Shown: in pieces, positions 1 through 64,000 of the stretch | Numbering within the stretch: position 1 is the stretch's first letter | Layout: the number at the start of each line of letters is the position of its first letter | From: Oligoflexia bacterium | GTDB lineage: Bacteria > Bdellovibrionota_G > JANQFH01 | Reading direction: 5' to 3' | Assembly: GCA_028277945.1 (NCBI GenBank) | Contig: JANQFH010000068.1 | Location: 336,400 to 400,399 of the forward strand | DNA: 64,000 nt | Notes under the pieces: generated by a model | Told to the model about the DNA's origin: nothing | The model's input: only the letters and a program-made list of their open reading frames with translations | Database searches by the model: none | Position numbers and translations under genes: made by a program

Positions 1-1
1 T

Positions 2-790
2 GCAGTAATGGTCGTTCACCAGTTTGGACTGTGTGCCGACATGGCATCCATCGAAAGCATTGCAACGCAGTTTGATTTTGACGTTGTAGAAGATGCCGCA
101 TGCGCACTTGGATCAAAATTACATGGGCAGGAAGCGGGCAGCTTTGGTGAAGTTGCTTGTTTCTCTTTTCATCCACGCAAGGTGGTGACAGCGGGTGAGG
201 GTGGCATGCTGGTAACGGATCGGGCAGAGGTTGCCCAGCGTTGTCGTCTGTTGCGAAGCCACGGCCTGGAAGCTGGCGGTGAAATGAGAGAGTTAGGGTT
301 TAACTACCGCATGACCGATCTTCAGGCAGCCATGGTCTTGAGCCAACTAAAGCGACTGCCAGCACTGCTTGCTAAACGGCAGCATCATGCTGCTTTTTAC
401 ACCGAGAGGTTACAACAGGTAGAGGAGCTCATTCTGCCACAAGCCATGCAGGGGTCACAACCAAACTACCAGTCTTATGTGGTACGTTTGCAGCCAGAGT
501 GGTTGGATGCAACTAAGATGAGTTCGATCGAAAGAGTCAAACGCAAACGAGACGCGATGATCACTGCCTGTCATGAGCAGGGAGTGATGGTTCGTCCGGC
601 GGCCTACTCGCTACCGGCTTTGCAGTACTATCAACAGAAGTATGCTCTATCGCCTATGAGCTTTCCCAATAGTTTGCTGGCGGCAAACAGTACGGTTGCT
701 CTTCCCATTTATCCCGGATTACAGGAACAGGAGTTAGAACGCGTCGTTTCCACGGTAACTGAGGCAGCGCGGTTTGAGGAGCTACCATGA
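2..790 (+). CDS. DegT/DnrJ/EryC1/StrS sugar aminotransferase, C-terminal part (partial)
   Basis: PLP-dependent aminotransferase of the DegT/DnrJ/EryC1/StrS family, which converts keto-sugar nucleotides to amino sugars for surface glycans. The frame is open to the left edge, so the N-terminus is missing; about 260 residues remain of a usual 360-400. Counting from the ATG at position 8, the stretch VVEDAACALGSK (Asp29, which contacts the PLP ring nitrogen) and HPRKVVTAGEGGML (Lys58, the expected Schiff-base lysine) are both present, followed by the family's GFNYRMTDLQAA segment. The stop overlaps the next start as ATGA (787-790), so it is translationally coupled to the epimerase gene, consistent with a polysaccharide locus. 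The exact sugar substrate cannot be told. Confidence 0.9.
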   Translation, partial: AVMVVHQFGLCADMASIESIATQFDFDVVEDAACALGSKLHGQEAGSFGEVACFSFHPRKVVTAGEGGMLVTDRAEVAQRCRLLRSHGLEAGGEMRELGFNYRMTDLQAAMVLSQLKRLPALLAKRQHHAAFYTERLQQVEELILPQAMQGSQPNYQSYVVRLQPEWLDATKMSSIERVKRKRDAMITACHEQGVMVRPAAYSLPALQYYQQKYALSPMSFPNSLLAANSTVALPIYPGLQEQELERVVSTVTEAARFEELP

Positions 791-1752
791 CTCTTAAGGG
801 TAAACGTATCTTTATTAGCGGTGGTGCGGGTTTTATTGGTTCGACCATGGCTGCACGTCTTGTGGATGATAACCAGGTTGTTGTGTTCGATAACATGTCA
901 CGCGATGCTCTCTCCAAACTTGAAATTGCCAAGCGCTCCAACCTCACGGTGATCGAAGGCGATGTCCAGGACTTCAAGGGCGTACTAGAGGCAGTACGCG
1001 GCTGTCAGATCATTCTGCATATGGCGGGCATTGCCGGTATTGATACGGTGATTAAAAGTCCTGCTAACACCATGCATGTGAATATGGCCGGTACCGCCAA
1101 CCTTTTGGAAGCCGCACGGTTGGTGGGAGAGTGTGAACGTTTTATCAATTTTTCCACGAGTGAGGTTTTTGGCAGCTTCACCTTCCGTGCTCGCGAGAGT
1201 GACTGGACTGCGGCCGGACCAGTGCGGGAGGCGCGCTGGAGTTATGCAGTCAGTAAACTTGCAGCTGAACATCTCGCCTATGCCTACTACCTGGAGCACA
1301 AGTTGCCAACGGTGACCGTACGTCCCTTTAACATCTACGGCCCTGGGCAGGTCGGTGAAGGTGCGATTCATGTCTTTGTGACCCGCGCGCTTCAAGGCAA
1401 GCCTCTGGAGATTCATGGCGAAGGCAATCAGATTCGTTCTTGGACTTACATTGACGATATGGTCGAGGGGATTTTGCTCTGTCTCTCTTCTGACAAAGCC
1501 GTGGGTCACTCTTTTAACATTGGCAATCCCACGGGTGCGATCAGTGTCTACTTTCTCGCCAAGATGATCCTCCAGTTGAGTGGTTCGAACTCAAAGATCC
1601 GCCACGTTCCAAGAAATTTTGCCGATGTCGAACTACGTGTTCCTAGCATCAACAAGGCACGTGAGCTGATCGGTTTCGAACCACGAGTGGAGTTAGAAGA
1701 GGGCCTGCAACGAACCATTGGCTGGTATCGCAAGCAGCTGAAGAGGAGTTGA
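787..1752 (+). CDS. NAD-dependent sugar-nucleotide epimerase/dehydratase (extended SDR)
   Basis: 321-residue extended short-chain dehydrogenase/reductase acting on a nucleotide sugar. The Rossmann glycine motif GxxGxxG is at residues 12-18 (GGAGFIG), with an acidic residue after the second strand (FDNMS). A Ser/Thr stretch (NFSTSEVFG) precedes the catalytic YAVSK motif, and VRPFNIYGPGQ and the WTYIDDMVEG segment are typical of UDP-glucose/UDP-glucuronate type epimerases and decarboxylases. It overlaps the preceding aminotransferase by 4 bases, so the two probably act in one amino-sugar or sugar-nucleotide pathway. Which epimerase or dehydratase it is cannot be decided from the sequence alone. 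A possible weak terminator follows. Confidence 0.9.
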   Translation: MTLKGKRIFISGGAGFIGSTMAARLVDDNQVVVFDNMSRDALSKLEIAKRSNLTVIEGDVQDFKGVLEAVRGCQIILHMAGIAGIDTVIKSPANTMHVNMAGTANLLEAARLVGECERFINFSTSEVFGSFTFRARESDWTAAGPVREARWSYAVSKLAAEHLAYAYYLEHKLPTVTVRPFNIYGPGQVGEGAIHVFVTRALQGKPLEIHGEGNQIRSWTYIDDMVEGILLCLSSDKAVGHSFNIGNPTGAISVYFLAKMILQLSGSNSKIRHVPRNFADVELRVPSINKARELIGFEPRVELEEGLQRTIGWYRKQLKRS

Positions 1753-1768
1753 TCTCTTGGCAAAAAAC

Positions 1769-1821
1769 AAGCCCCCGGGATCTTGGAGGAGGAGGAAGGG
1801 TTGTTCCGATACCAGGGGCTT
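1769..1821 (+). terminator. possible weak terminator or hairpin after the epimerase gene
   Basis: AAGCCCC (1769-1775) and GGGGCTT (1815-1821) form a perfect 7-bp stem followed by a short T run (1821-1823). The 39-base loop is far longer than in normal intrinsic terminators, so this may be a terminator with an insertion or simply a hairpin. Confidence 0.3.
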
Positions 1822-1995
1822 TTATAAACGTGACTATGCACTGTTTTTTCTATGCGATTTTCATACCAAACCGGCTTTGCAAAAATATCCTTTAAAATCA
1901 GTAGGATAAAATTGATATCCGTAGAGCGAGGAACCGTAGTTGTACGAAAAGTGTAGTCAGGGTGACAACTGTTGTTGTCATTTCATAGGGTGCAT

Positions 1996-2024
1996 ACGAC
2001 AAGCCTTCGGCGGATGGCTCGTCG
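1996..2024 (+). repeat. dispersed short hairpin repeat, copy 1
   Basis: ACGACAA followed 11 bases later by ATGGCTCGTCG. The same two blocks recur, 10 bases apart, at 43861-43888, also between genes. The ends GACAAGCC and GGCTCGTC can pair with one mismatch, so each copy forms a hairpin. After both copies a run resembling TTATTTT and a GAT..CCTG block follow, suggesting that the related segment extends to about 2050. Confidence 0.5.
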
Positions 2025-2044
2025 AAGGATTATTTCGGGATCCT

Positions 2045-2095
2045 GGCAGAGCTTCTAAGGTGGCTACTCGCAACTATAGAGATGGAAGCTCTGCC
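2045..2095. repeat. 11-bp perfect inverted repeat
   Basis: GGCAGAGCTTC (2045-2055) is exactly complementary to GAAGCTCTGCC (2085-2095), with a 29-base loop. No T-tract follows, so it is not an obvious intrinsic terminator. It lies about 110 bases upstream of the O-antigen ligase start and may be part of a structured leader. Confidence 0.5.
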
Positions 2096-2118
2096 AATGA
2101 CCCCGAACCCCGCGCTCA

Positions 2119-2137
2119 CGGTCGAGTGAATCGACCG
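2119..2137. repeat. 7-bp hairpin with 5-base loop
   Basis: CGGTCGA (2119-2125) and TCGACCG (2131-2137) pair perfectly around the loop GTGAA. It is the tightest hairpin of the intergenic region, 65 bases before the ligase GTG start, without a following T run. Confidence 0.5.
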
Positions 2138-2202
2138 CTCGCTTTCCGCTCGTCTGTGCTTTATTCCGCCCCAGGCTTGTTACACACACCTTTGGTAGGA
2201 AG

Positions 2203-4860
2203 GTGAGTAAGAAGCGAGATAGCAAACGCCTCCGTCCCCTGTTAGAGCGCCTGAAGCTTTTGCGGGCTCTCGAAATACCTGTCCGCGAGATATCGTTTTG
2301 GCTGTTGAGCCTGCTCTTTGTTTTCTTGGTTGTCGTCTTTGGTGGCGTGCATGCGTGGAGTACGTTGATATTGCGGTTGACAGCGGTATTGCTGATGACG
2401 CTAGCACTCTTCGCCCATCGTCACGAAGTGTTACCATTACCGCTGCTATCGATTTTCCTCGCCTGGCTATTGCTTATGCTGTTGCAACTGGTGCCACTGC
2501 CCATCTCAATCATTGGGCTGCTCTCTCCCACCCACCTGCAGTTGGTAGAGATCATCAAGCCCTTTAATCCTACTACTCCTGTTGCCATCGCCTTGGAGTC
2601 GCATCTACTGCAGGAGTCGCTTCTACAAGGGGTGGCCTACATTCTTATCTTCTACGCCGCTATACGAATCTTTGAGTTCGCCGATCTCAAGTACCGTTTT
2701 GCCATGCTTCTCACTTGGGTGGTTTCGCTGTTTGCCATAGTCGGACTGTTTCAGAGGGTGTTGCATCGAGCTTTTCTTCCCAACCCAGCTACCGGCACAG
2801 AGCTCGGCTTTACAACTTTTGTCAATCCCAATCACGCTGCGGTCTTAGTTGCCATCGCGCTTGGCTTTTCACTGTGTGGCTACCTCTTTGCCACTCAGAG
2901 AAGAGAGCGTCTCTTCTTTGGGATCGCGGCGCTTCTACAGATTTTGAGCTGTCTCTTTTCACTCTCTCGCTTTGGTGTGGTGGCAGTCTTTGGCGTGTTC
3001 ATGGTGACTCTGTTGCTCTACTTTGGTTGGTTTGCAAAACAACAGGGAGGTGGAAGAGCACGACAACGCTCAGATGTACTGATTGCAATGCTGCTACTCA
3101 TCGCCGTCGCCTGTTTCTATGTCTTTGTCGTACTCGATCCCTCGCAGTTGGCCTCTGAGGTAAAACGTCTATCCCCAGCAACCCTACTTGCGGGTTATCG
3201 CTTTAACCTGTGGCATGATAGCTGGCAGGCTTGGCTAGCGGCACCGCTTTTAGGGTTTGGCGCTGGTTGTTTTGAGTTGGTTTTACCCCTGTATCGCACT
3301 TTTTCTGGCTACGTCCGTCCTGAACACGCCGAATCAGAGTACATTGAGATGCTGGTGACCACCGGCGTTGTAGGTATCGCCATCTTTCTACTCTTTCTGC
3401 GCCTAGTATTTAAAAGAGTGTGGCCACTGCGGCGTGATGGAGACTTTGTGCATGCGGCTTTAGTGGTAACCTTTTTCAGCCTGTTGGGTGCTGCGGCCGT
3501 ACACTTTCTTTATGAAAATGCGGCAATTATGGTGCTGGTGACGATTCTTCTTGGTATGGCTTTTCCGCCTGCAGGCGTTCAGTGCCAGGTACTACCCGGC
3601 ACGATAAAACGCCATCTCTGTCATGGTGTCATGGCAGTGGGGTTGTTGCTGTACACGATTTTGTCGCTGAAAGCGCATTTTGCTGAAGAGCCATGTTCAG
3701 CAACCGCTTACGCAGAGTTGCAGAGTGCAGACGAAGCTGTAACGCTATTACAACAGATGCAGCGGGCAGAGGAGTGCTACCAGGCGCATCCCTTTGTTGC
3801 CGAACACTACCAACGCTATGGTGCATCACTGCTACGTGCTGGTTTCCGCAATGAAGATCCAGAAGCCTACTTTGCCACGGCTATTCAGCTCAATCCTAAG
3901 AATCCAGCGCCGCACGCTACCATGGGAATGGCACTACTACGGCGTGGAGAGCTGGCAGCCGCCGAGCAGGAGTTTGTCAAAGCCATTGAGCTAAGCCGGC
4001 AAACGAGCACTAGGGCAGTGGGACAGATCTACCACCGCCTTGCCAAGATACAGATCGAGATGGGCAAATTTGCTCAGGCAGAAGCGAGTATTGAGCAGTT
4101 TGTGCGTGAAGGCGGTGACTACGGTGAAGCGGCGCTACTCCATTTTGTCAAAGAGCTTAGTAGCGGTAATGAGGCAACTGCTATGCAGTGGGCGGCCACA
4201 GCGAGCCGTCAGGACATCAATTATATAAGTCAAATAACAGCGCAGCTGCTGCAGCAGGAAGGAAAACTTAAGCCACTACTCAACCGCTTACTGCTCCACA
4301 GTGGCGATGTCACTGGGGCGCTTAAGTTAGCCGCTCCGCTTGTCACCGAGTCGCCGCTGGCACACTCCTACGGTACACGGCTCTATGTACAGCTGCCCGA
4401 ACCATCGACAGATGGCAAGCTGCCACCTTTGACTCAGTTGCAAGGACATCAGGGTGGCACGGTTGTGCAGGGGGGACAGTGGGATTCCATGCTCGATGAG
4501 TGGGTTTATACCTTAGATGCCAAGTATCCACCCAGTGACAGAGTGGTTGACCATTGGGGAATGTGGGTAGAGCTGCCCATCAGCGATCTCTCTCTCACTG
4601 TGGAGCTATTTGTTCACGCGCCCTACCGTCCACGTAGCCAACTTGAGGTCGTTGTTGCTGGTTCAAGTGGCGAGCACCGTCTACTGTCCACCCATGTCTT
4701 GCCTCTGGGTGAAGGTTGGTATTCGCTCAGTATCAACCTACAGGGAAGAGAAGAGTTATTGACAGGAGAGAACTACTCACTTCGTCAGCTCGCTTTTAAC
4801 ACGGCCCAGGTCAGCGGGCAGTATCGGCTAAGCGCCTTTCGCCTCTATCTTGACAAATAG
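2203..4860 (+). CDS. O-antigen ligase/polymerase (Wzy_C family) with C-terminal TPR region
   Basis: 885-residue inner-membrane protein. Residues about 30-440 contain many hydrophobic helices of the O-antigen ligase/Wzy_C family, which join or polymerise lipid-linked glycans at the periplasmic face. The family signatures include NPNHAAVLVAIALG and the WHDSWQAW...HAESEYIEMLVTTG region, where a conserved histidine sits in the large periplasmic loop. Residues about 500-660 are TPR-like repeats (PHATMGMALLRRGELAAAEQEF), and a beta-rich tail of about 170 residues follows. The GTG start is preceded by TAGGAAGG. It lies downstream of sugar-nucleotide genes and converges on the carbamoyltransferase with a 1-base gap. 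A protein of the same design lies at the right edge of the window. Confidence 0.85.
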   Translation: MSKKRDSKRLRPLLERLKLLRALEIPVREISFWLLSLLFVFLVVVFGGVHAWSTLILRLTAVLLMTLALFAHRHEVLPLPLLSIFLAWLLLMLLQLVPLPISIIGLLSPTHLQLVEIIKPFNPTTPVAIALESHLLQESLLQGVAYILIFYAAIRIFEFADLKYRFAMLLTWVVSLFAIVGLFQRVLHRAFLPNPATGTELGFTTFVNPNHAAVLVAIALGFSLCGYLFATQRRERLFFGIAALLQILSCLFSLSRFGVVAVFGVFMVTLLLYFGWFAKQQGGGRARQRSDVLIAMLLLIAVACFYVFVVLDPSQLASEVKRLSPATLLAGYRFNLWHDSWQAWLAAPLLGFGAGCFELVLPLYRTFSGYVRPEHAESEYIEMLVTTGVVGIAIFLLFLRLVFKRVWPLRRDGDFVHAALVVTFFSLLGAAAVHFLYENAAIMVLVTILLGMAFPPAGVQCQVLPGTIKRHLCHGVMAVGLLLYTILSLKAHFAEEPCSATAYAELQSADEAVTLLQQMQRAEECYQAHPFVAEHYQRYGASLLRAGFRNEDPEAYFATAIQLNPKNPAPHATMGMALLRRGELAAAEQEFVKAIELSRQTSTRAVGQIYHRLAKIQIEMGKFAQAEASIEQFVREGGDYGEAALLHFVKELSSGNEATAMQWAATASRQDINYISQITAQLLQQEGKLKPLLNRLLLHSGDVTGALKLAAPLVTESPLAHSYGTRLYVQLPEPSTDGKLPPLTQLQGHQGGTVVQGGQWDSMLDEWVYTLDAKYPPSDRVVDHWGMWVELPISDLSLTVELFVHAPYRPRSQLEVVVAGSSGEHRLLSTHVLPLGEGWYSLSINLQGREELLTGENYSLRQLAFNTAQVSGQYRLSAFRLYLDK

Positions 4861-4871
4861 TCTAGTTTGTC
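4852..4871. terminator. possible bidirectional hairpin between convergent stops
   Basis: GACAAA (4852-4857) pairs with TTTGTC (4866-4871). The TAG stop of the ligase (4858-4860) and the stop of the minus-strand carbamoyltransferase (4862-4864) both fall in the loop. The stem is AT-rich and short, so termination is uncertain. Confidence 0.3.
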
Positions 4872-6595
4872 CGTTCAATCAGGTGATTGCCTAACACTAG
4901 AACATCCATTTTGGTTTTGAGGAAGCAGCGGATGGCGTCTTCTGGTGTGGTGACAATGGGTTCGTTTTCATTGAAGCTGGTGTTGAGGACCACAGGTACG
5001 CCAGTCTTCTTGTAGAAGGCGTGAATGAGGCGGTAGTAACGGCTATTTTCTCTTTCGCTGACGGTCTGCAGGCGGCCGCTGCCGTCTACATGGGTAACGG
5101 CAGGTATCTTTTCACGCATTTCTGGCTTGATGTCATAGACCATCAACATAAAAGGGGAAGGATAACTCTGTTCAAAATAATCAGCAGTGCATTCTTGTAA
5201 GATGCTGGGGGCAAAAGGGCGAAAGGGTTCGCGGTGTTTGATGCGGCGGTTGAGAATCTCCTTCATATCGGCGCGACGAGGGTCGACAACAATGCTGCGA
5301 TTGCCGAGCGCTCTTGGGCCATACTCGCTTCGACCTTGAAACCAACCGACAATTTTGCCTGCGGCGATGTGGGCAGCGGTCTTTTCACATAGAGTCTCTT
5401 CTTCAAGGTAGTTGCTGTCTAATTTATGTTTCTCAATAGCCGTAGCAATCTCTGTGTCAGAAAAGCTGGGACCGGTGTAGGCGTTCTCCAGAGTAAAGAG
5501 GCGTTCTCGGCCGAGCACGGCGTTCCAAACATAGAAGGCGGCGCCCAGGGAAATTCCGCCATCACCTGCTGCAGGTTGAATATAGACATCCTTAAACTTT
5601 GACTGCATAAAGAGTTTGCCATTGCAGACACTGTTAAGAGCCACACCGCCAGCCAAACAGAGGTTGGATAGCTGCGTCTTTTCATAGAGGTGGTTGACGA
5701 TACGAAAGTAGATCTCTTCCAACATCGCCTGCAGTGATGCCGCGACGTCTTTATAAAAGGGGGTCAACTCAGCTCCCGGCTGTCTTGGTGGGCCAAGCTT
5801 CTGCGCAAACTTGTCGCTAAAGATAGATTCGATCACCGGGCTACCGTCAAGCCAACTCATTTGCAATGAGCCGTCATGATGCTTGAAGTAGTCAAGATTG
5901 AGTTTAAAACGGAAGTCGTCGTGCCAATGAACCATGTCGCGAAAGACGTCTAGGTATTTAGGTTGGCCATAAGGCGCCAGCCCCATTACCTTGCCTTCAT
6001 CTCCGTATTTGCAGAAGCCGAGAAACTGGGTGGTTGCCGTATAAAGAATGCCAGAGGAGTGTGGGAAGCAGACTTGTCCAAGTGTCTCTATTTTGTTGTG
6101 GCGACCTACACCAATCTTTGTGCTGACAAAATCGCCAAAGCCATCAATAGAGAGCAAGGCGGCCTCATCAAATGGGGAGACAAAAAAAGCGCTTGCCATA
6201 TGTGCTAGGTGGTGCTCGACATGGCAGACTCTAATGTTAGCGACCTCTTGTTGAACATTGAGTGCCTTGGCGAGGTCTTTGCGGATTGTTCGCACCCGGC
6301 CAATGGTGGAGAGCCGGCTCTTAAGTAGTGCGCCGTTCTTTAGGGCACTACTGAGAATGTAAAATGCCTTGTTGGCAAGATTGGCATAGGGATTGCGGCT
6401 GATTGCAAGGATATCGATGTCATGGAAGGCAATGCCGCCCTCTTTAAGGCAGTAGGCGGTAGCGAGATGAGGAAGCCCGGCACAGTGTTTGACCCGGTTG
6501 AACCGCTCTTCCTCACAGGCTGCAATGAGTTTGCCACCCTGTACCAAGCAGGCGGAAGCATCACCGTGGTAGGCGTTGATACCAAGAATGTTCAT
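4862..6595 (-). CDS. carbamoyltransferase (NodU/CmcH family)
   Basis: 577 residues, the normal family length. NodU/CmcH/TobZ enzymes transfer a carbamoyl group from carbamoyl phosphate to a sugar or antibiotic via a carbamoyl-adenylate. The N-terminal Kae1-like domain begins MNILGINAYHGDASACLV and carries the histidine-rich metal site (CHVEHHLAHMASAF) and LCLAGGVALNSVCNG. The C-terminal YrdC-like half shows GRSEYGPRALGNRSIV and VLNTSFNENEPIV. Its start overlaps the stop of the upstream GT4 gene as ATGA (6592-6595), in an asnB-GT4-carbamoyltransferase operon, so it probably decorates the surface polysaccharide made by this locus. Confidence 0.92.
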   Translation of the reverse strand: MNILGINAYHGDASACLVQGGKLIAACEEERFNRVKHCAGLPHLATAYCLKEGGIAFHDIDILAISRNPYANLANKAFYILSSALKNGALLKSRLSTIGRVRTIRKDLAKALNVQQEVANIRVCHVEHHLAHMASAFFVSPFDEAALLSIDGFGDFVSTKIGVGRHNKIETLGQVCFPHSSGILYTATTQFLGFCKYGDEGKVMGLAPYGQPKYLDVFRDMVHWHDDFRFKLNLDYFKHHDGSLQMSWLDGSPVIESIFSDKFAQKLGPPRQPGAELTPFYKDVAASLQAMLEEIYFRIVNHLYEKTQLSNLCLAGGVALNSVCNGKLFMQSKFKDVYIQPAAGDGGISLGAAFYVWNAVLGRERLFTLENAYTGPSFSDTEIATAIEKHKLDSNYLEEETLCEKTAAHIAAGKIVGWFQGRSEYGPRALGNRSIVVDPRRADMKEILNRRIKHREPFRPFAPSILQECTADYFEQSYPSPFMLMVYDIKPEMREKIPAVTHVDGSGRLQTVSERENSRYYRLIHAFYKKTGVPVVLNTSFNENEPIVTTPEDAIRCFLKTKMDVLVLGNHLIERTN

Positions 6596-7764
6596 AAGCC
6601 CACCTTTGTCAGCACTTGATCGTACAGCTGCATGACCGTCTCCGCATGTTGGCTAGCGCTAAAACGACTGCAGGCATGCTCTCTTGCAGCCACAGCCATA
6701 TCTTGACGAACGCTTGGCTCAGCAACGAGTTTAAGAATGGCATCACTGAGTGCTGTGGCGTTGTTGGCGGCAATGAGTAGGCCTGTTTTTTGCTCGACCA
6801 TTGCCTCAGGGATACCGCCGACCTTAACACCGATGACAGGAACACCCATAGATTGCGCTTCAGCAAGCACCCGTCCAAACCCTTCACTATGGGAGAGCAG
6901 GCAGCACAGGTCCATCTGACTATAGGCTAAACGCATATCTTGCATTTGGCCAGTAAAGATCACCCGTTCTTTGAGGTCGAGCTTGTGGATCATGGCGGTT
7001 AACTGGTGGTAGTAAATCTTCTCTGCCGCTCCTTCGGCTTTGCCGACAATCATAAAACCAACAGTAGGGACTTCCTCACTCACCTGTTTTGCCGCCTCTA
7101 TCAACATCTCTAGATTCTTGCGCGGGTTAACACGACCAGCAGTGCCAACGATAAACTGAAACTCTCGTAGTTGTGGAGGCATCGTGGTTTTTGCGTCTTT
7201 GTCCATAACTTGCTTGAAGTAATCAGTGTCGATCGGGTTGTAAATTGTTATGACTTTACCGTTGTCATCTGGGTGGAAGAGCTTGTGAATGGCATCGGAG
7301 ATACAGACAACCTTTGCAGCCGACCTATATATAAATGATGTGAGTAATCTGCCAAGCCAAGCTGGGCGATGAAAAGATGTGCCACGGACATGGTAGATGC
7401 AAGGGGTCTTGCTGAAGGCGCACGCGATGCCAGGAAAGAGCAGTACCTCCATGTTGGCATGAACCACATCAATGGAGCGTCTGCGCAGCAGGTGCATGAG
7501 CTGGCTCAGCGCCACCAGGTTCCAGAACAAAAAACTCAGCAGAAAGAAGAGGTTCAAAGAGCGACGGATAGCCGGGGTCCGATGGCAGATGATTTCAACG
7601 CCGAGGTCTGCATACCTTTCTCGATAAGGACTCCCTGGCGGTATCCAAACAACGGCTTGGAAACGCTCCTTATCGAGAGCTGCGATCAGGGCGAGGAGGC
7701 TTTCATCAGCACCACTGATCTGCTGGGCAAAAGGGTTTATGTAGAGAACGGTGCAAGGCTTCAT
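6592..7764 (-). CDS. glycosyltransferase family 4
   Basis: 390-residue GT-B fold glycosyltransferase. The N-terminal acceptor domain starts TVLYINPFAQQISGADESLLALI. The C-terminal donor domain shows GTAGRVNPRKNLEMLIEAA and the EX7E motif in SEGFGRVLAEAQSMGVPV, then VGGIPEAM, which are hallmarks of GT4. It transfers a sugar from a nucleotide donor to a growing lipid-linked glycan at the cytoplasmic face. Four-base ATGA overlaps at both ends couple it to asnB upstream and to the carbamoyltransferase downstream. Donor and acceptor are unknown. Confidence 0.92.
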   Translation of the reverse strand: MKPCTVLYINPFAQQISGADESLLALIAALDKERFQAVVWIPPGSPYRERYADLGVEIICHRTPAIRRSLNLFFLLSFLFWNLVALSQLMHLLRRRSIDVVHANMEVLLFPGIACAFSKTPCIYHVRGTSFHRPAWLGRLLTSFIYRSAAKVVCISDAIHKLFHPDDNGKVITIYNPIDTDYFKQVMDKDAKTTMPPQLREFQFIVGTAGRVNPRKNLEMLIEAAKQVSEEVPTVGFMIVGKAEGAAEKIYYHQLTAMIHKLDLKERVIFTGQMQDMRLAYSQMDLCCLLSHSEGFGRVLAEAQSMGVPVIGVKVGGIPEAMVEQKTGLLIAANNATALSDAILKLVAEPSVRQDMAVAAREHACSRFSASQHAETVMQLYDQVLTKVGL

Positions 7765-9656
7765 GGTAGCTGCACAGCAAATCTCTTAAACCAGGCGTTA
7801 AAGACAATGAGCGCAAATAGCGGCAAGCCATAATTGCGCTGTCCGGACATGTGTGTTGCGACTAAGGAGTGAATATAGGAGCTGTTGAAGAGATCGTGTT
7901 CAAGCATGCTTTCAGATAGGTGGTCTTCCAGAAGAGTACGGCCGGGCCCACGTAACCAGTCACCAATAGGCACCTCAAAACCTCTCTTTGTCTGGTAACA
8001 GAAGTCTCGATTAAAATGCTTTTGTAGCAGTTGACGCTCACTGTATTTGGTTATACCTCGGCGGATCTTCATACCATCGGCTAAGTGAAAGATCTGTTCC
8101 GCCAGACTGCGGTTAAGCAGTGGAACACGCATCTCCAGGCTCTGACTCATGCCGATTTTGTCCGCCTTGAGCAGGAGGTTATCTGCTAGCATGGTTTTAA
8201 TGTCGACGTACTGTAGTCGCTTCAAGTTGCTAGTGAAGGTGGCTTGAGAAAAGTTTTTGACAAAGGTCTGCAAGGCGCTCTCTTGGCCAGACTCACTTGC
8301 AGAGGCAGAGAGGAGTTCACCTAGCATATCGCTAGTGACAAGGGTAAACCAAGCAAGATAGCGCTCCTCCTTGCTGAGATGACTTGTCTGCAGAAACTTG
8401 CGTACCCTGCGTACAGCGTTACTAAAACCGCTCTGTGTTGGCGTTGGCACCCTTTCCAGTAAGGGTAACAGCGGTGAACGTAACCATTTGAGTAACGCGC
8501 TGCTGCTTCTAGCACGTGGCTCCCATAGATAACGGTTGTAACCAGCAAAGAGTTCATCGCCGCCCTCGCCTGCAAGTGCCACGGTGACAAATCCTTTTGT
8601 CATTGCCGCCAAGTGAAAAGTTGGCATGACCGATGGGTCGGCGAGCGGCTCCTCGAGAGCCTCTATAACCTTGTGCAGTATACTGCTGGCATCTTCTGTA
8701 ATGTTGAGGGAATGGTGATCTGTACCGAGGGTCTTAGCGACATAGTCACTCTTGTTGGTTTCGTCGTAGTATGGATAATCTTTAAAGCCAATGGAAAAGG
8801 TGCTGATGGACTGTTCTGTGGCTTGTTGTGCATAAGCTGCAAGTAACCCTGAATCGAGTCCGCCACTTAGAAACAGGCCAAGCGGCACATCACTGATCAT
8901 GGAGGTCGATACAGCGTGGTACAGTTTTTCTTCAAGCTCGGCGAGCGATCGACATGGATTGTTACAAGCGGGTGAATTCGTGAGGTCCCAGTAGTTTTCG
9001 CAGTGCAATTCACCATCTTTGAGTTCCAGCAGGTGACCAGGCTTCAATTTGACAATGTCGGCAAACATGGTTTCTGGATTTGGCACGTAGCCTAACGTGA
9101 AGAAGGGACCTAAGGCGTGGCGATTGAGCTTGGCGCCAATCGTCTCGAGAGCTAGTAGTGCTTTGATCTCAGAAGCGAAGACCAGGGTGGCTGCATCGCT
9201 ATAATAGTAGAGCGGCTTGATGCCAAAGGGATCGCGTGCGATCAAAAGGTAGTGCTCAGCAGGTCGGTAGAGCGCAAAGGCAAACATGCCTTCGAGTTTG
9301 GTGAGCACATCCTTGCCCCACTGCTCAAAACCGTGCAACACTACTTCACCATCGCTCTGCGAGCGAAAACGATGTCCTTGGTCTACGAGTTCTGCGCGCA
9401 GCTCACGAAAGTTGTAGATCTCACCGTTGAAAACCAGCCAGAGCGCCTCGTTTTCATTGGCCATGGGTTGGTAGGCCCGAGGTGAGAGATCAATGATGCT
9501 GAGTCGGCGGTAGCCAAGACCCGCCTGTCCCCAGATGCGTATACCCTGATGATCCGGGCCACGGTGCTGCATGGCCTGACACATCTTCTCAATGTCTAAC
9601 GCCTTAATCGGTGCCAACCCTTGGCGTTGTCGAATCTGTCCGGCAATTCCGCACAT
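7761..9656 (-). CDS. asnB: asparagine synthase (glutamine-hydrolysing), AsnB type
   Basis: 631 residues. It starts MCGIAGQI, so after Met removal Cys2 is the amidotransferase nucleophile. The class II glutaminase domain (LVFNGEIYNFRELR, KDVLTKLEGMFAFALY) is followed by the ATP-pyrophosphatase synthase domain with the P-loop FLSGGLDSGLLA and LAGEGGDELFAGYNRY. It is first in a three-gene operon with GT4 and carbamoyltransferase genes. AsnB homologues of this length are frequent in exopolysaccharide loci, where they may amidate a sugar acid instead of making free asparagine; this is a context inference. The symbol is by family only. Confidence 0.9.
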   Translation of the reverse strand: MCGIAGQIRQRQGLAPIKALDIEKMCQAMQHRGPDHQGIRIWGQAGLGYRRLSIIDLSPRAYQPMANENEALWLVFNGEIYNFRELRAELVDQGHRFRSQSDGEVVLHGFEQWGKDVLTKLEGMFAFALYRPAEHYLLIARDPFGIKPLYYYSDAATLVFASEIKALLALETIGAKLNRHALGPFFTLGYVPNPETMFADIVKLKPGHLLELKDGELHCENYWDLTNSPACNNPCRSLAELEEKLYHAVSTSMISDVPLGLFLSGGLDSGLLAAYAQQATEQSISTFSIGFKDYPYYDETNKSDYVAKTLGTDHHSLNITEDASSILHKVIEALEEPLADPSVMPTFHLAAMTKGFVTVALAGEGGDELFAGYNRYLWEPRARSSSALLKWLRSPLLPLLERVPTPTQSGFSNAVRRVRKFLQTSHLSKEERYLAWFTLVTSDMLGELLSASASESGQESALQTFVKNFSQATFTSNLKRLQYVDIKTMLADNLLLKADKIGMSQSLEMRVPLLNRSLAEQIFHLADGMKIRRGITKYSERQLLQKHFNRDFCYQTKRGFEVPIGDWLRGPGRTLLEDHLSESMLEHDLFNSSYIHSLVATHMSGQRNYGLPLFALIVFNAWFKRFAVQLP

Positions 9657-9785
9657 GCTCTATCTACGGGAGGACCACCGTTGGCAGGTTGATTGGGGGC
9701 GTGGTGGACAGCACTATTGGTGGCAGATCATAACCCAGTAAAAAAACATGGCCTCCGCTCTCAATAGTAGGTAAATGCCATCCAT

Positions 9786-10475
9786 ATGGCAAGCAGCGAC
9801 CCCGCATCCAAGGTTATGCGCCGAGAGGCCGACGACCCTCTTCTTGCACCTGTAGTTGCCCTGTTGCTCTACGGGGTGCTGTTTTTCGTCTTGGGTCAGT
9901 TTTTCCCAGCCGTGGTTAAGTGGAGTGGTTTGCCGCAACTCTATTTTCTTTTAGCCGCACTCTGGATCATGCACCGGCAAAAGGTGAGCTTTGCCGCTCT
10001 TGGCTTTCGGCGTCAGGGGATTGCGCGAGAGTTTTTGTTTGGATGCTTGGCGGCGCTAATACCCTTAACCGTGATACTTGTACTGCTGATTTTCCTACAC
10101 TTCTCTGTCCTGACAACAGATGTCAGTGCGAATCGCTTTCTGTTAACGCCCTCGAGACTCTACCATCTATTTATTCTGCTGTTGCTGGCGCCGATCTGCG
10201 AAGAGCTCTTTTTTCGTGGGATGATTGCGCGCGTCATGAAAGATCGAATCAAACCCTACCTATTGATTCCCCTCGTTGCTCTTTTATTCACTGCGGCACA
10301 CTTTGGTTGGTACCTGGGTCCGTTTTTGCTTGGGTTGGCAACGACCTGGCTATTTATCTGGCGCAATTCGTTAGTGGCACCACTCCTGTTGCATATGGTC
10401 TGTAACGCCTTTGGTCCGGCGCTACTCGCATTTGCGCCACAAGTCTATCAGCAGTTGCGTATCTTTTTTCTCTAG
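9786..10475 (+). CDS. CPBP-family intramembrane metalloprotease
   Basis: 229-residue polytopic membrane protein of the CPBP/CAAX-protease (Abi) family. The conserved motifs are present: EExxxR at residues 139-144 (CEELFFRGM), FTAAHFGW with His172, and HMVCNAFG with His203 and Asn207, which form the intramembrane metal site. These enzymes cleave within or near the membrane; the substrate here is unknown. It is divergent from asnB, with a 129-base gap that must hold promoters for both. A perfect 8-bp hairpin follows its stop. Confidence 0.88.
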   Translation: MASSDPASKVMRREADDPLLAPVVALLLYGVLFFVLGQFFPAVVKWSGLPQLYFLLAALWIMHRQKVSFAALGFRRQGIAREFLFGCLAALIPLTVILVLLIFLHFSVLTTDVSANRFLLTPSRLYHLFILLLLAPICEELFFRGMIARVMKDRIKPYLLIPLVALLFTAAHFGWYLGPFLLGLATTWLFIWRNSLVAPLLLHMVCNAFGPALLAFAPQVYQQLRIFFL

Positions 10476-10476
10476 C

Positions 10477-10494
10477 CAACCGACGTGTCGGTTG
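10477..10494. repeat. 8-bp palindrome after the CPBP gene
   Basis: CAACCGAC and GTCGGTTG flank GT, giving an 18-base near-perfect palindrome two bases after the stop. A T-rich stretch (10503-10511) follows some distance away, so it may terminate the CPBP transcript or act as an operator for the peptidase gene 80 bases downstream. Confidence 0.4.
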
Positions 10495-10573
10495 ACAGAA
10501 CATCTTTTCTTTGATATGGAAAAGAGTAACGGGGGATTCTAGCTTCTAGTTCAAAACATCAAGGGGGGCATTC

Positions 10574-12079
10574 GTGAAAATTTATGCATCATGGGGTCTT
10601 ATCAAGGCCGGATGCAGCTGTTTGCTCTTAAGCGCGCTTCTCTGCTCGACATCCGCGCAAGCAGAGTTGAGTTGCGAAGGATTTCATGGCCTCCTTGATT
10701 TTATTAAGAAAAACCACGCCGAGACCATTCCACTCCGTGAATTTTCTAACCATTATGTAGCCGGTGTTAATTTTGCGGTCGACAGACTACAGCGTGACGA
10801 CCGCCTCTTCAATTTAGAGGAGAGGAAAGCGCTTACCACACCCTTTGGCGACAACGATCTTGAATTTTTTAGCTGTCGACAGGCGGAAAAGATAGCCCAT
10901 GCCTTTGCAGCTCAGGGTAGAGATGAGATCACCCATGCCATGGTATGGGATTGGCAACTCAAAGGTCTGCTAAAGAGCTGGGATCCACACAGTGATCGGC
11001 TTACACAGCAGGAGTGGGAGCTGTTGCAGCCTGCCCTAGTCAACGCTGCTCGAGTAGGCGGTAAGCGTGCCGGGAAGCAGGGCACCCTGTTGGCGATGCA
11101 ACAAAGCCAAGCTGTGGCCATTGCCGAGCAGGAGCTATTTGAAGGGGGTGTGGGTTATATCAAGATTGCCGACTTTCTGCCCAATACTTACGAAGAGTTT
11201 CGTGAGGCTTTGCTCGCTCTGCTGCAAGAGGGGGCACGATCTCTGATCATTGATCTGCGTAACAACCCAGGTGGGGTCATGGCGGAAGCTATCCGTATCC
11301 TCAGTATCTTTATCGATGCTGGTGTTGCCGTGGTTTATCAAGATCGTGACGGTGTGCTAACGTCGCTGCCTTTTGCAGAGGTCGACGTAAACAAAGAGGA
11401 GCTACCGCTTGTGGTCTTGACGAATCGTCTTACGGCCAGTGCGGCGGAATTCTTTGCTGCGGCTATTTCTGACTATGAACGTGGCATTCTCTTGGGAGAG
11501 CCGACTAATGGTAAGGGTAATACGCAGCTGTTCCTACCGCCCGAGGCTTTGCGGGTCTATGCCAGAAATCTAGCCATAGACGGCGCGCTTAAGCTAACCA
11601 CACATTGGTTTTTTACTGCCTCTGGCGACTCGCCACAACAGCGGCGACAAAGACCACACGTCGCTCAGCAGGATCGCGTTCTGGAGCAAGAACTCAGAGA
11701 CAAACGGCAAAGATTGGCGCGCTCGGGTGAGCACCTATTTGTGATAGAGAGTGACTACCCCAATGCCCTGCCAGCTCGAACCATTCCATCCCAGTTCAGC
11801 GCAGCAACCCGACCCAGCAACGATATGGGTCGAGTTGTTTGGCACATGGATTGGGTCGTCAGGGAGTGGCAACAGCTGCTACCTCTCTCCCCGCATCCTG
11901 ATGACGATACCTACGTTGCTCAAGCATACATGCTGCTGAGCTATTACCAAGACCGCTGCCTAACCTATCATCAAAGGCAATGTGATTTTCCCGAGGAACC
12001 TATGGTCTATCGGGAACTGATGTTTGATCCATTTAATCATCTAGAGTGGTTGACACAAAGGACGGCAAATAAAAGTTAG
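10574..12079 (+). CDS. exported S41-family (C-terminal processing) peptidase
   Basis: 501 residues with a signal peptide (cleavage likely AQA|E at residue 30), so periplasmic or envelope-located. The S41 core begins at about residue 190: GGVGYIKIADF, then DLRNNPGGVMAEA, the catalytic serine in NRLTASAAEFF (Ser289), and the expected lysine in TNGKGNTQ (Lys314). No PDZ domain is seen between the N-terminal region and the core, unlike Prc/CtpA. The C-terminal 150 residues are unassigned. The GTG start has a strong AAGGGGGG ribosome site 6 bases upstream. The next gene encodes another exported protein 31 bases downstream, suggesting co-transcription. Confidence 0.85.
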   Translation: MKIYASWGLIKAGCSCLLLSALLCSTSAQAELSCEGFHGLLDFIKKNHAETIPLREFSNHYVAGVNFAVDRLQRDDRLFNLEERKALTTPFGDNDLEFFSCRQAEKIAHAFAAQGRDEITHAMVWDWQLKGLLKSWDPHSDRLTQQEWELLQPALVNAARVGGKRAGKQGTLLAMQQSQAVAIAEQELFEGGVGYIKIADFLPNTYEEFREALLALLQEGARSLIIDLRNNPGGVMAEAIRILSIFIDAGVAVVYQDRDGVLTSLPFAEVDVNKEELPLVVLTNRLTASAAEFFAAAISDYERGILLGEPTNGKGNTQLFLPPEALRVYARNLAIDGALKLTTHWFFTASGDSPQQRRQRPHVAQQDRVLEQELRDKRQRLARSGEHLFVIESDYPNALPARTIPSQFSAATRPSNDMGRVVWHMDWVVREWQQLLPLSPHPDDDTYVAQAYMLLSYYQDRCLTYHQRQCDFPEEPMVYRELMFDPFNHLEWLTQRTANKS

Positions 12080-12110
12080 TATCGTTGGCCTGCAGAGTAG
12101 GGTCATAAAA

Positions 12111-12905
12111 ATGGCAGCAGCTCGATCCATATTGAGTACGATTTATCGCAATACGAATATTACGCTGCTCGCTTTTTTGACTGTCAATCTTACCACGGTG
12201 ATTCTTGCCGCAGAGATAGAGCAAACAGAAGTTGAGTCTTTTACCTTAGTACACAAGCTTGGTGATAAAAAGGTGACAACGCATTACGCGCCATCACTGT
12301 TTGCCATATACCAAGAGACGGGCAGAGAAGGCATCCTCATAGATTTTTTTGCTGAGCACATTTACTGGTATGTTAGCGGCAGCAACAAGCGCCTGTTAAG
12401 ACAGCGAAGCTTTCGAGACTTCCGTGCTGCTGATCAGGCGATTCACGAGTACTCGCGACTCATCACCGGTTTTACGCCACCGCAGCTGGAGCCAACGGCG
12501 GGCCAGCCGTGGAGATTTTTACAGCCCATAACCACGACAAAAAAAGACGCATCCGCAAGATGTGCCAACGTACGTCTTGTCAACGCCTTGGGGGAGGAGC
12601 TAGAGATGTGTGTTATTCGTGACCACAATGTTCGACGACTCGATTTTCTCAACAGATACTACCGTGCCATGCCTAAGAAGGTCCAAGCGATTCTGGAGAG
12701 TTCGGCTGAGTTGTTCTTGTACAGTGAAGGGGTGATTCCCATGGTCGGCAAGAGACGCGGCAAGCCGTTTGAGCTTGTGGAGTATAAGCACTGGTGGCGG
12801 CCAAAGCGAGACTTTCAACCGCCGCCAAAGGGTGAGACCGTCACCCCGCCGAGTCGGTACCCGCGCATCTATTTAGAGGCGAGTCAGGAATCCGTACAAA
12901 ATTAG
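12111..12905 (+). CDS. exported protein of unknown function
   Basis: 264 residues. An N-terminal hydrophobic segment (residues 17-34, NITLLAFLTVNLTTVILA) followed by AE looks like a signal peptide, so the product is probably periplasmic. The rest is soluble and basic, with no motif I recognise; two cysteines (ARCAN and EEMCVIR) lie near the middle. It starts 31 bases after the S41 peptidase stop and shares its orientation, so it may be the peptidase's partner or substrate, but that is only positional. Its stop overlaps that of the convergent NUDIX gene. Confidence 0.65.
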   Translation: MAAARSILSTIYRNTNITLLAFLTVNLTTVILAAEIEQTEVESFTLVHKLGDKKVTTHYAPSLFAIYQETGREGILIDFFAEHIYWYVSGSNKRLLRQRSFRDFRAADQAIHEYSRLITGFTPPQLEPTAGQPWRFLQPITTTKKDASARCANVRLVNALGEELEMCVIRDHNVRRLDFLNRYYRAMPKKVQAILESSAELFLYSEGVIPMVGKRRGKPFELVEYKHWWRPKRDFQPPPKGETVTPPSRYPRIYLEASQESVQN

Positions 12906-13426
12906 CCTTGCTGTAGGGCGTTTCGCAGGGCATCTGCCTCTTGTTTGTCAAAGTATGTAGGGACCAAGGGCAGCTGCTGCCACTGTGCCAGGTCAGCTGC
13001 TAAACGCTGTAGATGGTTGTAACCCCACCCAACAATTTCATCGTGGTCAAAGGCGAGTGGGGGTAGCTGAGTCATGGATATGAGTTTGGCCTTGGCTGCG
13101 TCGTCGCCAGCTTGCATGTTTAATAGACGGCTGGCAGCAAGGCCAAGGTAGACGACAGAGACCGTACGTCCACGCGGGTCCCTGCCAGGTCTGCCAAAGG
13201 TGTGTAGCTGCTGCAGTAGGAGCCGTTCAATCCCAGTTTCTTCCTTGAGCTCCCGCCGAGCCGCGCTCTCCAAGGGTTCTGTGGTTTCCACAAAGCCCCC
13301 GGGCAGCGCCCAATGGCCTTGAAAGGGCGGATGTTTTCTCTCAATCAACAGAACCTGCAGCTGCTCTTCAAGCAGCGAAAACAAGAGGACATCGACAGTG
13401 AGTAGGATGTCTTGTCTAAACTCCAT
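12902..13426 (-). CDS. NUDIX hydrolase
   Basis: 174 residues. The NUDIX box GX5EX7REUXEEXGU is complete at residues 44-66 (G44, E50, R58, E59, E62, E63, G65), so it should bind Mg2+ and cleave a nucleoside diphosphate linked to another group. The pattern WALPGGFVETTEPLESAA and the following HTFGRPGRDPRGR resemble ADP-ribose pyrophosphatase-type or NrtR-like NUDIX proteins. No DNA-binding domain is present, which argues against an NrtR regulator. It is divergent from the following lipoprotein gene, with about 70 bases between starts. Confidence 0.88.
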   Translation of the reverse strand: MEFRQDILLTVDVLLFSLLEEQLQVLLIERKHPPFQGHWALPGGFVETTEPLESAARRELKEETGIERLLLQQLHTFGRPGRDPRGRTVSVVYLGLAASRLLNMQAGDDAAKAKLISMTQLPPLAFDHDEIVGWGYNHLQRLAADLAQWQQLPLVPTYFDKQEADALRNALQQG

Positions 13427-13498
13427 AGTAAGCTGGTCGTAAAAGCCTTTGACCCTCTCTCTTCGTTTATTTACACTAAATCGGCTGTGAGGTTAACC

Positions 13499-14140
13499 AT
13501 GAGACAACAGGCTCTAAAGGCAACTCGTCTGGCTTATACGGGCCGGGGCTGTCTCTTTGTGCTGTTTTTCCTGCCACTCCTATTGGCTGGTTGCAAGCGA
13601 CCCTCGCAAATTGAGCTTATTCCCGAGCTGCAACACCACAGCAGCTATTTTGACGAACTCAAGCATTGGCATCAAGAGAAGAAGGTCTATGCGGAATTGC
13701 AGGTATTGTTTTACGTGCAGGTGACCTATTTGAGTCCTTCCCTAAAACGCGCCTACATTGCAGAACTAGCAAGACTCTATGACCACTCACCCGCAGAGCA
13801 GCGAGAGCTTTACCGTAAAGCGCAAGATGAGTGGAGTAGCGAGAATGTCTTTTTTGTGTCGCTATTCGCGCCAGGGCGCAATAGTGCCCGCCTTAACAGC
13901 AGTGAAGAGATTTGGAAATTGCGTGCCCAGTTTGAGCCGAGTGCTGAGGAGGTTCCACCTCTTTATGTGCGCGAGGTTTCTCTCGATGATCCTAAGATTG
14001 CCTACTTTTATCCCTATGTTGAGGATTGGGCGCGGCACTATATGATTGCCATGCCGGTAAAAGCCGATGCCACTGCGGTTGTATTTAAGATGGACGGTGT
14101 GGTTGGGTCTCAGCAGTTCCGCTGGCCGCTGGAGCCTTAA
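13499..14140 (+). CDS. lipoprotein of unknown function
   Basis: 213 residues from the ATG at 13499, chosen because GAGG lies 8 bases upstream and because it gives a proper lipoprotein signal: a basic start, hydrophobic run, then the lipobox LLAGC. An earlier in-frame ATG at 13412 would add 29 residues and bury the signal. The mature part is mostly helical, with alternating charges and no recognised domain. Its stop shares a base with the asnS start (TAATG), so the two genes are translationally coupled despite unrelated roles. Confidence 0.7.
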
Positions 14141-15435
14141 TGGCTCAACTGGCCTACATCAACAAGATCGGTCAGTTTGCCGATTGTGAAGTCACACTGC
14201 GTGGCTGGCTCTATAACAAACGCTCCAGTGGTAAAATCCACTTCCTGCAAGTTCGTGATGGAACCGGCATCATCCAATGTGTTATCAGCCGTGACGATGT
14301 ATCTGTTGAAAGCTTTGAAGTTGCCAAGAAACTGACTCAAGAGTCTTCACTAAGCATTACCGGTATCGTCCATGCTGATAAGCGTGCTCCTTCTGGTTAT
14401 GAACTGCAGGTAACGAGTCTTGAAGAGGTTGCGCTAGCTGCGGAGTACCCTATAGCCCCGAAGGAACACGGTGTTGGTTTTCTCATGGACCATCGCCATC
14501 TTTGGCTGCGGTCTCGGCGGCAGGCGATCATCATGCGTGTGCGCTCCTCACTGGTCAAGGCCATTCGTGACTATTTGGATGAGCGGGGTTTTACGTTGCT
14601 CGATGCACCGATCTTTACGCCCAATGCCTGTGAAGGCACAACAACGCTGTTTGAAACCAACTACTTTGATCGGCGCGCCTACCTGACTCAGAGTGGCCAG
14701 CTCTACATGGAGGCAGGGGCCATGGCGTTTGGTAGGGTATACTGTTTTGGGCCAACGTTTCGGGCTGAGAAGTCGAAGACCCGACGTCACCTAACTGAAT
14801 TTTGGATGGTGGAGCCAGAGGTCGCTTTTTTTGATCTCGATGACGACATGGACCTGATGGAAGACTTTGTTGTCACTCTGGTTGCACGTCTGCTTGATAA
14901 GCATCGCAAAGAGATCGAGGAGTTAGAACGGGATGTCACTGCTTTAGAGCAGGTGCAAAAACCCTTTCCCCGCATACGTTATGATGAGGCGGTGGAAATC
15001 TTAAAACGTAAGGGTGTGGACTTTCAGTGGGGCGGAGACTTTGGTGGTGAAGATGAGACGCTACTCTCCGAAGAGTTTGATCGTCCTTTTATGGTGCACC
15101 GCTTTCCCATGCAGTGCAAAGCCTTTTACATGAAGCGGGACCCAGAGAACCCAAAGCTCTCTCTCTCTGTTGATATGTTGGCTCCAGAGGGTAAAGGTGA
15201 GATCATTGGCGGTGGGCAGCGGGAGGACGATCTCGCAACCTTAGAAAAATCCATTACACAGCACAAACTTCCCAAAGAGGCGTTTGCCTGGTTTGTGGAT
15301 CTGCGCCGCTACGGCTCGGTGCCGCACGCCGGTTTTGGCCTTGGTGTTGAGCGTTTTCTCGGTTGGATTTGTGGGCTGCATCACGTGCGCGAGACCATAC
15401 CCTTTCCAAGGCTGATGGATCGTCTGCAACCATAA
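14140..15435 (+). CDS. asnS: asparaginyl-tRNA synthetase
   Basis: 431 residues, typical for AsnRS. An OB-fold anticodon-binding domain occupies residues 1-105 ([26 protein letters not shown]), followed by the class II catalytic core. Motif 2 is in [19 protein letters not shown], the long acidic insertion follows, and motif 3 is [12 protein letters not shown] near the end. The pattern EFWMVEPE and the absence of the AspRS GAD insertion favour asparagine over aspartate. It follows the lipoprotein gene with a one-base overlap; the pilin block starts 41 bases downstream, with its own promoter-like sequence. Confidence 0.95.
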
Positions 15436-15441
15436 GTGGTA

Positions 15442-15450
15442 TGGTATAAT
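15442..15450 (+). promoter_or_regulatory. extended -10 promoter candidate for the pilV-like gene
   Basis: TGGTATAAT (15442-15450) is a consensus extended -10 element, 26 bases before the prepilin start and inside the asnS-pilin gap. No good -35 is visible, which extended -10 promoters tolerate. Confidence 0.45.
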
Positions 15451-15476
15451 ATTCTGTTAGCTATTTCCCAATAGAC

Positions 15477-16070
15477 ATGATTAGAAGAGCAAATAGGCAG
15501 CAAGCAACCTGCTTGGGCTTTACCCTAGTTGAAGTGATCGTCAGCTTGCTGGTGATGTCGACCATTCTACTGTGGTTTATACCCACCATCGCCGTCTTCC
15601 ATTATGCTAATCGCTCTTCCAGTGCGCAGACAACCACCTCAACCCTCTCCCTCATGCTTGCAGAGCAGCTCTACAATTTAACCTTTGCTGAATTGGGCTC
15701 TGATGCTGCCGCCACCTGTTTGGATCCAGAGGGTAAGGCGATCAAAGGTACCGCAGATGGGGTCTGCAAAGAAGACTTGCTCAACAATACCGGCCATAGT
15801 CAGGCCGAGGCTGAGGGAGAGACAAAGTATAAGTATCAACGGTATTCCATTGTTTGCAGCGACAGCCTCGATCTTGCAGGAGGGTATGCGGGTACGCCAT
15901 GTGATCTGCCATCCGCCAATCTGACAACCGGACCGGTGCCCAGCGAGCTCAGTTGTGCTGCGGCCGACTACAGCGCCGATCAGAAGGAGATCAAGGTTGT
16001 GGTTGCCTACTATGATAGCCACGGCAAATGCCACGCCTCACACCTGCAGACCATGAAGCTCGACCTTTAG
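15477..16070 (+). CDS. type IV minor prepilin, PilV-like
   Basis: 197 residues. A type III prepilin signal is clear: a short basic leader, then the cleavage site G|FTLVE with the mature Phe1 and Glu5, and the hydrophobic helix VIVSLLVMSTILLWFIPTI. PilD peptidase should process it in the inner membrane. The C-terminal globular part has cysteines that may form disulfides (TCLDPE, VCKED, IVCSDS, CDLP). Together with the PilX-like, PilW-like and FimT-like genes nearby, it probably belongs to the minor pilin complex that primes type IV pilus assembly. Confidence 0.82.
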   Translation: MIRRANRQQATCLGFTLVEVIVSLLVMSTILLWFIPTIAVFHYANRSSSAQTTTSTLSLMLAEQLYNLTFAELGSDAAATCLDPEGKAIKGTADGVCKEDLLNNTGHSQAEAEGETKYKYQRYSIVCSDSLDLAGGYAGTPCDLPSANLTTGPVPSELSCAAADYSADQKEIKVVVAYYDSHGKCHASHLQTMKLDL

Positions 16071-16129
16071 TTAATATATTGAAAATATGAGATAAAATGA
16101 AAAAAAAGCGTCTTTGCTGGATAGATCTA

Positions 16130-16145
16130 TGGAGGAATTTTTGCT
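16130..16145 (+). promoter_or_regulatory. candidate sigma-54 promoter upstream of the PilX-like gene
   Basis: TGGAGGAATTTTTGCT places GG (16131-16132) and GC (16143-16144) exactly 10 bases apart, as in the -24/-12 consensus TGGCAC-N5-TTGCW. A TATAAT at 16145-16150 directly abuts it, so a sigma-70 promoter is an alternative. Pilin genes are often sigma-54 dependent in this broad group, and the window encodes a sigma-54 activator. Confidence 0.35.
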
Positions 16146-16153
16146 ATAATTAA

Positions 16154-16192
16154 CGAACTGCGTCGTATCCCGCCTCGACGTTCGTAGGGTCT
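16154..16192. repeat. hairpin in the PilX-like 5' leader
   Basis: ACGAAC and GTCG pair with CGAC and GTTCGT in order across a short internal bulge, forming a leader hairpin about 30 bases before the start codon. It may protect the mRNA or modulate translation. Confidence 0.35.
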
Positions 16193-16218
16193 ATTCCATT
16201 AAAAAAAGGGGAACGAGT

Positions 16219-17547
16219 ATGCTGACCATCCACGCCGCCTCCAGGAAGGGTCCATCAGGCTTTATCTTGGTCACCACCATGCTACTAGGCTTGGTGTTAA
16301 CCGTGACCGCAGCCACCGGGTTCATCGTAACCCGCACCCAAAAGAAGATTGCCGGAAACTTTGATCGGACCGTTCGAACCTTTCAAGCCAGCGACAGTGC
16401 TCTGCAACTTGGTAAAAAGGCCATCAAAGATTGGTTGCAAGCCGAGCAAGAGGATAACGAGCTGGCTTACTTTACCGACATACTCGAAGATTCAGCAGAG
16501 CAAGGCGATGTGTTGACCGTTGGTGGGACCTCATTCAAAGACCTAATCTATGGAGATGCTAGCTACACACTCTATCTTACCAATAACGAGGCTGACATTG
16601 CTGGTGCAGGGAGCAGCACCGTAGACACAGACCGCATTCTAAAACTCGTATCAAAGGCAACCGGCACTAAGAGCCCGTCGAGCGTGACCATTGAAACCTA
16701 CATCCAATCGCCGGCTCCTGAATCCGAAGGCGGTACTGTAAAATTTCCCGTTATGCCAGGAGCAACCAACCTGTGTGGTGATGTCAAAGAGCAGGACGTT
16801 CATCTACACAACAACACTAAGATCATGGGCGAAATCCACAACCTTCCTTCTTGGAATTGTACCGGCAGTTCCTGTATTGGCGCGCTTGGCGGTGGTGTTG
16901 GCCGTGATGGTCTTGTTGGCAAGGATGCACTCAAGCACAAAGTTCAGCTTCACGACAATGCGACGATTTCGGGTGATCCAACCGGGTTAAAATATGACAA
17001 TACCTTAGACTGTACACAGATGCGTAATTTTGCCAATGAGCTCGCTCAACTCGACAAAAGCCTGAGCTGGGTAGACGTGATTGAAGACGCAATAATTCAA
17101 AATAAAGAGCTTGGTACACCAGCACGTCCAAAGGTGACGATATTGAGTGGAGTTAACAAAAAAATTGGTAACGTTAAAGGAGCGGGAATCTTGATGATCC
17201 ACAGCGAGGGTGAAGAAGAAGAGATGGAAATCGAGATTGGCAGAAACTTTCTCTATTTTGGCATGATCATCATTTATGGGAATGCGAAAACAAAGTATTG
17301 GATGAAGAAAAACTCCTACGTCTATGGATCTGTCACCATTCTATCTGGAAACGACGAGAGCGAAACAGATCCAGCAGAGAAGTACAAACTTAAGATGAGC
17401 AAAAACGCCTTCATCCGTTACAGTTCTGGCGGTACCCGTATCGCCCACCGTACGGTTGGTGGCGAGCTGACCCTAACTTCAGAAGGTGAGTTGAACGATA
17501 CTGCAGCAGGCTCGGTGATCAACATCTCTTGGCGCGAGGTCTACTGA
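16219..17547 (+). CDS. type IV pilus assembly protein, PilX-like
   Basis: 442 residues. The N-terminus SGFILVTTMLLGLVLTVTAATGF, followed by the segment QKKIAGNFDRTVRTFQASDSAL, matches the PilX N-terminal family, whose members anchor a minor pilin with a long extracellular part. The Glu5 of classical pilins is absent, as is common for PilX. The large C-terminal region is rich in Gly, Asn and Asp, consistent with a surface-exposed beta structure; no adhesin motif is recognised. The start follows an AAAAAGGGG ribosome site. It converges on the minus-strand pilin block 20 bases away. Confidence 0.78.
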   Translation: MLTIHAASRKGPSGFILVTTMLLGLVLTVTAATGFIVTRTQKKIAGNFDRTVRTFQASDSALQLGKKAIKDWLQAEQEDNELAYFTDILEDSAEQGDVLTVGGTSFKDLIYGDASYTLYLTNNEADIAGAGSSTVDTDRILKLVSKATGTKSPSSVTIETYIQSPAPESEGGTVKFPVMPGATNLCGDVKEQDVHLHNNTKIMGEIHNLPSWNCTGSSCIGALGGGVGRDGLVGKDALKHKVQLHDNATISGDPTGLKYDNTLDCTQMRNFANELAQLDKSLSWVDVIEDAIIQNKELGTPARPKVTILSGVNKKIGNVKGAGILMIHSEGEEEEMEIEIGRNFLYFGMIIIYGNAKTKYWMKKNSYVYGSVTILSGNDESETDPAEKYKLKMSKNAFIRYSSGGTRIAHRTVGGELTLTSEGELNDTAAGSVINISWREVY

Positions 17548-17567
17548 GGGTCCCAGTTGATATCGGG

Positions 17568-18200
17568 TCATTGGAAGTTGCGGAGTCCGATTAGGTTCTC
17601 ATAATCACGCGTAATGATTTGTCCACTTAATGGGTCCACCTTATCCGTACCAACGGTTAACTTAACACGAACCATACGTATGTCCGACATTACATCCGGT
17701 GCTGAGGTTTCTGGACCAGCGCTCATAATATAACTCAACTGAAAATCATAGACGTTGGTAATGTAAGAGACGTTGCCACCAATAGGATCACTTCTCTGAA
17801 TGGTATCGTTTCCAGGGATATTTGGGTCGTTGTCGATGAAGCTGTAGGTAATATTCTCATCCGCATCGGCGACATCGCTATCGCCATTGAGGTCAGAAAG
17901 GATTTGCAATTGTTGTGACGTTGCCAATTCAAACGGGATAGCTTTGCCGGCAGCGATACTTCCAAAACCCACTGGATTTGAGCCGGCGCGACGAATGTCC
18001 CGACCTATCAGAAAAAATCCAATAGAACCAACGCTTTGCGCGTTAGCAACGCGGGTCTGCCCGATGAAGCTGCGTTGTACTCGGGTATAGAGAAAGACCA
18101 TGGCTGAGAGCATAAAGGCTGAAATGACCACAGCCAAAAGGACATCCATAATCGAAAAACCCAATGCGCCGGTGCGCTGTTTTAAGCGTAAAATTCTCAT
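17568..18200 (-). CDS. type IV minor prepilin, PilW-like
   Basis: 210 residues. A prepilin leader ends at G14|F15, followed by the hydrophobic helix SIMDVLLAVVISAFMLSAMVFLY. The residue at mature position 5 is Asp19, not the near-invariant Glu. The C-terminal part (RRAGSNPVGFGSI, ATSQQLQILSDLNGDSDVAD) matches PilW-type pilins, and the DLNGDSD segment could bind calcium. It is last in a five-gene minus-strand block starting with a FimT-like pilin and overlaps the preceding HAMP-type gene by 4 bases (ATGA). Confidence 0.78.
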   Translation of the reverse strand: MRILRLKQRTGALGFSIMDVLLAVVISAFMLSAMVFLYTRVQRSFIGQTRVANAQSVGSIGFFLIGRDIRRAGSNPVGFGSIAAGKAIPFELATSQQLQILSDLNGDSDVADADENITYSFIDNDPNIPGNDTIQRSDPIGGNVSYITNVYDFQLSYIMSAGPETSAPDVMSDIRMVRVKLTVGTDKVDPLSGQIITRDYENLIGLRNFQ

Positions 18201-18631
18201 CGTCTACCCTCAAAATCCTGAACCGCTTTGTCTAAAAGTTTAGAGAAGCCGACAAAATAGTCCGTCTTACGCAGAACACAGCGTAGCGGCTGTGAATCTT
18301 TATCATTAAGACTGATCAGGGCGTTGCTGAAACGCCTGATGGGACCAAAGATGCGGTGGCTAAATACAATACTAAAAAAACCGACAATGACCAAGGCAAC
18401 CAGCACAGCCGGCCACGCTCGTGCCATGCTGTAGAGATTTTCCATGTAGAGTTGTCGTAGAACGTTTGCTTGATCACCAAAAAACCAGTTGCAAAAAGGT
18501 GGCAGGGTCGTAAGGAGGAAAAACACAATCGGAAATAACAACGCATGCAGAACGACTTCAATCGCAAAACGCGTTTGTTGCCTGTGGTCGACAAATTTTG
18601 TTCTTCGATGTGATTTAAATAGCTTCAACAT
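18197..18631 (-). CDS. two-helix membrane protein with a HAMP-like segment
   Basis: 144 residues from the ATG at 18631, chosen because a GGGAGAG ribosome site precedes it; an earlier in-frame start would overlap the upstream gene. Two transmembrane helices (about residues 24-47 and 75-95) bracket a short periplasmic loop. They are followed by HRIFGPIRRFSNAL and a helical stretch ending KAVQDFEGRR that resembles a HAMP linker. No histidine kinase, cyclase or chemoreceptor output domain follows. It may sense an envelope signal or act in pilus assembly; the location between pilin genes is the only functional hint. Confidence 0.6.
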   Translation of the reverse strand: MLKLFKSHRRTKFVDHRQQTRFAIEVVLHALLFPIVFFLLTTLPPFCNWFFGDQANVLRQLYMENLYSMARAWPAVLVALVIVGFFSIVFSHRIFGPIRRFSNALISLNDKDSQPLRCVLRKTDYFVGFSKLLDKAVQDFEGRR

Positions 18632-18641
18632 CACTCTCTCC

Positions 18642-19103
18642 CTATAAATTCCTTGGCAAATTCTCAATCTGCCACTCCACCCAGCGGAGACGGCCTACCT
18701 GGTGCTCGGGGCGCGTGTCAACCACCCACAGCGTTATGGTGGCTGATTTATCTTTTTGTTTCGGCTCTACGAAAGACTGCTCCTGCCACAGAGAGAGCTT
18801 ATAAAGCGACAGGGTTGGCGACGCCGCATGACCTGGCTGAATGTCTTTTTGTCGTCGAATCTCGCCACGAAAGGAGCCAAAGTGAATCGGTTCGTGCTGA
18901 AACTCCTGCAAACGGAGCTTTCTCTGTTCTAGCCGAGTAATCAGCGTATGGCTAAAGCTATGTAAGCTGGCAGCCTTGGCATTTTCTAGCAACGCTGCTA
19001 CGTCTATGGGCTTTTCTACGAAGCCGTGATGCACTAGTACAAGGGTTAAGACCAGCGCGATAACTTGGAGAGGAAGGAGGTATGTTTTCAGTACATTTCG
19101 CAC
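18642..19103 (-). CDS. membrane-anchored protein of unknown function in the pilin block
   Basis: 153 residues. One N-terminal hydrophobic helix (residues 8-27, YLLPLQVIALVLTLVLVHHG) anchors a basic, soluble C-terminal part that I do not recognise. There is no prepilin cleavage motif. It lies 18 bases after the preceding gene and 10 bases before the HAMP-like gene, on the same strand, so it is almost certainly part of the five-gene operon with FimT-like and PilW-like pilins and may be a lineage-specific assembly factor. Confidence 0.55.
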   Translation of the reverse strand: MRNVLKTYLLPLQVIALVLTLVLVHHGFVEKPIDVAALLENAKAASLHSFSHTLITRLEQRKLRLQEFQHEPIHFGSFRGEIRRQKDIQPGHAASPTLSLYKLSLWQEQSFVEPKQKDKSATITLWVVDTRPEHQVGRLRWVEWQIENLPRNL

Positions 19104-19121
19104 GTTTCGTTGCAGCTTCAG

Positions 19122-20027
19122 CTAAACGCCTTGTCGAATCAGTTTGATAATATCGTTTTTTATCAAGGGATCAACACGTTCCATCAAACGAAAACGTATC
19201 TCTCGAGCAAACGTTAGATCTTGCCCAAGCCCGAATTGTGTCGCCTCCTCTATATCGTTTTTAAAGGAGACCTCTACTGCTAACCTTACCTCTTTCTCAA
19301 GGCTTGTAGCATCATCCAGATTTCTAAAACGGATTCTGCTGACATTTCTGGCGATCACCCGGCGTTGGTTGCCGTCGTCACGCACTAGCACCAAGAGATT
19401 TTCATTCTTTGGGTCAACAACCAATTCATAATAGACTTGTTGGATATCTGCTAATAGGGATGGTTTGTCAGCAAAGAGAACTGAAGACAGATTTGTCTGA
19501 GTCTCCATCCAAATGATTTCATCGGTGTTGGGGTCATTCATAGCAGATCCAATTAAAGCCTCCATGGTACCGTGTTCATTACAGAGAACCATCTTCTGGT
19601 TCGTTGCGAGGCCAGTCCCTTTGTGTACGGGAACACTGTAGTCGCTCGTCTTTACATAGTCATGTTGAACAAGAGCCGTAGATCCGAGATTTTCTGTGGT
19701 GGCGACTCTGAGCCGTTTTGGCTCGATGCCGAAAAGAAAGTCTTTGGAACAGCGGTTGAGAAACAGGGCCGATCTCAATAACTCGTTCTCTATGCGGCCC
19801 ACTATCTGATTGAAGAGGTTGTGTTTTTCGCGAATGGCGCTGTTGAACCCATGAGCCTCTCTGTGGTTCTTGATCATGAAGACGATCACCACAACGACTG
19901 CAATGATTCCAACTCCATAGAGAAAGATGTCAAAGAGAGGGATTGCCGCAGCTTGCGCTGGCCGCGCTTTTGGTTTGCCAGCCCCATAAGCACGTACCGT
20001 TGGGCGGCCTATGACATCAGAGGACAT
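19122..20027 (-). CDS. membrane-anchored protein of unknown function in the pilin block
   Basis: About 301 residues from the ATG at 20027; an ATG at 20039 is equally possible, and longer versions run through the pilin gene in another frame. A single helix (PLFDIFLYGVGIIAVVVVIV) near residues 28-50 is followed by a large soluble domain of about 240 residues with a mix of strands and helices and no recognised motif. It overlaps the 3' end of the FimT-like gene, which suggests coupled translation. A role in pilus assembly or regulation is inferred from position only. Confidence 0.6.
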   Translation of the reverse strand: MSSDVIGRPTVRAYGAGKPKARPAQAAAIPLFDIFLYGVGIIAVVVVIVFMIKNHREAHGFNSAIREKHNLFNQIVGRIENELLRSALFLNRCSKDFLFGIEPKRLRVATTENLGSTALVQHDYVKTSDYSVPVHKGTGLATNQKMVLCNEHGTMEALIGSAMNDPNTDEIIWMETQTNLSSVLFADKPSLLADIQQVYYELVVDPKNENLLVLVRDDGNQRRVIARNVSRIRFRNLDDATSLEKEVRLAVEVSFKNDIEEATQFGLGQDLTFAREIRFRLMERVDPLIKNDIIKLIRQGV

Positions 20028-20523
20028 CGTCTGCCCCATCACCAGAAGAGATGTCTCCCCCCGTGCCGATGAAGATACCCTTTCTTGAGGTGCCAACGGG
20101 CATTTCAATAACCGTGACAAAAGGTGAGGGGTCGGCACCGTTAAAGTTGGGCAGACCATTGGATTGCATTTCGAGACTTGTGGCCTTGTTGGTAACATCA
20201 AACGTGCGAAACTCAATATCACTGGGCAGTGACTTTTGGCTCCCCACCGCTACCCAGGCGGTACCATCAAACTCCTCAAAGGAGTACTGGGTGGCGTTCT
20301 CCAGCTTCAACCGTTGCGTGTTCAGGGTGGTGGCAGCACGACCACGCATCTCAACGAGGTGGGTCACCAGCTGATCCGTCGCCCTCTGCAGCTTCTTCTT
20401 TTTGATAAGGCTGGTGAGCGTCGGTCCACCGATTGAGTACAGCAGGCTAACGATTACCAGGGTGATGATGATTTCAACAATAGTAATACCCTGGTTTTTA
20501 TGACTGTTTTGAGGCGTGCGCAT
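20017..20523 (-). CDS. type IV minor prepilin, FimT/GspH-like
   Basis: 168 residues from the ATG at 20523, which gives a short basic leader (MRTPQNSHKNQG); an in-frame start at 20577 would add 18 residues. The prepilin site is NQG|ITIVE with mature Ile1 and Glu5, then IIITLVIVSLLYSIGGPTL. The body shows the GspH/FimT pattern of a helix rich in Arg/Gln (RATDQLVTHLVEMRGRAA), then strands with a buried Trp. First gene of the minus-strand pilin operon, so its upstream region (20524-20745) should carry the promoter. FimT-like pilins often help DNA uptake or pilus priming. Confidence 0.78.
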   Translation of the reverse strand: MRTPQNSHKNQGITIVEIIITLVIVSLLYSIGGPTLTSLIKKKKLQRATDQLVTHLVEMRGRAATTLNTQRLKLENATQYSFEEFDGTAWVAVGSQKSLPSDIEFRTFDVTNKATSLEMQSNGLPNFNGADPSPFVTVIEMPVGTSRKGIFIGTGGDISSGDGADDVL

Positions 20524-20745
20524 AGTCCATAGCTTAAAATTCAGGTGGATTGGTTGAGCGACAGATCGACGCTCCATCGGGCTTACAGATTAGTATAACA
20601 CATCATTTCTGCTAACACACCGCCCCACGGGTTGGGCATGGCTACACAGGAGTGACGATAACTTACTATTTTTACTATACTTTTAGGGCTTATACAGCCT
20701 GTTTAAGAGCCTCTCTGCGTGCTGGCCAATAGACCGTTTGCCAAG

Positions 20746-21879
20746 CTAGCTCCTTATTGAACTTAGATCTTGTAAGCCCATAAACTGCACCTCTATCTGA
20801 CCATAGCGTTTACGGTAAGCTTGATGAACATCATGGGCGACGACGTAATTGGGGCCGTTCGGATATTCAGCTCGGAAGAGTTGTAGATTTTTGGGGTTAA
20901 AAGACTGAGCTTGCCACTTACATTCTATCGCCATGGCTTGCTGTTGACGGTTTGTAAGAACAAAATCAATTTCTTGCCCTCTTTTGGTACGCCAATAGTG
21001 AATCTGTCTATGCTGTAAATGAGCATGGAGTTCATTCAGCACCAGATGTTCCCATAACTCACCAAAGTCATTGCGGCGCAGTTGCTGCCAACCACGATAA
21101 TAACAGACAAAACCAGTATCAAAACCGTAGACCTTAGGCGCTGCAACGATCTCCTTAGCTCGACGGCTATGAAAGGGACGAATGACGTGCATGGCAAAGG
21201 TTTCTTCCAGTGCACCAAGATAATTACGAATAGTCGTATGGCTAACACCGCAAGGTGCTGCAAAAGAAGAAGCTTCAAAGACCCCACCACTTTGCACCAT
21301 AAGTAGCTCGAAAAACTTCATAAAAGAGTTGCGGCGTTCTAAGTTGAAAAGCTCCTGAATGTCCTTAGCCCAGAAAGAGTCCATCCACTCTTGAAAATAC
21401 GTTTCAGGATATTGTTTTGCTAAGAAAAAGGGTGGTAGTCCACCACGAAAGAGTCGGTGCTCAATACTTTGACACCCAAAGGACTCAAGATCGTTCATGG
21501 TCATAGGTGTTAACCAAAACGACTCCTTACGCCCAGTCAGCGTATCCTTAAACTTTTTGGATGCTCCTAAGGTTGAAGAACCCGTTGCAATAATCTTTGT
21601 CTGTGAGTAGTGGTCGGCGGCAATTTTGAGAAGTTCTGAGGGTTGCTCCAGGCGATGGATCTCATCCAACACAAGCGGGCCACGATTTTGGTCAAGAAAG
21701 GCCTCTGGATCTTCTAGCTGCCGCCGCACACGCGGCAGCTCACAATCAAAATAGTTCATGTTGTCAAATAGCTGGCAGAGCGTTGTCTTGCCAACACGCC
21801 TTACCCCGGCAAGCCAAATAATACTACGACGCTTCCACAGCTTGCGAAGCTTCTCTATCCACCATGTTCTGTGAACCAT
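20746..21879 (-). CDS. AAA+ ATPase with DUF4143 domain (copy 1)
   Basis: 377 residues. An N-terminal AAA domain carries Walker A GVRRVGKTT (about residues 24-32) and Walker B PLVLDEIH. The C-terminal half matches DUF4143, including a winged-helix-like section (CGVSHTTIRNYLGALEETF) and a PD-(D/E)XK-like end (KRGQEIDFVLTNRQQQAMAIECKW). The family's biological role is not established; members are often mobile and located at operon borders. The start is ATGG with no Shine-Dalgarno; instead a perfect 8-bp inverted repeat overlaps the ATG. Two further members occur in this window, with low similarity to this one by eye. Confidence 0.85.
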   Translation of the reverse strand: MVHRTWWIEKLRKLWKRRSIIWLAGVRRVGKTTLCQLFDNMNYFDCELPRVRRQLEDPEAFLDQNRGPLVLDEIHRLEQPSELLKIAADHYSQTKIIATGSSTLGASKKFKDTLTGRKESFWLTPMTMNDLESFGCQSIEHRLFRGGLPPFFLAKQYPETYFQEWMDSFWAKDIQELFNLERRNSFMKFFELLMVQSGGVFEASSFAAPCGVSHTTIRNYLGALEETFAMHVIRPFHSRRAKEIVAAPKVYGFDTGFVCYYRGWQQLRRNDFGELWEHLVLNELHAHLQHRQIHYWRTKRGQEIDFVLTNRQQQAMAIECKWQAQSFNPKNLQLFRAEYPNGPNYVVAHDVHQAYRKRYGQIEVQFMGLQDLSSIRS

Positions 21880-21899
21880 ATGAAACTATAATTTCATAT
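21878..21899 (-). promoter_or_regulatory. palindrome fused to the start codon of DUF4143 ATPase copy 1
   Basis: On the sense strand ATATGAAA and TTTCATAT flank TTATAG; the last AT of the right arm is the first two bases of the ATG. The spacer contains TATAGT, correctly placed for a -10 box that would start transcription at or next to the A of ATG. TTGAAA, complementary to 21911-21916, is a possible -35 with a 20-base spacer. A leaderless, operator-covered promoter is inferred. Confidence 0.6.
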
Positions 21900-22282
21900 A
21901 GAACGATTATTTTCAACCCTATAATCATTTGTCTACAACTAAACCGTAATTTGCCTTTGATTGCAGTCAGTTATTTTTTTCGGTTGTCAGATTTCCCGAA
22001 TTGTGATGGGGCTAATTTGTCCGCCATGGCCCTTTTTTGGTCGCATTTTCTCCACCGAGACTGGATAACTAGTTGATTTCAAGCCTCTAAGAACCATTTT
22101 ATTGTGGCCTAACTTTAAGAGACCTATTCGTTTCTGAGTGAATTAGAGCTCGCTTATCAGAATTGGTACGAGAAGCGGGAGGTAATTTCTACCGAGGATG
22201 GAAAAGCGGCTTATCCTCCGAGCTACGGTATTCAGGAAGTTAGGGAGGCTAAGAAATTTAAATTTCTTTGTCTGATTTTAAG
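21880..22282. other. 403-bp gap with a possible gene remnant and an 18-bp palindrome
   Basis: After the promoter palindrome of the ATPase, I see no complete gene. A plus-strand frame at about 22119-22268 reads like real protein (ELAYQNWYEKREVI, AAYPPSYGIQEVREAKK) but has no start codon and runs into the bamD-like antisense, so it may be the remnant of a lost gene. AAGAAATTT and AAATTTCTT form an 18-bp perfect palindrome at 22251-22268 just past the bamD-like stop. Confidence 0.45.
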
Positions 22283-23095
22283 TCAATTGCTCGTTTCTCT
22301 TTTTTGCTGCCGCATGGCTTCGAGAAGTCTGCGAGCGGCGGTAAGACGAGCCGTGTCTGTGCTGCGCTGCTCAAGCTGGTTTAAGGTGTTTGTCGCCTCA
22401 TTGAGTCGATCGGTTTTTGTGTAAACACGAATGAGATCAAAAAGCGCTGCTTCTGTCATATCTGCAAAAGAGAATTTATCGATAAGCGTGCGCAGCCTGC
22501 CCTCAGCCGCGAGCCATTTTTTGCGTTTAAGGTAGTAGTCCGCTACATAGCGCTGCCTCTTGGCAAGAAGTCGCTGCATTTGCCGCGCGAGTCCTGTGGC
22601 TTCCTCGCCATACTCAGGGTCCTGTTGGATTTTACTGAAACTGGCCAGTGCTGCTTCTACATGGGTCTGGTCGCGATCGATCGTACGTGGGATTTGCTGC
22701 TGATGGGCCTTGCCACTCTGCAGCAGCGCGTAACCAAGGCGCGGATGGGTAGGGTGGCGCTGTTGAAACTGATCGTAGATCGAGACCGCCTCGATGTACT
22801 CACCGCGGTCATAGAGGATATCGCCAATATGCAACTCAACCTCGGGGGTGCGTTTGCTGGACGGGTAGCGATTACGAAAAGCCTTAAGAAATTTAAGGGC
22901 TTCAAGCTGCTTTTTGGCTTCTACCAGCTCCATGGTATAGGTGTAGAGCTCATCCTCACTGCTGTAGTCTTCCGGCAGCTTGGGAGCGCAGGCGGCAAAC
23001 AGCAGCAGGGCGATTAGGGCTGGCAGGCAGGTTGCTTTAGCAGGTCCTTGCGGTAGGATAGGCGGGCTACTGGTTGGCCCTTGAGGTGATAACAT
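22283..23095 (-). CDS. bamD: outer membrane assembly lipoprotein, BamD-like
   Basis: About 270 residues. The N-terminal signal ends in the lipobox FAAC, so it is lipid-anchored. The mature protein has TPR-type repeats matching BamD/YfiO: KFLKAFRNRYPSSKRTPEVELHIGDILYDRGEYIEAVSIYDQF, then RHPTHPRLGYALLQSGKAH and RDQTHVEAALASFSKI (the RDQT element is characteristic). BamD joins BamA to insert beta-barrel proteins in the outer membrane. Its ATG (23095) and the tilS ATG (23094) share the palindrome CATG on opposite strands; a GTG at 23104 is an alternative start. No good ribosome site is visible, so the start is uncertain. Confidence 0.78.
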   Translation of the reverse strand: MLSPQGPTSSPPILPQGPAKATCLPALIALLLFAACAPKLPEDYSSEDELYTYTMELVEAKKQLEALKFLKAFRNRYPSSKRTPEVELHIGDILYDRGEYIEAVSIYDQFQQRHPTHPRLGYALLQSGKAHQQQIPRTIDRDQTHVEAALASFSKIQQDPEYGEEATGLARQMQRLLAKRQRYVADYYLKRKKWLAAEGRLRTLIDKFSFADMTEAALFDLIRVYTKTDRLNEATNTLNQLEQRSTDTARLTAARRLLEAMRQQKRETSN

Positions 23096-24500
23096 GAATT
23101 CCACGGCGCATCATGAAACCATCGTTGCTAGTGTCGAGTCAAGGATTGTTGCGCAGAATCTGCTACGCTCGGGCGATCGTCTCTTGCTGGCACTCTCTGG
23201 GGGTATCGATTCCATGGTTCTCCTTGATATCTTTCTGCGGTTGCGCGGCAAGCACGCCTTTAAGTTATATGCCTGTCACATCAATCACCATTTGCGTGGT
23301 CAAGAGAGCGAACGCGATGCCTGCTTCGTAGCCCAACGTCTTAAGGAGCTCGGCGTTCCCTGTGAAATTCTCACGGCTCTGGTGCCGCCTGGCGTGAACG
23401 TACAGCAGGGAGCTCGAGAGCTGCGCTACCAACTATTTGGTCAACTACTGCGGCAAAAACATTGCGACCGCCTGCTGCTTGCGCACCATGCTGATGATCA
23501 GGCGGAACTCTTGCTGATGCGGCTCGCTTCGGGTTGTGGATTGCAAGGTGCCTCAGGCATGCAAGCAAGCCGCGATGGTTGGTTGGTACGACCGCTGTTG
23601 CATTTGGAAAAGGCGCAGCTCATTGCTTACGGACATGAATGTCAGGTTGCCTATGTCGAGGACAGCAGTAATTTTAAACCTGACTATCGGCGCAACCGCT
23701 ATCGTCATGAGTTATTACCTGTACTAAAAGATATCCAGCCAGAGGCAGTAAGGAATATGGTTGCCTTTATGCAGATGGCGCGTCAGGAAGAGGCGTTTTT
23801 GACAGAGATGGCCAACAGGCTACTGACTGAGAACACACGTAGTCGCCAGGCCGATGGTATTGTTTTTCATCTTGAGCCACTAAGCCGCCTGCCCGATGTT
23901 ATGCAGCTGCGTGTGTACAAGGCTGCGATCAAAGCCGTCGGCGGGGGTGCCGTGGGTCGCCGCCAACTCCGGAGACTACAGGGTATGCTGTTGCGACGAG
24001 AGGGTTGTGAAGAGTTGCACTTGGGTGGTGGGCTTACCTGTTATCGCGATTACGATCTCTGCGAGTTGCGTCGGGGCCGCCGCCAACAGCGTCCTCCCTT
24101 CCAGTTTGTTGTCGGTCTTGCTAACCTGCCGGCGACGGTCAACGCCACACCCGTTGGCGGTAGGATTGTGCTTTCTAAGAGAAACTGTTTTAATAGCGCT
24201 GCTGAAGGCATCAACCTTGATTTAAAACGGTTGCACGGCAAGTTAGTGCTGCGAAACTGGGAGCCTGGTGACAAGATTCGTTTGCCGTGGTCTGGTTACC
24301 ATAAAAAACTAAAACGCTACTTTATCGACTATAAGATATCTCGTGATGATCGCCATAAGACTGTGGTGGTTTTAGATGGAGACAGGATTGCCGCCTTCAT
24401 AAACGGACCAAAAATTGCCGGTGGTTCGGTCGTCGATCGGGACTATCGCATCACTCGAGATTCGAGCGAGGTTTTAAACATCGTGGTAGAGAGTAACTGA
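23094..24500 (+). CDS. tilS: tRNA(Ile)-lysidine synthase
   Basis: 468 residues. The N-type ATP-pyrophosphatase motif SGGIDS is at residues 35-40, with [17 protein letters not shown] and [17 protein letters not shown], all diagnostic of TilS. It adds lysine to C34 of the tRNA-Ile CAU anticodon so that it reads AUA. The C-terminal TilS domain ends with [22 protein letters not shown]. The ribosome site GAGGTGA lies 5 bases before the ATG. One base separates its stop from the ftsH GTG, as in many proteobacterial tilS-ftsH pairs. Its start overlaps the bamD-like start on the other strand. Confidence 0.95.
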
Positions 24501-24501
24501 C

Positions 24502-26472
24502 GTGAAGCAAACGCAAAAGAGCTGGATACTGTGGCCTCTTCTAGTGCTTATGGTGCTACTGGTCCTCAGCGTCATGAACCGTGTTCCAGGTCAGGTTCAA
24601 GAGGTTGATTACAGCAGGTTTCGCCATTACGTGCGTCTTGGTCTGATTGCCTCAGTCAACATCAAAGGCAATGACATTACTGGGAAGTTCAAGGAAGAGT
24701 TTCCTCCGGAAAGCGGAGAGCTTTCTGTTGAAGAGCTAGAATTTGCAGGCAAGCGTTACCATACTTACACCATGGGTACGGGCGATGAGCTGATCAAATT
24801 TCTTGAAGAGAATCAGGTAGAGCAGTTTACCTCAAAGCCACAAGAAAAGGCGCCCTTCTGGCAACAACTGTTGATCAGCTGGCTACCGATGATGGTTATG
24901 ATATTCTTACTCTTCTTTCTCTTTCGTCAGATCCAGGCCGGTGGTGGCAAAGCACTGAACTTTGGTAAGAGTCGGGCACGTCGCCTTACCGAAGATCAGA
25001 CGAAAGTCACCTTTGCCAATGTTGCCGGTGTTGATGAGGCCAAGCAAGAGCTTGAGGAGATCATCGACTTTCTTAAAGACCCGAAGCGCTTTACGCGACT
25101 AGGCGGTCGTATTCCCAAGGGGGTGTTGCTCGTCGGTCCGCCAGGTACAGGTAAGACTTTGTTAGCCAAGGCGATTGCGGGTGAGGCCGGTGTACCCTTC
25201 TTTAGCATCAGTGGGTCAGACTTCGTTGAGATGTTTGTCGGTGTGGGTGCGAGCCGTGTGCGCGATCTCTTTGAGCAAGGCAAAAAGAATGCCCCCTGTA
25301 TCATTTTTATTGATGAGATCGATGCCGTTGGTCGGCAGCGAGGTGCTGGCTGGGGTGGTGGACACGACGAACGCGAACAAACCCTCAATCAACTGCTGGT
25401 AGAGATGGATGGCTTTGAATCCAAGGATGGCGTTATTCTCATAGCTGCCACCAACCGTCCAGATGTGTTGGATCCTGCTCTATTGCGGCCGGGCCGATTT
25501 GACCGCCGTGTGGTGGTGCCCATACCTGATGTTAAAGGCAGGATGGGTATTCTTGAGGTGCACAGTGCCAAGACTCCTTTGGGAGAGGATGTTGATCTTG
25601 AGGTGTTGGCTCGTGGCACTCCTGGTTTCTCAGGTGCTGACTTAGAGAACATGGTGAATGAGGCCGCTCTCATTGCCGCCAGGAGAGATAAGTCAACGGT
25701 AGAGATGAACGACTTTGAAGTTGCCAAAGACAAGGTGATGATGGGTTCGGAACGGCGCAGTATGATTATTAGTGACGACGAAAAGAGAACCACGGCTTAC
25801 CATGAAGCGGGCCATGCCTTGGTTGCCAAACTGCTTCCGGGTACGGATCCGGTTCACAAGGTGACGATCATCCCGCGAGGCATGGCTTTAGGCGTGACGC
25901 AGTTGTTACCGAAGGAAGACAAGTACACCTTCAGCCAAGAGTTTGCCGAAAATCAGATCGCCTACATCATGGGAGGACGATGTGCTGAGGAGCTGATGTT
26001 GAAAGAGCGTACCACCGGAGCGGGAAATGATTTTGAGCGCGCCACCGAACTTGCGAAAAAGATGGTGTGTCAATGGGGCATGTCTGAGAAGCTTGGGCCA
26101 TTGGCCTATGGCAAACAAGATGATCAGGTATTTCTCGGTAAAGACTTTGTGCAGCGCAAAGAGTATAGCGAACGCACCGCACAGTTGATTGATGAAGAGA
26201 TCAAGCGCATTGTCGATGAGAATTACCAACGCGCGAGAGGCTTATTGAGCAAAAATGTTCAAAAGCTCGAAAACCTGGCCAAGGCGCTGCTTGAACACGA
26301 GGTTTTAGACGGTGATGAGGTAGACCAGGCGATAGCAGGTAAACCCATTCGTAGAAAACCGGATTCGGTTGCTGCCAAAGTTGCACGGCCTCGTGCCAAG
26401 CGAAAGTCGACAGCGCAAACAGCAACGGATAAGCCAGAGGAAACTGCAGAGGCGGAGTCTAAGGCCTCATGA
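24502..26472 (+). CDS. ftsH: ATP-dependent zinc metalloprotease FtsH
   Basis: 656 residues, normal length. Two transmembrane helices (about 9-27 and 122-142) flank the FtsH extracellular domain. The AAA module has Walker A GPPGTGKT (212-219), Walker [10 protein letters not shown] and the second region of homology ([21 protein letters not shown]). The zinc site HEAGH is at residues 434-438. The GTG start follows tilS by one base, and the stop overlaps the cdaA ATG by 4 bases. It degrades misassembled membrane proteins and some regulators. The C-terminal 40 residues are basic and low-complexity, as often seen. Confidence 0.97.
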
Positions 26473-27278
26473 GTGGCATTCCCACAATTACTCTAGTCGA
26501 TATTTTGGACATCCTCTTGGTTGCCGCGATCATCTATCTGTTACTGCTGTTGATTCGTGGTACTCGCGGCATCTATATGCTTGTTGGGCTGCTGATTTGT
26601 GGTGTGGTACTCTGGCTCGCTAACCTTTTTGAACTGCGTGCGCTGGGCTCTATCCTGGGTCAGCTCTTTTCTAGTCTGATTTTGGTGATTGTCGTAATTT
26701 TCCAACATGACATCCGTCGGGTTCTTACTAAGGTTGGGCGTTCGCCATTTTTTAAACGACAATCACTTCAGGAGCGGGAGACCTTAGAAGAGTTGGTTAA
26801 GACTTCGGTCTCTCTGGCGAACAAAAAGATCGGCGCGCTCATTGCTATAGAACGTGGTGGTAACTTGGTGGACCATGTTGAACAGGGTGTGCCGGTTGAC
26901 TCACTCGTCAACAAGGATCTGCTGACGTCGATCTTTCTGCCGGTCTCACCCCTACACGACGGCGCCGCAGTGATTCAGGGCGCGCGCGTTGTCCAAGCTG
27001 GCTGTTTATTACCGTTATCCATGAGTGTTAACGTCACTAAGGTCTACGGCACACGGCACCGTGCTGCCATTGGCCTCACTGAAGAGACCGATGCTGTGGT
27101 GATTGTAGTTTCTGAAGAGCGTGGTGTGGTCTCTCTTGCCGTAGAGGGCAAGATTGAAGACAACTTGGATGCTGTACGTCTCCGCGAGCGTTTACTAGAT
27201 ATGTTTGGTCCGCAGAATCGTCTGCAGTGGTTTCGTACTATTTTGCAGAATCGATTTGCAATTGCGAAGAGAGAATGA
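26469..27278 (+). CDS. cdaA: diadenylate cyclase CdaA
   Basis: 269 residues. Three N-terminal transmembrane helices (residues about 10-75) precede the DisA_N cyclase domain. The active-site motifs DGAAVIQG and GTRHRAAIG are intact, as is the SEERG segment, so synthesis of c-di-AMP from two ATP is expected. The folP gene found between ftsH and cdaA in some related genomes is absent. It overlaps ftsH and cdaR by 4 bases each (ATGA), giving a tightly coupled ftsH-cdaA-cdaR unit. In other bacteria CdaA is controlled by CdaR and GlmM; here both are encoded downstream, but glmM is displaced by 4.2 kb. Confidence 0.95.
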
Positions 27279-28216
27279 TCGAGTTACTCAAGAATCTTCT
27301 GTTCAAAAACCCAGGTCTTAAAATCGGCTCTCTCTTTTTGGCCGTGATTGTTTGGTTTGCTATCCACGGAGAGGCGCAGATTGAAGCTTTTATTACCATT
27401 GATGTGCAGTTAAAAAACCGACCGACTAACCTCATCATTACCAATGCGGTAACGGATAAAATACACCTGCGTATTCGCGGGTCTCGCACGCAGATTAAAA
27501 AAGTGCAAGAGCAGCCACCCGATCCTTATGAAATCGATTTGGCCAACACTGAAAGCGGCAGCGCTCTGTTTCGGGTCTTCTCTTTTGATTTTACCTTACC
27601 GCGCGGGGTGCAGATCACCCGTATCAACCCACAGCTGATTACTGTGGAGCTCGAGCAGCAAGAGAGCAAAGAGCTGCCCGTGCGCATCGCCTTTAGTGGC
27701 AGCCTCGAGCGTGGTTTTGTGATTGTCTCCAAACGGGTGACACCCTCGAGCGTCACGGTTGCCGGTGCAAAGTCAGCCATGCGCACGCTTAGTGCCGTAC
27801 ACACCGAAGAGGTGCAACTCAACGGTCTAAGAGAGGGGTTTAGTCGCACTTTGCGCCTTGCGTTGTCGAGTAGTGGTAACATCTGGCTTGATGGCCCGGA
27901 AGAGGCCCAGGTCGACATTGAGATTGAGGAACAGCTGCTTTCCGAAATGATCGATACCATACCCATTACCGTTAAGGGCCAATTCAAGAGCGTTACTATC
28001 AAACCGCAGCAGGCAAGCCTCATGCTGCAGTGTCCCGCCGGCCTGCTTCACGATCTGCGCCGCCAGCCACCGCTGGTATTCCTCAACGCCGATAAAATCC
28101 AAGTGGCTCAAGGCAGCAGCCGCACGGTCAATCTCAAGCTGCGCTACCAGGTGCCTGATAGCTGCAAAGTCCTCAAGAGCGTGCCTGCGCTCGTCCAAGC
28201 AACGCTGAGCCGTTGA
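27275..28216 (+). CDS. cdaR: CdaA regulatory protein CdaR (YbbR-domain protein)
   Basis: 313 residues from the ATG at 27275, which overlaps the cdaA stop; an upstream in-frame start inside cdaA is rejected. A single N-terminal helix (LKIGSLFLAVIVWFAIHG, with the family's Trp) anchors YbbR repeats, each with VDVQLKNRP- or LPVRIAFSG-type strands, on the periplasmic side. CdaR modulates CdaA activity in known systems. In the ancestral order glmM follows directly; here a small gene, a DUF4143 ATPase and two other genes intervene. Confidence 0.88.
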   Translation: MIELLKNLLFKNPGLKIGSLFLAVIVWFAIHGEAQIEAFITIDVQLKNRPTNLIITNAVTDKIHLRIRGSRTQIKKVQEQPPDPYEIDLANTESGSALFRVFSFDFTLPRGVQITRINPQLITVELEQQESKELPVRIAFSGSLERGFVIVSKRVTPSSVTVAGAKSAMRTLSAVHTEEVQLNGLREGFSRTLRLALSSSGNIWLDGPEEAQVDIEIEEQLLSEMIDTIPITVKGQFKSVTIKPQQASLMLQCPAGLLHDLRRQPPLVFLNADKIQVAQGSSRTVNLKLRYQVPDSCKVLKSVPALVQATLSR

Positions 28217-28232
28217 GGTAGGCTAAGAGTGG

Positions 28233-28397
28233 ATGAAAGTGAAGCGGCCTAAAAACAGACAAGAGGCCCAAGAACTGGTTCGACAGATTCAGGCCTTTCA
28301 GCGGGAGGAAAGTGGTAAGAGTTTAAGGCTTGATATCAACAGAGCGTACTGGCAAGAGACAAACAACAGCCGAGAAAAAATGCAAGAGTTCACCTAA
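28233..28397 (+). CDS. small protein of unknown function (54 aa)
   Basis: A 54-residue frame from the ATG at 28233 to TAA at 28395-28397, 16 bases after cdaR. The product (start MKVKRPKNRQ, end SREKMQEFT) is hydrophilic and helical, with no membrane segment. AGGTAGG lies about 10 bases upstream as a weak ribosome site. It could be a real small protein or antitoxin-like factor linked to the accessory cassette, or the 3' remnant of a larger gene. Codon composition looks like coding sequence, but no homologue is recognised. Confidence 0.45.
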   Translation: MKVKRPKNRQEAQELVRQIQAFQREESGKSLRLDINRAYWQETNNSREKMQEFT

Positions 28398-28528
28398 AAA
28401 TCGGTCGGCTGCTTGAACCTTGGGTCGCTGATTTTCAAGGTGGTTAGGTAGGTTCTAAGACGTCCGTCCCCTATTCGTTTGCCTGCATGTATCTATATAA
28501 TTGAATATATTAACTTTTTCTGATAAAT

Positions 28529-28573
28529 CATTATAATTGCAAAATATGATAAAATATTGCATTATAATTGCAA
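28529..28573 (+). repeat. 14-bp direct repeats before DUF4143 ATPase copy 2
   Basis: CATTATAATTGCAA occurs at 28529-28542 and 28560-28573, exactly 31 bases apart (about three helical turns). The second copy is the right part of the start-codon palindrome. Two bound proteins would lie on the same face of the DNA. Confidence 0.7.
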
Positions 28574-28576
28574 TAT
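28554..28576 (+). promoter_or_regulatory. palindrome fused to the start codon of DUF4143 ATPase copy 2
   Basis: ATATTGCA (28554-28561) and TGCAATAT (28569-28576) flank TTATAAT. As in copy 1, the last AT of the right arm is the AT of the start codon, which reads ATGG. TATAAT (28563-28568) is a perfect -10 whose start point would be the A of ATG at 28575, implying a leaderless mRNA. A 14-bp block is also directly repeated at 28529-28542 and 28560-28573, 31 bases apart. Confidence 0.65.
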
Positions 28577-29711
28577 GGGACTTTATCAGCGAACACTGAA
28601 TCTACCTGCTTTGCTGGCAAAAAAGTCTTTCTTTCTTTTTGGGCCCCGTGGCACTGGCAAGACGACTTTAGTCAAGCGGCAATGCCGGGGGGCACGCATT
28701 ATCGATCTGCTGGATGCCCCTGTTTTTTCTGATCTGCTCAGAAATCCTCAGCTCATTGGCGAGTACGCGTCTGGTCTGATCGTCATTGATGAAATTCAGA
28801 AGCTTCCTAGTTTGCTTGATGAAGTACACCGGCTCATGGAGAGTAAACGCAACAATAAATTTCTTTTGACAGGAAGCAGTGCTCGCAAACTGAAACGGGG
28901 GAGTGCCAATCTCTTGGCTGGACGAGCATGGTGGGCTGAACTCTTTCCACTAACGTTTAACGAGATTGATGATTTTGATCTTTTAACCTATCTCAATACG
29001 GGTGGGTTGCCGGCTATCTATGGTAGCTCTAATGCCACAGAGGAGCTACGAGCCTATTCGGCTCTCTACTTGAAAGAGGAAGTGCAACAGGAGGCGCTGA
29101 CTCGAAAAATAGCGAGTTTTGCAGAGTTTCTAGAGCTCATAGCTCTATGTGTTGGCGAGGAGCTGAACTACCAATCGTTATCCAGCGACCTAGGCGTGGC
29201 GGTTAATTCCATTAAGAATTTTATTGAGGTTTTAGAAGACACCCTTATTGGCTTCTCCTTGGCAGCCTATACCAAAACAAAAAAACGAAAAGCGATCACT
29301 CGTTCGAAATTTTACTTGTTTGATGTTGGAGTTGCCAACTATCTGGCAAAAAGAGGTCAAATTTTTGCTGGATCGGAACTCTTTGGTAAGGCTTTTGAGC
29401 ACTTTATTATACAAGAAGTACGTGCTTATCTATCCTACGCTAGGAGAGACTTAGCAATAAGCTATTGGCGGTCGACGTCAAAATTCGAGGTAGACTTGAT
29501 TGTTGGCAATGAATATGCCTTGGAGATCAAAGCGACCAAGTTGGTTCAGGACAAGCACCTAAAAGGTCTCCGTGCTTTTAAAGAGGAGCAGTTAATAAAA
29601 CAATTTGCGGCCATTAGTTTAGACAGGGATGAGCGCGTAACCCATGATGCCATTAAAATATTACCTTGGAAAACTTTTCTCAGAAGGATGTGGGTAGGAG
29701 AGCTGTTCTAA
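28575..29711 (+). CDS. AAA+ ATPase with DUF4143 domain (copy 2)
   Basis: 378 residues from the ATG at 28575. An in-frame TTG at 28557 exists, but the ATG is favoured by domain fit and by the palindrome. Walker A is GPRGTGKTT and Walker B LIVIDEIQ; TGSSARKLKRG is the family's sensor-like motif. The DUF4143 half shows SSDLGVAVNSIKNFIEVLEDT (winged-helix-like) and a C-terminal nuclease-like strand pair (KFEVDLIVGNEYALEIKATK). It is inserted between cdaR and glmM, separating genes adjacent in related genomes. No Shine-Dalgarno is present. The sequence differs strongly from copies 1 and 3. Confidence 0.85.
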   Translation: MGLYQRTLNLPALLAKKSFFLFGPRGTGKTTLVKRQCRGARIIDLLDAPVFSDLLRNPQLIGEYASGLIVIDEIQKLPSLLDEVHRLMESKRNNKFLLTGSSARKLKRGSANLLAGRAWWAELFPLTFNEIDDFDLLTYLNTGGLPAIYGSSNATEELRAYSALYLKEEVQQEALTRKIASFAEFLELIALCVGEELNYQSLSSDLGVAVNSIKNFIEVLEDTLIGFSLAAYTKTKKRKAITRSKFYLFDVGVANYLAKRGQIFAGSELFGKAFEHFIIQEVRAYLSYARRDLAISYWRSTSKFEVDLIVGNEYALEIKATKLVQDKHLKGLRAFKEEQLIKQFAAISLDRDERVTHDAIKILPWKTFLRRMWVGELF

Positions 29712-29719
29712 ACGTATTC

Positions 29720-30052
29720 ATGTCAGAAGTAATGCAAGCTTATACAAAGCAATGGCAGGGCCTAAAGCGTAGACTACGGTTGTTTTACTTAGTATGGCTT
29801 GGAGGTAGTCCTGTTATCCTAGTTGTCGGATGGCTGTTAAAGCTTAGTGGCGATGCTCTACTTAATCTTTTGCTAACTATGTGGGTCTTACCTTCTCTAC
29901 TTACGGGATTCCTATGGAGTTTTTGGCGCTGTCCCAGGTGTCGTAATTTTTTCTTTCTAAAAACATTGCCCACTTCACGACAGGCTAGGTACTTTTGGCC
30001 GCTATTTTCCAAATGCCTGCATTGTGGTTTACCGAAATGGTCCAGTGAGTAA
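29720..30052 (+). CDS. small membrane protein with a zinc-ribbon-like end
   Basis: 110 residues from the ATG at 29720, 8 bases after the ATPase. Two predicted transmembrane helices (FYLVWLGGSPVILVVGWLL and LLTMWVLPSLLTGFLWSF) precede a cytoplasmic end with CPRC and CLHC, separated by about 24 residues, a likely zinc ribbon. This arrangement occurs in small membrane proteins of unknown role. It shares orientation with the DUF4143 ATPase; the close spacing suggests co-transcription. Confidence 0.6.
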   Translation: MSEVMQAYTKQWQGLKRRLRLFYLVWLGGSPVILVVGWLLKLSGDALLNLLLTMWVLPSLLTGFLWSFWRCPRCRNFFFLKTLPTSRQARYFWPLFSKCLHCGLPKWSSE

Positions 30053-30262
30053 TTTTAGAAAGGTATTCGTCTGCTTTTTGTACTATCTCAATAAAGCTTG
30101 AGTTTTGACCTCTAATGCGTTAGCGACCGAGGGGTAGGGTAATACCTAGCTCTCGAACAGACTAAGCCTTATGTAAGTGATTTTCGATAGTTGTTTATGC
30201 GCCTTGAAAAAAAATAGCTTTTGTAGGAGATTGATAGCCTAAATCAAGCTTCGGAATTCAGC
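30053..30262. other. AT-rich gap before the 641-aa gene
   Basis: 210 bases with no gene, RNA or repeat that I recognise. It presumably carries the promoter for the following gene; no clear -35/-10 pair stands out. Confidence 0.4.
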
Positions 30263-32188
30263 ATGTGTTCTAACACCAATCGGCCTCTCCTCATTTTGTT
30301 CTGCATTGCTTGCACTCCTCTAACGCTTTGGGCAGCTCCTCAAGGCGAACGTGAAGCTGTAACACTCTGCGACCCTATACTTAGACCGGAGTTTGTTGAC
30401 GGTGAGCCAGTAGACAAGGAAGCTCCAGCCAGGCTTTTAGCAGGCGACAAACCTGTAATGGTCCGGCTTCAAGCGTCAACCGTGACTTCATATAGTAGCG
30501 GCAAAACCTACACCCAGTACGAAATTAGACTGGAAGACGACGTGATTGGTGCTATTCGCGTTGATGATGCGGGATGTCTTGTTGACGAGTTGTATTCTAT
30601 TACCGCGATCCGTAATCGGTTTTGGCTGCAGGCATTCGTTGATGAGGGCATAGGAGCGCTGCTCAACCGATATCATGATCATAAGGTCCACAGCGTTGTC
30701 CACTGGGGTAAGTTTGAAAAGTACCATCATGAAATTGCAACCGGTGTTGACTCTGATAATTTCAAAGCAATTGCAGCGACCGTAAAACAGTACATGATGG
30801 CACGTGAAGATCTTGAGCCGCGTACCTTTGAGTTTTTTAGAAACATAGACGAAAAAGAGTCTTTCGGATTGACGGATGGAACGAAGTACTATTCCTGCCA
30901 TGCAAACGAACGTGAATCAAAGCAATCGCATGGTCGGATACGACGTAAACACTTTTTTAGATTAACTAAAGATGGAACACTGACGCATATTATCGAGCCC
31001 CAATCCAATATTTACTCTGCAAATGAACTGAAGGTCGCCGGTTTGATAGCTTACCTAACCGCGTTGGGAGAGGATCCACGTGCAGCCTTTCCGGTTTTTC
31101 ACTTTACAATTCGTGGTAAGGCTTACGATCAGGGTGTTTACTACGTCGATGTAGATTACTACCAGACCCGTGATGGCCGCTTTTTTGTGAAGGAAGACTT
31201 CAGTTTGGGATACCGCTACGAACAAGCAGAAAACGCAGGTTCTGTTTTATTGGAATGGGCAAGGCGGTGTGCAGCAATGGAGGCAAGGTTATTTCCAGCA
31301 GCGATGACGCTCATGGATGCCTACGATGAAACGGAGCTGTTGTACACCTCAGATCGTATTGTAGACAGCAGTGTTGGTGTGGCTGAACGCAGACGTTTTG
31401 GTCAATACAGTGTGAACCGTATAACCGGTAAAACAACCTGTGAGAAGCTCTACGACTATTTTAAGCTGCCTGACACACCAGATTCAGGCAACGATGTGAT
31501 GCCAGAAGAATTCTTTGCATCATTGCCTGACGTTGCTCTGACACCCGGCGCGGAGCTACACTATAATGACCGCTTTATTCCAGAAGACTCAAGAGCGCTT
31601 GTTGGCGGTTGGATAACAACCGCTCTTGAACATTTGCAAGATTACGGTGCGGGCGAAAACTTAATAAGCTGGAAAGGCGATCAACAGGTTCTAGAAGGGA
31701 AAAGCGTTGTGATTACACCGGTACTTGCACTCGACCGCCGTGTTTCGACCATTGGCGGATTGGGTTCAGAAATAGTGAATGCGATTATGAATCCTGAAAA
31801 CCCGCTTTTTGGTACAACTGTGCTCACCGACCCACGTTCAGCTTCAACAGCAACAGCCTTTATTTTCATTGTAATAGACTGGGTGTTGTGGAATCGCAAC
31901 GAGACGGAAAAATCGGCCCATCGAGCAGAGTCCGACCTTACGGCTGTTTTAGCCCATGAGATATTTGGGGTGCTGCCGCCTTTTCTTGAGACCCCTATCA
32001 AGGATCTGCATAAAATTATTGCTCCAAGTAAACAGGCAGAGAGGGAGCGCAATGCCTTTGATATCGGCATTGCTTTTCAAACAGAAATAATCAACAGCGA
32101 TGCCTTTGGCTCATGGAGCCCAGAACGTCGACGAGCCTTCCTAGAGACCCGAGATCTACACCGAGATCTGCGCGCCACTTGGAAGTAA
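30263..32188 (+). CDS. large exported protein of unknown function
   Basis: 641 residues. An N-terminal signal peptide (hydrophobic run LLILFCIACTPLTLWAA, cleavage near residue 25) suggests export. The body has regions rich in aromatic residues and charges (VYYVDVDYYQTRDGRFFVKEDF) and one later hydrophobic stretch (ATAFIFIVIDWVLW, about residues 533-546) followed by AVLAHEIFGVLPPFLETP. The HE pair is not a full HExxH zinc motif. No domain is recognised. It sits inside the accessory stretch that separates cdaR from glmM; its ribosome site is weak (GGAAT). It could be an envelope enzyme or an effector. Confidence 0.6.
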   Translation: MCSNTNRPLLILFCIACTPLTLWAAPQGEREAVTLCDPILRPEFVDGEPVDKEAPARLLAGDKPVMVRLQASTVTSYSSGKTYTQYEIRLEDDVIGAIRVDDAGCLVDELYSITAIRNRFWLQAFVDEGIGALLNRYHDHKVHSVVHWGKFEKYHHEIATGVDSDNFKAIAATVKQYMMAREDLEPRTFEFFRNIDEKESFGLTDGTKYYSCHANERESKQSHGRIRRKHFFRLTKDGTLTHIIEPQSNIYSANELKVAGLIAYLTALGEDPRAAFPVFHFTIRGKAYDQGVYYVDVDYYQTRDGRFFVKEDFSLGYRYEQAENAGSVLLEWARRCAAMEARLFPAAMTLMDAYDETELLYTSDRIVDSSVGVAERRRFGQYSVNRITGKTTCEKLYDYFKLPDTPDSGNDVMPEEFFASLPDVALTPGAELHYNDRFIPEDSRALVGGWITTALEHLQDYGAGENLISWKGDQQVLEGKSVVITPVLALDRRVSTIGGLGSEIVNAIMNPENPLFGTTVLTDPRSASTATAFIFIVIDWVLWNRNETEKSAHRAESDLTAVLAHEIFGVLPPFLETPIKDLHKIIAPSKQAERERNAFDIGIAFQTEIINSDAFGSWSPERRRAFLETRDLHRDLRATWK

Positions 32189-32477
32189 TACGGAGTTTTG
32201 TAATTAGGACCTCAGTCGTTGTCAGAGTACTATCAACGCGGTCGCCGAGACCGTCCCACACACAGTCGCAGCTGCCGACAGAGCCGTTATAATCGTGGCC
32301 TTACTGTCGCAGCAGAAGAGCCAGCTGCAGCACAATCACCGACGGTCGACCGATGTTCTCGAGCATAGGCTCGGCTACCTGGGACAAGCCTGGACCTACC
32401 TGACATGCTGCTTGACAGTGACCCTGCCGATACGATAGGTGAAGTGTAGAGATTTCAATAGGTTGAAAAGATAGACG
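32189..32477. other. 289-bp gap upstream of glmM
   Basis: No gene is supported. A plus-strand frame of about 50 Arg-rich codons (SEYYQRGRRDRPTHSR) without a ribosome site is probably degraded sequence. This gap must contain the promoter for the glmM operon now that it is cut off from ftsH-cdaA-cdaR; I could not identify it. Confidence 0.4.
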
Positions 32478-33824
32478 ATGGCTAAGCTGTTTGGAACCGA
32501 TGGCATTCGTGGTACTGCCAATCAGGCGCCGCTCACGGTCGATATGATTACCCGGATTGCGCGGGCGGCAACCTACGCCCTCTCAGCACGTAAGGTGGTG
32601 CTTGGCAAGGATACCCGCCTCTCCTGCTACATGGTGGAGGCCGCACTCTCCGCAGGCTTCTGCTCTATGGGTGCGGATGTCTTGCTGGTGGGTCCCATGC
32701 CAACCCCTGGGATTGCTTTTCTCACTAACAATATGCGTGCCGATGCTGGGGTGGTGATCAGTGCCTCACACAACCTCTACCAAGACAACGGTATCAAGTT
32801 CTTCTCACACGAGGGTTACAAACTCAGCGATGAGCTCGAGGCAAAGATTGAGGCCTATGTTTTTGGCAATGATATTGACGATCATCTTCCCACAGCTGAA
32901 AACGTCGGTAGGGTCATGCGTATTAAAGAGAGTAAGGGGCGCTATCTTGTCTTTGTCAAAAACACCTTTCCGCAAGATCTCTCGCTCGAAGGTGTCAAGA
33001 TCGTGCTCGACTGTGCCCATGGTGCTGCCTATGCCGTGGCACCGTTGGTGTTGCAAGAGCTGGGCGCGCAGGTGATTGTCATGCATGCCGAACCAGACGG
33101 CAAAAACATCAATCAAAACTGTGGTGCGGTTCATCCCGAAGCCATGTGTCGGCGCGTCCTGCAAGAGTCTGCAGATATTGGCATTGCCCTTGATGGCGAT
33201 GGTGATAGGGCGATTTTTTGTGATGAAAAAGGCGAGGTGGTAGACGGCGACACGGTCTTGGCCATTGCCGCCATACATGCAAAGAAGAGCGATCGCCTTG
33301 CGGGTAACGGCGTCGTTGGTACGGTCATGAGCAACTACGGTTTTCGTACCAGCATGGAGAAACACGGTATCGACTTTGTGCAGACCCATGTTGGGGATCG
33401 TTACATTGTCGAGGCGATGCGTCGAGGCGGCTATAATCTCGGAGGGGAACAGTCTGGACATATCATCTTTTTGGATCACAATACTACAGGCGATGGCTTG
33501 GTGACGATGTTGCAGCTTCTAGCAATTATGGTTGCCAGTGAAAAGCCACTGGGTGAGCTGCGCCAGGTGATGCAACGCTTTCCACAGGCACTGGTCAACG
33601 TGGCGGTGCAGGAGAAGCGCGACTTTGATGCCATGCCTAAGGTGCGGCAGGCGATTGCTGCGGTGGAGTCCTCGCTGGGCAAAGAGGGGCGGATTCTTGT
33701 GCGCTACTCTGGTACGGAAAAGCTTGCCCGTATCATGGTTGAGGGCGCTGACCAAAAGCAGATCGTCGAGTTCGCCAACCGGGTTGCCGAGGTGATTAAA
33801 CAGGAGATTGGCAGAAGTGGTTGA
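32478..33824 (+). CDS. glmM: phosphoglucosamine mutase
   Basis: 448 residues, the standard length. It converts glucosamine-6-phosphate to glucosamine-1-phosphate for UDP-GlcNAc synthesis. It starts KLFGTDGIRGTAN; the phosphoserine loop is SASHN with Ser97 catalytic; the metal loop DGDGDR keeps its three aspartates; GGEQSGHIIFLDHNTTGDG is the sugar-binding loop, and RYSGTEKLARIMVEG the phosphate-binding end. The usual Pro after SASHN and after SGTE are Leu and Lys, minor departures. GlmM is also a known inhibitor partner of CdaA. It heads the glmM-pdxJ-acpS-nnr-tsaE operon. Confidence 0.96.
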   Translation: MAKLFGTDGIRGTANQAPLTVDMITRIARAATYALSARKVVLGKDTRLSCYMVEAALSAGFCSMGADVLLVGPMPTPGIAFLTNNMRADAGVVISASHNLYQDNGIKFFSHEGYKLSDELEAKIEAYVFGNDIDDHLPTAENVGRVMRIKESKGRYLVFVKNTFPQDLSLEGVKIVLDCAHGAAYAVAPLVLQELGAQVIVMHAEPDGKNINQNCGAVHPEAMCRRVLQESADIGIALDGDGDRAIFCDEKGEVVDGDTVLAIAAIHAKKSDRLAGNGVVGTVMSNYGFRTSMEKHGIDFVQTHVGDRYIVEAMRRGGYNLGGEQSGHIIFLDHNTTGDGLVTMLQLLAIMVASEKPLGELRQVMQRFPQALVNVAVQEKRDFDAMPKVRQAIAAVESSLGKEGRILVRYSGTEKLARIMVEGADQKQIVEFANRVAEVIKQEIGRSG

Positions 33825-34527
33825 GCTAACCGTCAATCTTGATCCTATCGTTGGTCTGCGCGGCCTGGGTCGTAGCCAGCGGCCAGATCCGGTTGCCGCC
33901 GTTTTTGCCGCCGAGCACGCCGGCGCATCGGGCGTCTCTATCTCTCTGCGTGAAGACAAAAAGCAGGTGGGTGAGCGTGATTTACGTTTGCTCAAAGATG
34001 TCGTGCGTGGACATTTCAACGTTGAGATTGAACCGACTCAGGAGATGCTCAAGTTGATGTTAGAGTTGCGGCCGAGTTCAGTCACACTGGTTGATGTTAG
34101 TGGCGATGCTGTCAAAGAGCTGGATATTGCCTTTGACCAAGAGAAGATTGTCAACTTTGTTGTGTTGCTGCGTGAAGCGCAGATCGAACCACGTATCCTT
34201 ATTGCTCCGGATTTGGATCAGCTGCGCGGCGCACATCGTGCAGGCGCCGTAGGCGTTGAGGTGAGCACTTGGAGCTATGTGGGCGCAGCCAATGCACAGA
34301 GCCGCTCCCAGGAGAGACAAAAGATTATCGATGCCCTTAAGGTAGGACAGCGTTTGCATTTACAACTCTTTGCTACCGGAGGGTTAGACTATCAAAACGT
34401 GGCTCCATTGGCGTCCATCGATTCGCTTGTCGGTGTCAAGGTTGGCCACAGTATTATTGCCAAGGCCCTTACCCATGGATTGGAGCGATCGGTGGCAGAG
34501 ATGGTGCAGCTGCTTAGGACTTCATAG
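33817..34527 (+). CDS. pdxJ: PdxJ-like protein lacking hallmark active-site residues
   Basis: 236 residues from the GTG at 33817, chosen by family length and GGAG 10 bases upstream; it overlaps glmM by 8 bases. The TIM-barrel sequence clearly belongs to pyridoxine 5'-phosphate synthase: VNLD, RPDPVAAVFAAEHAGA, LRED, NVEIEPTQEML, VKVGHSIIAKAL. Yet the histidines normally in NIDH, VHLRED, RRHI and AGHGL are Pro10, Ser43, Gln50 and Gly (in ATGGL), and the TEGGLD loop is missing. Glu70 and Arg45 remain. By established knowledge those histidines bind substrate or catalyse ring closure, so pyridoxine phosphate synthesis is doubtful. It may be a pseudoenzyme or have changed substrate. Position (glmM-pdxJ-acpS) is the usual one. 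Confidence 0.82.
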   Translation: MVELTVNLDPIVGLRGLGRSQRPDPVAAVFAAEHAGASGVSISLREDKKQVGERDLRLLKDVVRGHFNVEIEPTQEMLKLMLELRPSSVTLVDVSGDAVKELDIAFDQEKIVNFVVLLREAQIEPRILIAPDLDQLRGAHRAGAVGVEVSTWSYVGAANAQSRSQERQKIIDALKVGQRLHLQLFATGGLDYQNVAPLASIDSLVGVKVGHSIIAKALTHGLERSVAEMVQLLRTS

Positions 34528-34530
34528 CCC

Positions 34531-34908
34531 ATGTTGGAACAGGTGGAAATTCTCAGCCTCGCAAGCTTTCGGCGTTTGTGCGCCAAATCGGCAGGGGAGT
34601 GGCGCACATGGTTTCATCCGTTAGAACGGGAGCATTTTGGCGATCGTCAAGAGCACCTTGCCCCTAGGCTAGCGGCTAAACGCGCTCTGGCAAACCTAGC
34701 AACAAAACTGCCAGCAGGTTTCGGCTCGCTAGACCAAAAGCGGTTTGAGCAGATGGCGGTTCTTAGACAGAAGGAGGCGCGGCCTCGCTTGTATGTTGGG
34801 CCTAAAGCTCAGTTGGATCCTCGTTTTTTCATCAGCCTGAGCTGCGACCGAAACTATGCCGGTGCCTATGTGCTGTTCTGGGATGAGGAGATCGTATGCG
34901 CGTGTTGA
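34531..34908 (+). CDS. acpS: holo-ACP synthase-like protein with altered metal site
   Basis: 125 residues, normal for AcpS, in its usual place between pdxJ and nnr. AcpS transfers phosphopantetheine from CoA to the acyl carrier protein. Family features are LEQVEIL (aligned to DIVEI), APRLAAKRALANLA (aligned to the AAKEA motif), RPRLYVG and ISLSCDRNYAGAYVL (aligned to LSHDR). The Mg2+-binding Glu of KEA is Arg51, the Asp of the first motif aligns with Glu3, and the His of SHD is Cys105. These changes make normal catalysis unlikely. It starts 3 bases after the pdxJ-like stop and overlaps the nnr start by 13 bases. Confidence 0.75.
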   Translation: MLEQVEILSLASFRRLCAKSAGEWRTWFHPLEREHFGDRQEHLAPRLAAKRALANLATKLPAGFGSLDQKRFEQMAVLRQKEARPRLYVGPKAQLDPRFFISLSCDRNYAGAYVLFWDEEIVCAC

Positions 34909-36497
34909 GTAGTGAGCAGATGCAGCGGCTTGATCGTTTTACAATCGAAGAGATTGGTATTCCGTCGCTGATACTCATGGAAAACGCGGGCCACGCTGTA
35001 GCCGCGACTGTGAGAGCTTTGGTGTTGGAGCAAGATGAGCGCGAGCCAGTCGATGTAGTGGTTTTTTGTGGACCTGGCAATAATGGTGGCGATGGCTTTG
35101 TGGTTGCAAGAGATCTCCTTGCGGCTGGGATGCAACCGCAGGTCGTAGTGGTAGGCAAGGAGGTCAAGAAGTTAACGGGAGATATCCGTAAACAGGTAGA
35201 GGTTTGGCAGCAGCTACAGCAGTCTATTACGGTTGTGCGTCATGCAAAGGATCTTGCTCTGCTTGAGCAGGGTATTGGGGACGCAGAGGTTATTGTGGTC
35301 GATGCGCTCTTTGGCACTGGGCTCGATCGTCCTCTAGAGGGAGTCTTTGCTACAGTGGTTGAATGGATCAACGCCAACGCCGCTTTTATCATCAGTGTTG
35401 ACCTACCCTCTGGCCTACACAGTGATGATGGCCGCCTACTTGGCACTGCCGTTAAAGCGGACCATACAGTTACCCTTGCCTATCCGAAGTGGGGTCTCTT
35501 TGTCGGTCACGGGCCAGAGCAGTGCGGTACGCTAGAGGTTGTTGACATCGGTATTCCCGCTATAGCGCTGCAACAGCTTAGTGATCCAACGGTAGAGTTG
35601 ACAGAGCCACAATCCGTTGCCGCTGCCATGCCGCCACGGTCGTTGCAAAGCCATAAGGGTGATCATGGCCATGTGCTGCTGCTTGCTGGATCGCCAGCAA
35701 AATCGGGCGCTGCCATTCTTGCGGCAAGAGCGGCTATGCGATCGGGTGCGGGTCTAGTGACGCTGGCAACACCAGCGAGTGCTCATGCGATTATCAAGCC
35801 GGCACTGACCGAAGTGATGAGCTTACCGCTTTCAGAAGAGGGCAGTGATAGCGGTATGCTTGCTGCAGAGGCGTGGGATGCTATTGAGACGGCCCTCCCT
35901 GGTAAACAGGTAATTGCTTTGGGTCCAGGGCTGATTCCAAGCGCAACTCTAACGCAGTTGATCCTACAGATTGTGCAAACGGTTGACCTGCCCGTGATTC
36001 TCGATGCTGATGGCCTCAACGCGATAGTTGCGCATAGCAAAGCACTCAAGCAGGCACGCGCCAAACTCATCCTTACGCCCCACCCCGGCGAGATGGCACG
36101 GCTAATCAACAGCAGTGCTAAAGAGGTACAGCAACATCGATTAAAAGTCGCACAACAGTTTGCCCGTGAACACGACCTCTATTTAGTGCTGAAGGGGTTT
36201 CGTTCTCTCATCGCCTTTCCGGATGGACGGCTCATGATCAACCCCACTGGCAATCCAGCTATGGCAAGTGCCGGGGTTGGTGACGTGCTCACCGGTATGC
36301 TCGCAGCCTACATCGCCCAGAGCGGCGATGTCGAACGAGCCCTGCCGGCGGCGCTCTTTAATCATGGCCGTCTCGGCGACCAACTCGCTGAAGAAAAGGG
36401 TGAGCGAGGCCTAATTGCCTCGGACCTCATTGACGCCATTCCGGCTTTGCACGCCAAGAGCTATCCGCATGAAGAGAGCCACACTATTTTCGCTTGA
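34896..36497 (+). CDS. nnr: bifunctional NAD(P)H-hydrate epimerase / ADP-dependent dehydratase
   Basis: 533 residues combining the NnrE-like N-terminal domain (residues 1-215; LILMENAGHAVA, CGPGNNGGDGFVVARDL, DALFGTGLDRPLEG) with the ribokinase-like NnrD domain (about 225-510; KGDHGHVLLLAGSPAKSGAAILAA, LTPHPGEMARL, GNPAMASAGVGDVLTGMLAA). The enzyme repairs damaged NAD(P)H hydrates. Motifs of both halves are complete. It overlaps the acpS-like gene by 13 bases and the tsaE start by 29 bases, so translation is probably coupled along this operon. Confidence 0.95.
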   Translation: MRVLSSEQMQRLDRFTIEEIGIPSLILMENAGHAVAATVRALVLEQDEREPVDVVVFCGPGNNGGDGFVVARDLLAAGMQPQVVVVGKEVKKLTGDIRKQVEVWQQLQQSITVVRHAKDLALLEQGIGDAEVIVVDALFGTGLDRPLEGVFATVVEWINANAAFIISVDLPSGLHSDDGRLLGTAVKADHTVTLAYPKWGLFVGHGPEQCGTLEVVDIGIPAIALQQLSDPTVELTEPQSVAAAMPPRSLQSHKGDHGHVLLLAGSPAKSGAAILAARAAMRSGAGLVTLATPASAHAIIKPALTEVMSLPLSEEGSDSGMLAAEAWDAIETALPGKQVIALGPGLIPSATLTQLILQIVQTVDLPVILDADGLNAIVAHSKALKQARAKLILTPHPGEMARLINSSAKEVQQHRLKVAQQFAREHDLYLVLKGFRSLIAFPDGRLMINPTGNPAMASAGVGDVLTGMLAAYIAQSGDVERALPAALFNHGRLGDQLAEEKGERGLIASDLIDAIPALHAKSYPHEESHTIFA

Positions 36498-36981
36498 GTC
36501 TGCCACTACTGAGGCGACCGAGAGCATTGGCCGACGTTTTGGTAGGCATTTGCGTGCGGGCGATCGAGTCGCGCTCACAGGCGAGTTGGGTTCTGGTAAG
36601 ACGACTTTAGTTCGTGGTGTGGCGCATGGTATGGGTATTGATCCACAAGAGTGGGTCTCTAGCCCTACTTATGCCTTGCTCCATGAGTACCGCGGCCCAC
36701 TGACTCTCTACCACTTTGATCTCTATCGTATCCGCCACGAAGCTGAGGTCTTAGACCTTGGCCTTCCCGAATACCTGCGGCGGCAGGAGGACAAAACCAG
36801 AGACCATGTGGTTGTGGTAGAATGGGCCGACCGTATGGCGCTCAAGTTTCCGCCTGGCAGCTTTTACGTTACTATAGAGTGCATGGTTGGTAATGATAGC
36901 TCAGAGCTGCAACGCCGGATCTGCTTTGGTCACGATGAAGCCAGGGGCGCCGACTTTTTTGATTTTATGGAGCGCCAGTAG
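36469..36981 (+). CDS. tsaE: tRNA threonylcarbamoyladenosine biosynthesis ATPase TsaE
   Basis: 170 residues from the ATG at 36469 inside the end of nnr; an upstream in-frame start at 36415 would add residues absent from the family. Walker A GELGSGKTT lies at about residues 38-46, followed by SSPTYALLHEY, LYHFDLYR and VVVEWADR, all diagnostic of TsaE. It works with TsaB and TsaD to install t6A37 in ANN-decoding tRNAs. Its stop abuts the next ATG (36982) with no gap. Confidence 0.94.
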   Translation: MKRATLFSLESATTEATESIGRRFGRHLRAGDRVALTGELGSGKTTLVRGVAHGMGIDPQEWVSSPTYALLHEYRGPLTLYHFDLYRIRHEAEVLDLGLPEYLRRQEDKTRDHVVVVEWADRMALKFPPGSFYVTIECMVGNDSSELQRRICFGHDEARGADFFDFMERQ

Positions 36982-38424
36982 ATGAACGTTGAGATTGTTT
37001 GGCTTGCCTATGATGCCCAACTGGTACAAAGGGCATGGTCCGATGTCTCGGTTCGGCAGCTCTACACAGAGGTTCTGCAGGATAACTTTCGTCGGCGTGT
37101 CGACCCACGTTCGATGCTCTTCCACAAGAGTCAATACTATCTTCTCAACGATCTTGAACTGCTCATGAAGTGTGGAGCTAGCGACCTTTCCTTGCAGGAG
37201 TATCTTGCCAGGCTTTTTCACAAGGGAGTCGAGGAGTTTCCTACAGACTCAGGAGAGCTCTTTTTCGACTATCGCATCATCAGTTACTACACTTCATTGC
37301 GCATGGCGGATGAACATCACCTGGTCGAGCCCTTTTTTAAGACCTTGCTTTCCCAGCAGAGCAAACTAGCTAAGGACGAGCCTTGGGGCCTGCTGCAGGT
37401 TCAAGACATCCGTGGTTTCTTCAGAGCGCTTAGCGATATCAAGATTCAAGATGTCATCGATGCTGCCAAAAAAGCAGGTCAAACAGAAGAAGAGGCCAAG
37501 GCATTCATCAAATTGGTTACCAACTACATTGAATTCTATCACTACACACGCAATAACGATTTAGAACTCTTTTATTATAACAATCAAACGGATATTCGCC
37601 GTTGGGGTAATCTGTCTAAACGTAAGCAGCAGCGAGATAAACTCGTTGTTGAACTTACTTACAGTAAGACAACGCATGGAAGTGAAGCAACAAAGACACC
37701 ATCAATTGTTCTGGACGACGATCTCATAAGCAAGATGCGTTTCAAAAGGCGGATTGAAAACCTCGAAGCCGGTCTACAGGATCAAGATCCCTTGATTCGC
37801 CAGAAGGCTGCCGAAGGCCTAGGAGTTGCCGGTAACTACGGTTCGGTACTACCGTTGATCAAGGCGCTTACCGATGAAGAGCCGGAAGTGCGCCAAGAGG
37901 TTTTGCGCGCTCTTGCTGCCATACGGGATCCACGTTCGGTGGAGGCCATCATCCAGTTGATTCTCAAAGATGACTCCATTGGTGTGATCATGAGCGGTGC
38001 CCATGCTTTAGTACAGATCGGTGATCCGCGTGGTCTCGAGGCGTTGATCGAGCTGTTGCTCCGTGGTGTTTATGATGTTGCTGTGCAGATTGCCAACTTT
38101 CCTAATTTGATAAAAAACAAAACTGCGGTCAACATGCTCCTGCAGGCTATGGATCATCCCAACGAAGTGGTGCGACGACAGGTGGCTTTTGTGCTTGGCG
38201 ACATTCCCAATAAGCTGGTGGTTGATCGGCTGCTGCGCTCCTTGGACGATGAGGATGCTGAAGTCAAGACCAACTCGGCAAGCTCGCTCGGACGTATTGG
38301 CTCCAAGCGTGCCCTTCCAGAACTCTATCAGTGTCGCAACTCACTCACCCCACCCCAGACAAAGTGGGTGGTCGAAGAGGCGATTGACTCCATCCTTGAA
38401 AAGGGCCGTGTCGCCACGGGTTAG
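36982..38424 (+). CDS. HEAT-repeat protein
   Basis: 480 residues. The C-terminal half (about 255-465) consists of HEAT/PBS-lyase-like helical repeats, each about 31 residues with the Asp/Pro-Val-Arg turn (LQDQDPLIRQKAAEGLGVAG, LTDEEPEVRQEVLRALAAI, MDHPNEVVRRQVAFVLGDI, LDDEDAEVKTNSASSLGRIG). The N-terminal 250 residues are helical, soluble and not recognised. No signal peptide, so cytoplasmic; probably a protein-protein scaffold. It immediately follows tsaE, and a large inverted-repeat element separates it from lysC. Confidence 0.8.
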   Translation: MNVEIVWLAYDAQLVQRAWSDVSVRQLYTEVLQDNFRRRVDPRSMLFHKSQYYLLNDLELLMKCGASDLSLQEYLARLFHKGVEEFPTDSGELFFDYRIISYYTSLRMADEHHLVEPFFKTLLSQQSKLAKDEPWGLLQVQDIRGFFRALSDIKIQDVIDAAKKAGQTEEEAKAFIKLVTNYIEFYHYTRNNDLELFYYNNQTDIRRWGNLSKRKQQRDKLVVELTYSKTTHGSEATKTPSIVLDDDLISKMRFKRRIENLEAGLQDQDPLIRQKAAEGLGVAGNYGSVLPLIKALTDEEPEVRQEVLRALAAIRDPRSVEAIIQLILKDDSIGVIMSGAHALVQIGDPRGLEALIELLLRGVYDVAVQIANFPNLIKNKTAVNMLLQAMDHPNEVVRRQVAFVLGDIPNKLVVDRLLRSLDDEDAEVKTNSASSLGRIGSKRALPELYQCRNSLTPPQTKWVVEEAIDSILEKGRVATG

Positions 38425-38432
38425 GTTGGAGT

Positions 38433-38589
38433 ATTCATGACGGCAATGTGCAGATTTCCGCATCTCTGCGTTGGGTTCACTCATCCGGGTCCTCACGTAC
38501 GTTTTCAGTACGCTGCGGTCCGTCTGAGCGTCCCCGCCTTGATCTGCAAAAATCTGCACATTGCTCCTAACGTAATGCTTTTCATGAAT
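38433..38589. repeat. 157-bp nested inverted-repeat element before lysC
   Basis: Three nested perfect arms: ATTCATGA/TCATGAAT (38433-38440, 38582-38589), the 15-bp pair at 38443-38457 and 38550-38564, and CGTAC/GTACG (38496-38500, 38508-38512) at the tip; CACTCA/TGAGCG pair partly between. The whole gap can fold into one long stem. The inner 'TCACGTAC...GTACGCTGCGGTCC' part resembles repeated extragenic palindromes I associate with related genomes. No T run follows it. Confidence 0.7.
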
Positions 38590-38600
38590 GATAGTGGTTA

Positions 38601-39836
38601 ATGGCGCGGTTGGTGCAAAAATTTGGCGGTGCAGCGGTTGCTGGCTTGGAGCGTGTCTCTGCGGTTGCTGAGCAAATTAAAAAGGCGTGGAGTAACAACC
38701 ACGAAGTCGCGGTCGTTGTTTCAGCCATGAAGGGAGAGACCGATCGTCTTGTCTCCTTAGCGCAGCAGGTTATGCAGCAGCCAAACTCACGCGAGTATGA
38801 TGTGTTGGTGAGTTCAGGGGAACAGGTCTCTGTGGCTCTCTTGGCCATGGCGCTTAACAAGATCGGCGTACCCGCATGCTCTCTGCTTGGCCATCAGGTA
38901 CGTATTCGTACTGACAGTAGCCATGCACGCGCTAAGATTCTCTCGGTTGATACCAATCGCGTTAAGGAGCTGCTCACAGTCAAGAAGGTGCCGGTGATTG
39001 CGGGTTTTCAAGGCATTGATGCCCACGAGGAGCTTACCACCTTAGGGCGGGGCGGCTCGGACCTCACTGCAGTCGCCTTGGCCGCAGCACTTGCAGCAGA
39101 GACCTGTGAGGTCTACAAGGACGTTGACGGAGTTTTTACAGCCGATCCACTTGTCTGTGGAGATGCAGCGCTGATTGAAACAGTGTCTTATGAAGAGATG
39201 ATGGAGCTTGCCAGTAGTGGTGCTAAGGTTTTACAAACCAGAGCAGTGCTGTTTGCAAAAAACTCTGGTGTTTCCATTCATGTAAAATCTTGCTTTAACT
39301 GGGATAGGCCCGGTACCCAAGTCGTTAGTGAGGACAAGCTTATGGAAAAGGCAGTTGTCTCGGCAGTCACCATCGATAAGAATGAGGCCAAGATCGGTAT
39401 CGATCGGCTTCCTGATAAACCAGGAGTGGCTGCGAAACTCTTTTCAGCTTTGACAGAGAAAGAAATCTTCGTTGACATGATCGTGCAAAATGTCAGCTCC
39501 GAGGGTAATTGTGCCTTAGCATTTACGGTTCCCAAGGATCAGGTGGAAGAGGCTTACGCCATTGTCAAGCAGCTCTGTCAGGAGCATGGCTGGGGTGGCG
39601 TGCTTAAAGATGAAAAGGTCGCTAAGGTTTCCGCAATTGGGGTTGGCATGCGGACCCACAGCGGTGTCGCATCGCAGATGTTTCAAGCGCTTGCTGAAGA
39701 GGGAATCAATATTACCATGATCGGCACCTCGGAGATCCGCATATCCTGTCTTATTGAGGAGAAGTATGCCGAGCTGGCACTACGTACGCTTCACGAAGCT
39801 TTTCGATTGGGGCAGCCCAACCCCAACAAGAGCTAG
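38601..39836 (+). CDS. lysC: aspartate kinase
   Basis: 411 residues, monofunctional type. It phosphorylates aspartate, the first step to lysine, threonine and methionine. Family motifs include VVSAMKGETDRL, LVSSGEQVSVALLAMAL, AGFQGIDAHEELTTLGRGGSDLTAVALAAAL and DVDGVFTADP, then two ACT domains (about 265-405), ending in MRTHSGVASQMFQALAEEGINITMIGTSEIRISCLI. One departure is that the KFGGTS nucleotide/substrate motif reads KFGGAA (Ala11, Ala12). It lies after the inverted-repeat element and probably starts its own transcript. Its last 71 bases overlap the next gene. Confidence 0.94.
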   Translation: MARLVQKFGGAAVAGLERVSAVAEQIKKAWSNNHEVAVVVSAMKGETDRLVSLAQQVMQQPNSREYDVLVSSGEQVSVALLAMALNKIGVPACSLLGHQVRIRTDSSHARAKILSVDTNRVKELLTVKKVPVIAGFQGIDAHEELTTLGRGGSDLTAVALAAALAAETCEVYKDVDGVFTADPLVCGDAALIETVSYEEMMELASSGAKVLQTRAVLFAKNSGVSIHVKSCFNWDRPGTQVVSEDKLMEKAVVSAVTIDKNEAKIGIDRLPDKPGVAAKLFSALTEKEIFVDMIVQNVSSEGNCALAFTVPKDQVEEAYAIVKQLCQEHGWGGVLKDEKVAKVSAIGVGMRTHSGVASQMFQALAEEGINITMIGTSEIRISCLIEEKYAELALRTLHEAFRLGQPNPNKS

Positions 39837-40338
39837 CAACACTTTCCTTATTATCCTTGCTGCGCTGATTGGAGTTGCCAAGCTCACCTCTTTGCACCAG
39901 CCAACTCATGCTACTGCTACAGAGCTTGCCTTTTACCAACGCCTCTCATTGCAGTCTGCCACACAGCTGTGGCTGCTAAGCGACCCAGAGCCACCACAGC
40001 CCCTATGTGCAAAGGTGAATACAACCGGCTTGCTAAGCGGATGGTCTGCCTGGCATCGCTGCAGCCCTCCACCAGAGGCGGCCTATTTGGAACAACCCTG
40101 TTTTTGGCTGCCTACCACTCCATCCACCCGGCTGCTCCTCGGCTTGCCGCTACCGATCAACCGCGCCACAACCGCCGATCTTGTTCAACTCCCTGGTATT
40201 GGTGAGGTTTTGGCTCGCCGGCTGGTGGCGTGGCGCCGCGCAAACGGCCCTTTTCGCAGCCGTATCGACCTCATAGCCGTGCGTGGCATTGGCGAGAGAA
40301 AAGCGCAGGGGCTGGACAAGCGCCTCTGTTACGAGTAA
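39766..40338 (+). CDS. helix-hairpin-helix (ComEA-like) membrane-anchored protein
   Basis: 190 residues from the ATG at 39766, which has GAGGAG 3 bases upstream; it overlaps lysC by 71 bases, which is unusual. A hydrophobic helix (NTFLIILAALIGVAKL) near residue 25 anchors it. The C-terminal 60 residues are a pair of helix-hairpin-helix motifs (NRATTADLVQLPGIGEVLARRLVAWR, IDLIAVRGIGERKAQGL) as in ComEA DNA-uptake proteins. The central part has cysteine pairs. With the pilin genes nearby, a role in DNA binding during uptake is possible. The start could lie further downstream. Confidence 0.72.
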   Translation: MPSWHYVRFTKLFDWGSPTPTRASNTFLIILAALIGVAKLTSLHQPTHATATELAFYQRLSLQSATQLWLLSDPEPPQPLCAKVNTTGLLSGWSAWHRCSPPPEAAYLEQPCFWLPTTPSTRLLLGLPLPINRATTADLVQLPGIGEVLARRLVAWRRANGPFRSRIDLIAVRGIGERKAQGLDKRLCYE

Positions 40339-40399
40339 ATAACCCATCGCACCAAGGAGGTGCGCTCCGTCCTTCATGAGATATAGAGGTTAAAAGGCT

Positions 40400-41719
40400 A
40401 TGGCAGCAGTATCCAAGAGTGTGATCAAATCAGCAACCGGTAGGGTTGGCGTCTTGCTTCCCGGCCTGGGTGCCGTCAGCACTACCTTTATCATTGGCGT
40501 CAAAGCGGTGCTGCGCGGTCTCGGACAGCCCATAGGCTCCTTAACCCAGATGGGCACGATAAGGCTGGGTAAGCGTACAGAGAATCGGCGACCGCTGATC
40601 CAGGAGTTTGTGCCGCTGGCTAAACTGGAGGAGCTCCACTTTGGTGCGTGGGATATCTTTCCGCAGAGCTGTTATGAAGTTGCCAAGAACTCCTCGGTTA
40701 TTTTTAAGGAGCTGATAGAAGAGGTCAAAGAGGATATCGATGCCATCCGTCCGTGGCCAGCTGTTTTTGATAACAGCTTTGTGAAGAACCTCGATGGCGA
40801 ACATAAGAAGTCAGCAAAGAGCAAATGGGATCTAGCACGAATGGTTGGCGAGGATATCGATCGCTTCAAGCAGGAAAAAAATCTCGATCGTCTCGTCATG
40901 GTTTGGTGCGGTTCCACGGAGGTGTTGACCCAACGCCAAGCTGTGCATGAGTCGATTGCAGCATTTGAAAAAGGTCTACGTGAAAACCATCCAGCCATCG
41001 CTCCGAGCATGATATACGCCTATGCGGCGATCAAGCGCGGCATTCCCTACGCCAATGGCGCTCCTAACCTCACTGCAGACATTCCCGCGCTCATAGAGCT
41101 TGCCAAGGAACATCAAACTCCTGTGGCTGGTAAGGATTTTAAAACCGGACAGACACTCATGAAGACCGTCATAGCTCCGGGGTTGAAGTCACGGCTTTTA
41201 GGGATTCATGGTTGGTTTTCCAGCAACATCCTTGGCAATCGCGATGGTGAAGTACTGGATGATCCTGACTCTTTCAAAACCAAAGAGGAGAGCAAGCTCG
41301 GTGTGTTAGAACACATTCTTGAGCCACAGGTGAATCCAAAACTGTATAAAGATCTCTACCACAAGGTACGCATCAACTACTATCCACCGCGTGGCGACAA
41401 CAAAGAGAGTTGGGACAATATCGATCTCTTTGGTTGGCTTGGCTACAACATGCAGCTGAAGTTTAACTTTCTCTGTAAGGACAGCATTCTCGCAGCACCC
41501 ATCGTGCTCGATCTTGTTTTGCTGCTCGACTTTGCCAAGCGTGCTGGCATGCGCGGCATTCAAGAGTGGCTCTCGTTCTTCTTCAAGAGCCCCATGGTTG
41601 CCGAAGGCCTCAAACCGGAGCACGATCTGTTTATTCAGCAGATGAAGCTCAAGAACACGCTACGCCACTTGATGGGTGAGACACCGCTGACCCACCTCGG
41701 CCTTGAGTACTACGACTGA
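40400..41719 (+). CDS. ino1: inositol-3-phosphate synthase
   Basis: 439 residues. The Rossmann-type start GVLLPGLGAVSTTFIIGVKAVL and the blocks EELHFGAWDIFPQSCYEVA, RLVMVWCGSTEV, GQTLMKTVIAPGLKSRLLGIHGWFSSNILGNRDG and DDPDSFKTKEESKLGVLEHIL are diagnostic of myo-inositol-1-phosphate synthase (Ino1). It isomerises glucose-6-phosphate with NAD, making inositol phosphate for inositol lipids or compatible solutes. AAAAGG precedes the ATG. The stop overlaps that of the convergent DUF4143 ATPase by 10 bases. A trehalose phosphatase gene lies 6 kb downstream, so osmolyte synthesis is a possible use. Confidence 0.94.
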   Translation: MAAVSKSVIKSATGRVGVLLPGLGAVSTTFIIGVKAVLRGLGQPIGSLTQMGTIRLGKRTENRRPLIQEFVPLAKLEELHFGAWDIFPQSCYEVAKNSSVIFKELIEEVKEDIDAIRPWPAVFDNSFVKNLDGEHKKSAKSKWDLARMVGEDIDRFKQEKNLDRLVMVWCGSTEVLTQRQAVHESIAAFEKGLRENHPAIAPSMIYAYAAIKRGIPYANGAPNLTADIPALIELAKEHQTPVAGKDFKTGQTLMKTVIAPGLKSRLLGIHGWFSSNILGNRDGEVLDDPDSFKTKEESKLGVLEHILEPQVNPKLYKDLYHKVRINYYPPRGDNKESWDNIDLFGWLGYNMQLKFNFLCKDSILAAPIVLDLVLLLDFAKRAGMRGIQEWLSFFFKSPMVAEGLKPEHDLFIQQMKLKNTLRHLMGETPLTHLGLEYYD

Positions 41720-43023
41720 GCGTCCATTAGGAAGTCATGTACCGTCAAACCTTTTATATGATCTGTTTCAAACGATGACTGTGAAACAACCGTTAGATAC
41801 TTGTTGGGGAAAGTCTTCGAAAACCAGGCAAACTCTAAGGGCCCTGTTTTTTCCAACTTCACCTCGACAAGATTCCCTTGCCGATCAACCAAGTCGATCT
41901 CGTTCTCTTTAGACTGCCAGTACCCAAGTTCTTCGAGATCAAGTTGCCCTTTGATGGCCCGCCGGCGCCACAGTTCTTGGGCAACCAACCATTCCAGTAA
42001 GATCGCCCGTGATTTTGCTGGCAGAGATTTAAATTCGTGGATCATTCTAGGCTGTTCTGGGTGAAAGGCGATCGCTCCAGCTAAATTTACAAAGTGAAAC
42101 TTGGCCGGTCTGCGCATGATAATTCTTGCATTCGACAGATCAATTGCCGGCGAAGCAAACAGGGTCATAAGATCTGCCAGCTGTTCGATATAACCGCTAG
42201 CAACAGTGTTATTGGCCAAGCCGCTTTCGCGTGCGAGCTTAGTAAATCCAACTGGAGTACCGCCAAAACGGTAGATTTGCTCGAGCACAGCGGCTAGATA
42301 GCCACGACTACGTCCACTAGTAACTACATCACCAAGAATCCAGTCCCGCACGATTTGAATTAAGTATTCAGGAATTCTCTCGAATTGGTAGATGTCATTT
42401 AAGCCTAAGGGCGAGCCACCACCTAAAAGATAAGCGATCCAAGCATCGTCCTGCAATTCTTTTCCGCAGATTTCATAAAAGCTTGAGTAGGATACGGGAA
42501 GAAAAATATAGTCGGTTCTTTTTAAATGGCCCTTGCGTCCGGGAAGCCGCTCGGATCCTCGTCGAAGACTACGTGCGTTGGAACCTGTGGTGATAACCAG
42601 AATCTTTTTCAGTTTACCTTGATCTGCTGCTCGTTTGAGAATCTTTTCCCAGCCGTTGATTGCTGTTATCTCATCAATGAATAGACGACGAACCTTTGCG
42701 TGTTTGGCAAAAGAAGCACTTAAGGAGGTTATTTGATTAAAAAAATCTTTTTCACTAAGTAGGTCGTCTCCATTAATGTAAAAAGCGGATCCTGCGCCAA
42801 ACTCTTCGATGGTCCATCGAAGTTCCAGATCCATCCATGTGCTCTTTCCATATTGTCGTGGACCACGGATAAATAGCATTCCCGGCTGTAACGGCAGCTT
42901 CGGTAGGCCAAATGCAAAAGGAAAGGGAGCCGCCTTACTTTCATACTCAACAATGCGAGGCCACATGTCCTCACGGTCGATCTCGCCACGTGCCAGCAAG
43001 GCGTTTATTTGCTCAACGTTCAT
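41710..43023 (-). CDS. AAA+ ATPase with DUF4143 domain (copy 3)
   Basis: 437 residues from the ATG at 43023; the same frame stays open to a GTG at 43212, which would add 63 residues, so the start is not certain. Walker A is GPRQYGKST, Walker B RLFIDEIT, then ITTGSNARSLRRGSERLPGRKG. DUF4143 features are GLANNTVASGYIEQLADLM (winged-helix-like) and the nuclease-like end SKENEIDLVDRQGNLVEVKL. The ATG sits exactly between two AACGTT hexamers, with two more upstream, favouring it as the true start by analogy with the other two copies. No Shine-Dalgarno is present. It separates ino1 from an unknown exported protein. Confidence 0.82.
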   Translation of the reverse strand: MNVEQINALLARGEIDREDMWPRIVEYESKAAPFPFAFGLPKLPLQPGMLFIRGPRQYGKSTWMDLELRWTIEEFGAGSAFYINGDDLLSEKDFFNQITSLSASFAKHAKVRRLFIDEITAINGWEKILKRAADQGKLKKILVITTGSNARSLRRGSERLPGRKGHLKRTDYIFLPVSYSSFYEICGKELQDDAWIAYLLGGGSPLGLNDIYQFERIPEYLIQIVRDWILGDVVTSGRSRGYLAAVLEQIYRFGGTPVGFTKLARESGLANNTVASGYIEQLADLMTLFASPAIDLSNARIIMRRPAKFHFVNLAGAIAFHPEQPRMIHEFKSLPAKSRAILLEWLVAQELWRRRAIKGQLDLEELGYWQSKENEIDLVDRQGNLVEVKLEKTGPLEFAWFSKTFPNKYLTVVSQSSFETDHIKGLTVHDFLMDAQS

Positions 43024-43053
43024 AACGTTCAATATATCAACGTTCTGAACGTT
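43015..43053 (-). promoter_or_regulatory. four AACGTT palindromes around the start of DUF4143 ATPase copy 3
   Basis: AACGTT occurs at 43015-43020, 43024-43029, 43039-43044 and 43048-43053 (spacings 9, 15, 9). The start codon occupies the 3 bases between the first two. TATATT (complement of 43031-43036) could be a -10, with TTGTTC as -35 17 bases upstream, which would start transcription next to the ATG. If the longer frame is used, the repeats encode Asn-Val pairs. Confidence 0.6.
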
Positions 43054-43224
43054 GAACAACCCACTATCGATAACATCTAGGTACGCAAAATCTTCCGAAT
43101 TCTGGGCAGAAAGGTCCCTATCTACCGAAAGTCGAATAGCGTAGCATTCCTTACTCTCTAGTAATAACAAATAGTTAGATAGTTTCTGCAGTCGGTATGG
43201 ATCTTGCTCCACATATTAAGGAGC

Positions 43225-43782
43225 ATGCAGGGTACACAGGTAAGCATAACCAAGATCATCACTCTCGTCGCTTTTGTCATGGTGGCTCTACCCAATTCTG
43301 GGGCTACCTTTGAGCTGGTGCCAGAGACAAACTTCTTTTCTGCCTACAGACCTGCGGCTCCGGTACTGAGCTTTGGCGAGACTTTGCCTCAGGCTAAATC
43401 CCAGTGGGCTGCCCTCAGCTATGCGGTCTTTCCTGGCTATTTTATTCCAGCGGCCTTTGGCCACGCTTATGCCGAAGACTATGTGCAAGCTACGGTGATC
43501 TCCACTAGCCGCCTTGCTGGTAGGATCATGTGGTTTCACGCCTTCTTTGATAACTTGCTTGTTGAGGACAGGGATGGCGCGATGGAATCAACCCAAGATC
43601 GCCTGTTCTTTTTTGCCGGTCTAGCACTGGACATCGGTGGCTACATTTACGACATTTTGCATTCGCCTGTTGCTGTTGCCAAACACAACAAACAGCCTAG
43701 CTTGATGAAAGTAGCACAGGTCAGACCCTTTCTTGATCTCATTGGCGACACTCCCTGCTGCGGCATCCAACTACGTTTCTAG
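43225..43782 (+). CDS. exported protein of unknown function
   Basis: 185 residues from the ATG at 43225; AAGGAG lies very close upstream, so a slightly different start is possible (an in-frame TTG at 43204). The N-terminus (SITKIITLVAFVMVALPNSGA) looks like a signal peptide. The mature part has aromatic, Gly-rich hydrophobic patches (YAVFPGYFIPAAFGHAYAEDY and FFFAGLALDIGGYIYDIL) that could be membrane hairpins. No family is recognised. It is divergent from DUF4143 copy 3 and followed by a copy of the dispersed hairpin repeat. Confidence 0.6.
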   Translation: MQGTQVSITKIITLVAFVMVALPNSGATFELVPETNFFSAYRPAAPVLSFGETLPQAKSQWAALSYAVFPGYFIPAAFGHAYAEDYVQATVISTSRLAGRIMWFHAFFDNLLVEDRDGAMESTQDRLFFFAGLALDIGGYIYDILHSPVAVAKHNKQPSLMKVAQVRPFLDLIGDTPCCGIQLRF

Positions 43783-43860
43783 TATCCTGTCCACAAGCAT
43801 TCTGGAAAAGTTAAAGGCAATTGTTTTGCTTTTGCTACACACGCCTATGTTAGCGATGGC

Positions 43861-43888
43861 ACGACAACCCTCGAGAAATGGCTCGTCG
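43861..43888 (+). repeat. dispersed short hairpin repeat, copy 2
   Basis: ACGACAA, 10 bases, then ATGGCTCGTCG, matching 1996-2024 with one gap. The GACAACCC and GGCTCGTC ends pair imperfectly. It lies in the 196-base gap between two convergent genes. A TTTATTTT block follows in the same position as in copy 1. Confidence 0.5.
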
Positions 43889-43978
43889 GCCTCCGGCCTC
43901 CTGCGCTTTATTTTCTCTCAGATTGCCCTGCCATCTCTATAGTAGAGCCTGTCCAGCAGAAATTAGAAACTATTCCAT

Positions 43979-44704
43979 TTAGCGGTTTCTCGGGAAGAAG
44001 AAAAAGGTCTGCAAGACGCATATGGTGTAGCCGACGAGCACCTTGAGCAGCGAGGTCTTGGAGTCTCCTGAAGGTCGCTGTTCGTAGATGACCGGCAGCT
44101 CAACGATGCGCGGTTTAAAGAATCGAGCATTGAAGATCAGTCGAATGAAGTAGTCGCCATAGCCAACGAATATGGCGCTGTGGTTCAGCCGTTCGTACAG
44201 ACTACGTCGAATACCAAGAAAACCACTTAGATTGTCATGAATGCGGGTGCGCAGGACAAAGCGTACGAGCATATTGAATAGAAAACTTCCGGCGTAACGA
44301 ATTAATCCTGTGCGCATGGCGCCACCAACGATATAACGCGAGCCAATGACGAGATCATAGTGCGGGGCCAATGCCACAAAAATCGGTAAGTATCGCGGGT
44401 GATGGTTGAAGTCCGAATCCATGATAATGAAAAACTCATACTCTGCTTGCTGTATTCCGGCGTGGATGGCATCAGCAAGGCCGTCACTCTGCTGACGACG
44501 ATGTAGGCGCACAGCACTCTGTTGTTGCCTGCTTATGTACGCCTCGACCGCCTTGGCCGTGCCATCAGTGGGACTGTCGTCGACAACGATGATTTCATAG
44601 GCTTCTAAAATGGGTGAGCTCTGCAGTGCTTGCTCGATGGCCTCAAGCAGTGCATGGATATGGCCCTCTTCTTCATAGGTTGGCAGGATGAGGGAGGCTC
44701 TCAT
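43979..44704 (-). CDS. GT2 polyprenyl-phosphate glycosyltransferase (DPM1/ArnC-like)
   Basis: 241 residues. The GT-A fold GT2 family shows ILPTYEEEGHI at the start, VDDSPTDGT at residues 41-49 and MDSDFNHHP at 95-103, where other members have DADLQHPP. Enzymes of this type move a sugar from a nucleotide to undecaprenyl or dolichyl phosphate. No C-terminal multi-helix GtrB domain is present, but a hydrophobic tail (LKVLVGYTICVLQTFFFF) may attach it to the membrane. It is last in a minus-strand operon after an aminotransferase and a GT39 family transferase, an arrangement reminiscent of arnB-arnC-arnT. Confidence 0.87.
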   Translation of the reverse strand: MRASLILPTYEEEGHIHALLEAIEQALQSSPILEAYEIIVVDDSPTDGTAKAVEAYISRQQQSAVRLHRRQQSDGLADAIHAGIQQAEYEFFIIMDSDFNHHPRYLPIFVALAPHYDLVIGSRYIVGGAMRTGLIRYAGSFLFNMLVRFVLRTRIHDNLSGFLGIRRSLYERLNHSAIFVGYGDYFIRLIFNARFFKPRIVELPVIYEQRPSGDSKTSLLKVLVGYTICVLQTFFFFPRNR

Positions 44705-44720
44705 GGTTCACCCAATCGTC

Positions 44721-45833
44721 CTAGGGGCCTAGTACCTTTTTTATGCTGTCAACTATGTAGTTGACGTCTGCTTCGAGCAGTTTGCTTGACGATGGCAAGT
44801 TTAACCCACGTTTTGAGAGGTCTTCTGCTACCGGAGCGGCGTTTCGGTCTGCATCCATATAGGGCAGCTGATTGAGTGGGACAAAGAAGGGGCGTGTATC
44901 AATACCGAGCTTGTTTAGCTTGTCGCAGAATTTTTCTCGAGAGATCCGTTTCACCACGTTCTCTTTTAGCAGTGGCGAGTATAACCAACATACGGGTTTG
45001 GCCCACTCCTCAGCAGGTGGCAGGTCAAATGCCTCGAGTTTATGCAGCTGTTTTGCATACCAGCTGGCAATAGTCGACTTCTTTGTTAACAGGCGTGACA
45101 GTTTTTCTAGTTGTGCCATACCAATGGCGGCCTGCAGGTTCGTCATGCGGTAGTTGTAGCCTAGAGCCTTGTGGTAGTAGCGTCGCTGTGGATCCATATG
45201 GTGATCTCGTAGCAGGCGTGTCTTTGCTAACAGCGCATCCTCGTCAAACAGCAACATGCCGCCCTCGCCCGTGGTCATGATCTTATTGCCATAAAAGCTA
45301 AATACCGACACGTCACCAAAACCACCTACCACCTTGCCACGATAGCGGGCGCCGTGAGCCTCGGCACAGTCCTCGATGACCCGTAAGCCGTGTTCCTTGG
45401 CCAAAGCGAGTAGGGGTTCCATAGGTGCAGGATGGCCATAGAGATGCACGACAAGCATCGCCTTAGTCTTTGCCGTGACTTTGCGAGCTGCTTGCTGTGG
45501 ATCCATATTCCAGTGTTTTGGATCAGCGTCGACAAAAACTGGTTTCGCACCAACATAGAGAACGGTGTTGGCACAGGCGACGAAACTCAGGGCTGGTACC
45601 AGCACCTCGTCTCCTGGGCCGATATCAAGTCCGAGGAGCGCCAGGTGCAGGGCAGCCGTACCACTGGAGGTGCTGACAGCATGTTTTCGCTCTACCCTGC
45701 TGGCAAAACCCGATTCAAAACTAGCGATGTAGGAGCCGAGAGAAGAGATCCAGTTGCTGCGTATACAGTCGACAACGTTTTTTTCTTCCTCAGCGCCGAC
45801 ATCGGGTTCTGCAACGGGATAGCGAATCAACAA
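44721..45833 (-). CDS. DegT-family sugar aminotransferase, perosamine-synthase-like
   Basis: 370 residues. PLP-dependent; Lys184 in FYGNKIMTTGEGGM is the Schiff-base lysine and Asp155 in VIEDCAEAHGA contacts the cofactor. The pattern WISSLGSYIASFE, LYGHPAPMEPLLALA, RYYHKALGYNYRMTNLQAAIGMAQLEKL and GIDTRPFFVPLNQLPY is close to GDP-perosamine synthases. It probably makes an amino sugar nucleotide for the adjacent GT2 and GT39 enzymes. It lies 9 bases after the GT39 gene and 16 bases before the GT2 gene in one operon. Confidence 0.9.
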   Translation of the reverse strand: MLIRYPVAEPDVGAEEEKNVVDCIRSNWISSLGSYIASFESGFASRVERKHAVSTSSGTAALHLALLGLDIGPGDEVLVPALSFVACANTVLYVGAKPVFVDADPKHWNMDPQQAARKVTAKTKAMLVVHLYGHPAPMEPLLALAKEHGLRVIEDCAEAHGARYRGKVVGGFGDVSVFSFYGNKIMTTGEGGMLLFDEDALLAKTRLLRDHHMDPQRRYYHKALGYNYRMTNLQAAIGMAQLEKLSRLLTKKSTIASWYAKQLHKLEAFDLPPAEEWAKPVCWLYSPLLKENVVKRISREKFCDKLNKLGIDTRPFFVPLNQLPYMDADRNAAPVAEDLSKRGLNLPSSSKLLEADVNYIVDSIKKVLGP

Positions 45834-45842
45834 CTCTCTCCT

Positions 45843-47354
45843 TTAACGGGCGCGTTGCCATAGGCTTAGCCGACCCGCTCTCGAGCCGAGATTATCAAAT
45901 GTACCTAAGAGGTTATAGTCTTTTATCGTGCCAATGGTGGTCAATACAAAGTCACGCTGCTCGGCCGACGTAGGGTCAAAGACTACCAGGGCTGGCGCCT
46001 CACACGCCTTTGGATCACAGTAGTGGATGCCACTGTAGTGGTGCAGGATAGTCACCAGAGAGCCGTGAGACAAGAACAAATCCTGCGATTTGTCAGCCAC
46101 AGCGGCCATGCTCCTACCAACACGCTCGATACCGGCAAAGGTGTGCGAATACCGCAGCGTCTCCGTATACGTACCAGAGAACTGCCGCGGCCGACCTGTG
46201 AGTGCCCTAGCTCCCTGTAGATAGAGATCGAGCAGGGGAGAGCTGCTGTTGACAATGAGCAAAAACACCGCAATCGGCAGCCACGAGCTCCAGGTGCGTT
46301 CAGACAGCAGCTGTTGCACCCTGTTAGTGAGAAAGGCGGCAATATAGATCAGCAGCGGGATGATGGGCACTAGATATCTTGCCCGCCGGTAGTGCATCAT
46401 GAAGACCACCAAGACAAGCAGACCAACGATGGCGACGCTAGTGAGAAAGGGTGCATCTTGAAACTGCTTAAATGCCTTGTGGCGTTTTTGAATCAGGAGA
46501 ATGGCAAAGAAGAGCAACGGTACCATTAGTAGTGTCGGTCCTATTGCTGGCAAAAGCTCTTTAAAGAGAAAAAACGTCCTGGTTACATTTGGTTTGGTAT
46601 GTTCGGCGGTAGCTACCAAGACATCACGGATTGACAGTAGATCAGCAACCAGAATCTCCGCATGGACAAACCAACCACATAAAAACCAGAGGCCAACAAA
46701 GCTTAACGAGAGCAAGGCCAATAGCACGCTGGCATATACCCGTTTACGGACTAGCAGTAGCCAGGCACATAATGGCAGGGTGTAGAACCCTGCAGTGTAC
46801 TTGCAACAGGTGGCTAAGCCTAAAAAGATGCCGCTCCAGATCAATGGCTGTAGGGACCGCTGATCGCCCTTTTTGGATAGTTCCTTTTCGTGCTTGTGGA
46901 AGTAATAGAATCCGGCGAAGCAAAAGGTCAGCAACAACACCTCAACGTAAAGGCTGTGGGCGTGGACTAAAAAAAGCGACTGCGTGGCCAGCAGGAGCGC
47001 AAACAAAAAGGCGTAACTTCTTGAAAACGCCTCTTTAAGAAAAAGAAAAAACAACAGGAGTAGCAGAACTGACATGAAGCTAGTCAGAGCGCGTGCAACG
47101 AGCAAATGGTTGTCAAAGGGAGCGATGGTGACTGCAGTCAGATAACGCGCCAGGGGTGGGTGGCGAAAGGAGAGTGTGCCAGGAGGCGGGCCTTGCGATC
47201 GGTAGGGCAGACCTGTCTCTAAGGTGTTACGCGACACCTCGAGGTAAAAGGCTTCGTCGTATTTGGGAACCGAACCATAGAAGCCAAGAGGAACTTGCAA
47301 GAGCAACGTCAGCAGAGAGATCGTCGCAACACAAACCAAGTCTCTCTTTTGCAT
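45843..47354 (-). CDS. GT39/PMT-type (ArnT-like) membrane glycosyltransferase
   Basis: 503-residue polytopic membrane protein. The N-terminal loop YGSVPKYDEAFYLEVSRNTLETGLPYRSQG holds the acidic pair (DE) typical of PMT/ArnT GT-C enzymes. RHPPLARYLTAVTIAPFDNH follows, then about ten helices and a soluble C-terminal part. GT-C enzymes take a sugar from a polyprenyl-phosphate carrier and attach it to lipid A, protein or glycan in the periplasm. With the following aminotransferase and GT2 carrier-loading enzyme it forms a plausible three-gene amino-sugar modification set. Confidence 0.85.
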   Translation of the reverse strand: MQKRDLVCVATISLLTLLLQVPLGFYGSVPKYDEAFYLEVSRNTLETGLPYRSQGPPPGTLSFRHPPLARYLTAVTIAPFDNHLLVARALTSFMSVLLLLLFFLFLKEAFSRSYAFLFALLLATQSLFLVHAHSLYVEVLLLTFCFAGFYYFHKHEKELSKKGDQRSLQPLIWSGIFLGLATCCKYTAGFYTLPLCAWLLLVRKRVYASVLLALLSLSFVGLWFLCGWFVHAEILVADLLSIRDVLVATAEHTKPNVTRTFFLFKELLPAIGPTLLMVPLLFFAILLIQKRHKAFKQFQDAPFLTSVAIVGLLVLVVFMMHYRRARYLVPIIPLLIYIAAFLTNRVQQLLSERTWSSWLPIAVFLLIVNSSSPLLDLYLQGARALTGRPRQFSGTYTETLRYSHTFAGIERVGRSMAAVADKSQDLFLSHGSLVTILHHYSGIHYCDPKACEAPALVVFDPTSAEQRDFVLTTIGTIKDYNLLGTFDNLGSRAGRLSLWQRAR

Positions 47355-47402
47355 AGCCGCATTTTAACCCTTGGGCTGGAAAGTTCCAATAAAAATAATT
47401 AG

Positions 47403-48194
47403 TTATTTAACTGTAACGATTGTCTGGAGCCACTCGAGCAGCTGCTTAACCTCAGTCTGATCCTTAATCCAATAGGTTGCATGTGTTGTCTGGCTGTGGC
47501 CGACTTTGATACCCATGCCCTGGTGCTGAATCGCCTCAAAGCCATCCTCATCGGTTGTGTCATCACCGATGAAGATTGGCAGGGCATCGCGCGCTCTGGC
47601 GACATCGATAAGGTAACGCACTGGGATACCCTTATGTAGATCTTTTGGGCGAAACTCCAATACTTCACTGCCAGTGATAAAGTGAAAGTCGTTCTCTGGA
47701 TTGAGAGGCGGTGCTAGCTTACGAAAGAGCTCTTTGGCTTCTGTTGCAGCGGCCCTTGATGCCATGCGATAGTGCATAGCAACACTGTAGGGTTTGTTTT
47801 CTACTAAAACACCGTCGCCTAAGTGTTTTACCTCAGCGCGCAAGCGCTTATAGATATTCGTGACAGTCTCCTGAATCTTCCAGATGTTACCAAACCAGAT
47901 ACATCGTTGGTTGAATAGCTGCATGCGGATGCCGTGATCGGCTGCGTAAATTACTCCCTCTAGGGGACAGAGCCGGCGTAAATCTTCCATAGAACGTCCC
48001 GAGATAATAGCGACTTCGATATCAGGGTGCTCTGCCAGTAACTGTACGAGATGACGATTGGCCTGCGGCAACTTGGCTGTGTTCGGCTTTGAGCTCAACG
48101 GCGCTAAGGTGCCATCAAAATCGATCATCAGTTGCAGTCTGTTGGATCCTTTGAGTTTGTCAGCGAGGATTTTCCTATTCAGTTCTTGTCTCAT
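47403..48194 (-). CDS. otsB: trehalose-6-phosphate phosphatase
   Basis: 263 residues, HAD-superfamily. DFDGT at residues 25-29 contains the nucleophile Asp25, then AIISGRSMEDLRRL, YAADHGIRM and the C-terminal IGDDTTDEDGFEAI complete the HAD motifs, and the length matches OtsB. It dephosphorylates trehalose-6-phosphate to trehalose. No otsA (synthase) is seen in the window. It sits 12 bases after mutS2 and 48 bases before the GT39 gene on the same strand, so its position in a glycan operon raises the possibility of another sugar-phosphate substrate. Confidence 0.9.
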   Translation of the reverse strand: MRQELNRKILADKLKGSNRLQLMIDFDGTLAPLSSKPNTAKLPQANRHLVQLLAEHPDIEVAIISGRSMEDLRRLCPLEGVIYAADHGIRMQLFNQRCIWFGNIWKIQETVTNIYKRLRAEVKHLGDGVLVENKPYSVAMHYRMASRAAATEAKELFRKLAPPLNPENDFHFITGSEVLEFRPKDLHKGIPVRYLIDVARARDALPIFIGDDTTDEDGFEAIQHQGMGIKVGHSQTTHATYWIKDQTEVKQLLEWLQTIVTVK

Positions 48195-48206
48195 ATCAAC
48201 CAGTGG

Positions 48207-50579
48207 TCAGCGACTCAAAAGAATTACGGTTACGCCACTGCCTCCCTCACCCTCTCTTCCAGATCTAAAGTGCAGGGGATAGGGAGAGTCGCCAAGATAA
48301 TCACGTAAGCCAGTTTTTAAGCGGTTGCTACCGTGCCCGTGAATGACAATGAGGTTGTCAGGTCCATGCAACGTAGATCGATCAAGAAACTTTTCCAGTA
48401 TAACTAGAGCGTCTTCCAACGAACGACCGCGTAGGTCTATTGTATTTTCATGGCTCTGTTGGGTAAGCGGGACCTCTACTACTTCGTCGGTGGCTGCCTT
48501 CTTTCTATATTCCTTCATCTGAGCTTGTTTTGGCTGGGGTTCAGCCGCTACTTCAACTTCGTCTTGATGCAGCTGCATACGTACCGATCCTATAGTAGCT
48601 TCCAGTATGCCTTGGCGGTTCACACCTCTACTGACAACACCCAGCTGCTCTGTCTCAAGGAGTCTTACATGGTCCCCTACCTTAGGAGGCTTTGACTCTG
48701 TTGCAGGTATTATCTTCTCTACGGACTCCACCGCCTTTTTGGCAACGCCATCAATCGTACGTTTTAGCCCCAGAGACTTTTCTCGCCTCAGGCTTGGCAG
48801 GATCTCCCGTAGCCGTCGCCGTGCCTCGGCTAGGTCTTTTTTGAACTGAGTGTATTCACTCGATAGTTCTGCTGCCGATTTCTCCTCTAGGCTTGCTAGA
48901 TTGCGACGAAGATCTTTTTCAAGCGTCGCTAGTTGTTGCTGCTTTTTGTCGAGCTCCTGCTGTTTGTTTTCCCAGATCCGTTTCTCGTCTTCTATGGCAT
49001 TGAGATCTTGTTGGGCAGAACCAAGTAACTCGCCAGCACGGTCAATGATCTTGGCATCAATGCCACTTAACCTAGCTACCTCGATTGCGTGACTACTCCC
49101 AGAGACACCGTGAATAAGGCGGTAGGTCGGACTGCCCTTGCTACTATCGGTTTCCATGCTTGCATTTTTAAAGCCTTGGTTGCTCAGTGCCAATCGTTTT
49201 AGGTTCGGATAGTGAGTCGTGACCACGGTCTTTACCTTTTTACGCACCAGCGTCTCCAATAATGCCTGGGCCAAAGCAGAGCCTTCCAAGGCGTTGGTAC
49301 CAGTGACCACCTCATCCAGTAAAACGAGCGAAGCGGAAGTTGCGTGCTTGGTAATATCAGCCAATGCTTGCAGGTGTGCACTAAAGGTAGACAGGCCACT
49401 CTCCAACGACTGTTTGTCGCCAATATCAACGAGGAGCTTATCGCAGCAGGGTAGGCATGAGCCTTCGGCAACCGCCGGAAGAATACCGTTTGCAGCAAGG
49501 AGGGTGTTCAGGCCGATGGTTTTTAGCGTTACTGTCTTACCGCCGGCATTGGGGCCGGAAATTACCAGGCAGTAACAGTCTTTTGGGATGAGTATGTCGC
49601 TAGCAACGACTCGCTGTCCCAACAAACAGAGTAATGGATGGCGTGCTTTCCTTAGAATGTAATCTTGATTTTTGTCCGTTAGTTCAGGCATGCTGCCTTT
49701 TAACGTCATGGAAAGCTTCGCTTTGGCAACAAGTAGGTCTAAGTCGCTCACTACTTCCATGTTTTTGATAATATCGTCGTCATAGCTTCTCAAAACATCG
49801 CTACAGTGTTTTAAAATATTCTCGACCTCTTGTCGCTCCTCCTGGCATAGAACTTTAAAGTCATTGTTTGCTTGCACGACCTCTTCTGGTTCAATAAAGT
49901 AAGTCTGTCCTGTATTCGAGGCTCCGTGGATGATGCCACGAAACTTGCCTTTCATGTTGGCTTTCATGGGCAAGACCAGTCGGTCTTCACGGATGGTGAT
50001 GTAGTCGTCCTGAAAGTACTCCTCTGGAAAGCGCCTTTTCAGTAGGGATGTGAGCTTTTCATGAATCATGCGATTGAGTTCATCAAGGCGGCTACGGAGG
50101 TCCTGCAGGACTGGAGTGGCGTCATCGCGAATCATGCCACGTGCATCGAAGACACCCCGAAACGTTGTCAGCAACTCATCCAACGGGCGAAAACGTGTGA
50201 TAATCTGGGCCAAGACGGAGCCGTGTTTTAACGTTTTGTCGAAGGAGCCAACAAGATAGTCAGCACTGTTGAGCGTGACATAGACTTCGTACAAGGTTTG
50301 ACGGTCTAGGTGGCCGCCTTTTTTGATTTGTTGTAATAGTTCAACTATGTCGGCAATGTCGTTGAAATTGGGTTGCCAACTTTTGTCATACAGAAGTTTA
50401 GTAGCTTCTAAGGTCTGTTGTAGCGAGCTACGGCTACGAGAAATGTCAGTGGGTTTTGTGATCGCCAGTGCTTTTCTCTTGCCCATGGGCGTGGTACTGG
50501 ATTGAGCCAGCACGCCCAGGAGTTTAGACCATTCAAGCATAGTCGCGGTGGAGTCTTTGTGGGTTTCAGCCGGTAGCAT
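48207..50579 (-). CDS. mutS2: endonuclease MutS2
   Basis: 790 residues. The lever and core regions precede the ABC-type ATPase with Walker A SGPNAGGKTVTLKTIG and Walker B VLLDEVVTGTNALEG. A coiled coil follows (KQQELDKKQQQLATLEKDL), and the C-terminal Smr domain shows IDLRGRSLEDAL and VIHGHGSNRLKTGLRDYL. MutS2 lacks the mismatch-recognition domain and acts on branched or recombination DNA, or on collided ribosomes. The start at 50579 has AAGG 9 bases upstream; an internal ATG at 50540 is also plausible. First gene of the five-gene minus operon. Confidence 0.95.
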   Translation of the reverse strand: MLPAETHKDSTATMLEWSKLLGVLAQSSTTPMGKRKALAITKPTDISRSRSSLQQTLEATKLLYDKSWQPNFNDIADIVELLQQIKKGGHLDRQTLYEVYVTLNSADYLVGSFDKTLKHGSVLAQIITRFRPLDELLTTFRGVFDARGMIRDDATPVLQDLRSRLDELNRMIHEKLTSLLKRRFPEEYFQDDYITIREDRLVLPMKANMKGKFRGIIHGASNTGQTYFIEPEEVVQANNDFKVLCQEERQEVENILKHCSDVLRSYDDDIIKNMEVVSDLDLLVAKAKLSMTLKGSMPELTDKNQDYILRKARHPLLCLLGQRVVASDILIPKDCYCLVISGPNAGGKTVTLKTIGLNTLLAANGILPAVAEGSCLPCCDKLLVDIGDKQSLESGLSTFSAHLQALADITKHATSASLVLLDEVVTGTNALEGSALAQALLETLVRKKVKTVVTTHYPNLKRLALSNQGFKNASMETDSSKGSPTYRLIHGVSGSSHAIEVARLSGIDAKIIDRAGELLGSAQQDLNAIEDEKRIWENKQQELDKKQQQLATLEKDLRRNLASLEEKSAAELSSEYTQFKKDLAEARRRLREILPSLRREKSLGLKRTIDGVAKKAVESVEKIIPATESKPPKVGDHVRLLETEQLGVVSRGVNRQGILEATIGSVRMQLHQDEVEVAAEPQPKQAQMKEYRKKAATDEVVEVPLTQQSHENTIDLRGRSLEDALVILEKFLDRSTLHGPDNLIVIHGHGSNRLKTGLRDYLGDSPYPLHFRSGREGEGGSGVTVILLSR

Positions 50580-50679
50580 GTGGCTCAGCCTTAAAATTTT
50601 TCGTTGGTTGTAAAAAAGTCACTCTGGAAATCCGCCTACTTCTATAAAAACATCATAATTTCAATAGTTTATATTTGGC

Positions 50680-50805
50680 ATGGAACATGCGTTGAACGGT
50701 TTGGTGATGAAGAGGGCTTTGCTTACTTACATGAATAGTGTGTTGGAGCTGATTGCCTTGTTGGTACTGTTGCTGTCGATTGTCTATCTGATTGTCTATA
50801 GCTAA
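50680..50805 (+). CDS. possible small membrane protein (41 aa)
   Basis: In the 251-base gap between mutS2 and the cyclase, a 41-codon plus-strand frame encodes one strong membrane helix (MNSVLELIALLVLLLSIVYL). A second ATG at 50707 (MKRALLTY) would give 32 residues. There is no good ribosome site and no homologue known to me, so this could be chance in AT-rich sequence. Confidence 0.3.
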   Translation: MEHALNGLVMKRALLTYMNSVLELIALLVLLLSIVYLIVYS

Positions 50806-50830
50806 CAGCTGATTCACAGTGCAAGACGGT

Positions 50831-51718
50831 TTATCCAGGGCTACCAACTTGGTTTCTGCCATTGTTTTTAGCTTTGTAAAGGCAGCTATCAGCGGCGGCA
50901 AGCAGCTCGGTTTCCGATTTGTAACGATGTTCCTCGTCAAATGCTGCCACTCCAACGCTAATCGTTACCGCAAAGCTTTCCCCCTCATAAGCGAACTCAG
51001 TCTTTTCAACAAGTTGCCGGATACGTTCAGCAAATGGGACAGCTGCTGTTAGGTCTGAATTTCTTAACAAAAAGATAAACTCTTCACCACCATAGCGCGC
51101 AAAGACATCGTATCCACGAATATCCTTTTCAATGACACTGGCGATCCGTTTGAGAGCATAGTCACCTGCGGGATGGCCATAGGTATCATTGAGCTTTTTG
51201 AAATAGTCGATATCAAATAGGATAATACTCAAAGCTATGTTGTGTCGATAAGAGTAGTTGAACTCTTTGTTGAGCGTATCCATGACGAAACGTTTGTTGT
51301 ATATTCTAGTGAGGCCATCGCGAATCGCCATGTTTCGTAACTGTCGATGGTACTCTTCATCGATATCGTCCTGATAACAGAATTTTAGTGTAATGCCACC
51401 AAGTTGAATTTTGTCGCCGTCACTAAGCCTTTCCTCAACGACAGTAACCCCATTGAGCAGAGTTCCGTTCGTGCTACGCAGATCTGTAAGCACAAAGTTG
51501 TCATCCTTTTTTTGAATCATGGCATGTCGTCGACTCACTTCCGTATCCGAGAGAATAATGTCAACATCATCACTGCGACCAAAGACGACGGTTTCTCGAT
51601 CAAGAAAATAGATCTCGCCGAGAAAATCGCCCTCGATCATGATAAGGCAGGGTCGTTTTTCCCTAGAGCCTTTGTGGGCGTTCGATTTTTTGCTCTGGAT
51701 GCTCGTCTTGTCTTGCAT
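50831..51718 (-). CDS. diguanylate cyclase with N-terminal FHA domain
   Basis: 295 residues. An FHA domain (about 24-115) shows FGRS, SRRH and LRSTNGTLLNG, so it should bind phosphothreonine. The GGDEF domain follows, with GGEEF at 210-214 and RGYD at 201-204, a complete inhibitory I-site five residues upstream. It makes c-di-GMP in the cytoplasm, probably gated by Thr phosphorylation; a Ser/Thr kinase is encoded 8.5 kb away. It is divergent from prkA, with about 170 bases between starts. Confidence 0.93.
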   Translation of the reverse strand: MQDKTSIQSKKSNAHKGSREKRPCLIMIEGDFLGEIYFLDRETVVFGRSDDVDIILSDTEVSRRHAMIQKKDDNFVLTDLRSTNGTLLNGVTVVEERLSDGDKIQLGGITLKFCYQDDIDEEYHRQLRNMAIRDGLTRIYNKRFVMDTLNKEFNYSYRHNIALSIILFDIDYFKKLNDTYGHPAGDYALKRIASVIEKDIRGYDVFARYGGEEFIFLLRNSDLTAAVPFAERIRQLVEKTEFAYEGESFAVTISVGVAAFDEEHRYKSETELLAAADSCLYKAKNNGRNQVGSPG

Positions 51719-51815
51719 GTCTAAAATAACCGGCTGATTTAATTAATCTATATCATTTAAAACCATTCTGGCAACCGCGGCTTGGCCATGGAGTATGGCT
51801 TGTAACCCTGTGAAA

Positions 51816-51829
51816 TCAAGCCGGCTTGA
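51816..51829. promoter_or_regulatory. 14-bp palindrome overlapping the prkA -35
   Basis: TCAAGCCGGCTTGA is a perfect 14-base palindrome whose right arm runs into the -35 box TTGACA. A dimeric repressor or activator bound here would directly control the prkA promoter. Confidence 0.5.
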
Positions 51830-51855
51830 CACGGTCTCGAGCAAAAAGATATAAT
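51826..51855 (+). promoter_or_regulatory. sigma-70 type promoter of prkA
   Basis: TTGACA (51826-51831) and TATAAT (51850-51855) are both perfect consensus boxes with an 18-base spacer, about 37 bases before the prkA start and followed by a good ribosome site. This is the clearest vegetative promoter in the window. Confidence 0.75.
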
Positions 51856-51891
51856 AAAATAAATAGCTTAATTAAAGGAGGGCTCTGTCTC

Positions 51892-53964
51892 ATGGATCAT
51901 GAGTCCAAGATCATTTCTCTCATCCAGGCAAAGCAGAATACCGAACAGTTCAAACAGCTACATTGGGAAGGCAGTTTTCCGGACTATCTCAAGATCGTAG
52001 AGAAGGATCCGCGGGTCTGCCGTACAGCGTTTCAGCGCGTCTTCGATATGATCCTCTCTTATGGCACCAAGGAATACTACGACGGTAAAAAGAAGATCAC
52101 CAAGTACCTCTTCTTTAATGATCCAGTCGATGACGGTAAGGACGCCATCTATGGGCTTGATGTCCCCCTGATGAAGCTCGTGAACATGTTTCAGGCAGCA
52201 GCCCACAACTACGGTACGGAACGACGGGTGATTCTGTTGCACGGACCCGTCGGTAGTTCAAAATCAACTATTGCCCGCCTGCTTAAAAAAGGTCTCGAGG
52301 CCTACTCAAAAACTGACGACGGCAGCCTCTACACGTTTCGTTGGCAGATTCCAGAAGAGATCAACTCCTTACCAGGAGGGGCCATTATAGAAGGTGGGGT
52401 AATGGAGTGCCCTATGCACGAGGAGCCCCTGCATTTAGTCCCTCTGGAGTTTCGCTCAGAGGTAATCGCTCAACTCAATGAGGGGCGTGCGCCAAACGAT
52501 AGAGTTCAAATTGAAGGGGATCTCTGTCCGGCCTGTCGCCAGATCTTTCGTTTCCTGCTGATGAAGTTGGGCGGAGACTGGACCAAGGTGATTGAAAATG
52601 TCGTTGTTCGCCGGTTGATGCTCTCTGAGAAAGACCGCATTGGCATCGGCACCTTCCAACCTAAGGATGAGAAAAACCAAGACTCCACGGAACTTACCGG
52701 AGATATTAACTACCGCAAAATTGCCCAGTATGGCAGTGAGTCGGACCCACGAGCTTTCAACTTTGACGGTGAGTTCAATATAGCCAATCGTGGTGTCATC
52801 GAGTTCATCGAAGTGTTAAAGCTTGATGTTGCCTTTCTTTACGATCTCCTTGGGGCTAGCCAAGAACACAAGGTAAAACCGAAAAAGTTCGCACAGACCG
52901 ATATCGACGAAGTGATCATTGGTCATACCAATGAACCAGAGTACCGTAAATTACAGAATAATGAGTTTATGGAAGCTCTACGTGACCGTACGGTTAAAAT
53001 TGATATTCCATACATTACAAAGCTCAATAGCGAAGTAAAGATCTATGAAAGAGATTACAATCCTAAAAAGATTACTAGCAAGCACATCGCACCACACTCT
53101 TTAGAAATGGCCGCGATGTGGGCAGTGCTCACTCGTCTAGAGGAGCCGAAAAAGGCCAACCTTACCCTGCTGCAGAAATTGAAGCTTTACGACGGTAAGA
53201 CATTGGCGGGTTTTACTGAGGAGAATATCAAGGAACTGCGGAAAGAGGCTGTGCGCGAGGGTATGGACGGTATCAGTCCGCGCTACGTCCAGGACAAGAT
53301 TTCGAACACGCTCGTTAGCGATGCAACGGTAAAATGCGTGAACCCCTTTATGATTCTCAATGAGCTGGAATCAGGACTTAAGCACCATTCCATGATTACG
53401 AACGAGGATCAAAAGAAGAAGTATCGCGAGCTCATTGCTGTAGCCAAACAGGAGTACGAGGACGTTGTTAAAAATGAGGTTCAGAGGGCGATTAGTATTG
53501 ATGAGGAAGCCACGGCAAAGCTTTGCTCCAACTATGTCGATAACGTCAAGGCATACACCCAAAAAGAAAAGGTAAAGAACCCTTATACAGGGCAGTATGA
53601 GCCTCCGGATGAGCGACTCATGCGCTCTATCGAAGAGAAGATAGAGATTCCGGAAAGTCGTAAGGATGATTTCCGCAGAGAGATAATGAATTACATTGGC
53701 GCTCTTGCTCTGGAAGGAAGGACGTTTGATTACAAATCGAATGAACGGTTGGCAAAGGCATTGGAGCTGAAGATTTTTGAGGATCAAAAAGATTCGATCA
53801 AACTCACGACATTGGTTTCGAGCGTCGTTGATAAAGCAACACAAGAAAAGATTGATATTGTTAAAAATCGTATGATCCGCAACTATGGTTACTGTGAGGT
53901 CTGCGCCACTGATGTCCTCAACTTCGTTGCCAGTATCTTTGCCCGTGGTGACACGAAACACTAA
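51892..53964 (+). CDS. prkA: PrkA-family serine protein kinase
   Basis: 690 residues from the ATG at 51892, chosen because AAAGGAGG precedes it by 10 bases and because an upstream in-frame start would overlap the promoter. The PrkA AAA domain shows Walker [10 protein letters not shown] and the zinc-like [16 protein letters not shown]...CPAC segment; the C-terminal PrkA kinase-homology region follows. PrkA (YeaG) with YeaH and SpoVR/YcgB forms a conserved stress and starvation module. The next two genes are exactly these partners. It is driven by a consensus promoter under a palindrome. Confidence 0.94.
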
Positions 53965-53969
53965 ATGTA

Positions 53970-54011
53970 AATCTCTCCGGACTTACGGCAGAGATTTTAT
54001 CCGGGGAGATT
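53970..54011 (+). repeat. 11-bp hairpin after prkA
   Basis: AATCTCTCCGG (53970-53980) pairs with CCGGGGAGATT (54001-54011) with one U-G wobble and a 20-base loop, starting 6 bases after the prkA stop. No T run follows, so it may attenuate or process the mRNA rather than terminate. Confidence 0.5.
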
Positions 54012-54030
54012 CAAGCACAACACGGTAAAC

Positions 54031-54065
54031 TCGCACGCAGGCCGATTTATTCGGCCGGAGTGCGA
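54031..54065 (+). repeat. two-part hairpin between prkA and yeaH
   Basis: TCGCAC and GGCCGA pair with TCGGCC and GTGCGA around the loop TTTAT, with a 3-by-3 internal loop. The 12 perfect pairs make a strong RNA stem. Together with the preceding hairpin it fills the 190-base gap inside the operon. Confidence 0.55.
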
Positions 54066-54153
54066 AAGCGAGGCCCTGACGAATGCTAAACAAAAATTTC
54101 CAAAACAAAGTCGGGCGAGCCATAAAATAGAGCTATTGGCAAATGCAAACAAT

Positions 54154-55260
54154 ATGGTGCTACGAATTCACAAAGACCACAGTCGTTTCAAAGAGATTGT
54201 CAAAGGGCATATTAAGCAGGATCTGAAGAAGTACGTCTCTAACGGCGAACTGATCGGCAAGAAGGGTAAAGATCTTGTCAGCATTCCGATTCCGCGTATA
54301 GATCTACCGCGTTTTTCATATTCCCATAAAAAAACCGGTGGCGTTGGTCAGGGTGAGGGACAGGTTGGCACGTCGTTGGGCTCTGGAGACGAAACTGCAG
54401 GACAAGGCCAGGCTGGGAATCTTCCCGGAGAACATCTGCTCGAGGTGGATGTAACTTTAGATGAGCTGGCAACCATTCTCGGCGAGGAACTTGAGCTACC
54501 TAACATCAAACCAAAGGGGACGAAGACGATCTCTAGCCACAAGGAGCGTTATACCGGCGTCCACGTGGCGGGCCCTGAAAGTCTGCGCCATTTCAAGCGC
54601 ACTTACAAGCAGGCCTTAAAACGGCAAATCAGCTCTGGATCCTATGATCCGAGCAATCCCATCGTCATACCGTTTCGTGAAGACCGACGTTATCGTAGCT
54701 GGAAGCTAGTGCCACAGCCGGTTAACAATGCTGTGATTTTTTACCTCATGGACGTAAGTGGCTCCATGGGAACAGAGCAAAAAGAGACCGTGCGTACTGA
54801 GAGTTTTTGGATTGATACATGGCTACGCTCACAGTATAAAGATCTGGACTTTCGTTACATCATTCATGATGCTACTGCCCGCGAAGTAGACAGTGAGACA
54901 TTCTATCATACCCGCGAGAGTGGTGGTACGATCATATCCTCGGCATACAAACTCTGTGACAAGATTATTACCGAAGTTTACTCACCGTCGGAATGGAATA
55001 TTTACATCTTTCATTTCTCAGATGGCGATAACTGGTCTGGTGAAGACACAAGTTTCTGTATAAAACTTTTACGCGACAAACTTTTACCCAACATCAATCT
55101 GTTTGCCTACGGACAGGTCGAGAGTCAATATGGAACGGGTCAGTTTTTAAAAGACGTTCAGGAGGGATTGGGCAATCAAGACAATGTCGCTTTTTCAAAG
55201 ATCGAGTCTAAAGAAGACATCCTCGACTCCATCAAGGTTTTTCTTGGAAAGGGGAAGTGA
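54154..55260 (+). CDS. yeaH: YeaH/YhbH family (DUF444) protein
   Basis: 368 residues from the ATG at 54154 ([18 protein letters not shown], matching the family start); an in-frame TTG at 54136 would add 6. The N-terminal half is basic, with a Gly-rich linker, and the C-terminal half is a VWA-type domain with the MIDAS motif DVSGSM in [16 protein letters not shown]. YeaH homologues act with the PrkA kinase and SpoVR. No clear ribosome site is visible, so the two upstream hairpins may influence its translation. The stop abuts the spoVR GTG. Confidence 0.9.
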
Positions 55261-56763
55261 GTGGATCTCACACCGGAATTAGCTGCAGAGGCGAAACGTA
55301 TCGCTGAGTATGCTAGAGGGTACGGCCTCGACTTTTACGATACGATTTTCGAACTGCTTGACTTTGACGAAGTGAACCAGGTTGCTTCCTATGGTGGTTT
55401 TCCAACCCGCTATCCGCACTGGCGTTTTGGCATGGATTACGAGCAGTTGAGCAAAGGTTACGCATACGGTCTGTCCAAAATATACGAGTTAGTGATCAAT
55501 AACGACCCCTGTTACGCCTACCTTATGAAATCCAACGGATTGACAGACCAGAAGCTGGTCATGGCACATGTTTATGCGCACTGCGATTTTTTTAAGAACA
55601 ACATTTGGTTTTCTAAGACTAATAGGAAGATGGTCGATGAGACAGCGAATCACGCAACACGCATCCGTCGCTATGTTGATAGAATTGGTTATGAAGCAGT
55701 TGAAAGATTTCTAGACGTCTGTATGTCGATCGACAATCTAATCGACTATCATGCGCCGTTCATTAGACGGGGAGATCACGACGTTGAAGGTTTAGAAGAG
55801 ATTGGCGAAGGCCGAGTCATCGTACCTAAGTTGAAGAGTAAGGACTATATGGACAGCTATATCAACCCAACTGAATACTTAGAGCAACAGAAAAAAGAAA
55901 TTGAGAAAAAGCTTCAAGAACGTAAGAGAAAGTTTCCGCAGGAACCAATAAAGGACATCGTTGAGTTTCTAATCAAGTATGCTCCACTGGAAAAGTGGCA
56001 ACGCGATGTGCTGGCCATTATTCGGGAAGAGGCGTACTATTTCGCGCCTCAGGGCCAAACTAAGATAATGAACGAAGGCTGGGCAACCTATTGGCATTCT
56101 AGGATGATGACCGAAAAGATTCTTACAGATGGAGAGGTCATAGACTATGCCGATCACCATTCAGGAACACTGGGTACTCGTCCCGGAGTCATCAATCCTT
56201 ATAAGATTGGCGTTGAGCTCTTTCGCGATATTGAAAATCGATGGAACAAAGGACAGTTTGGCAAGGAATATGAAGAATGTGAAAACATGGCTGAAAAAAG
56301 TAGCTGGGACCGCAAGCTTGGCTTGGGAAGAGATAAGATCTTTGAGGTGCGACGAATTTATAATGATGTTACCTTTATTGATACTTTTCTGAATGCTGAT
56401 TTCTGCCGAGAACATGGCCTGTTTGCCTACAGCTACAACTACAAAACAGGCCAATATGAGATCAGTGACCGTGACTTTAAGGTTATTAAGCAGAAGTTTT
56501 TGTTTAGTCTGACCAACTTTGGTCAGCCGATCATAATGCTTCACGATGCAAACTATAGGAATCGCAATGAGCTGTACTTGGTGCACCATACAGAAGGTGT
56601 CGACCTACGGTTGGATTGGGCAAAGGCCACGCTCGAAGCTCTTTTTGCCATTTGGCAGCGACCCGTCAATTTGGAGACGACGATAGAGGGTAGACTAAAG
56701 GTAATCTCGTTTGATGGCAAAAGCCATGTCGAGAAAGAGCTTGCAAAAGACAATAGAGGATGA
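55261..56763 (+). CDS. spoVR: SpoVR family protein
   Basis: 500 residues, normal length for SpoVR/YcgB. Signatures include [59 protein letters not shown] and [24 protein letters not shown]. The function is unknown beyond a conserved link to PrkA and YeaH in stress adaptation and, in Bacillus, spore cortex formation. The GTG start immediately follows the yeaH stop. Its end overlaps the start of the acetyltransferase gene. Confidence 0.94.
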
Positions 56764-57226
56764 TCTGTCCGCAGGCCATTCAAGTAAAGGCAAAATCATC
56801 GCTCTGGATGAGGGCTGGTTGCCACAGGTGTGTCGAATAGAGACGCGCTCCTATGCCTCTCCTTGGTCAAAGGAATCGCTCGCAGTAGCCCTCTCAGGAG
56901 AGTACACGGTAATCGGCTTTGTTAAACCCGACCGGGCGCTTGCAGGCTACCTTGTCTATCATGGAGTTGCCGATGAGGTTCACATTCTCAATATTGCTGT
57001 AGACCCCGACTGCCGTATGCAACGTATTGCCTATACCCTGTTGAGTTGGGTTCACAATCATGCCAAAGCAAAGGGTGCCCGTTACTGCTGCCTTGAGGTA
57101 GGCCGCAACAATCAGGCCGCACGAAAATTGTATAATAAATTCGGCTACAAACAGGTAGGAACGAGAAAGGCCTATTATCATGATAGAAATGACGACGCGC
57201 TGCTACTCACGTTGACCCTTACCTAG
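56714..57226 (+). CDS. rimI: GNAT N-acetyltransferase, RimI-like
   Basis: About 170 residues from the ATG at 56714, overlapping spoVR by 50 bases; starts at 56711 or 56726 are possible. The GNAT fold shows WSKESLAVALSG, EVHILNIAVDPDCRMQRIAYTLLSW (acetyl-CoA loop, normally Q/RxxGxG/A; here RMQRIA lacks a glycine) and CCLEVGRNNQAARKLYNKFGY, matching RimI, which acetylates protein N-termini such as ribosomal S18. A longer N-terminal extension than usual is present. Coupled to the prkA operon. Confidence 0.82.
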   Translation: MAKAMSRKSLQKTIEDDLSAGHSSKGKIIALDEGWLPQVCRIETRSYASPWSKESLAVALSGEYTVIGFVKPDRALAGYLVYHGVADEVHILNIAVDPDCRMQRIAYTLLSWVHNHAKAKGARYCCLEVGRNNQAARKLYNKFGYKQVGTRKAYYHDRNDDALLLTLTLT

Positions 57227-57286
57227 ACGATAAGCCCTTGCTCTAATTAAGTTACTGAAATACTATGAAAAAATGATGGGGCCGCG

Positions 57287-58936
57287 ATGGCAGTGTTGAC
57301 CTTCTATAAAGATACCGAGGAGCTCATGAAATACGTCCTGCGTAAGGACGTTACGTCCGTGGGTAGAAGTAGCGCGGCAGATGTTTGCCTTCCTGATAGT
57401 AATATCTCACGGACGCACTTCACGGTCTCCTTTATCAACGGCAAATTTCTCGTTGTCGACAAGAGTACCAATGGCACTATCATTAATGGTGAGAAGATTA
57501 TCAGCCAAGAACTGCAAGAGGGGGATAAGATCACCATTGGGGACTGGGAGGTAGTGTTTTCGTCGAAACCGGGACTTGACACCAGAAAGATTACCATTGT
57601 TGAAGACCGTGATCCTACAGAAGTTCTATCGTTCCTTCCAGATAAGGATGAGTTGAGATATCGCAGAGCCTATCTCCAAATTGTCGGTGCTAAGCCTCCT
57701 CCTTACGCGATAAAAAGTGAAGTTGTTGCCGTAGGCAAGGCTGAAAGTAATGATATTTGTCTGAAGAGAGATAGTTTCGTGTCATCGCATCACTGTAAAA
57801 TTGAACACCGTCGTGATCGTTACTTTATTAAAGACCTCAAAAGTACAAACGGCACCTTTCTTAACAAGCAACAGGTCATTGAGGCGAGCATTCCTGAGGA
57901 TTCAGTGCTTACAGTGGGTAAAACTGATATCCGTTTTTTCTGTAAAGAAGGCAGCGAAAAGGTAAAGCCCGCTACAGAAGATCATTTCTGTGACTTTCTT
58001 GGGAATAACATTAAGATGCGAAAATTGTATAGCCTCATTGGTAAAGTAGCAAAGAGTGAGGCTATCGTTCTCATTCAGGGAGAGAGTGGTACGGGTAAAG
58101 AGTTAGTTGCTAAAGCGATTCACGAACTTAGCTCGCGGGCTAGTAAAAAGCTGATAACTCTGAATTGTTCGGCTATCGCGAAAGACCTTATAGAGAGTGA
58201 GCTCTTTGGACATGAGAAAGGTGCTTTTACGAGCGCCCATCAGCAACGGAAGGGCGCATTTGAAGAGGCAGATGGCGGCACTCTTTTCCTTGATGAGATC
58301 GGTGATATGCCTTTAGAGCTTCAACCGAAACTCCTTCGGGTTCTGGAGAACAGAGAGATTAAGAGAGTGGGTAGTAATGCGCTCATCGACGTTGATGTGC
58401 GTGTAATCGCAGCAACGAACCGTAACCTAGCGGAATCGGTAAAGCGAGGTCGGTTTCGTGAGGATCTCTATCATCGTCTCTATGTAGTACCAATATACGT
58501 ACCTCCGCTCAGAGAGCGAGTCGATGACATCAAACTGTTAAGTCAGCATTTTTTAGATGAAGCACGGGGGAACCAAAGAGTGCCTCAGGGCTTTACTGCG
58601 GAGGCAATGGAGGCGTTGATGACCTATGCATGGCCAGGCAACGTCCGTGAGCTCAAAAACTTAGTTAGTAGGGCGTGTATTCAGGCCACTGGAGATTTGA
58701 TTGGTGAGAAAGAGCTAAATTTTTCTCCCAATGTTTTGCGGGAACAAACGGTCTTGGAGGAGAAAGGTGATCGCAACGGCGTTGAAGCAAAGAAGACGCT
58801 TAAAGACTTTGAAAGAGAAAAAATTCTTAATGAACTCAATCGGAATAAGTGGAATAAAAAACGAACCGCCGAAGTGTTGGGGATCGCCAAAACCACTCTT
58901 TTCGAGAAGATTAAGAAGTATCAGCTAAAACCTTAA
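57287..58936 (+). CDS. sigma-54-dependent activator with two FHA domains
   Basis: 549 residues. Two tandem FHA domains (about 15-100 and 135-222) with VGRSSAADVCL, SRTHF, STNGT and SSHHC, STNGT motifs bind phosphothreonine. The AAA+ domain has Walker A GESGTGKE and Walker B GGTLFLDEIG; the L1 loop reads GAFTSA, one change from the canonical GAFTGA that contacts sigma-54. A Fis-type helix-turn-helix closes the protein (NRNKWNKKRTAEVLGIAKTTLF). It should activate sigma-54 promoters, perhaps in response to Ser/Thr phosphorylation by the kinase 1.1 kb downstream. It is followed by an excellent terminator. Confidence 0.93.
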   Translation: MAVLTFYKDTEELMKYVLRKDVTSVGRSSAADVCLPDSNISRTHFTVSFINGKFLVVDKSTNGTIINGEKIISQELQEGDKITIGDWEVVFSSKPGLDTRKITIVEDRDPTEVLSFLPDKDELRYRRAYLQIVGAKPPPYAIKSEVVAVGKAESNDICLKRDSFVSSHHCKIEHRRDRYFIKDLKSTNGTFLNKQQVIEASIPEDSVLTVGKTDIRFFCKEGSEKVKPATEDHFCDFLGNNIKMRKLYSLIGKVAKSEAIVLIQGESGTGKELVAKAIHELSSRASKKLITLNCSAIAKDLIESELFGHEKGAFTSAHQQRKGAFEEADGGTLFLDEIGDMPLELQPKLLRVLENREIKRVGSNALIDVDVRVIAATNRNLAESVKRGRFREDLYHRLYVVPIYVPPLRERVDDIKLLSQHFLDEARGNQRVPQGFTAEAMEALMTYAWPGNVRELKNLVSRACIQATGDLIGEKELNFSPNVLREQTVLEEKGDRNGVEAKKTLKDFEREKILNELNRNKWNKKRTAEVLGIAKTTLFEKIKKYQLKP

Positions 58937-58963
58937 ACGGCCGCGTCAAAGCGGCCGTTTTTT
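58935..58963 (+). terminator. Rho-independent terminator after the FHA-sigma54 gene
   Basis: ACGGCCGC (58937-58944) and GCGGCCGT (58951-58958), extendable by two A-T pairs, form a GC-rich stem with a 6-base loop followed by six T's. It also faces the stop of the minus-strand HU gene. Confidence 0.9.
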
Positions 58964-58995
58964 GTATACGTCTACAAAAGCCCGTGAGGACAGGC

Positions 58996-59274
58996 TTAAA
59001 GGGCAGTCTTTAGCTTAGGTGCAGGGCGGAAACCAACGGTCTTGCTAGCGGCGATGGTAATCTCCTGACCGGTTTGCGGATTGCGTCCTTTTCTTGCTTT
59101 GCGTTTACGCACGGTAAAGGTGCCAAAGCCAGGAAAAGTGAAGCGTTTTTCTTTACAGATACAGTCGGCCATGTTCTCAAAGACGCTGTCAATGAGTTGT
59201 TCGCATGCAGTCTTGGAGAGACCCCTTTTACTATTCTGTTCACACACTCTGTCGATAAGTTCTGCCTTTGTCAT
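58996..59274 (-). CDS. HU-family DNA-binding protein
   Basis: 92 residues, matching HU/IHF. It starts MTKAELIDRV and has the beta-arm consensus GFGTFTVRKRKARKGRNPQTGQEITI, then VGFRPAPKLK. The arm's GRNPQTG turn and Pro are intact, so it should bend DNA. Four cysteines at positions 11, 24, 38 and 40 are unusual, since most HU proteins have none. AGGAGG lies in the 59283-59288 region complement, giving a good ribosome site. It is transcribed opposite its neighbours. Confidence 0.95.
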   Translation of the reverse strand: MTKAELIDRVCEQNSKRGLSKTACEQLIDSVFENMADCICKEKRFTFPGFGTFTVRKRKARKGRNPQTGQEITIAASKTVGFRPAPKLKTAL

Positions 59275-59482
59275 GTTTTTGATCCTCCTAGATTTTTGAA
59301 TAGAGCGCCAAAACCATGTAACAAAGGTAGGGTGATGTCAAGGAAATTATTGTGGAGACTGGGGTTGCTAAGGATAGTCGTAGAGGTAGTTTTCACTATG
59401 TCTGTGGCAATTTATTCCTTGCCTCGAGGGAAGACAAGGGGTTAACATTTAAGATGATTTTTCGGGAAGCGAGGGTACTGTC

Positions 59483-60028
59483 GTGACCGCAAAGCAAAGC
59501 CAACCCACTGTTAACAAGAGCTGTTTTGCAAGGAGACGTTATGGGCTCATTGCTGTCGTCATCATCGCTGTGCTTGGCTGTTATTCCAAAGACTTTCAGG
59601 AACCTGGTATTAAGGGTGTTGCTCAATACAGCACGAAACGAACCTACCCAGATGGCTTCAATGCGACATGGGATGCGGCTCTGGCAGCTTTAGGAGAGTT
59701 GCCAGTCGTTACTGTAAAAAAGGAAGCAGGATACATTCTCACCGACTGGATTATGGGCAAATCGGATCGTCTCTACTCGGGATACGGTAGAACAAAGATA
59801 CCTTATAAGATTAGATATAAATTTGCCGTTCGTATTGTTCCTAACAAAAAGGGAACTCTGGTCAGCATCACCAACCGAGAACAGTATTACACGGATGCTA
59901 TCAGTTCAGGCAGCGAATTATCAGGCTCCCTCTACCATTGGGCTGATACGGAGAGCTCAACTGTAAAAGAATATGGGCTTTTGAACGGCATCGAAGCCAT
60001 CCTCAATAAGAAACGTAAACCAAATTAA
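59483..60028 (+). CDS. lipoprotein, possibly BamC-like
   Basis: 181 residues from a GTG with GAGGG 8 bases upstream. The signal ends in the lipobox IAVLGC. The mature part has TWDAALAALGELPVVTVKKEAGYILTDWIMG, a pattern of one helix followed by strands similar to the repeats of BamC/NlpB-type lipoproteins, but it is half as long; this is a weak match. It lies 20 bases before the Ser/Thr kinase gene and is probably co-transcribed, so it could be that kinase's envelope partner. Confidence 0.6.
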   Translation: MTAKQSQPTVNKSCFARRRYGLIAVVIIAVLGCYSKDFQEPGIKGVAQYSTKRTYPDGFNATWDAALAALGELPVVTVKKEAGYILTDWIMGKSDRLYSGYGRTKIPYKIRYKFAVRIVPNKKGTLVSITNREQYYTDAISSGSELSGSLYHWADTESSTVKEYGLLNGIEAILNKKRKPN

Positions 60029-60048
60029 GTTCCTGATAGGTTTCTGTC

Positions 60049-61512
60049 ATGGTTAAAAGTGCTTCCGGATCCAAGCATTTCGGAAAGTATGTTATTGAAA
60101 GCAAAATCGGCATTGGTGGTATGGCTGAAGTGTACCGGGCCCGTCTTGCAAACAACGAAGGTTCCGTATTTGCCATTAAGAAAATACTATCGCACTACTC
60201 TCGTGACGAGAATCTCATTTCGATGCTCGTTAATGAGGCGAAGGTAAGTGTCTCTCTTAGACATCCTAATATTGTGCCCATTTACGACTTTGGCCGAGTT
60301 GGCGACAGCTACTACATTGCCATGGAATTTGTTCGTGGCAAAAATCTTAAGGACATTGTTCAAGAATGTCGTCGTCGAGGAATGTGGATATCGCCCAAAC
60401 TCGCCCTCTTCATTATGATGGAAGTCCTAGAGGCTCTTGCTTATGCACATAATCGGCGTGATAATTTCAACCAGCCTCTAGAAATTGTCCATAGAGACGT
60501 CAGTCCGCAAAACATCATGATCTCGGAAAGCGGTTCTGTGAAAATCTTGGATTTTGGCATTGCTAAAGTCCGGGGCAAAGCGGCTGAGACGCAAACCGGC
60601 ATTCTCAAAGGCAAGTTCGGTTATATGTCCCCGGAACAGGCAAAAGGCAAGCGGGTGGATGCCAGAACAGATATCTTTTCAGCAGGTATTCTTTTGTATG
60701 AGATGTTGACACTAGAAAATCCTTTTCTGGCAGATACAGAACTTGAAACGCTGAGGAATGTAAAACGTGCTAAATATGTAAACCCTCGGCTACTCAATAA
60801 AACTATTCCTAAAAGCATAGAAAAGATTATCTCAAAAGCCCTCAAAAAAAATAGATTAGGACGATACAGGACGACGGAAGCATTTCAAAGGCACATCTAC
60901 AAGGTTCAGAGTAATGAGGTTGGCTTTGGTGGGGCCACGGAACTATGCAATTTTATAATGGCTCTGTTTCAAACAGAAACAACGCCGCCCAAGAAGTTTA
61001 CACTAGAAGAGCGGATTCCCGAGGTTTCGGATGTGAAATTAATCGAGAAAGGGGGAGTAAAACGAGCTGTCGTTGTCGTATCGTTGCTCATCGTCATTGT
61101 CATCTGCTGGTCCTATCGTAGCCATTTAAGTGTTATGACGAGGAATGTGTTGTTGACAGCACGCAACTGGTTCCGTGGTTTTACCGCCTCTCCTCGTCCG
61201 CTAGATAGTCTGGGTGGACAACCGGAGAGAGTCCAGCGGAGAACCTCAACTCGGCCATTTTTACAAGAAAATCCAAGAGTTATCTTCGAGGGCGAGGCCC
61301 AGGCCCAACTTGGGCGGCTACCGTTCGAGCAGTTCGAGACACTGCGTAACGACGTTGCCGATAAATTGATCGCCTACTTGAAAGACCGCCTTGACACTAA
61401 GCCGTATCCGTATGGTCGGACTCAGCAAGCCGAAATTCCAGGTTACCATCTAACCTACCGAGTTTTTCATCAAGGGGAGGTTATTGCAGTTTCAGCTATT
61501 CACGAGAAGTGA
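60049..61512 (+). CDS. transmembrane Ser/Thr protein kinase (PknB/Hanks type)
   Basis: 487 residues. The kinase domain is complete: glycine loop GIGGMAEVY (21-29), Lys44 in FAIKK, the catalytic loop HRDVSPQN with Asp150, and DFG at 168-170, then GKFGYMSPEQAKG. The DVSPQN variant is common in myxobacterial kinases. One transmembrane helix (KRAVVVVSLLIVIVICW, about 345-361) precedes a periplasmic domain of about 120 residues with no PASTA or other recognised sensor. It could phosphorylate the two FHA proteins of this region. The stop overlaps that of the convergent HEAT gene. Confidence 0.93.
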   Translation: MVKSASGSKHFGKYVIESKIGIGGMAEVYRARLANNEGSVFAIKKILSHYSRDENLISMLVNEAKVSVSLRHPNIVPIYDFGRVGDSYYIAMEFVRGKNLKDIVQECRRRGMWISPKLALFIMMEVLEALAYAHNRRDNFNQPLEIVHRDVSPQNIMISESGSVKILDFGIAKVRGKAAETQTGILKGKFGYMSPEQAKGKRVDARTDIFSAGILLYEMLTLENPFLADTELETLRNVKRAKYVNPRLLNKTIPKSIEKIISKALKKNRLGRYRTTEAFQRHIYKVQSNEVGFGGATELCNFIMALFQTETTPPKKFTLEERIPEVSDVKLIEKGGVKRAVVVVSLLIVIVICWSYRSHLSVMTRNVLLTARNWFRGFTASPRPLDSLGGQPERVQRRTSTRPFLQENPRVIFEGEAQAQLGRLPFEQFETLRNDVADKLIAYLKDRLDTKPYPYGRTQQAEIPGYHLTYRVFHQGEVIAVSAIHEK

Positions 61513-62275
61513 TTAGAGGTGATGGGTGTTTATTATTTTGCCACCATTCAATCCAACGTCGAGCTGTCTGGTCTGGATGGCTATTTCTTTGTCCATGGCT
61601 TGTTGGATTGAGAGCATTGAGGGCAACATCAACAATGACAGCCTCTTTCTCCTGCAAACAGGCAATCAAGCTGGGCAAGGACTCCGCTCCGCCAATATTA
61701 CCGATGGCGTGAATGATGTGCTTACGTACCCACAAGCTCTTACCGCGATAAAAGTTTCTTTCTTGCATCAGCTCTTTGGCCAAAAACGGTAGCGATGTTC
61801 GATGGGCATAAACTGCCAGGGCATCGGCTGCCGCAGCCCGAACCACCATGGCCCGATCTCTTAGTGCGCTGTGTAAATCGTCTAGCACGGAAGCGTCATG
61901 GACGATTTCGAGGCCTTTGATTGCTGCCATGCGTACTAGAAAAACCTTGTTCCTTAAGGCGTTCCGCAGCCTGGTCGTTGCCGGTTTATTCCCAAGCTGT
62001 CCGAGCACCACAGCCGCAGACCAGCGTTTGTCGATATCCAGGTCAGGGTTGTTAAGATAGCGGTCTAACTGGTCTATGAGTTTGTCAGCATAACGATCAT
62101 AAATTGCCTCGACTTTTGCACTGGTAAGGGTGCCCTGCTTACTTTGGATGAGTAGTTGTTCTGTATCATGGACAAGCTGGTTTCGTGTGTATGCCTGTGC
62201 TAGGCCGGTACCAGCAATTTGGTGACAGATCGTGATAGCGACAATCCCACAGATAAATTTGTTCAAATTTTTCAT
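61496..62275 (-). CDS. exported HEAT-repeat protein
   Basis: 259 residues. An N-terminal signal peptide (IVAITICHQIAGTGLAQA, cleavage near residue 29) directs export. The mature part has HEAT-like repeats (DIDKRWSAAVVLGQLGNKPAT, LRNKVFLVRMAAIKGLEIV, LRDRAMVVRAAAADALAVYA). It is coupled by a 4-base overlap to the upstream O-antigen ligase/TPR gene, so it may act with that glycan system in the periplasm. A different HEAT protein is encoded at 36982. Confidence 0.8.
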   Translation of the reverse strand: MKNLNKFICGIVAITICHQIAGTGLAQAYTRNQLVHDTEQLLIQSKQGTLTSAKVEAIYDRYADKLIDQLDRYLNNPDLDIDKRWSAAVVLGQLGNKPATTRLRNALRNKVFLVRMAAIKGLEIVHDASVLDDLHSALRDRAMVVRAAAADALAVYAHRTSLPFLAKELMQERNFYRGKSLWVRKHIIHAIGNIGGAESLPSLIACLQEKEAVIVDVALNALNPTSHGQRNSHPDQTARRWIEWWQNNKHPSPLITSRE

Positions 62276-64000
62276 GGGATATCCTCCTCACCTTGTGCTC
62301 TCAGCATAAGTCTATGGATGGCACGACTCTCAGGAGCAATCTTGCTGGCCTTCGATAAGACTTTGATTGCTTGGTCTCGCATTTCCAGCTGTAAGTAAAT
62401 TTCTGCTAGCGCAATGTGAATTGAAGAGTCGCGTGGTGTAAGCCTTAGTGCCTCCTTGTAGGCTTCGATAGCCTGGCTATACATTTTACCCTTTTCATAC
62501 AACGAGGCAAGTAGCTTACGAAAATAGCTGTTATCAGGGTTGTCTATAACCAATTGTTTGGCGCCACGCAAAGCATCACGCCATCGGCCGAGTGCCTGTT
62601 GTGTGAGGACAAGTTGGGTCTCGAGGAGCTCACTCATAGGTTTGTTTTTGCGGAGTTCTTGCAGTCTGAGATGCCAGGTCGGTAGAAGAGCAGGCTGCCG
62701 TTGTAGCAATCTCTGTACGGCGTCTATCGCAGAACGATTGCGATCGTCTAGCCAGAGCACCTTGAGGTAGTGTTGCAAAGCTTCCTCTTCAGAACCTGTC
62801 TGTATTTTTATTGCTGCCAAAGATAGGTAATAACCAACAAGGTTTTTTGGACAGTCTTGTTGGAACTGGCGCAGTGCTTCTGTCGCTCTTTTATTATGAT
62901 TGAGTTGAATCATCAGTTCAATGCTGGTTGTTTTGAATCCTGAATCACAGTGAGGAAACCGCTGGCTAGCCTTTTGACTTGCCTTCAGAGCGAACTCTAA
63001 ATATTTGTTTTTTCTAAGAAATTCTATCCAGAGGCGTTGGTTTGCAAGGTCTGAGGGTACCAGAGGGGCAATAACAACCGGATCGGTAGTGTAAGATTGG
63101 ATAACGCCAAGCAGAACAGGTAGCCTCTCTGGGTTTCTCAACAGTATGGCTTGTAGCAGTTGTATCGCCTCCTCTAAGCGGTCTTCTCTTAGGTAAAATC
63201 GCGCTAGAACCTCCTTCATGGCAGCGTTGTTGCGATCATGTTGCAAAGCCTGTTTTAAGTAGTATTCAGCACGGTCTTTCCTTTGTAACGCCTCCATGAC
63301 ATGTCCCAGCTCTACAGCAGTTGCGGCATTCTGGTGCGTAAAATATCCCATTGCAGCATACTTCAGAGCTGTACCTAGTTGCTGCTCCTTCCTCAGTTCG
63401 CGAGCAGCACGAATTGTGGTTTGGGGCGTCAGTACCTCGAACCAGCTAAGCTCGGTTCCGTTTTTAGGGCCGCCTTGGGCTTTTCGCCAAGCGAGCCAAA
63501 CTGTGTAGCAGGATGGCAACAGAAAAAGTAGGACGACTACGGCTACCAGCGCTTTTTTCAGTTGCAGACGTTTATATGAAGTGTTTTGCGCTTTTCCATT
63601 TGCGCTGGGTTGGCTGGTTAGAACGGCTGCCAGCAGGGTAAACAGCAAAAGGTTGCATGGTATGCGTAGATTGAAATCGAAGAGTGAATGTATCAACAGG
63701 CAGACAATTCCTCCAACAGCTCCGTAGTATATCGAGTTACGGTTTGCATCAGCCCTTCTCAAAGAAGCGAGTAAAAAGTAGATCAGCAACAACACCAGTA
63801 CTAAGCCAACGAAACCTTCTTCTGCCAAAACCTGTAGATAGTCATTATGAGCATAGATCGCTTGATAATGTGTTGTGTCGTTTTGTGTGTACATAAGGTA
63901 GGAGTGCTGAAAACTTCCCGGACCAGCACCCAACAGCGGATAATCTAGAGAGACACGTGCTGCGGTTACGGCCAAATCTTTGCGGTACTGTAGGCTTACC
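62272..64000 (-). CDS. O-antigen ligase family protein with TPRs (partial, N-terminus missing)
   Basis: The frame runs off the right edge of the window; about 575 residues remain. The kept membrane part contains DYPLLGAGPGSFQHSYLMYTQ and HNDYLQVLAEEGFVGLVLV, the conserved end of the Wzy_C/O-antigen ligase domain, then two more helices. The C-terminal 400 residues are TPR-type repeats (AAMKEVLARFYLREDRLEEAIQLL, SIHIALAEIYLQLEMRDQAIKVL). Its design matches the ligase at 2203, but the TPR region is longer and lacks the beta tail. The stop overlaps the HEAT gene start (ATGA). Confidence 0.85.
   Translation of the reverse strand, partial: VSLQYRKDLAVTAARVSLDYPLLGAGPGSFQHSYLMYTQNDTTHYQAIYAHNDYLQVLAEEGFVGLVLVLLLIYFLLASLRRADANRNSIYYGAVGGIVCLLIHSLFDFNLRIPCNLLLFTLLAAVLTSQPSANGKAQNTSYKRLQLKKALVAVVVLLFLLPSCYTVWLAWRKAQGGPKNGTELSWFEVLTPQTTIRAARELRKEQQLGTALKYAAMGYFTHQNAATAVELGHVMEALQRKDRAEYYLKQALQHDRNNAAMKEVLARFYLREDRLEEAIQLLQAILLRNPERLPVLLGVIQSYTTDPVVIAPLVPSDLANQRLWIEFLRKNKYLEFALKASQKASQRFPHCDSGFKTTSIELMIQLNHNKRATEALRQFQQDCPKNLVGYYLSLAAIKIQTGSEEEALQHYLKVLWLDDRNRSAIDAVQRLLQRQPALLPTWHLRLQELRKNKPMSELLETQLVLTQQALGRWRDALRGAKQLVIDNPDNSYFRKLLASLYEKGKMYSQAIEAYKEALRLTPRDSSIHIALAEIYLQLEMRDQAIKVLSKASKIAPESRAIHRLMLRAQGEEDIP

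Follow-up and report, generated by a model that had tools for sequence, protein, structure and literature searches.

ATPase genes of the DUF4143 family frequently carry a palindrome of their own at the promoter, and this site appears to travel with the gene rather than with the genome. We consider it probable that each ATPase represses its own, nearly leaderless promoter by means of a winged helix. The window, i.e. the whole analyzed stretch of 64,000 nucleotides from an Oligoflexia bacterium, contains three of these genes. A first-pass annotation had read them as DUF4143 ATPases with a private palindrome on each start codon. Pfam detects AAA_14 and DUF4143 in all three, PADLOC assigns all three to PDC-S01, and the sequence contains both palindromes (copies 1 and 2) and the four AACGTT units (copy 3) as it had described them.

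Copy 1 (20746-21879, minus strand) combines an AAA_14 ATPase, a winged helix and a PD-(D/E)XK-like DUF4143 part, with Pfam matches to PF13173 (2.7e-22) and PF13635 (1.8e-36) and a PADLOC match to PDC-S01 at 2.8e-60. Its putative operator is a 22 bp palindrome on the minus strand at 21878-21899, ATATGAAA-CTATAA-TTTCATAT, the end of which supplies the first two bases of the ATG at 21879. A consensus scan predicts a -35 element, TTGAAA, at 21911-21916 on the same strand. Copy 2 likewise joins AAA_14, winged helix and DUF4143 in an open frame of 28557-29711 on the plus strand, starting with the ATG at 28575. The putative operator of 23 bp (28554-28576, plus strand) reads ATATTGCA-TTATAAT-TGCAATAT, holds TATAAT in its core and enters the ATG with its right arm, while a second half-site, TTATAATTGCAA, lies upstream on the same strand (28531-28542). 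The genes next to copies 1 and 2 are housekeeping genes (BamD-like, TilS, FtsH, CdaA, YbbR), and inspection of these neighborhoods revealed no recognizable defence island. The window also contains two long open frames at 30263-32188 and 16219-17547 (641 and 442 aa) that have no Pfam match.

Copy 3 (41710-43023, minus strand) has the same domains and is longer at the N-terminus. Its AACGTT units at 43015-43020, 43024-43029, 43039-43044 and 43048-43053 are laid out with the start codon (43023-43021) as AACGTT-N3-AACGTT-N9-AACGTT-start codon-AACGTT, giving two putative operators on the minus strand. The first, AACGTTCAGAACGTT at 43039-43053, sits between a -35 element (TTGTTC, 43054-43059) and a -10 element (TATATT, 43031-43036, 7 nt from the ATG), both predicted by the consensus scan on this strand. 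The second, AACGTT-ATG-AACGTT at 43015-43029, has the start codon as its spacer and reaches into the coding sequence, where the unit at 43015-43020 sets residues 2-3 (Asn-Val). A GTG at 43212 was considered as start of copy 3 and rejected in favor of the ATG at 43023, because relatives align from this ATG and their own frames close 4-16 codons upstream of the equivalent codon.

The genome of the window (2.86 Mb in 92 contigs) yielded 16 DUF4143 matches above the cut-off in addition to copy 3. A start could be defined for 15 copies; in 12 of them the highest-scoring palindrome between -100 and +20 reached at least 7, compared with 18 of 177 control genes with an upstream gap of at least 80 nt (Fisher p=8e-9). 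A strong palindrome centered between -50 and +5 was found in 9/15 copies and 7/177 controls (p=6e-8), and L006, L013 and L002 have perfect arms of 17, 14 and 13 bp, respectively. The same holds in a second, distant genome of 2.2 Mb with about 50 DUF4143 matches (G135): 18 of 34 members have a palindrome scoring at least 8 and centered between -50 and +5 compared with 14 of 130 controls (p=5e-7). Family palindromes cluster there near -15 and -34, whereas those of control genes are scattered over the whole upstream region. The expectation of the first-pass annotation that palindromes exceed those of other genes is thus borne out; that they exceed shuffled sequence is true of 37% of 182 distinct family members (p<0.05, dinucleotide shuffles) and not of the remainder. 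On their own, copies 1 and 2 exceed shuffled sequence only modestly (p about 0.04 and 0.20), and four AACGTT within 45 nt, as in copy 3, were reached in 0 of 2000 shuffles. Clean palindromes are common in the family, not universal, and in the remaining members the repeats may be looser, widely spaced or direct, or there may be no repeat. Palindromes scoring at least 8 among the 182 members mostly center at -50 to -10. The position on the start codon, which is correct for the three window genes, does not stand as a family rule: it occurs in 10 of the 182 and is a minority variant of a general promoter operator.

Several individual loci deserve mention. In G135 (L216-L235) this candidate defence family has expanded to an extreme degree, to about 50 matches in 2.2 Mb, with several adjacent or divergent pairs. 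L008 (G000:C28:126840-130313) has three CAAAATACTC/GAGTATTTTG elements 35-90 nt upstream of its start, farther out than in most copies. L015 (G000:C61:9249-12695) is without the Walker A motif or the N-terminal part and apparently decayed; it sits 9 kb from the similar L016.

The sites are conserved in relatives. Three other genomes, from the same phylum and from different ones, contain four relatives of copy 3 (42-59% protein identity), and all four keep the register AACGTT-N3-AACGTT-N9-(AACGTT)-start-AACGTT while flanking bases drift. The third unit is partly decayed in three of them and the first has one changed base in one. One relative starts with GTG at the same place and still keeps the array, and Asn-Val stands at residues 2-3 in all five family members (Met-Asn-Val, or Val-Asn-Val codons with GTG). 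Relatives of copy 1 (42-62% identity) have inverted repeats in the same region (combined p=1e-7 with loops of up to 14 allowed), several of the form TACTAAATGCAA..TTGCATTTAGTA. Those of copy 2 in Bdellovibrionota show one or two TCGGCA..TGCCGA palindromes, and many in Bacteroidales show arrays of TGTAGTTTTATCATGATAAAACTACA-like units. Where two proteins are 45-70% identical, the operator of one is recovered in the promoter of the other much better than neighboring upstream segments are (mean z per gene 1.67 compared with 0.16, n=56, p=5e-9), and changed arm pairs are compensatory in 25% of cases compared with 11% in shuffled controls. Orthologues lacking any repeat would have spoken against the first-pass annotation; instead, repeats are kept in orthologues.

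Within the genome of the window the tested operators are private, as had been proposed. Each of the four operators tested is found nowhere else in the 2.86 Mb genome: that of copy 1 is single at up to 2 arm mismatches, that of copy 2 at up to 3 mismatches, and exact AACGTTNNNAACGTT occurs solely in the two sites of copy 3. Between genomes, TTTACTC..GAGTAAA is common to L012 from the same genome, L090 from a different family of the phylum and L229 from a different phylum, and TTCAGAATAGT is common to L006 and L198. In these cases the operator follows the ATPase gene and its subfamily, not the genome, even between phyla. The further claim that each ATPase has its own DNA specificity fits the differences between subfamilies, but close paralogues may have operator cores in common, such as AAAAAAGT..ACTTTTTT in G135, so that members of one subfamily may regulate one another.

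Some defence operons are controlled by a regulator encoded apart, e.g. BrxR (PMC9122589) and RptR (PMC12255303), and the palindromes could accordingly be sites of another host regulator of defence genes. We regard this as unlikely, as the operators vary from gene to gene within one genome, each occurring once, and the same operator accompanies the same ATPase subfamily across phyla. The one gene product that accompanies the site is that of the linked gene.

Predicted family promoters often adjoin the start codon. In G135 a -35/-10 pair with the -10 ending 3-12 nt from the start was found in 24 of 34 members (71%) compared with 14 of 130 controls (11%), and in the genome of the window in 6/15 (40%) compared with 16/177 (9%). 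Shine-Dalgarno sequences are absent from all 34 members of G135 compared with 35/130 controls having one; in the genome of the window the numbers are 1/15 and 47/177, a difference that is not significant. This agrees with the promoter placement and the absence of Shine-Dalgarno sequences noted for the three genes in the first-pass annotation. With the -10 so close to the start and few Shine-Dalgarno sequences, many copies look leaderless, with transcription that would begin on the start codon or close to it.

The palindromes span the -10/-35 elements or are located directly upstream of them, which bears on whether they act as RNA, i.e. as a 5' mRNA hairpin controlling translation. The overlap with the start codon in 10/182 members and the co-variation of the arms would suit a hairpin. 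Most palindromes, being at or upstream of the -10, would not be transcribed, pointing to DNA operators, and the units of copy 3 are self-complementary with the fixed spacing of a DNA operator design; we hold RNA action to be very improbable. Equally improbable in our judgment is that the palindromes mark the target or the ends of a mobile unit and are acted on by the nuclease. In favor are the many copies of the family, its patchy distribution and its PD-(D/E)XK fold, and upstream direct repeats of L058 and L062 (AAAAGCGGACATTT; AAATCGACATTT) resemble insertion-sequence ends rather than operators; however, there is one site, at the promoter only, whose register relative to the -35, the -10 and the start is fixed, and the four tested operators have no second copy in the genome. 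Chance palindromes in AT-rich promoter DNA, simply inherited by orthologues, would suit the weak scores of copies 1 and 2 and the many members no better than shuffled sequence, but are contradicted by control genes and shuffles, unconserved adjacent DNA, co-varying arms and the retention of the array of copy 3 by four distant relatives, making this a very poor explanation.

The predicted protein structures offer a candidate for the DNA-binding partner. AlphaFold2 models of copies 2 and 3 (mean pLDDT 93.3 and 90.8) show an ATPase, a winged helix-turn-helix (HTH) and a C-terminal part like PD-(D/E)XK nucleases. The winged helix, anticipated by the first-pass annotation, comprises H199-206, H210-222 and E226-229 in copy 2 and H260-267, H271-284 and E288-291 in copy 3. 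In 51 proteins the Walker A/B residues (G-R-GK, DE) and the PD-(D/E)XK core residues (E275, E305-x-D307, E317-x-K319) are invariant, and the strand order of the copy 2 model (E295-300, E305-310, E314-318) fits this fold. All six copies tested match the PADLOC candidate PDC-S01 with the profile covering the whole protein. Sequence and fold searches of the PDB yielded no full-length relative and only matches of low TM-score to AAA, RuvB/clamp-loader, STAND (Apaf-1, NRC, Avs) and Card1/Cdn1 proteins; NCBIfam and PHROGs searches gave nothing useful on these proteins. DUF4143/PDC-S01 proteins are very common but little studied, and to our knowledge their biochemistry has not been described. Membership in PDC-S01 marks them as candidate phage-defence proteins. 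PMC12988326 describes PDC-S01 as a fusion of an ATPase with a PD-(D/E)XK fold and ranks it fourth in frequency among the defences of prokaryotes, and according to a published survey no individual locus is more frequent in the rumen.

If the protein reads its own operator, the recognition helix should change with it. Among relatives of copy 3, no 12-residue window of the protein is as conserved as the recognition helix, GLANNTVASGYI, which alone reaches 11 invariant residues. At matched protein identity, the likeness of exposed recognition-helix positions is 0.45 where the operator is conserved and 0.28 where it is not (adjusted difference 0.14). These positions rank 3 of 365 slid windows, with a value equalled or exceeded by 30 of 2000 randomly drawn sets of columns; the wing region is the top-ranked window, and windows outside the HTH, e.g. 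around residue 27, rank high too. L186 and L187 are 54% identical overall and 85% in the HTH and have the same operator, whereas copy 2 and L100 are 63% identical overall and 41% in the HTH and their operators differ. A partial Mantel test of HTH-operator linkage over all 103 operator genes showed little signal specific to the HTH, with a partial r of 0.10 overall and of 0.03 for pairs below 45% identity (68/500 permutations), and a per-column scan, in which 8 of the 25 highest-ranked columns fell within 192-243, was no more than suggestive. The matched-identity test was chosen after the Mantel test had failed, and p values are approximate because pairs share genes. The weak Mantel signal may be due to the noise expected when unrelated operators are compared. 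Overall, operator and recognition helix co-vary at matched identity and weakly in the partial Mantel test, and the signal is confined to moderately related pairs.

Self-repression is the most likely explanation; given the Mantel counter-evidence and a matched-identity test chosen afterwards, we call it probable and no firmer. Combining an AAA/STAND-like ATPase, a winged HTH and a PD-(D/E)XK-type nuclease fold in one chain, the protein would, as a twofold-symmetric assembly, bind the palindromic operator in its own promoter through the winged helix. With the -10 often 3-12 nt before the start codon, transcription would begin at or near the ATG, and operator binding would block RNA polymerase and keep the protein scarce, with relief on ATP binding or infection. 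Joint change of operator and helix would give each subfamily its own specificity and thus allow up to about 50 copies to coexist per genome. Induction of a family member has been reported: TT_P0211 of Thermus thermophilus was up 6.6-fold in the plasmid-bearing wild type, and in the Argonaute mutant the plasmid changed no gene more than 4-fold. This shows that a family member is inducible and says nothing on how.

A wider reading, which we offer tentatively and would sooner doubt than accept, takes the whole PDC-S01/DUF4143 family as one-gene immune units. The ATPase-nuclease would be parked on a private operator at a near-leaderless promoter, the same molecule serving as repressor, sensor and effector; activation by ATP or infection would free the promoter and arm the nuclease, and orthogonal operators would let tens of units coexist. 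The autorepression proposed here would provide a mechanism by which up to about 50 ATPase-nucleases, each potentially toxic, can be tolerated in one cell. In practical terms, a private operator per gene lends itself to a quick, cheap binding or reporter assay for the family, operators offer a way to predict correct start codons, and hundreds of natural HTH-operator pairs are at hand for learning a recognition code.

Reports place the family among the commonest candidate defence genes of prokaryotes, though the literature searched on DUF4143, COG1373 and PDC-S01, with few subscription journals and preprints covered, gave nothing on its control and no account of this promoter architecture. The PDC-S01 passages available deal with prevalence and phylogeny and describe no promoter architecture, operator or regulation. 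Private operators and many paralogues per genome are reminiscent of type II toxin-antitoxin autoregulation, in contrast to which the units here are single genes with no partner. BrxR, RptR, CapK/CapS and the C proteins of restriction-modification (R-M) systems are dedicated defence regulators with palindromic operators. They are encoded by separate genes, whereas here the effector itself carries the HTH. In M.SsoII and M.EcoRII, one polypeptide is both the enzyme and the repressor of its own promoter, using an HTH on a palindrome. We propose the same union of enzyme and repressor here. For M.SsoII, regulation of transcription in its R-M system by the N-terminal region is described in PMC3978073. 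Unlike these enzymes, the DUF4143 proteins have no methyltransferase, their HTH lies between the ATPase and nuclease-like domains, and dozens of diverging specificities occur per genome.

Follow-up and report, generated by a model that had tools for sequence, protein, structure and literature searches.

The question raised by this locus is whether a gene that stands in the usual place of pdxJ, and whose product resembles PdxJ, still encodes a PNP synthase. The window, i.e., the whole stretch of 64,000 nucleotides analyzed here, comes from the Oligoflexia bacterium genome G000 (C59:336400-400399). From its letters, a sequence-only reading had proposed that the usual pdxJ place in the operon holds a pseudoenzyme, or an enzyme acting on a new substrate, and that vitamin B6 is made by another route or taken up.

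The pdxJ-like gene and its operon

The open reading frame has been confirmed in the sequence, with GTG at 33817 and the stop at 34527. Its start overlaps the stop of glmM by 8 nt, an arrangement from which translational coupling of both genes may be expected. The standard order around PdxJ is cdaA-ybbR-glmM-pdxJ-acpS-nnr-tsaE, and the window gene occupies the pdxJ position in the order cdaA, ybbR-like, three inserted ORFs, glmM, pdxJ-like, 125-aa ORF, nnr, tsaE, HEAT-repeat gene, and lysC:

26469..27278, plus strand: cdaA (diadenylate cyclase), 5' end of the conserved order (TIGR00159, 218 bits, above cut-off)
32478..33824, plus strand: glmM, upstream operon partner (TIGR01455, 593 bits, above cut-off)
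33802..33806, plus strand: AGGAG, probable ribosome-binding site 10 nt 5' of the GTG (sequence; inference)
33817..34527, plus strand: pdxJ-like gene lacking the PNP-synthase active site, 236 aa, GTG start (PF03740; active-site table; AlphaFold2/Foldseek)
34531..34908, plus strand: acpS-slot ORF, 125 aa, strongly divergent AcpS-like (NF011253 at E 9e-4 only; acpS slot in L091/L095)
34896..36497, plus strand: nnr, NAD(P)HX epimerase-dehydratase (TIGR00196/TIGR00197, above cut-off)
36472..36981, plus strand: tsaE (TIGR00150, above cut-off)
38601..39836, plus strand: lysC, aspartate kinase, last gene of the conserved order (NF005155, above cut-off)

The ybbR-like gene, so named from its position, gave no NCBIfam match. 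Between it and glmM, three ORFs at 28557-32188 interrupt the otherwise conserved operon; they comprise an AAA_14/DUF4143 ATPase, a 128-aa ORF, and a 641-aa protein lacking a confident family match. Two genomes of the same phylum (G001 and G003, with PdxA and lacking PdxS) have canonical PdxJ directly 3' of glmM, and the order glmM-pdxJ-acpS-nnr, with intact PdxJ, is found in the deltaproteobacterial (Myxococcota-type) loci L091 and L095, continuing in L091 to tsaE and lysC. By this comparison of slots, the window gene descends in position from a functional pdxJ, namely the ordinary one of this operon. The neighboring acpS-slot ORF has no Pfam match, shows AAKRA instead of AAKEA and lacks GxDI, so that from its motifs it seems to be a second disarmed enzyme in the same operon; the erosion of this slot could reflect relaxed constraint in that part of the operon. 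Another ACPS-domain protein of the window genome is encoded at C10:446184-446366, with the motifs GFDI and FCAKEA. A clustering of nnr with pdxJ and acpS has also been reported, together with a possible second, B6-related role of nnr (PMC5938422).

The window protein is a member of the PdxJ family according to Pfam (PF03740, 181.7 bits against a cut-off of 24.5), and it scores under every NCBIfam PdxJ equivalog cut-off compared, including those of TIGR00559 (157.3 against 192.75) and of the best equivalog, NF003625 (180.8 against 190). An AlphaFold2 monomer model built with 36 homologues (pLDDT 93.7, pTM 0.90) has a TIM-barrel fold. In the comparison with PdxJ structures that the sequence-only reading had suggested, this fold matches the crystal structures, the first 16 PDB matches by Foldseek being all PdxJ chains (best TM 0.93-0.96); because the alignment is made of PdxJ relatives, the model indicates compatibility of the sequence with the barrel only.

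Loss of the active site

The ligand and catalytic positions of PdxJ (E. coli numbering, Met1 counted) are those of UniProt entry P0A794, in which the annotated catalytic residues are His45, Glu72, and His193. In the window protein these three are Ser, Glu, and Gly, respectively, so that the catalytic set of a PNP synthase is incomplete. Altogether, His12, Arg20, His45, His52, Thr102, and His193 are lost, and 7 of the 13 ligand/catalytic positions are retained (Asn9, Asp11, Arg47, Glu72, Gly194, Gly215, and His216), as is Glu153. Canonical PdxJ proteins from many phyla (n=114) retain at least 12 of the 13, and a value of 7 is far from chance. Outside this set, changes are found at 14 of 30 conserved positions. 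The alignments bear out the residues described previously, i.e., Pro10, Ser43, and Gln50 in place of histidines (E. coli His12, His45, and His52), the retention of Arg45 and Glu70 (Arg47 and Glu72), and a glycine for the histidine of AGHGL (ATGGL in the window protein), and they add two losses that had been missed, Arg20 to Gly and His155 to Ser. The claim that the TEGGLD loop is missing holds in part: E104, G105, and G106 are deleted, and other residues stand at T102/T103 and at the PEK..E before them, but Leu-Asp stays, so that the loop is not wholly absent:

34102..34131 (approximate), plus strand: shortened lid GDAVKE---LD replacing the catalytic TTEGGLD lid (alignments)

The mobile lid of PdxJ comprises residues 95-105, and its closure is required for catalysis (PMC10471632); the window protein has no complete lid of this kind.

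The vitamin B6 route

In the window genome (2.86 Mb, 95.6% complete), a profile search found one PdxJ match, the window gene itself, and no match to the PdxA family PF04166, so that no PdxA supplying the substrate of PNP synthase was found in this assembly. Instead, a locus with the order GntR/aminotransferase (MocR-type) regulator, pdxS (C59:74113-74730), and pdxT is present. The adjacent pdxS and pdxT score above the NCBIfam cut-offs (TIGR00343, 449.7 bits; TIGR03800, 158.1 bits), PdxS has both lysine motifs (VMAK and RTKGEAGTG), and the two genes of the DXP-independent pathway are thus both in place. Contamination of the bin was considered as a source of PdxST and ruled out: a binning error cannot account for the locus, because it lies on the window's own contig. 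Vitamin B6 in this bacterium therefore appears, from its gene content, to be made via PdxS/PdxT and not PdxJ. In four other genomes of the phylum, PdxA is always present, PdxS is always absent, and PdxJ is canonical in three. The search for a second pdxJ, for pdxA and for PdxS/PdxT that the sequence-only reading had called for was accordingly negative for the first two and positive for the third, and its proposal, that the slot now holds a pseudoenzyme or an enzyme for another substrate while B6 comes from a different route, is supported by the single PdxJ, the lack of PdxA, the regulator-pdxS-pdxT locus, and the slot.

These results bear on the possibility that the protein is still a PNP synthase, with a rearranged active site. 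Membership in the Pfam family and the retention of Glu72 and of about half of the ligand positions would agree with it, but, of the three annotated acid/base residues, only one is left, the lid is incomplete, no PdxA is there as a source of substrate, and a complete PdxST locus is present, which makes this explanation highly improbable. The residue losses, the alternative pathway genes, the slot, and the predicted fold are all read from sequence; PNP-synthase activity has probably been lost in the window protein.

Erosion of PdxJ in genomes with PdxS

Among 385 genomes, PdxJ was found in 256, PdxS above cut-off in 105, and both in only 15. In 12 of these 15 (active sites read in 14, G232 being left out) the PdxJ site is eroded, taken as 8 or fewer of the 13 positions retained, a threshold chosen post hoc after inspection of the data. 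In PdxJ genomes lacking PdxS, an eroded copy occurs in 2 of 241 (G094 and G191), where unread PdxJ proteins, all of about 270 bits or more, were taken as sound, contig-end fragments excepted. The difference is significant by Fisher's exact test (p ~3e-16), although the genomes are not independent and the 12 eroded ones represent 11 families. The other two PdxJ proteins read in genomes with PdxS belong to one family and carry E72Q (G092) and T102H, H193R, and G194S (G361); in them, the same erosion may have only just begun. In both (L055 and L069, respectively) the rest of the site is nearly intact. In G115, an eroded second copy accompanies a near-canonical one. Other altered PdxJ proteins were also observed. 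Two named deltaproteobacterial ones have partly altered sites (L154:5001-5708, K9/Q12/R193; L137:5001-5711, S9/N11/K72), and a separate type with N11/K12/W107/Y155/D194, in which His45, Glu72, and His193 are retained, occurs in L057, L059, L060, L062, L066, and L067; in G064 this type is a second copy beside canonical PdxJ.

Eroded copies are especially frequent in candidate division KSB1 (the phylum of G048), where a PdxJ match was obtained in 76 of 82 genomes, the scores falling into two clear classes. When the active site was read (n=70, including two named records; the residues of L088 are the same as those of the G416 copy, so that the count is possibly one or two lower), 30 copies were canonical and 40 eroded. 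About half of the KSB1 genomes have an eroded copy. A large subgroup has fixed a new set of residues (C9, N11, Q12, D52, A72, Q153, and N155, mostly with R193, and with R or W at 216). PdxS was positive in both of the two members G048 and G324. Eroded or canonical, KSB1 PdxJ is encoded 3' of a divergent polysaccharide deacetylase (PF04748) and a lipoprotein (e.g., L085:3036-4790). Since eroded copies keep the neighbors of canonical ones, the erosion in KSB1 took place in situ; a functional link of deacetylase and lipoprotein specific to eroded PdxJ was rejected, as the canonical copies share these neighbors. The lipoprotein has no Pfam family, and related lipoproteins adjoin eroded PdxJ in G077 and G348.

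The fixed KSB1 pocket is one of the observations that would fit a new enzyme, in which the barrel acts on a different substrate; others are the retention of Glu72 and Arg47 and the combination Ser45/Gln52/Gly193, common to the window protein and that of G094, both in the glmM slot. Nevertheless, no new acid/base constellation is conserved across all groups and no metabolic gene context indicates a substrate, so that catalysis on another compound seems rather improbable.

Selection, drift, and origin

Eroded copies in KSB1 and in G077/G218 are clearly under strong purifying selection. For the G077/G218 pair, from one genus, dN is 0.114 and pS 0.744, which gives a dN/dS of ~0.03 with dS saturated, and close pairs of KSB1 copies yield 0.03-0.15 when eroded and 0.03-0.09 when canonical. 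No close relative of the window protein was found in the genome contigs searched, and selection on the window copy itself is presumed. In a drift simulation, 30 of 150 neutral full-length runs reached or exceeded its score, and with active-site columns removed its z was 0.1. As z was also ~0 for the clearly selected G077/G218 copies, this simulation lacks power and is counted neither way. Under drift, about five stops are expected at the divergence of the window copy and none is seen (P ~0.03), which is the sole mark of constraint in this copy itself.

These data are also those on which a drifting relic has to be judged, i.e., a PdxJ that became useless once PdxST was gained and is decaying, its frame being open by chance or for the coupling of glmM with downstream genes. 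The simulation does not reject decay for the window sequence, the 14 altered positions outside the active site agree with it, and the adjoining acpS slot is eroded too. On the other hand, neither stop nor frameshift has appeared despite the number of stops expected, the predicted fold is intact, and strong purifying selection acts on the parallel copies of other phyla. Simple decay is thus unlikely, even if less so than the new enzyme.

With respect to origin, in a tree including the KSB1 rows the eroded KSB1 copies nest within canonical KSB1 PdxJ (98/94, 99/94, and 96/89), and the window protein lies elsewhere, grouping with that of G094 (93/91). The best tree has three changes to the eroded state, of which at least two are forced by well-supported (starred) branches. 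One ancient eroded clade is not favored, given this nesting and the forced changes, although a single clade is compatible with the AU test (p 0.19) and long branches make placement unsure.

Proposed explanation and significance

The explanation that we prefer, with a probability of roughly 60%, is that of a PdxJ-derived non-synthase retained for another role after B6 synthesis was handed over to PdxST. With this transfer, PNP-synthase chemistry would have been lost (His12, His45, His52, His193, Arg20, Thr102, and part of the lid), while the TIM barrel would have been kept and would still be co-translated behind glmM. The present role would not involve PNP synthesis, and our guess as to its kind is a pseudoenzyme that binds a phosphate ligand or acts as a scaffold, because Asn9, Arg47, Glu72, Gly194, and Gly215-His216 remain. 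A selected second role is presumed for the window protein, and by analogy the homologous cases elsewhere favor it; it is graded no higher because the window substitutions are indistinguishable from drift, in a test of low power. The window protein would then be an ordinary PdxJ by descent and not a PNP synthase by function, and one case of a pattern that recurs.

More tentatively, and somewhat against the odds, PdxJ might have a widespread second function outside B6 synthesis that becomes visible when B6 passes to PdxST: in several lineages separately, the site would erode and the protein would stay in its ancestral operon under selection. If true, PdxJ-derived non-synthases would form a recognizable, conserved class of pseudoenzymes, currently annotated as B6 enzymes. 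In the excerpted text of one survey, pdxJ is used as signature of the DXP-dependent pathway, and ten bacterial genomes, including Caldithrix abyssi and Fibrobacter succinogenes, seem to have both B6 pathways, the DXP-dependent one being judged possibly incomplete; PdxJ active sites are not considered in that text (PMC9997740). That PdxJ is usually disarmed alongside PdxS offers a reason for this apparent incompleteness, and automatic pathway calls from pdxJ would be wrong in whole lineages. No paper on a disarmed PdxJ was found in the open-licence literature, judged by titles and abstracts, and what such a disarmed protein does for purifying selection to preserve it across much of a phylum is a testable question.

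Comparison with known systems

One parallel is the PdxJ-like protein of G094 (L035), also encoded directly 3' of glmM, with the same Ser45/Gln52/Gly193 triple and with Arg47, Glu72, and His216 retained; the identity is only 27%, and neither PdxA nor PdxS was found in G094 by the same searches, unlike the window genome, where PdxS is present. The eroded KSB1 proteins (L085, L087, L088, and ~36 more genomes) resemble the window protein in fold family, lost active site, and ancestral neighborhood, but differ in their PF04748/lipoprotein context, in their replacement residues, and in forming their own lineage inside KSB1 PdxJ. Finally, with the PdxJ proteins of E. coli (1HO1/1M5W) and Pseudomonas aeruginosa (5DLC) the window protein has in common the fold (TM 0.93-0.96, at 32-36% identity), the operon slot, and Asn9, Asp11, Arg47, Glu72, Gly194, Gly215, and His216; it differs from them by the absence of His12, Arg20, His45, His52, Thr102, His193, and three lid residues, in a genome that lacks PdxA and has PdxST.
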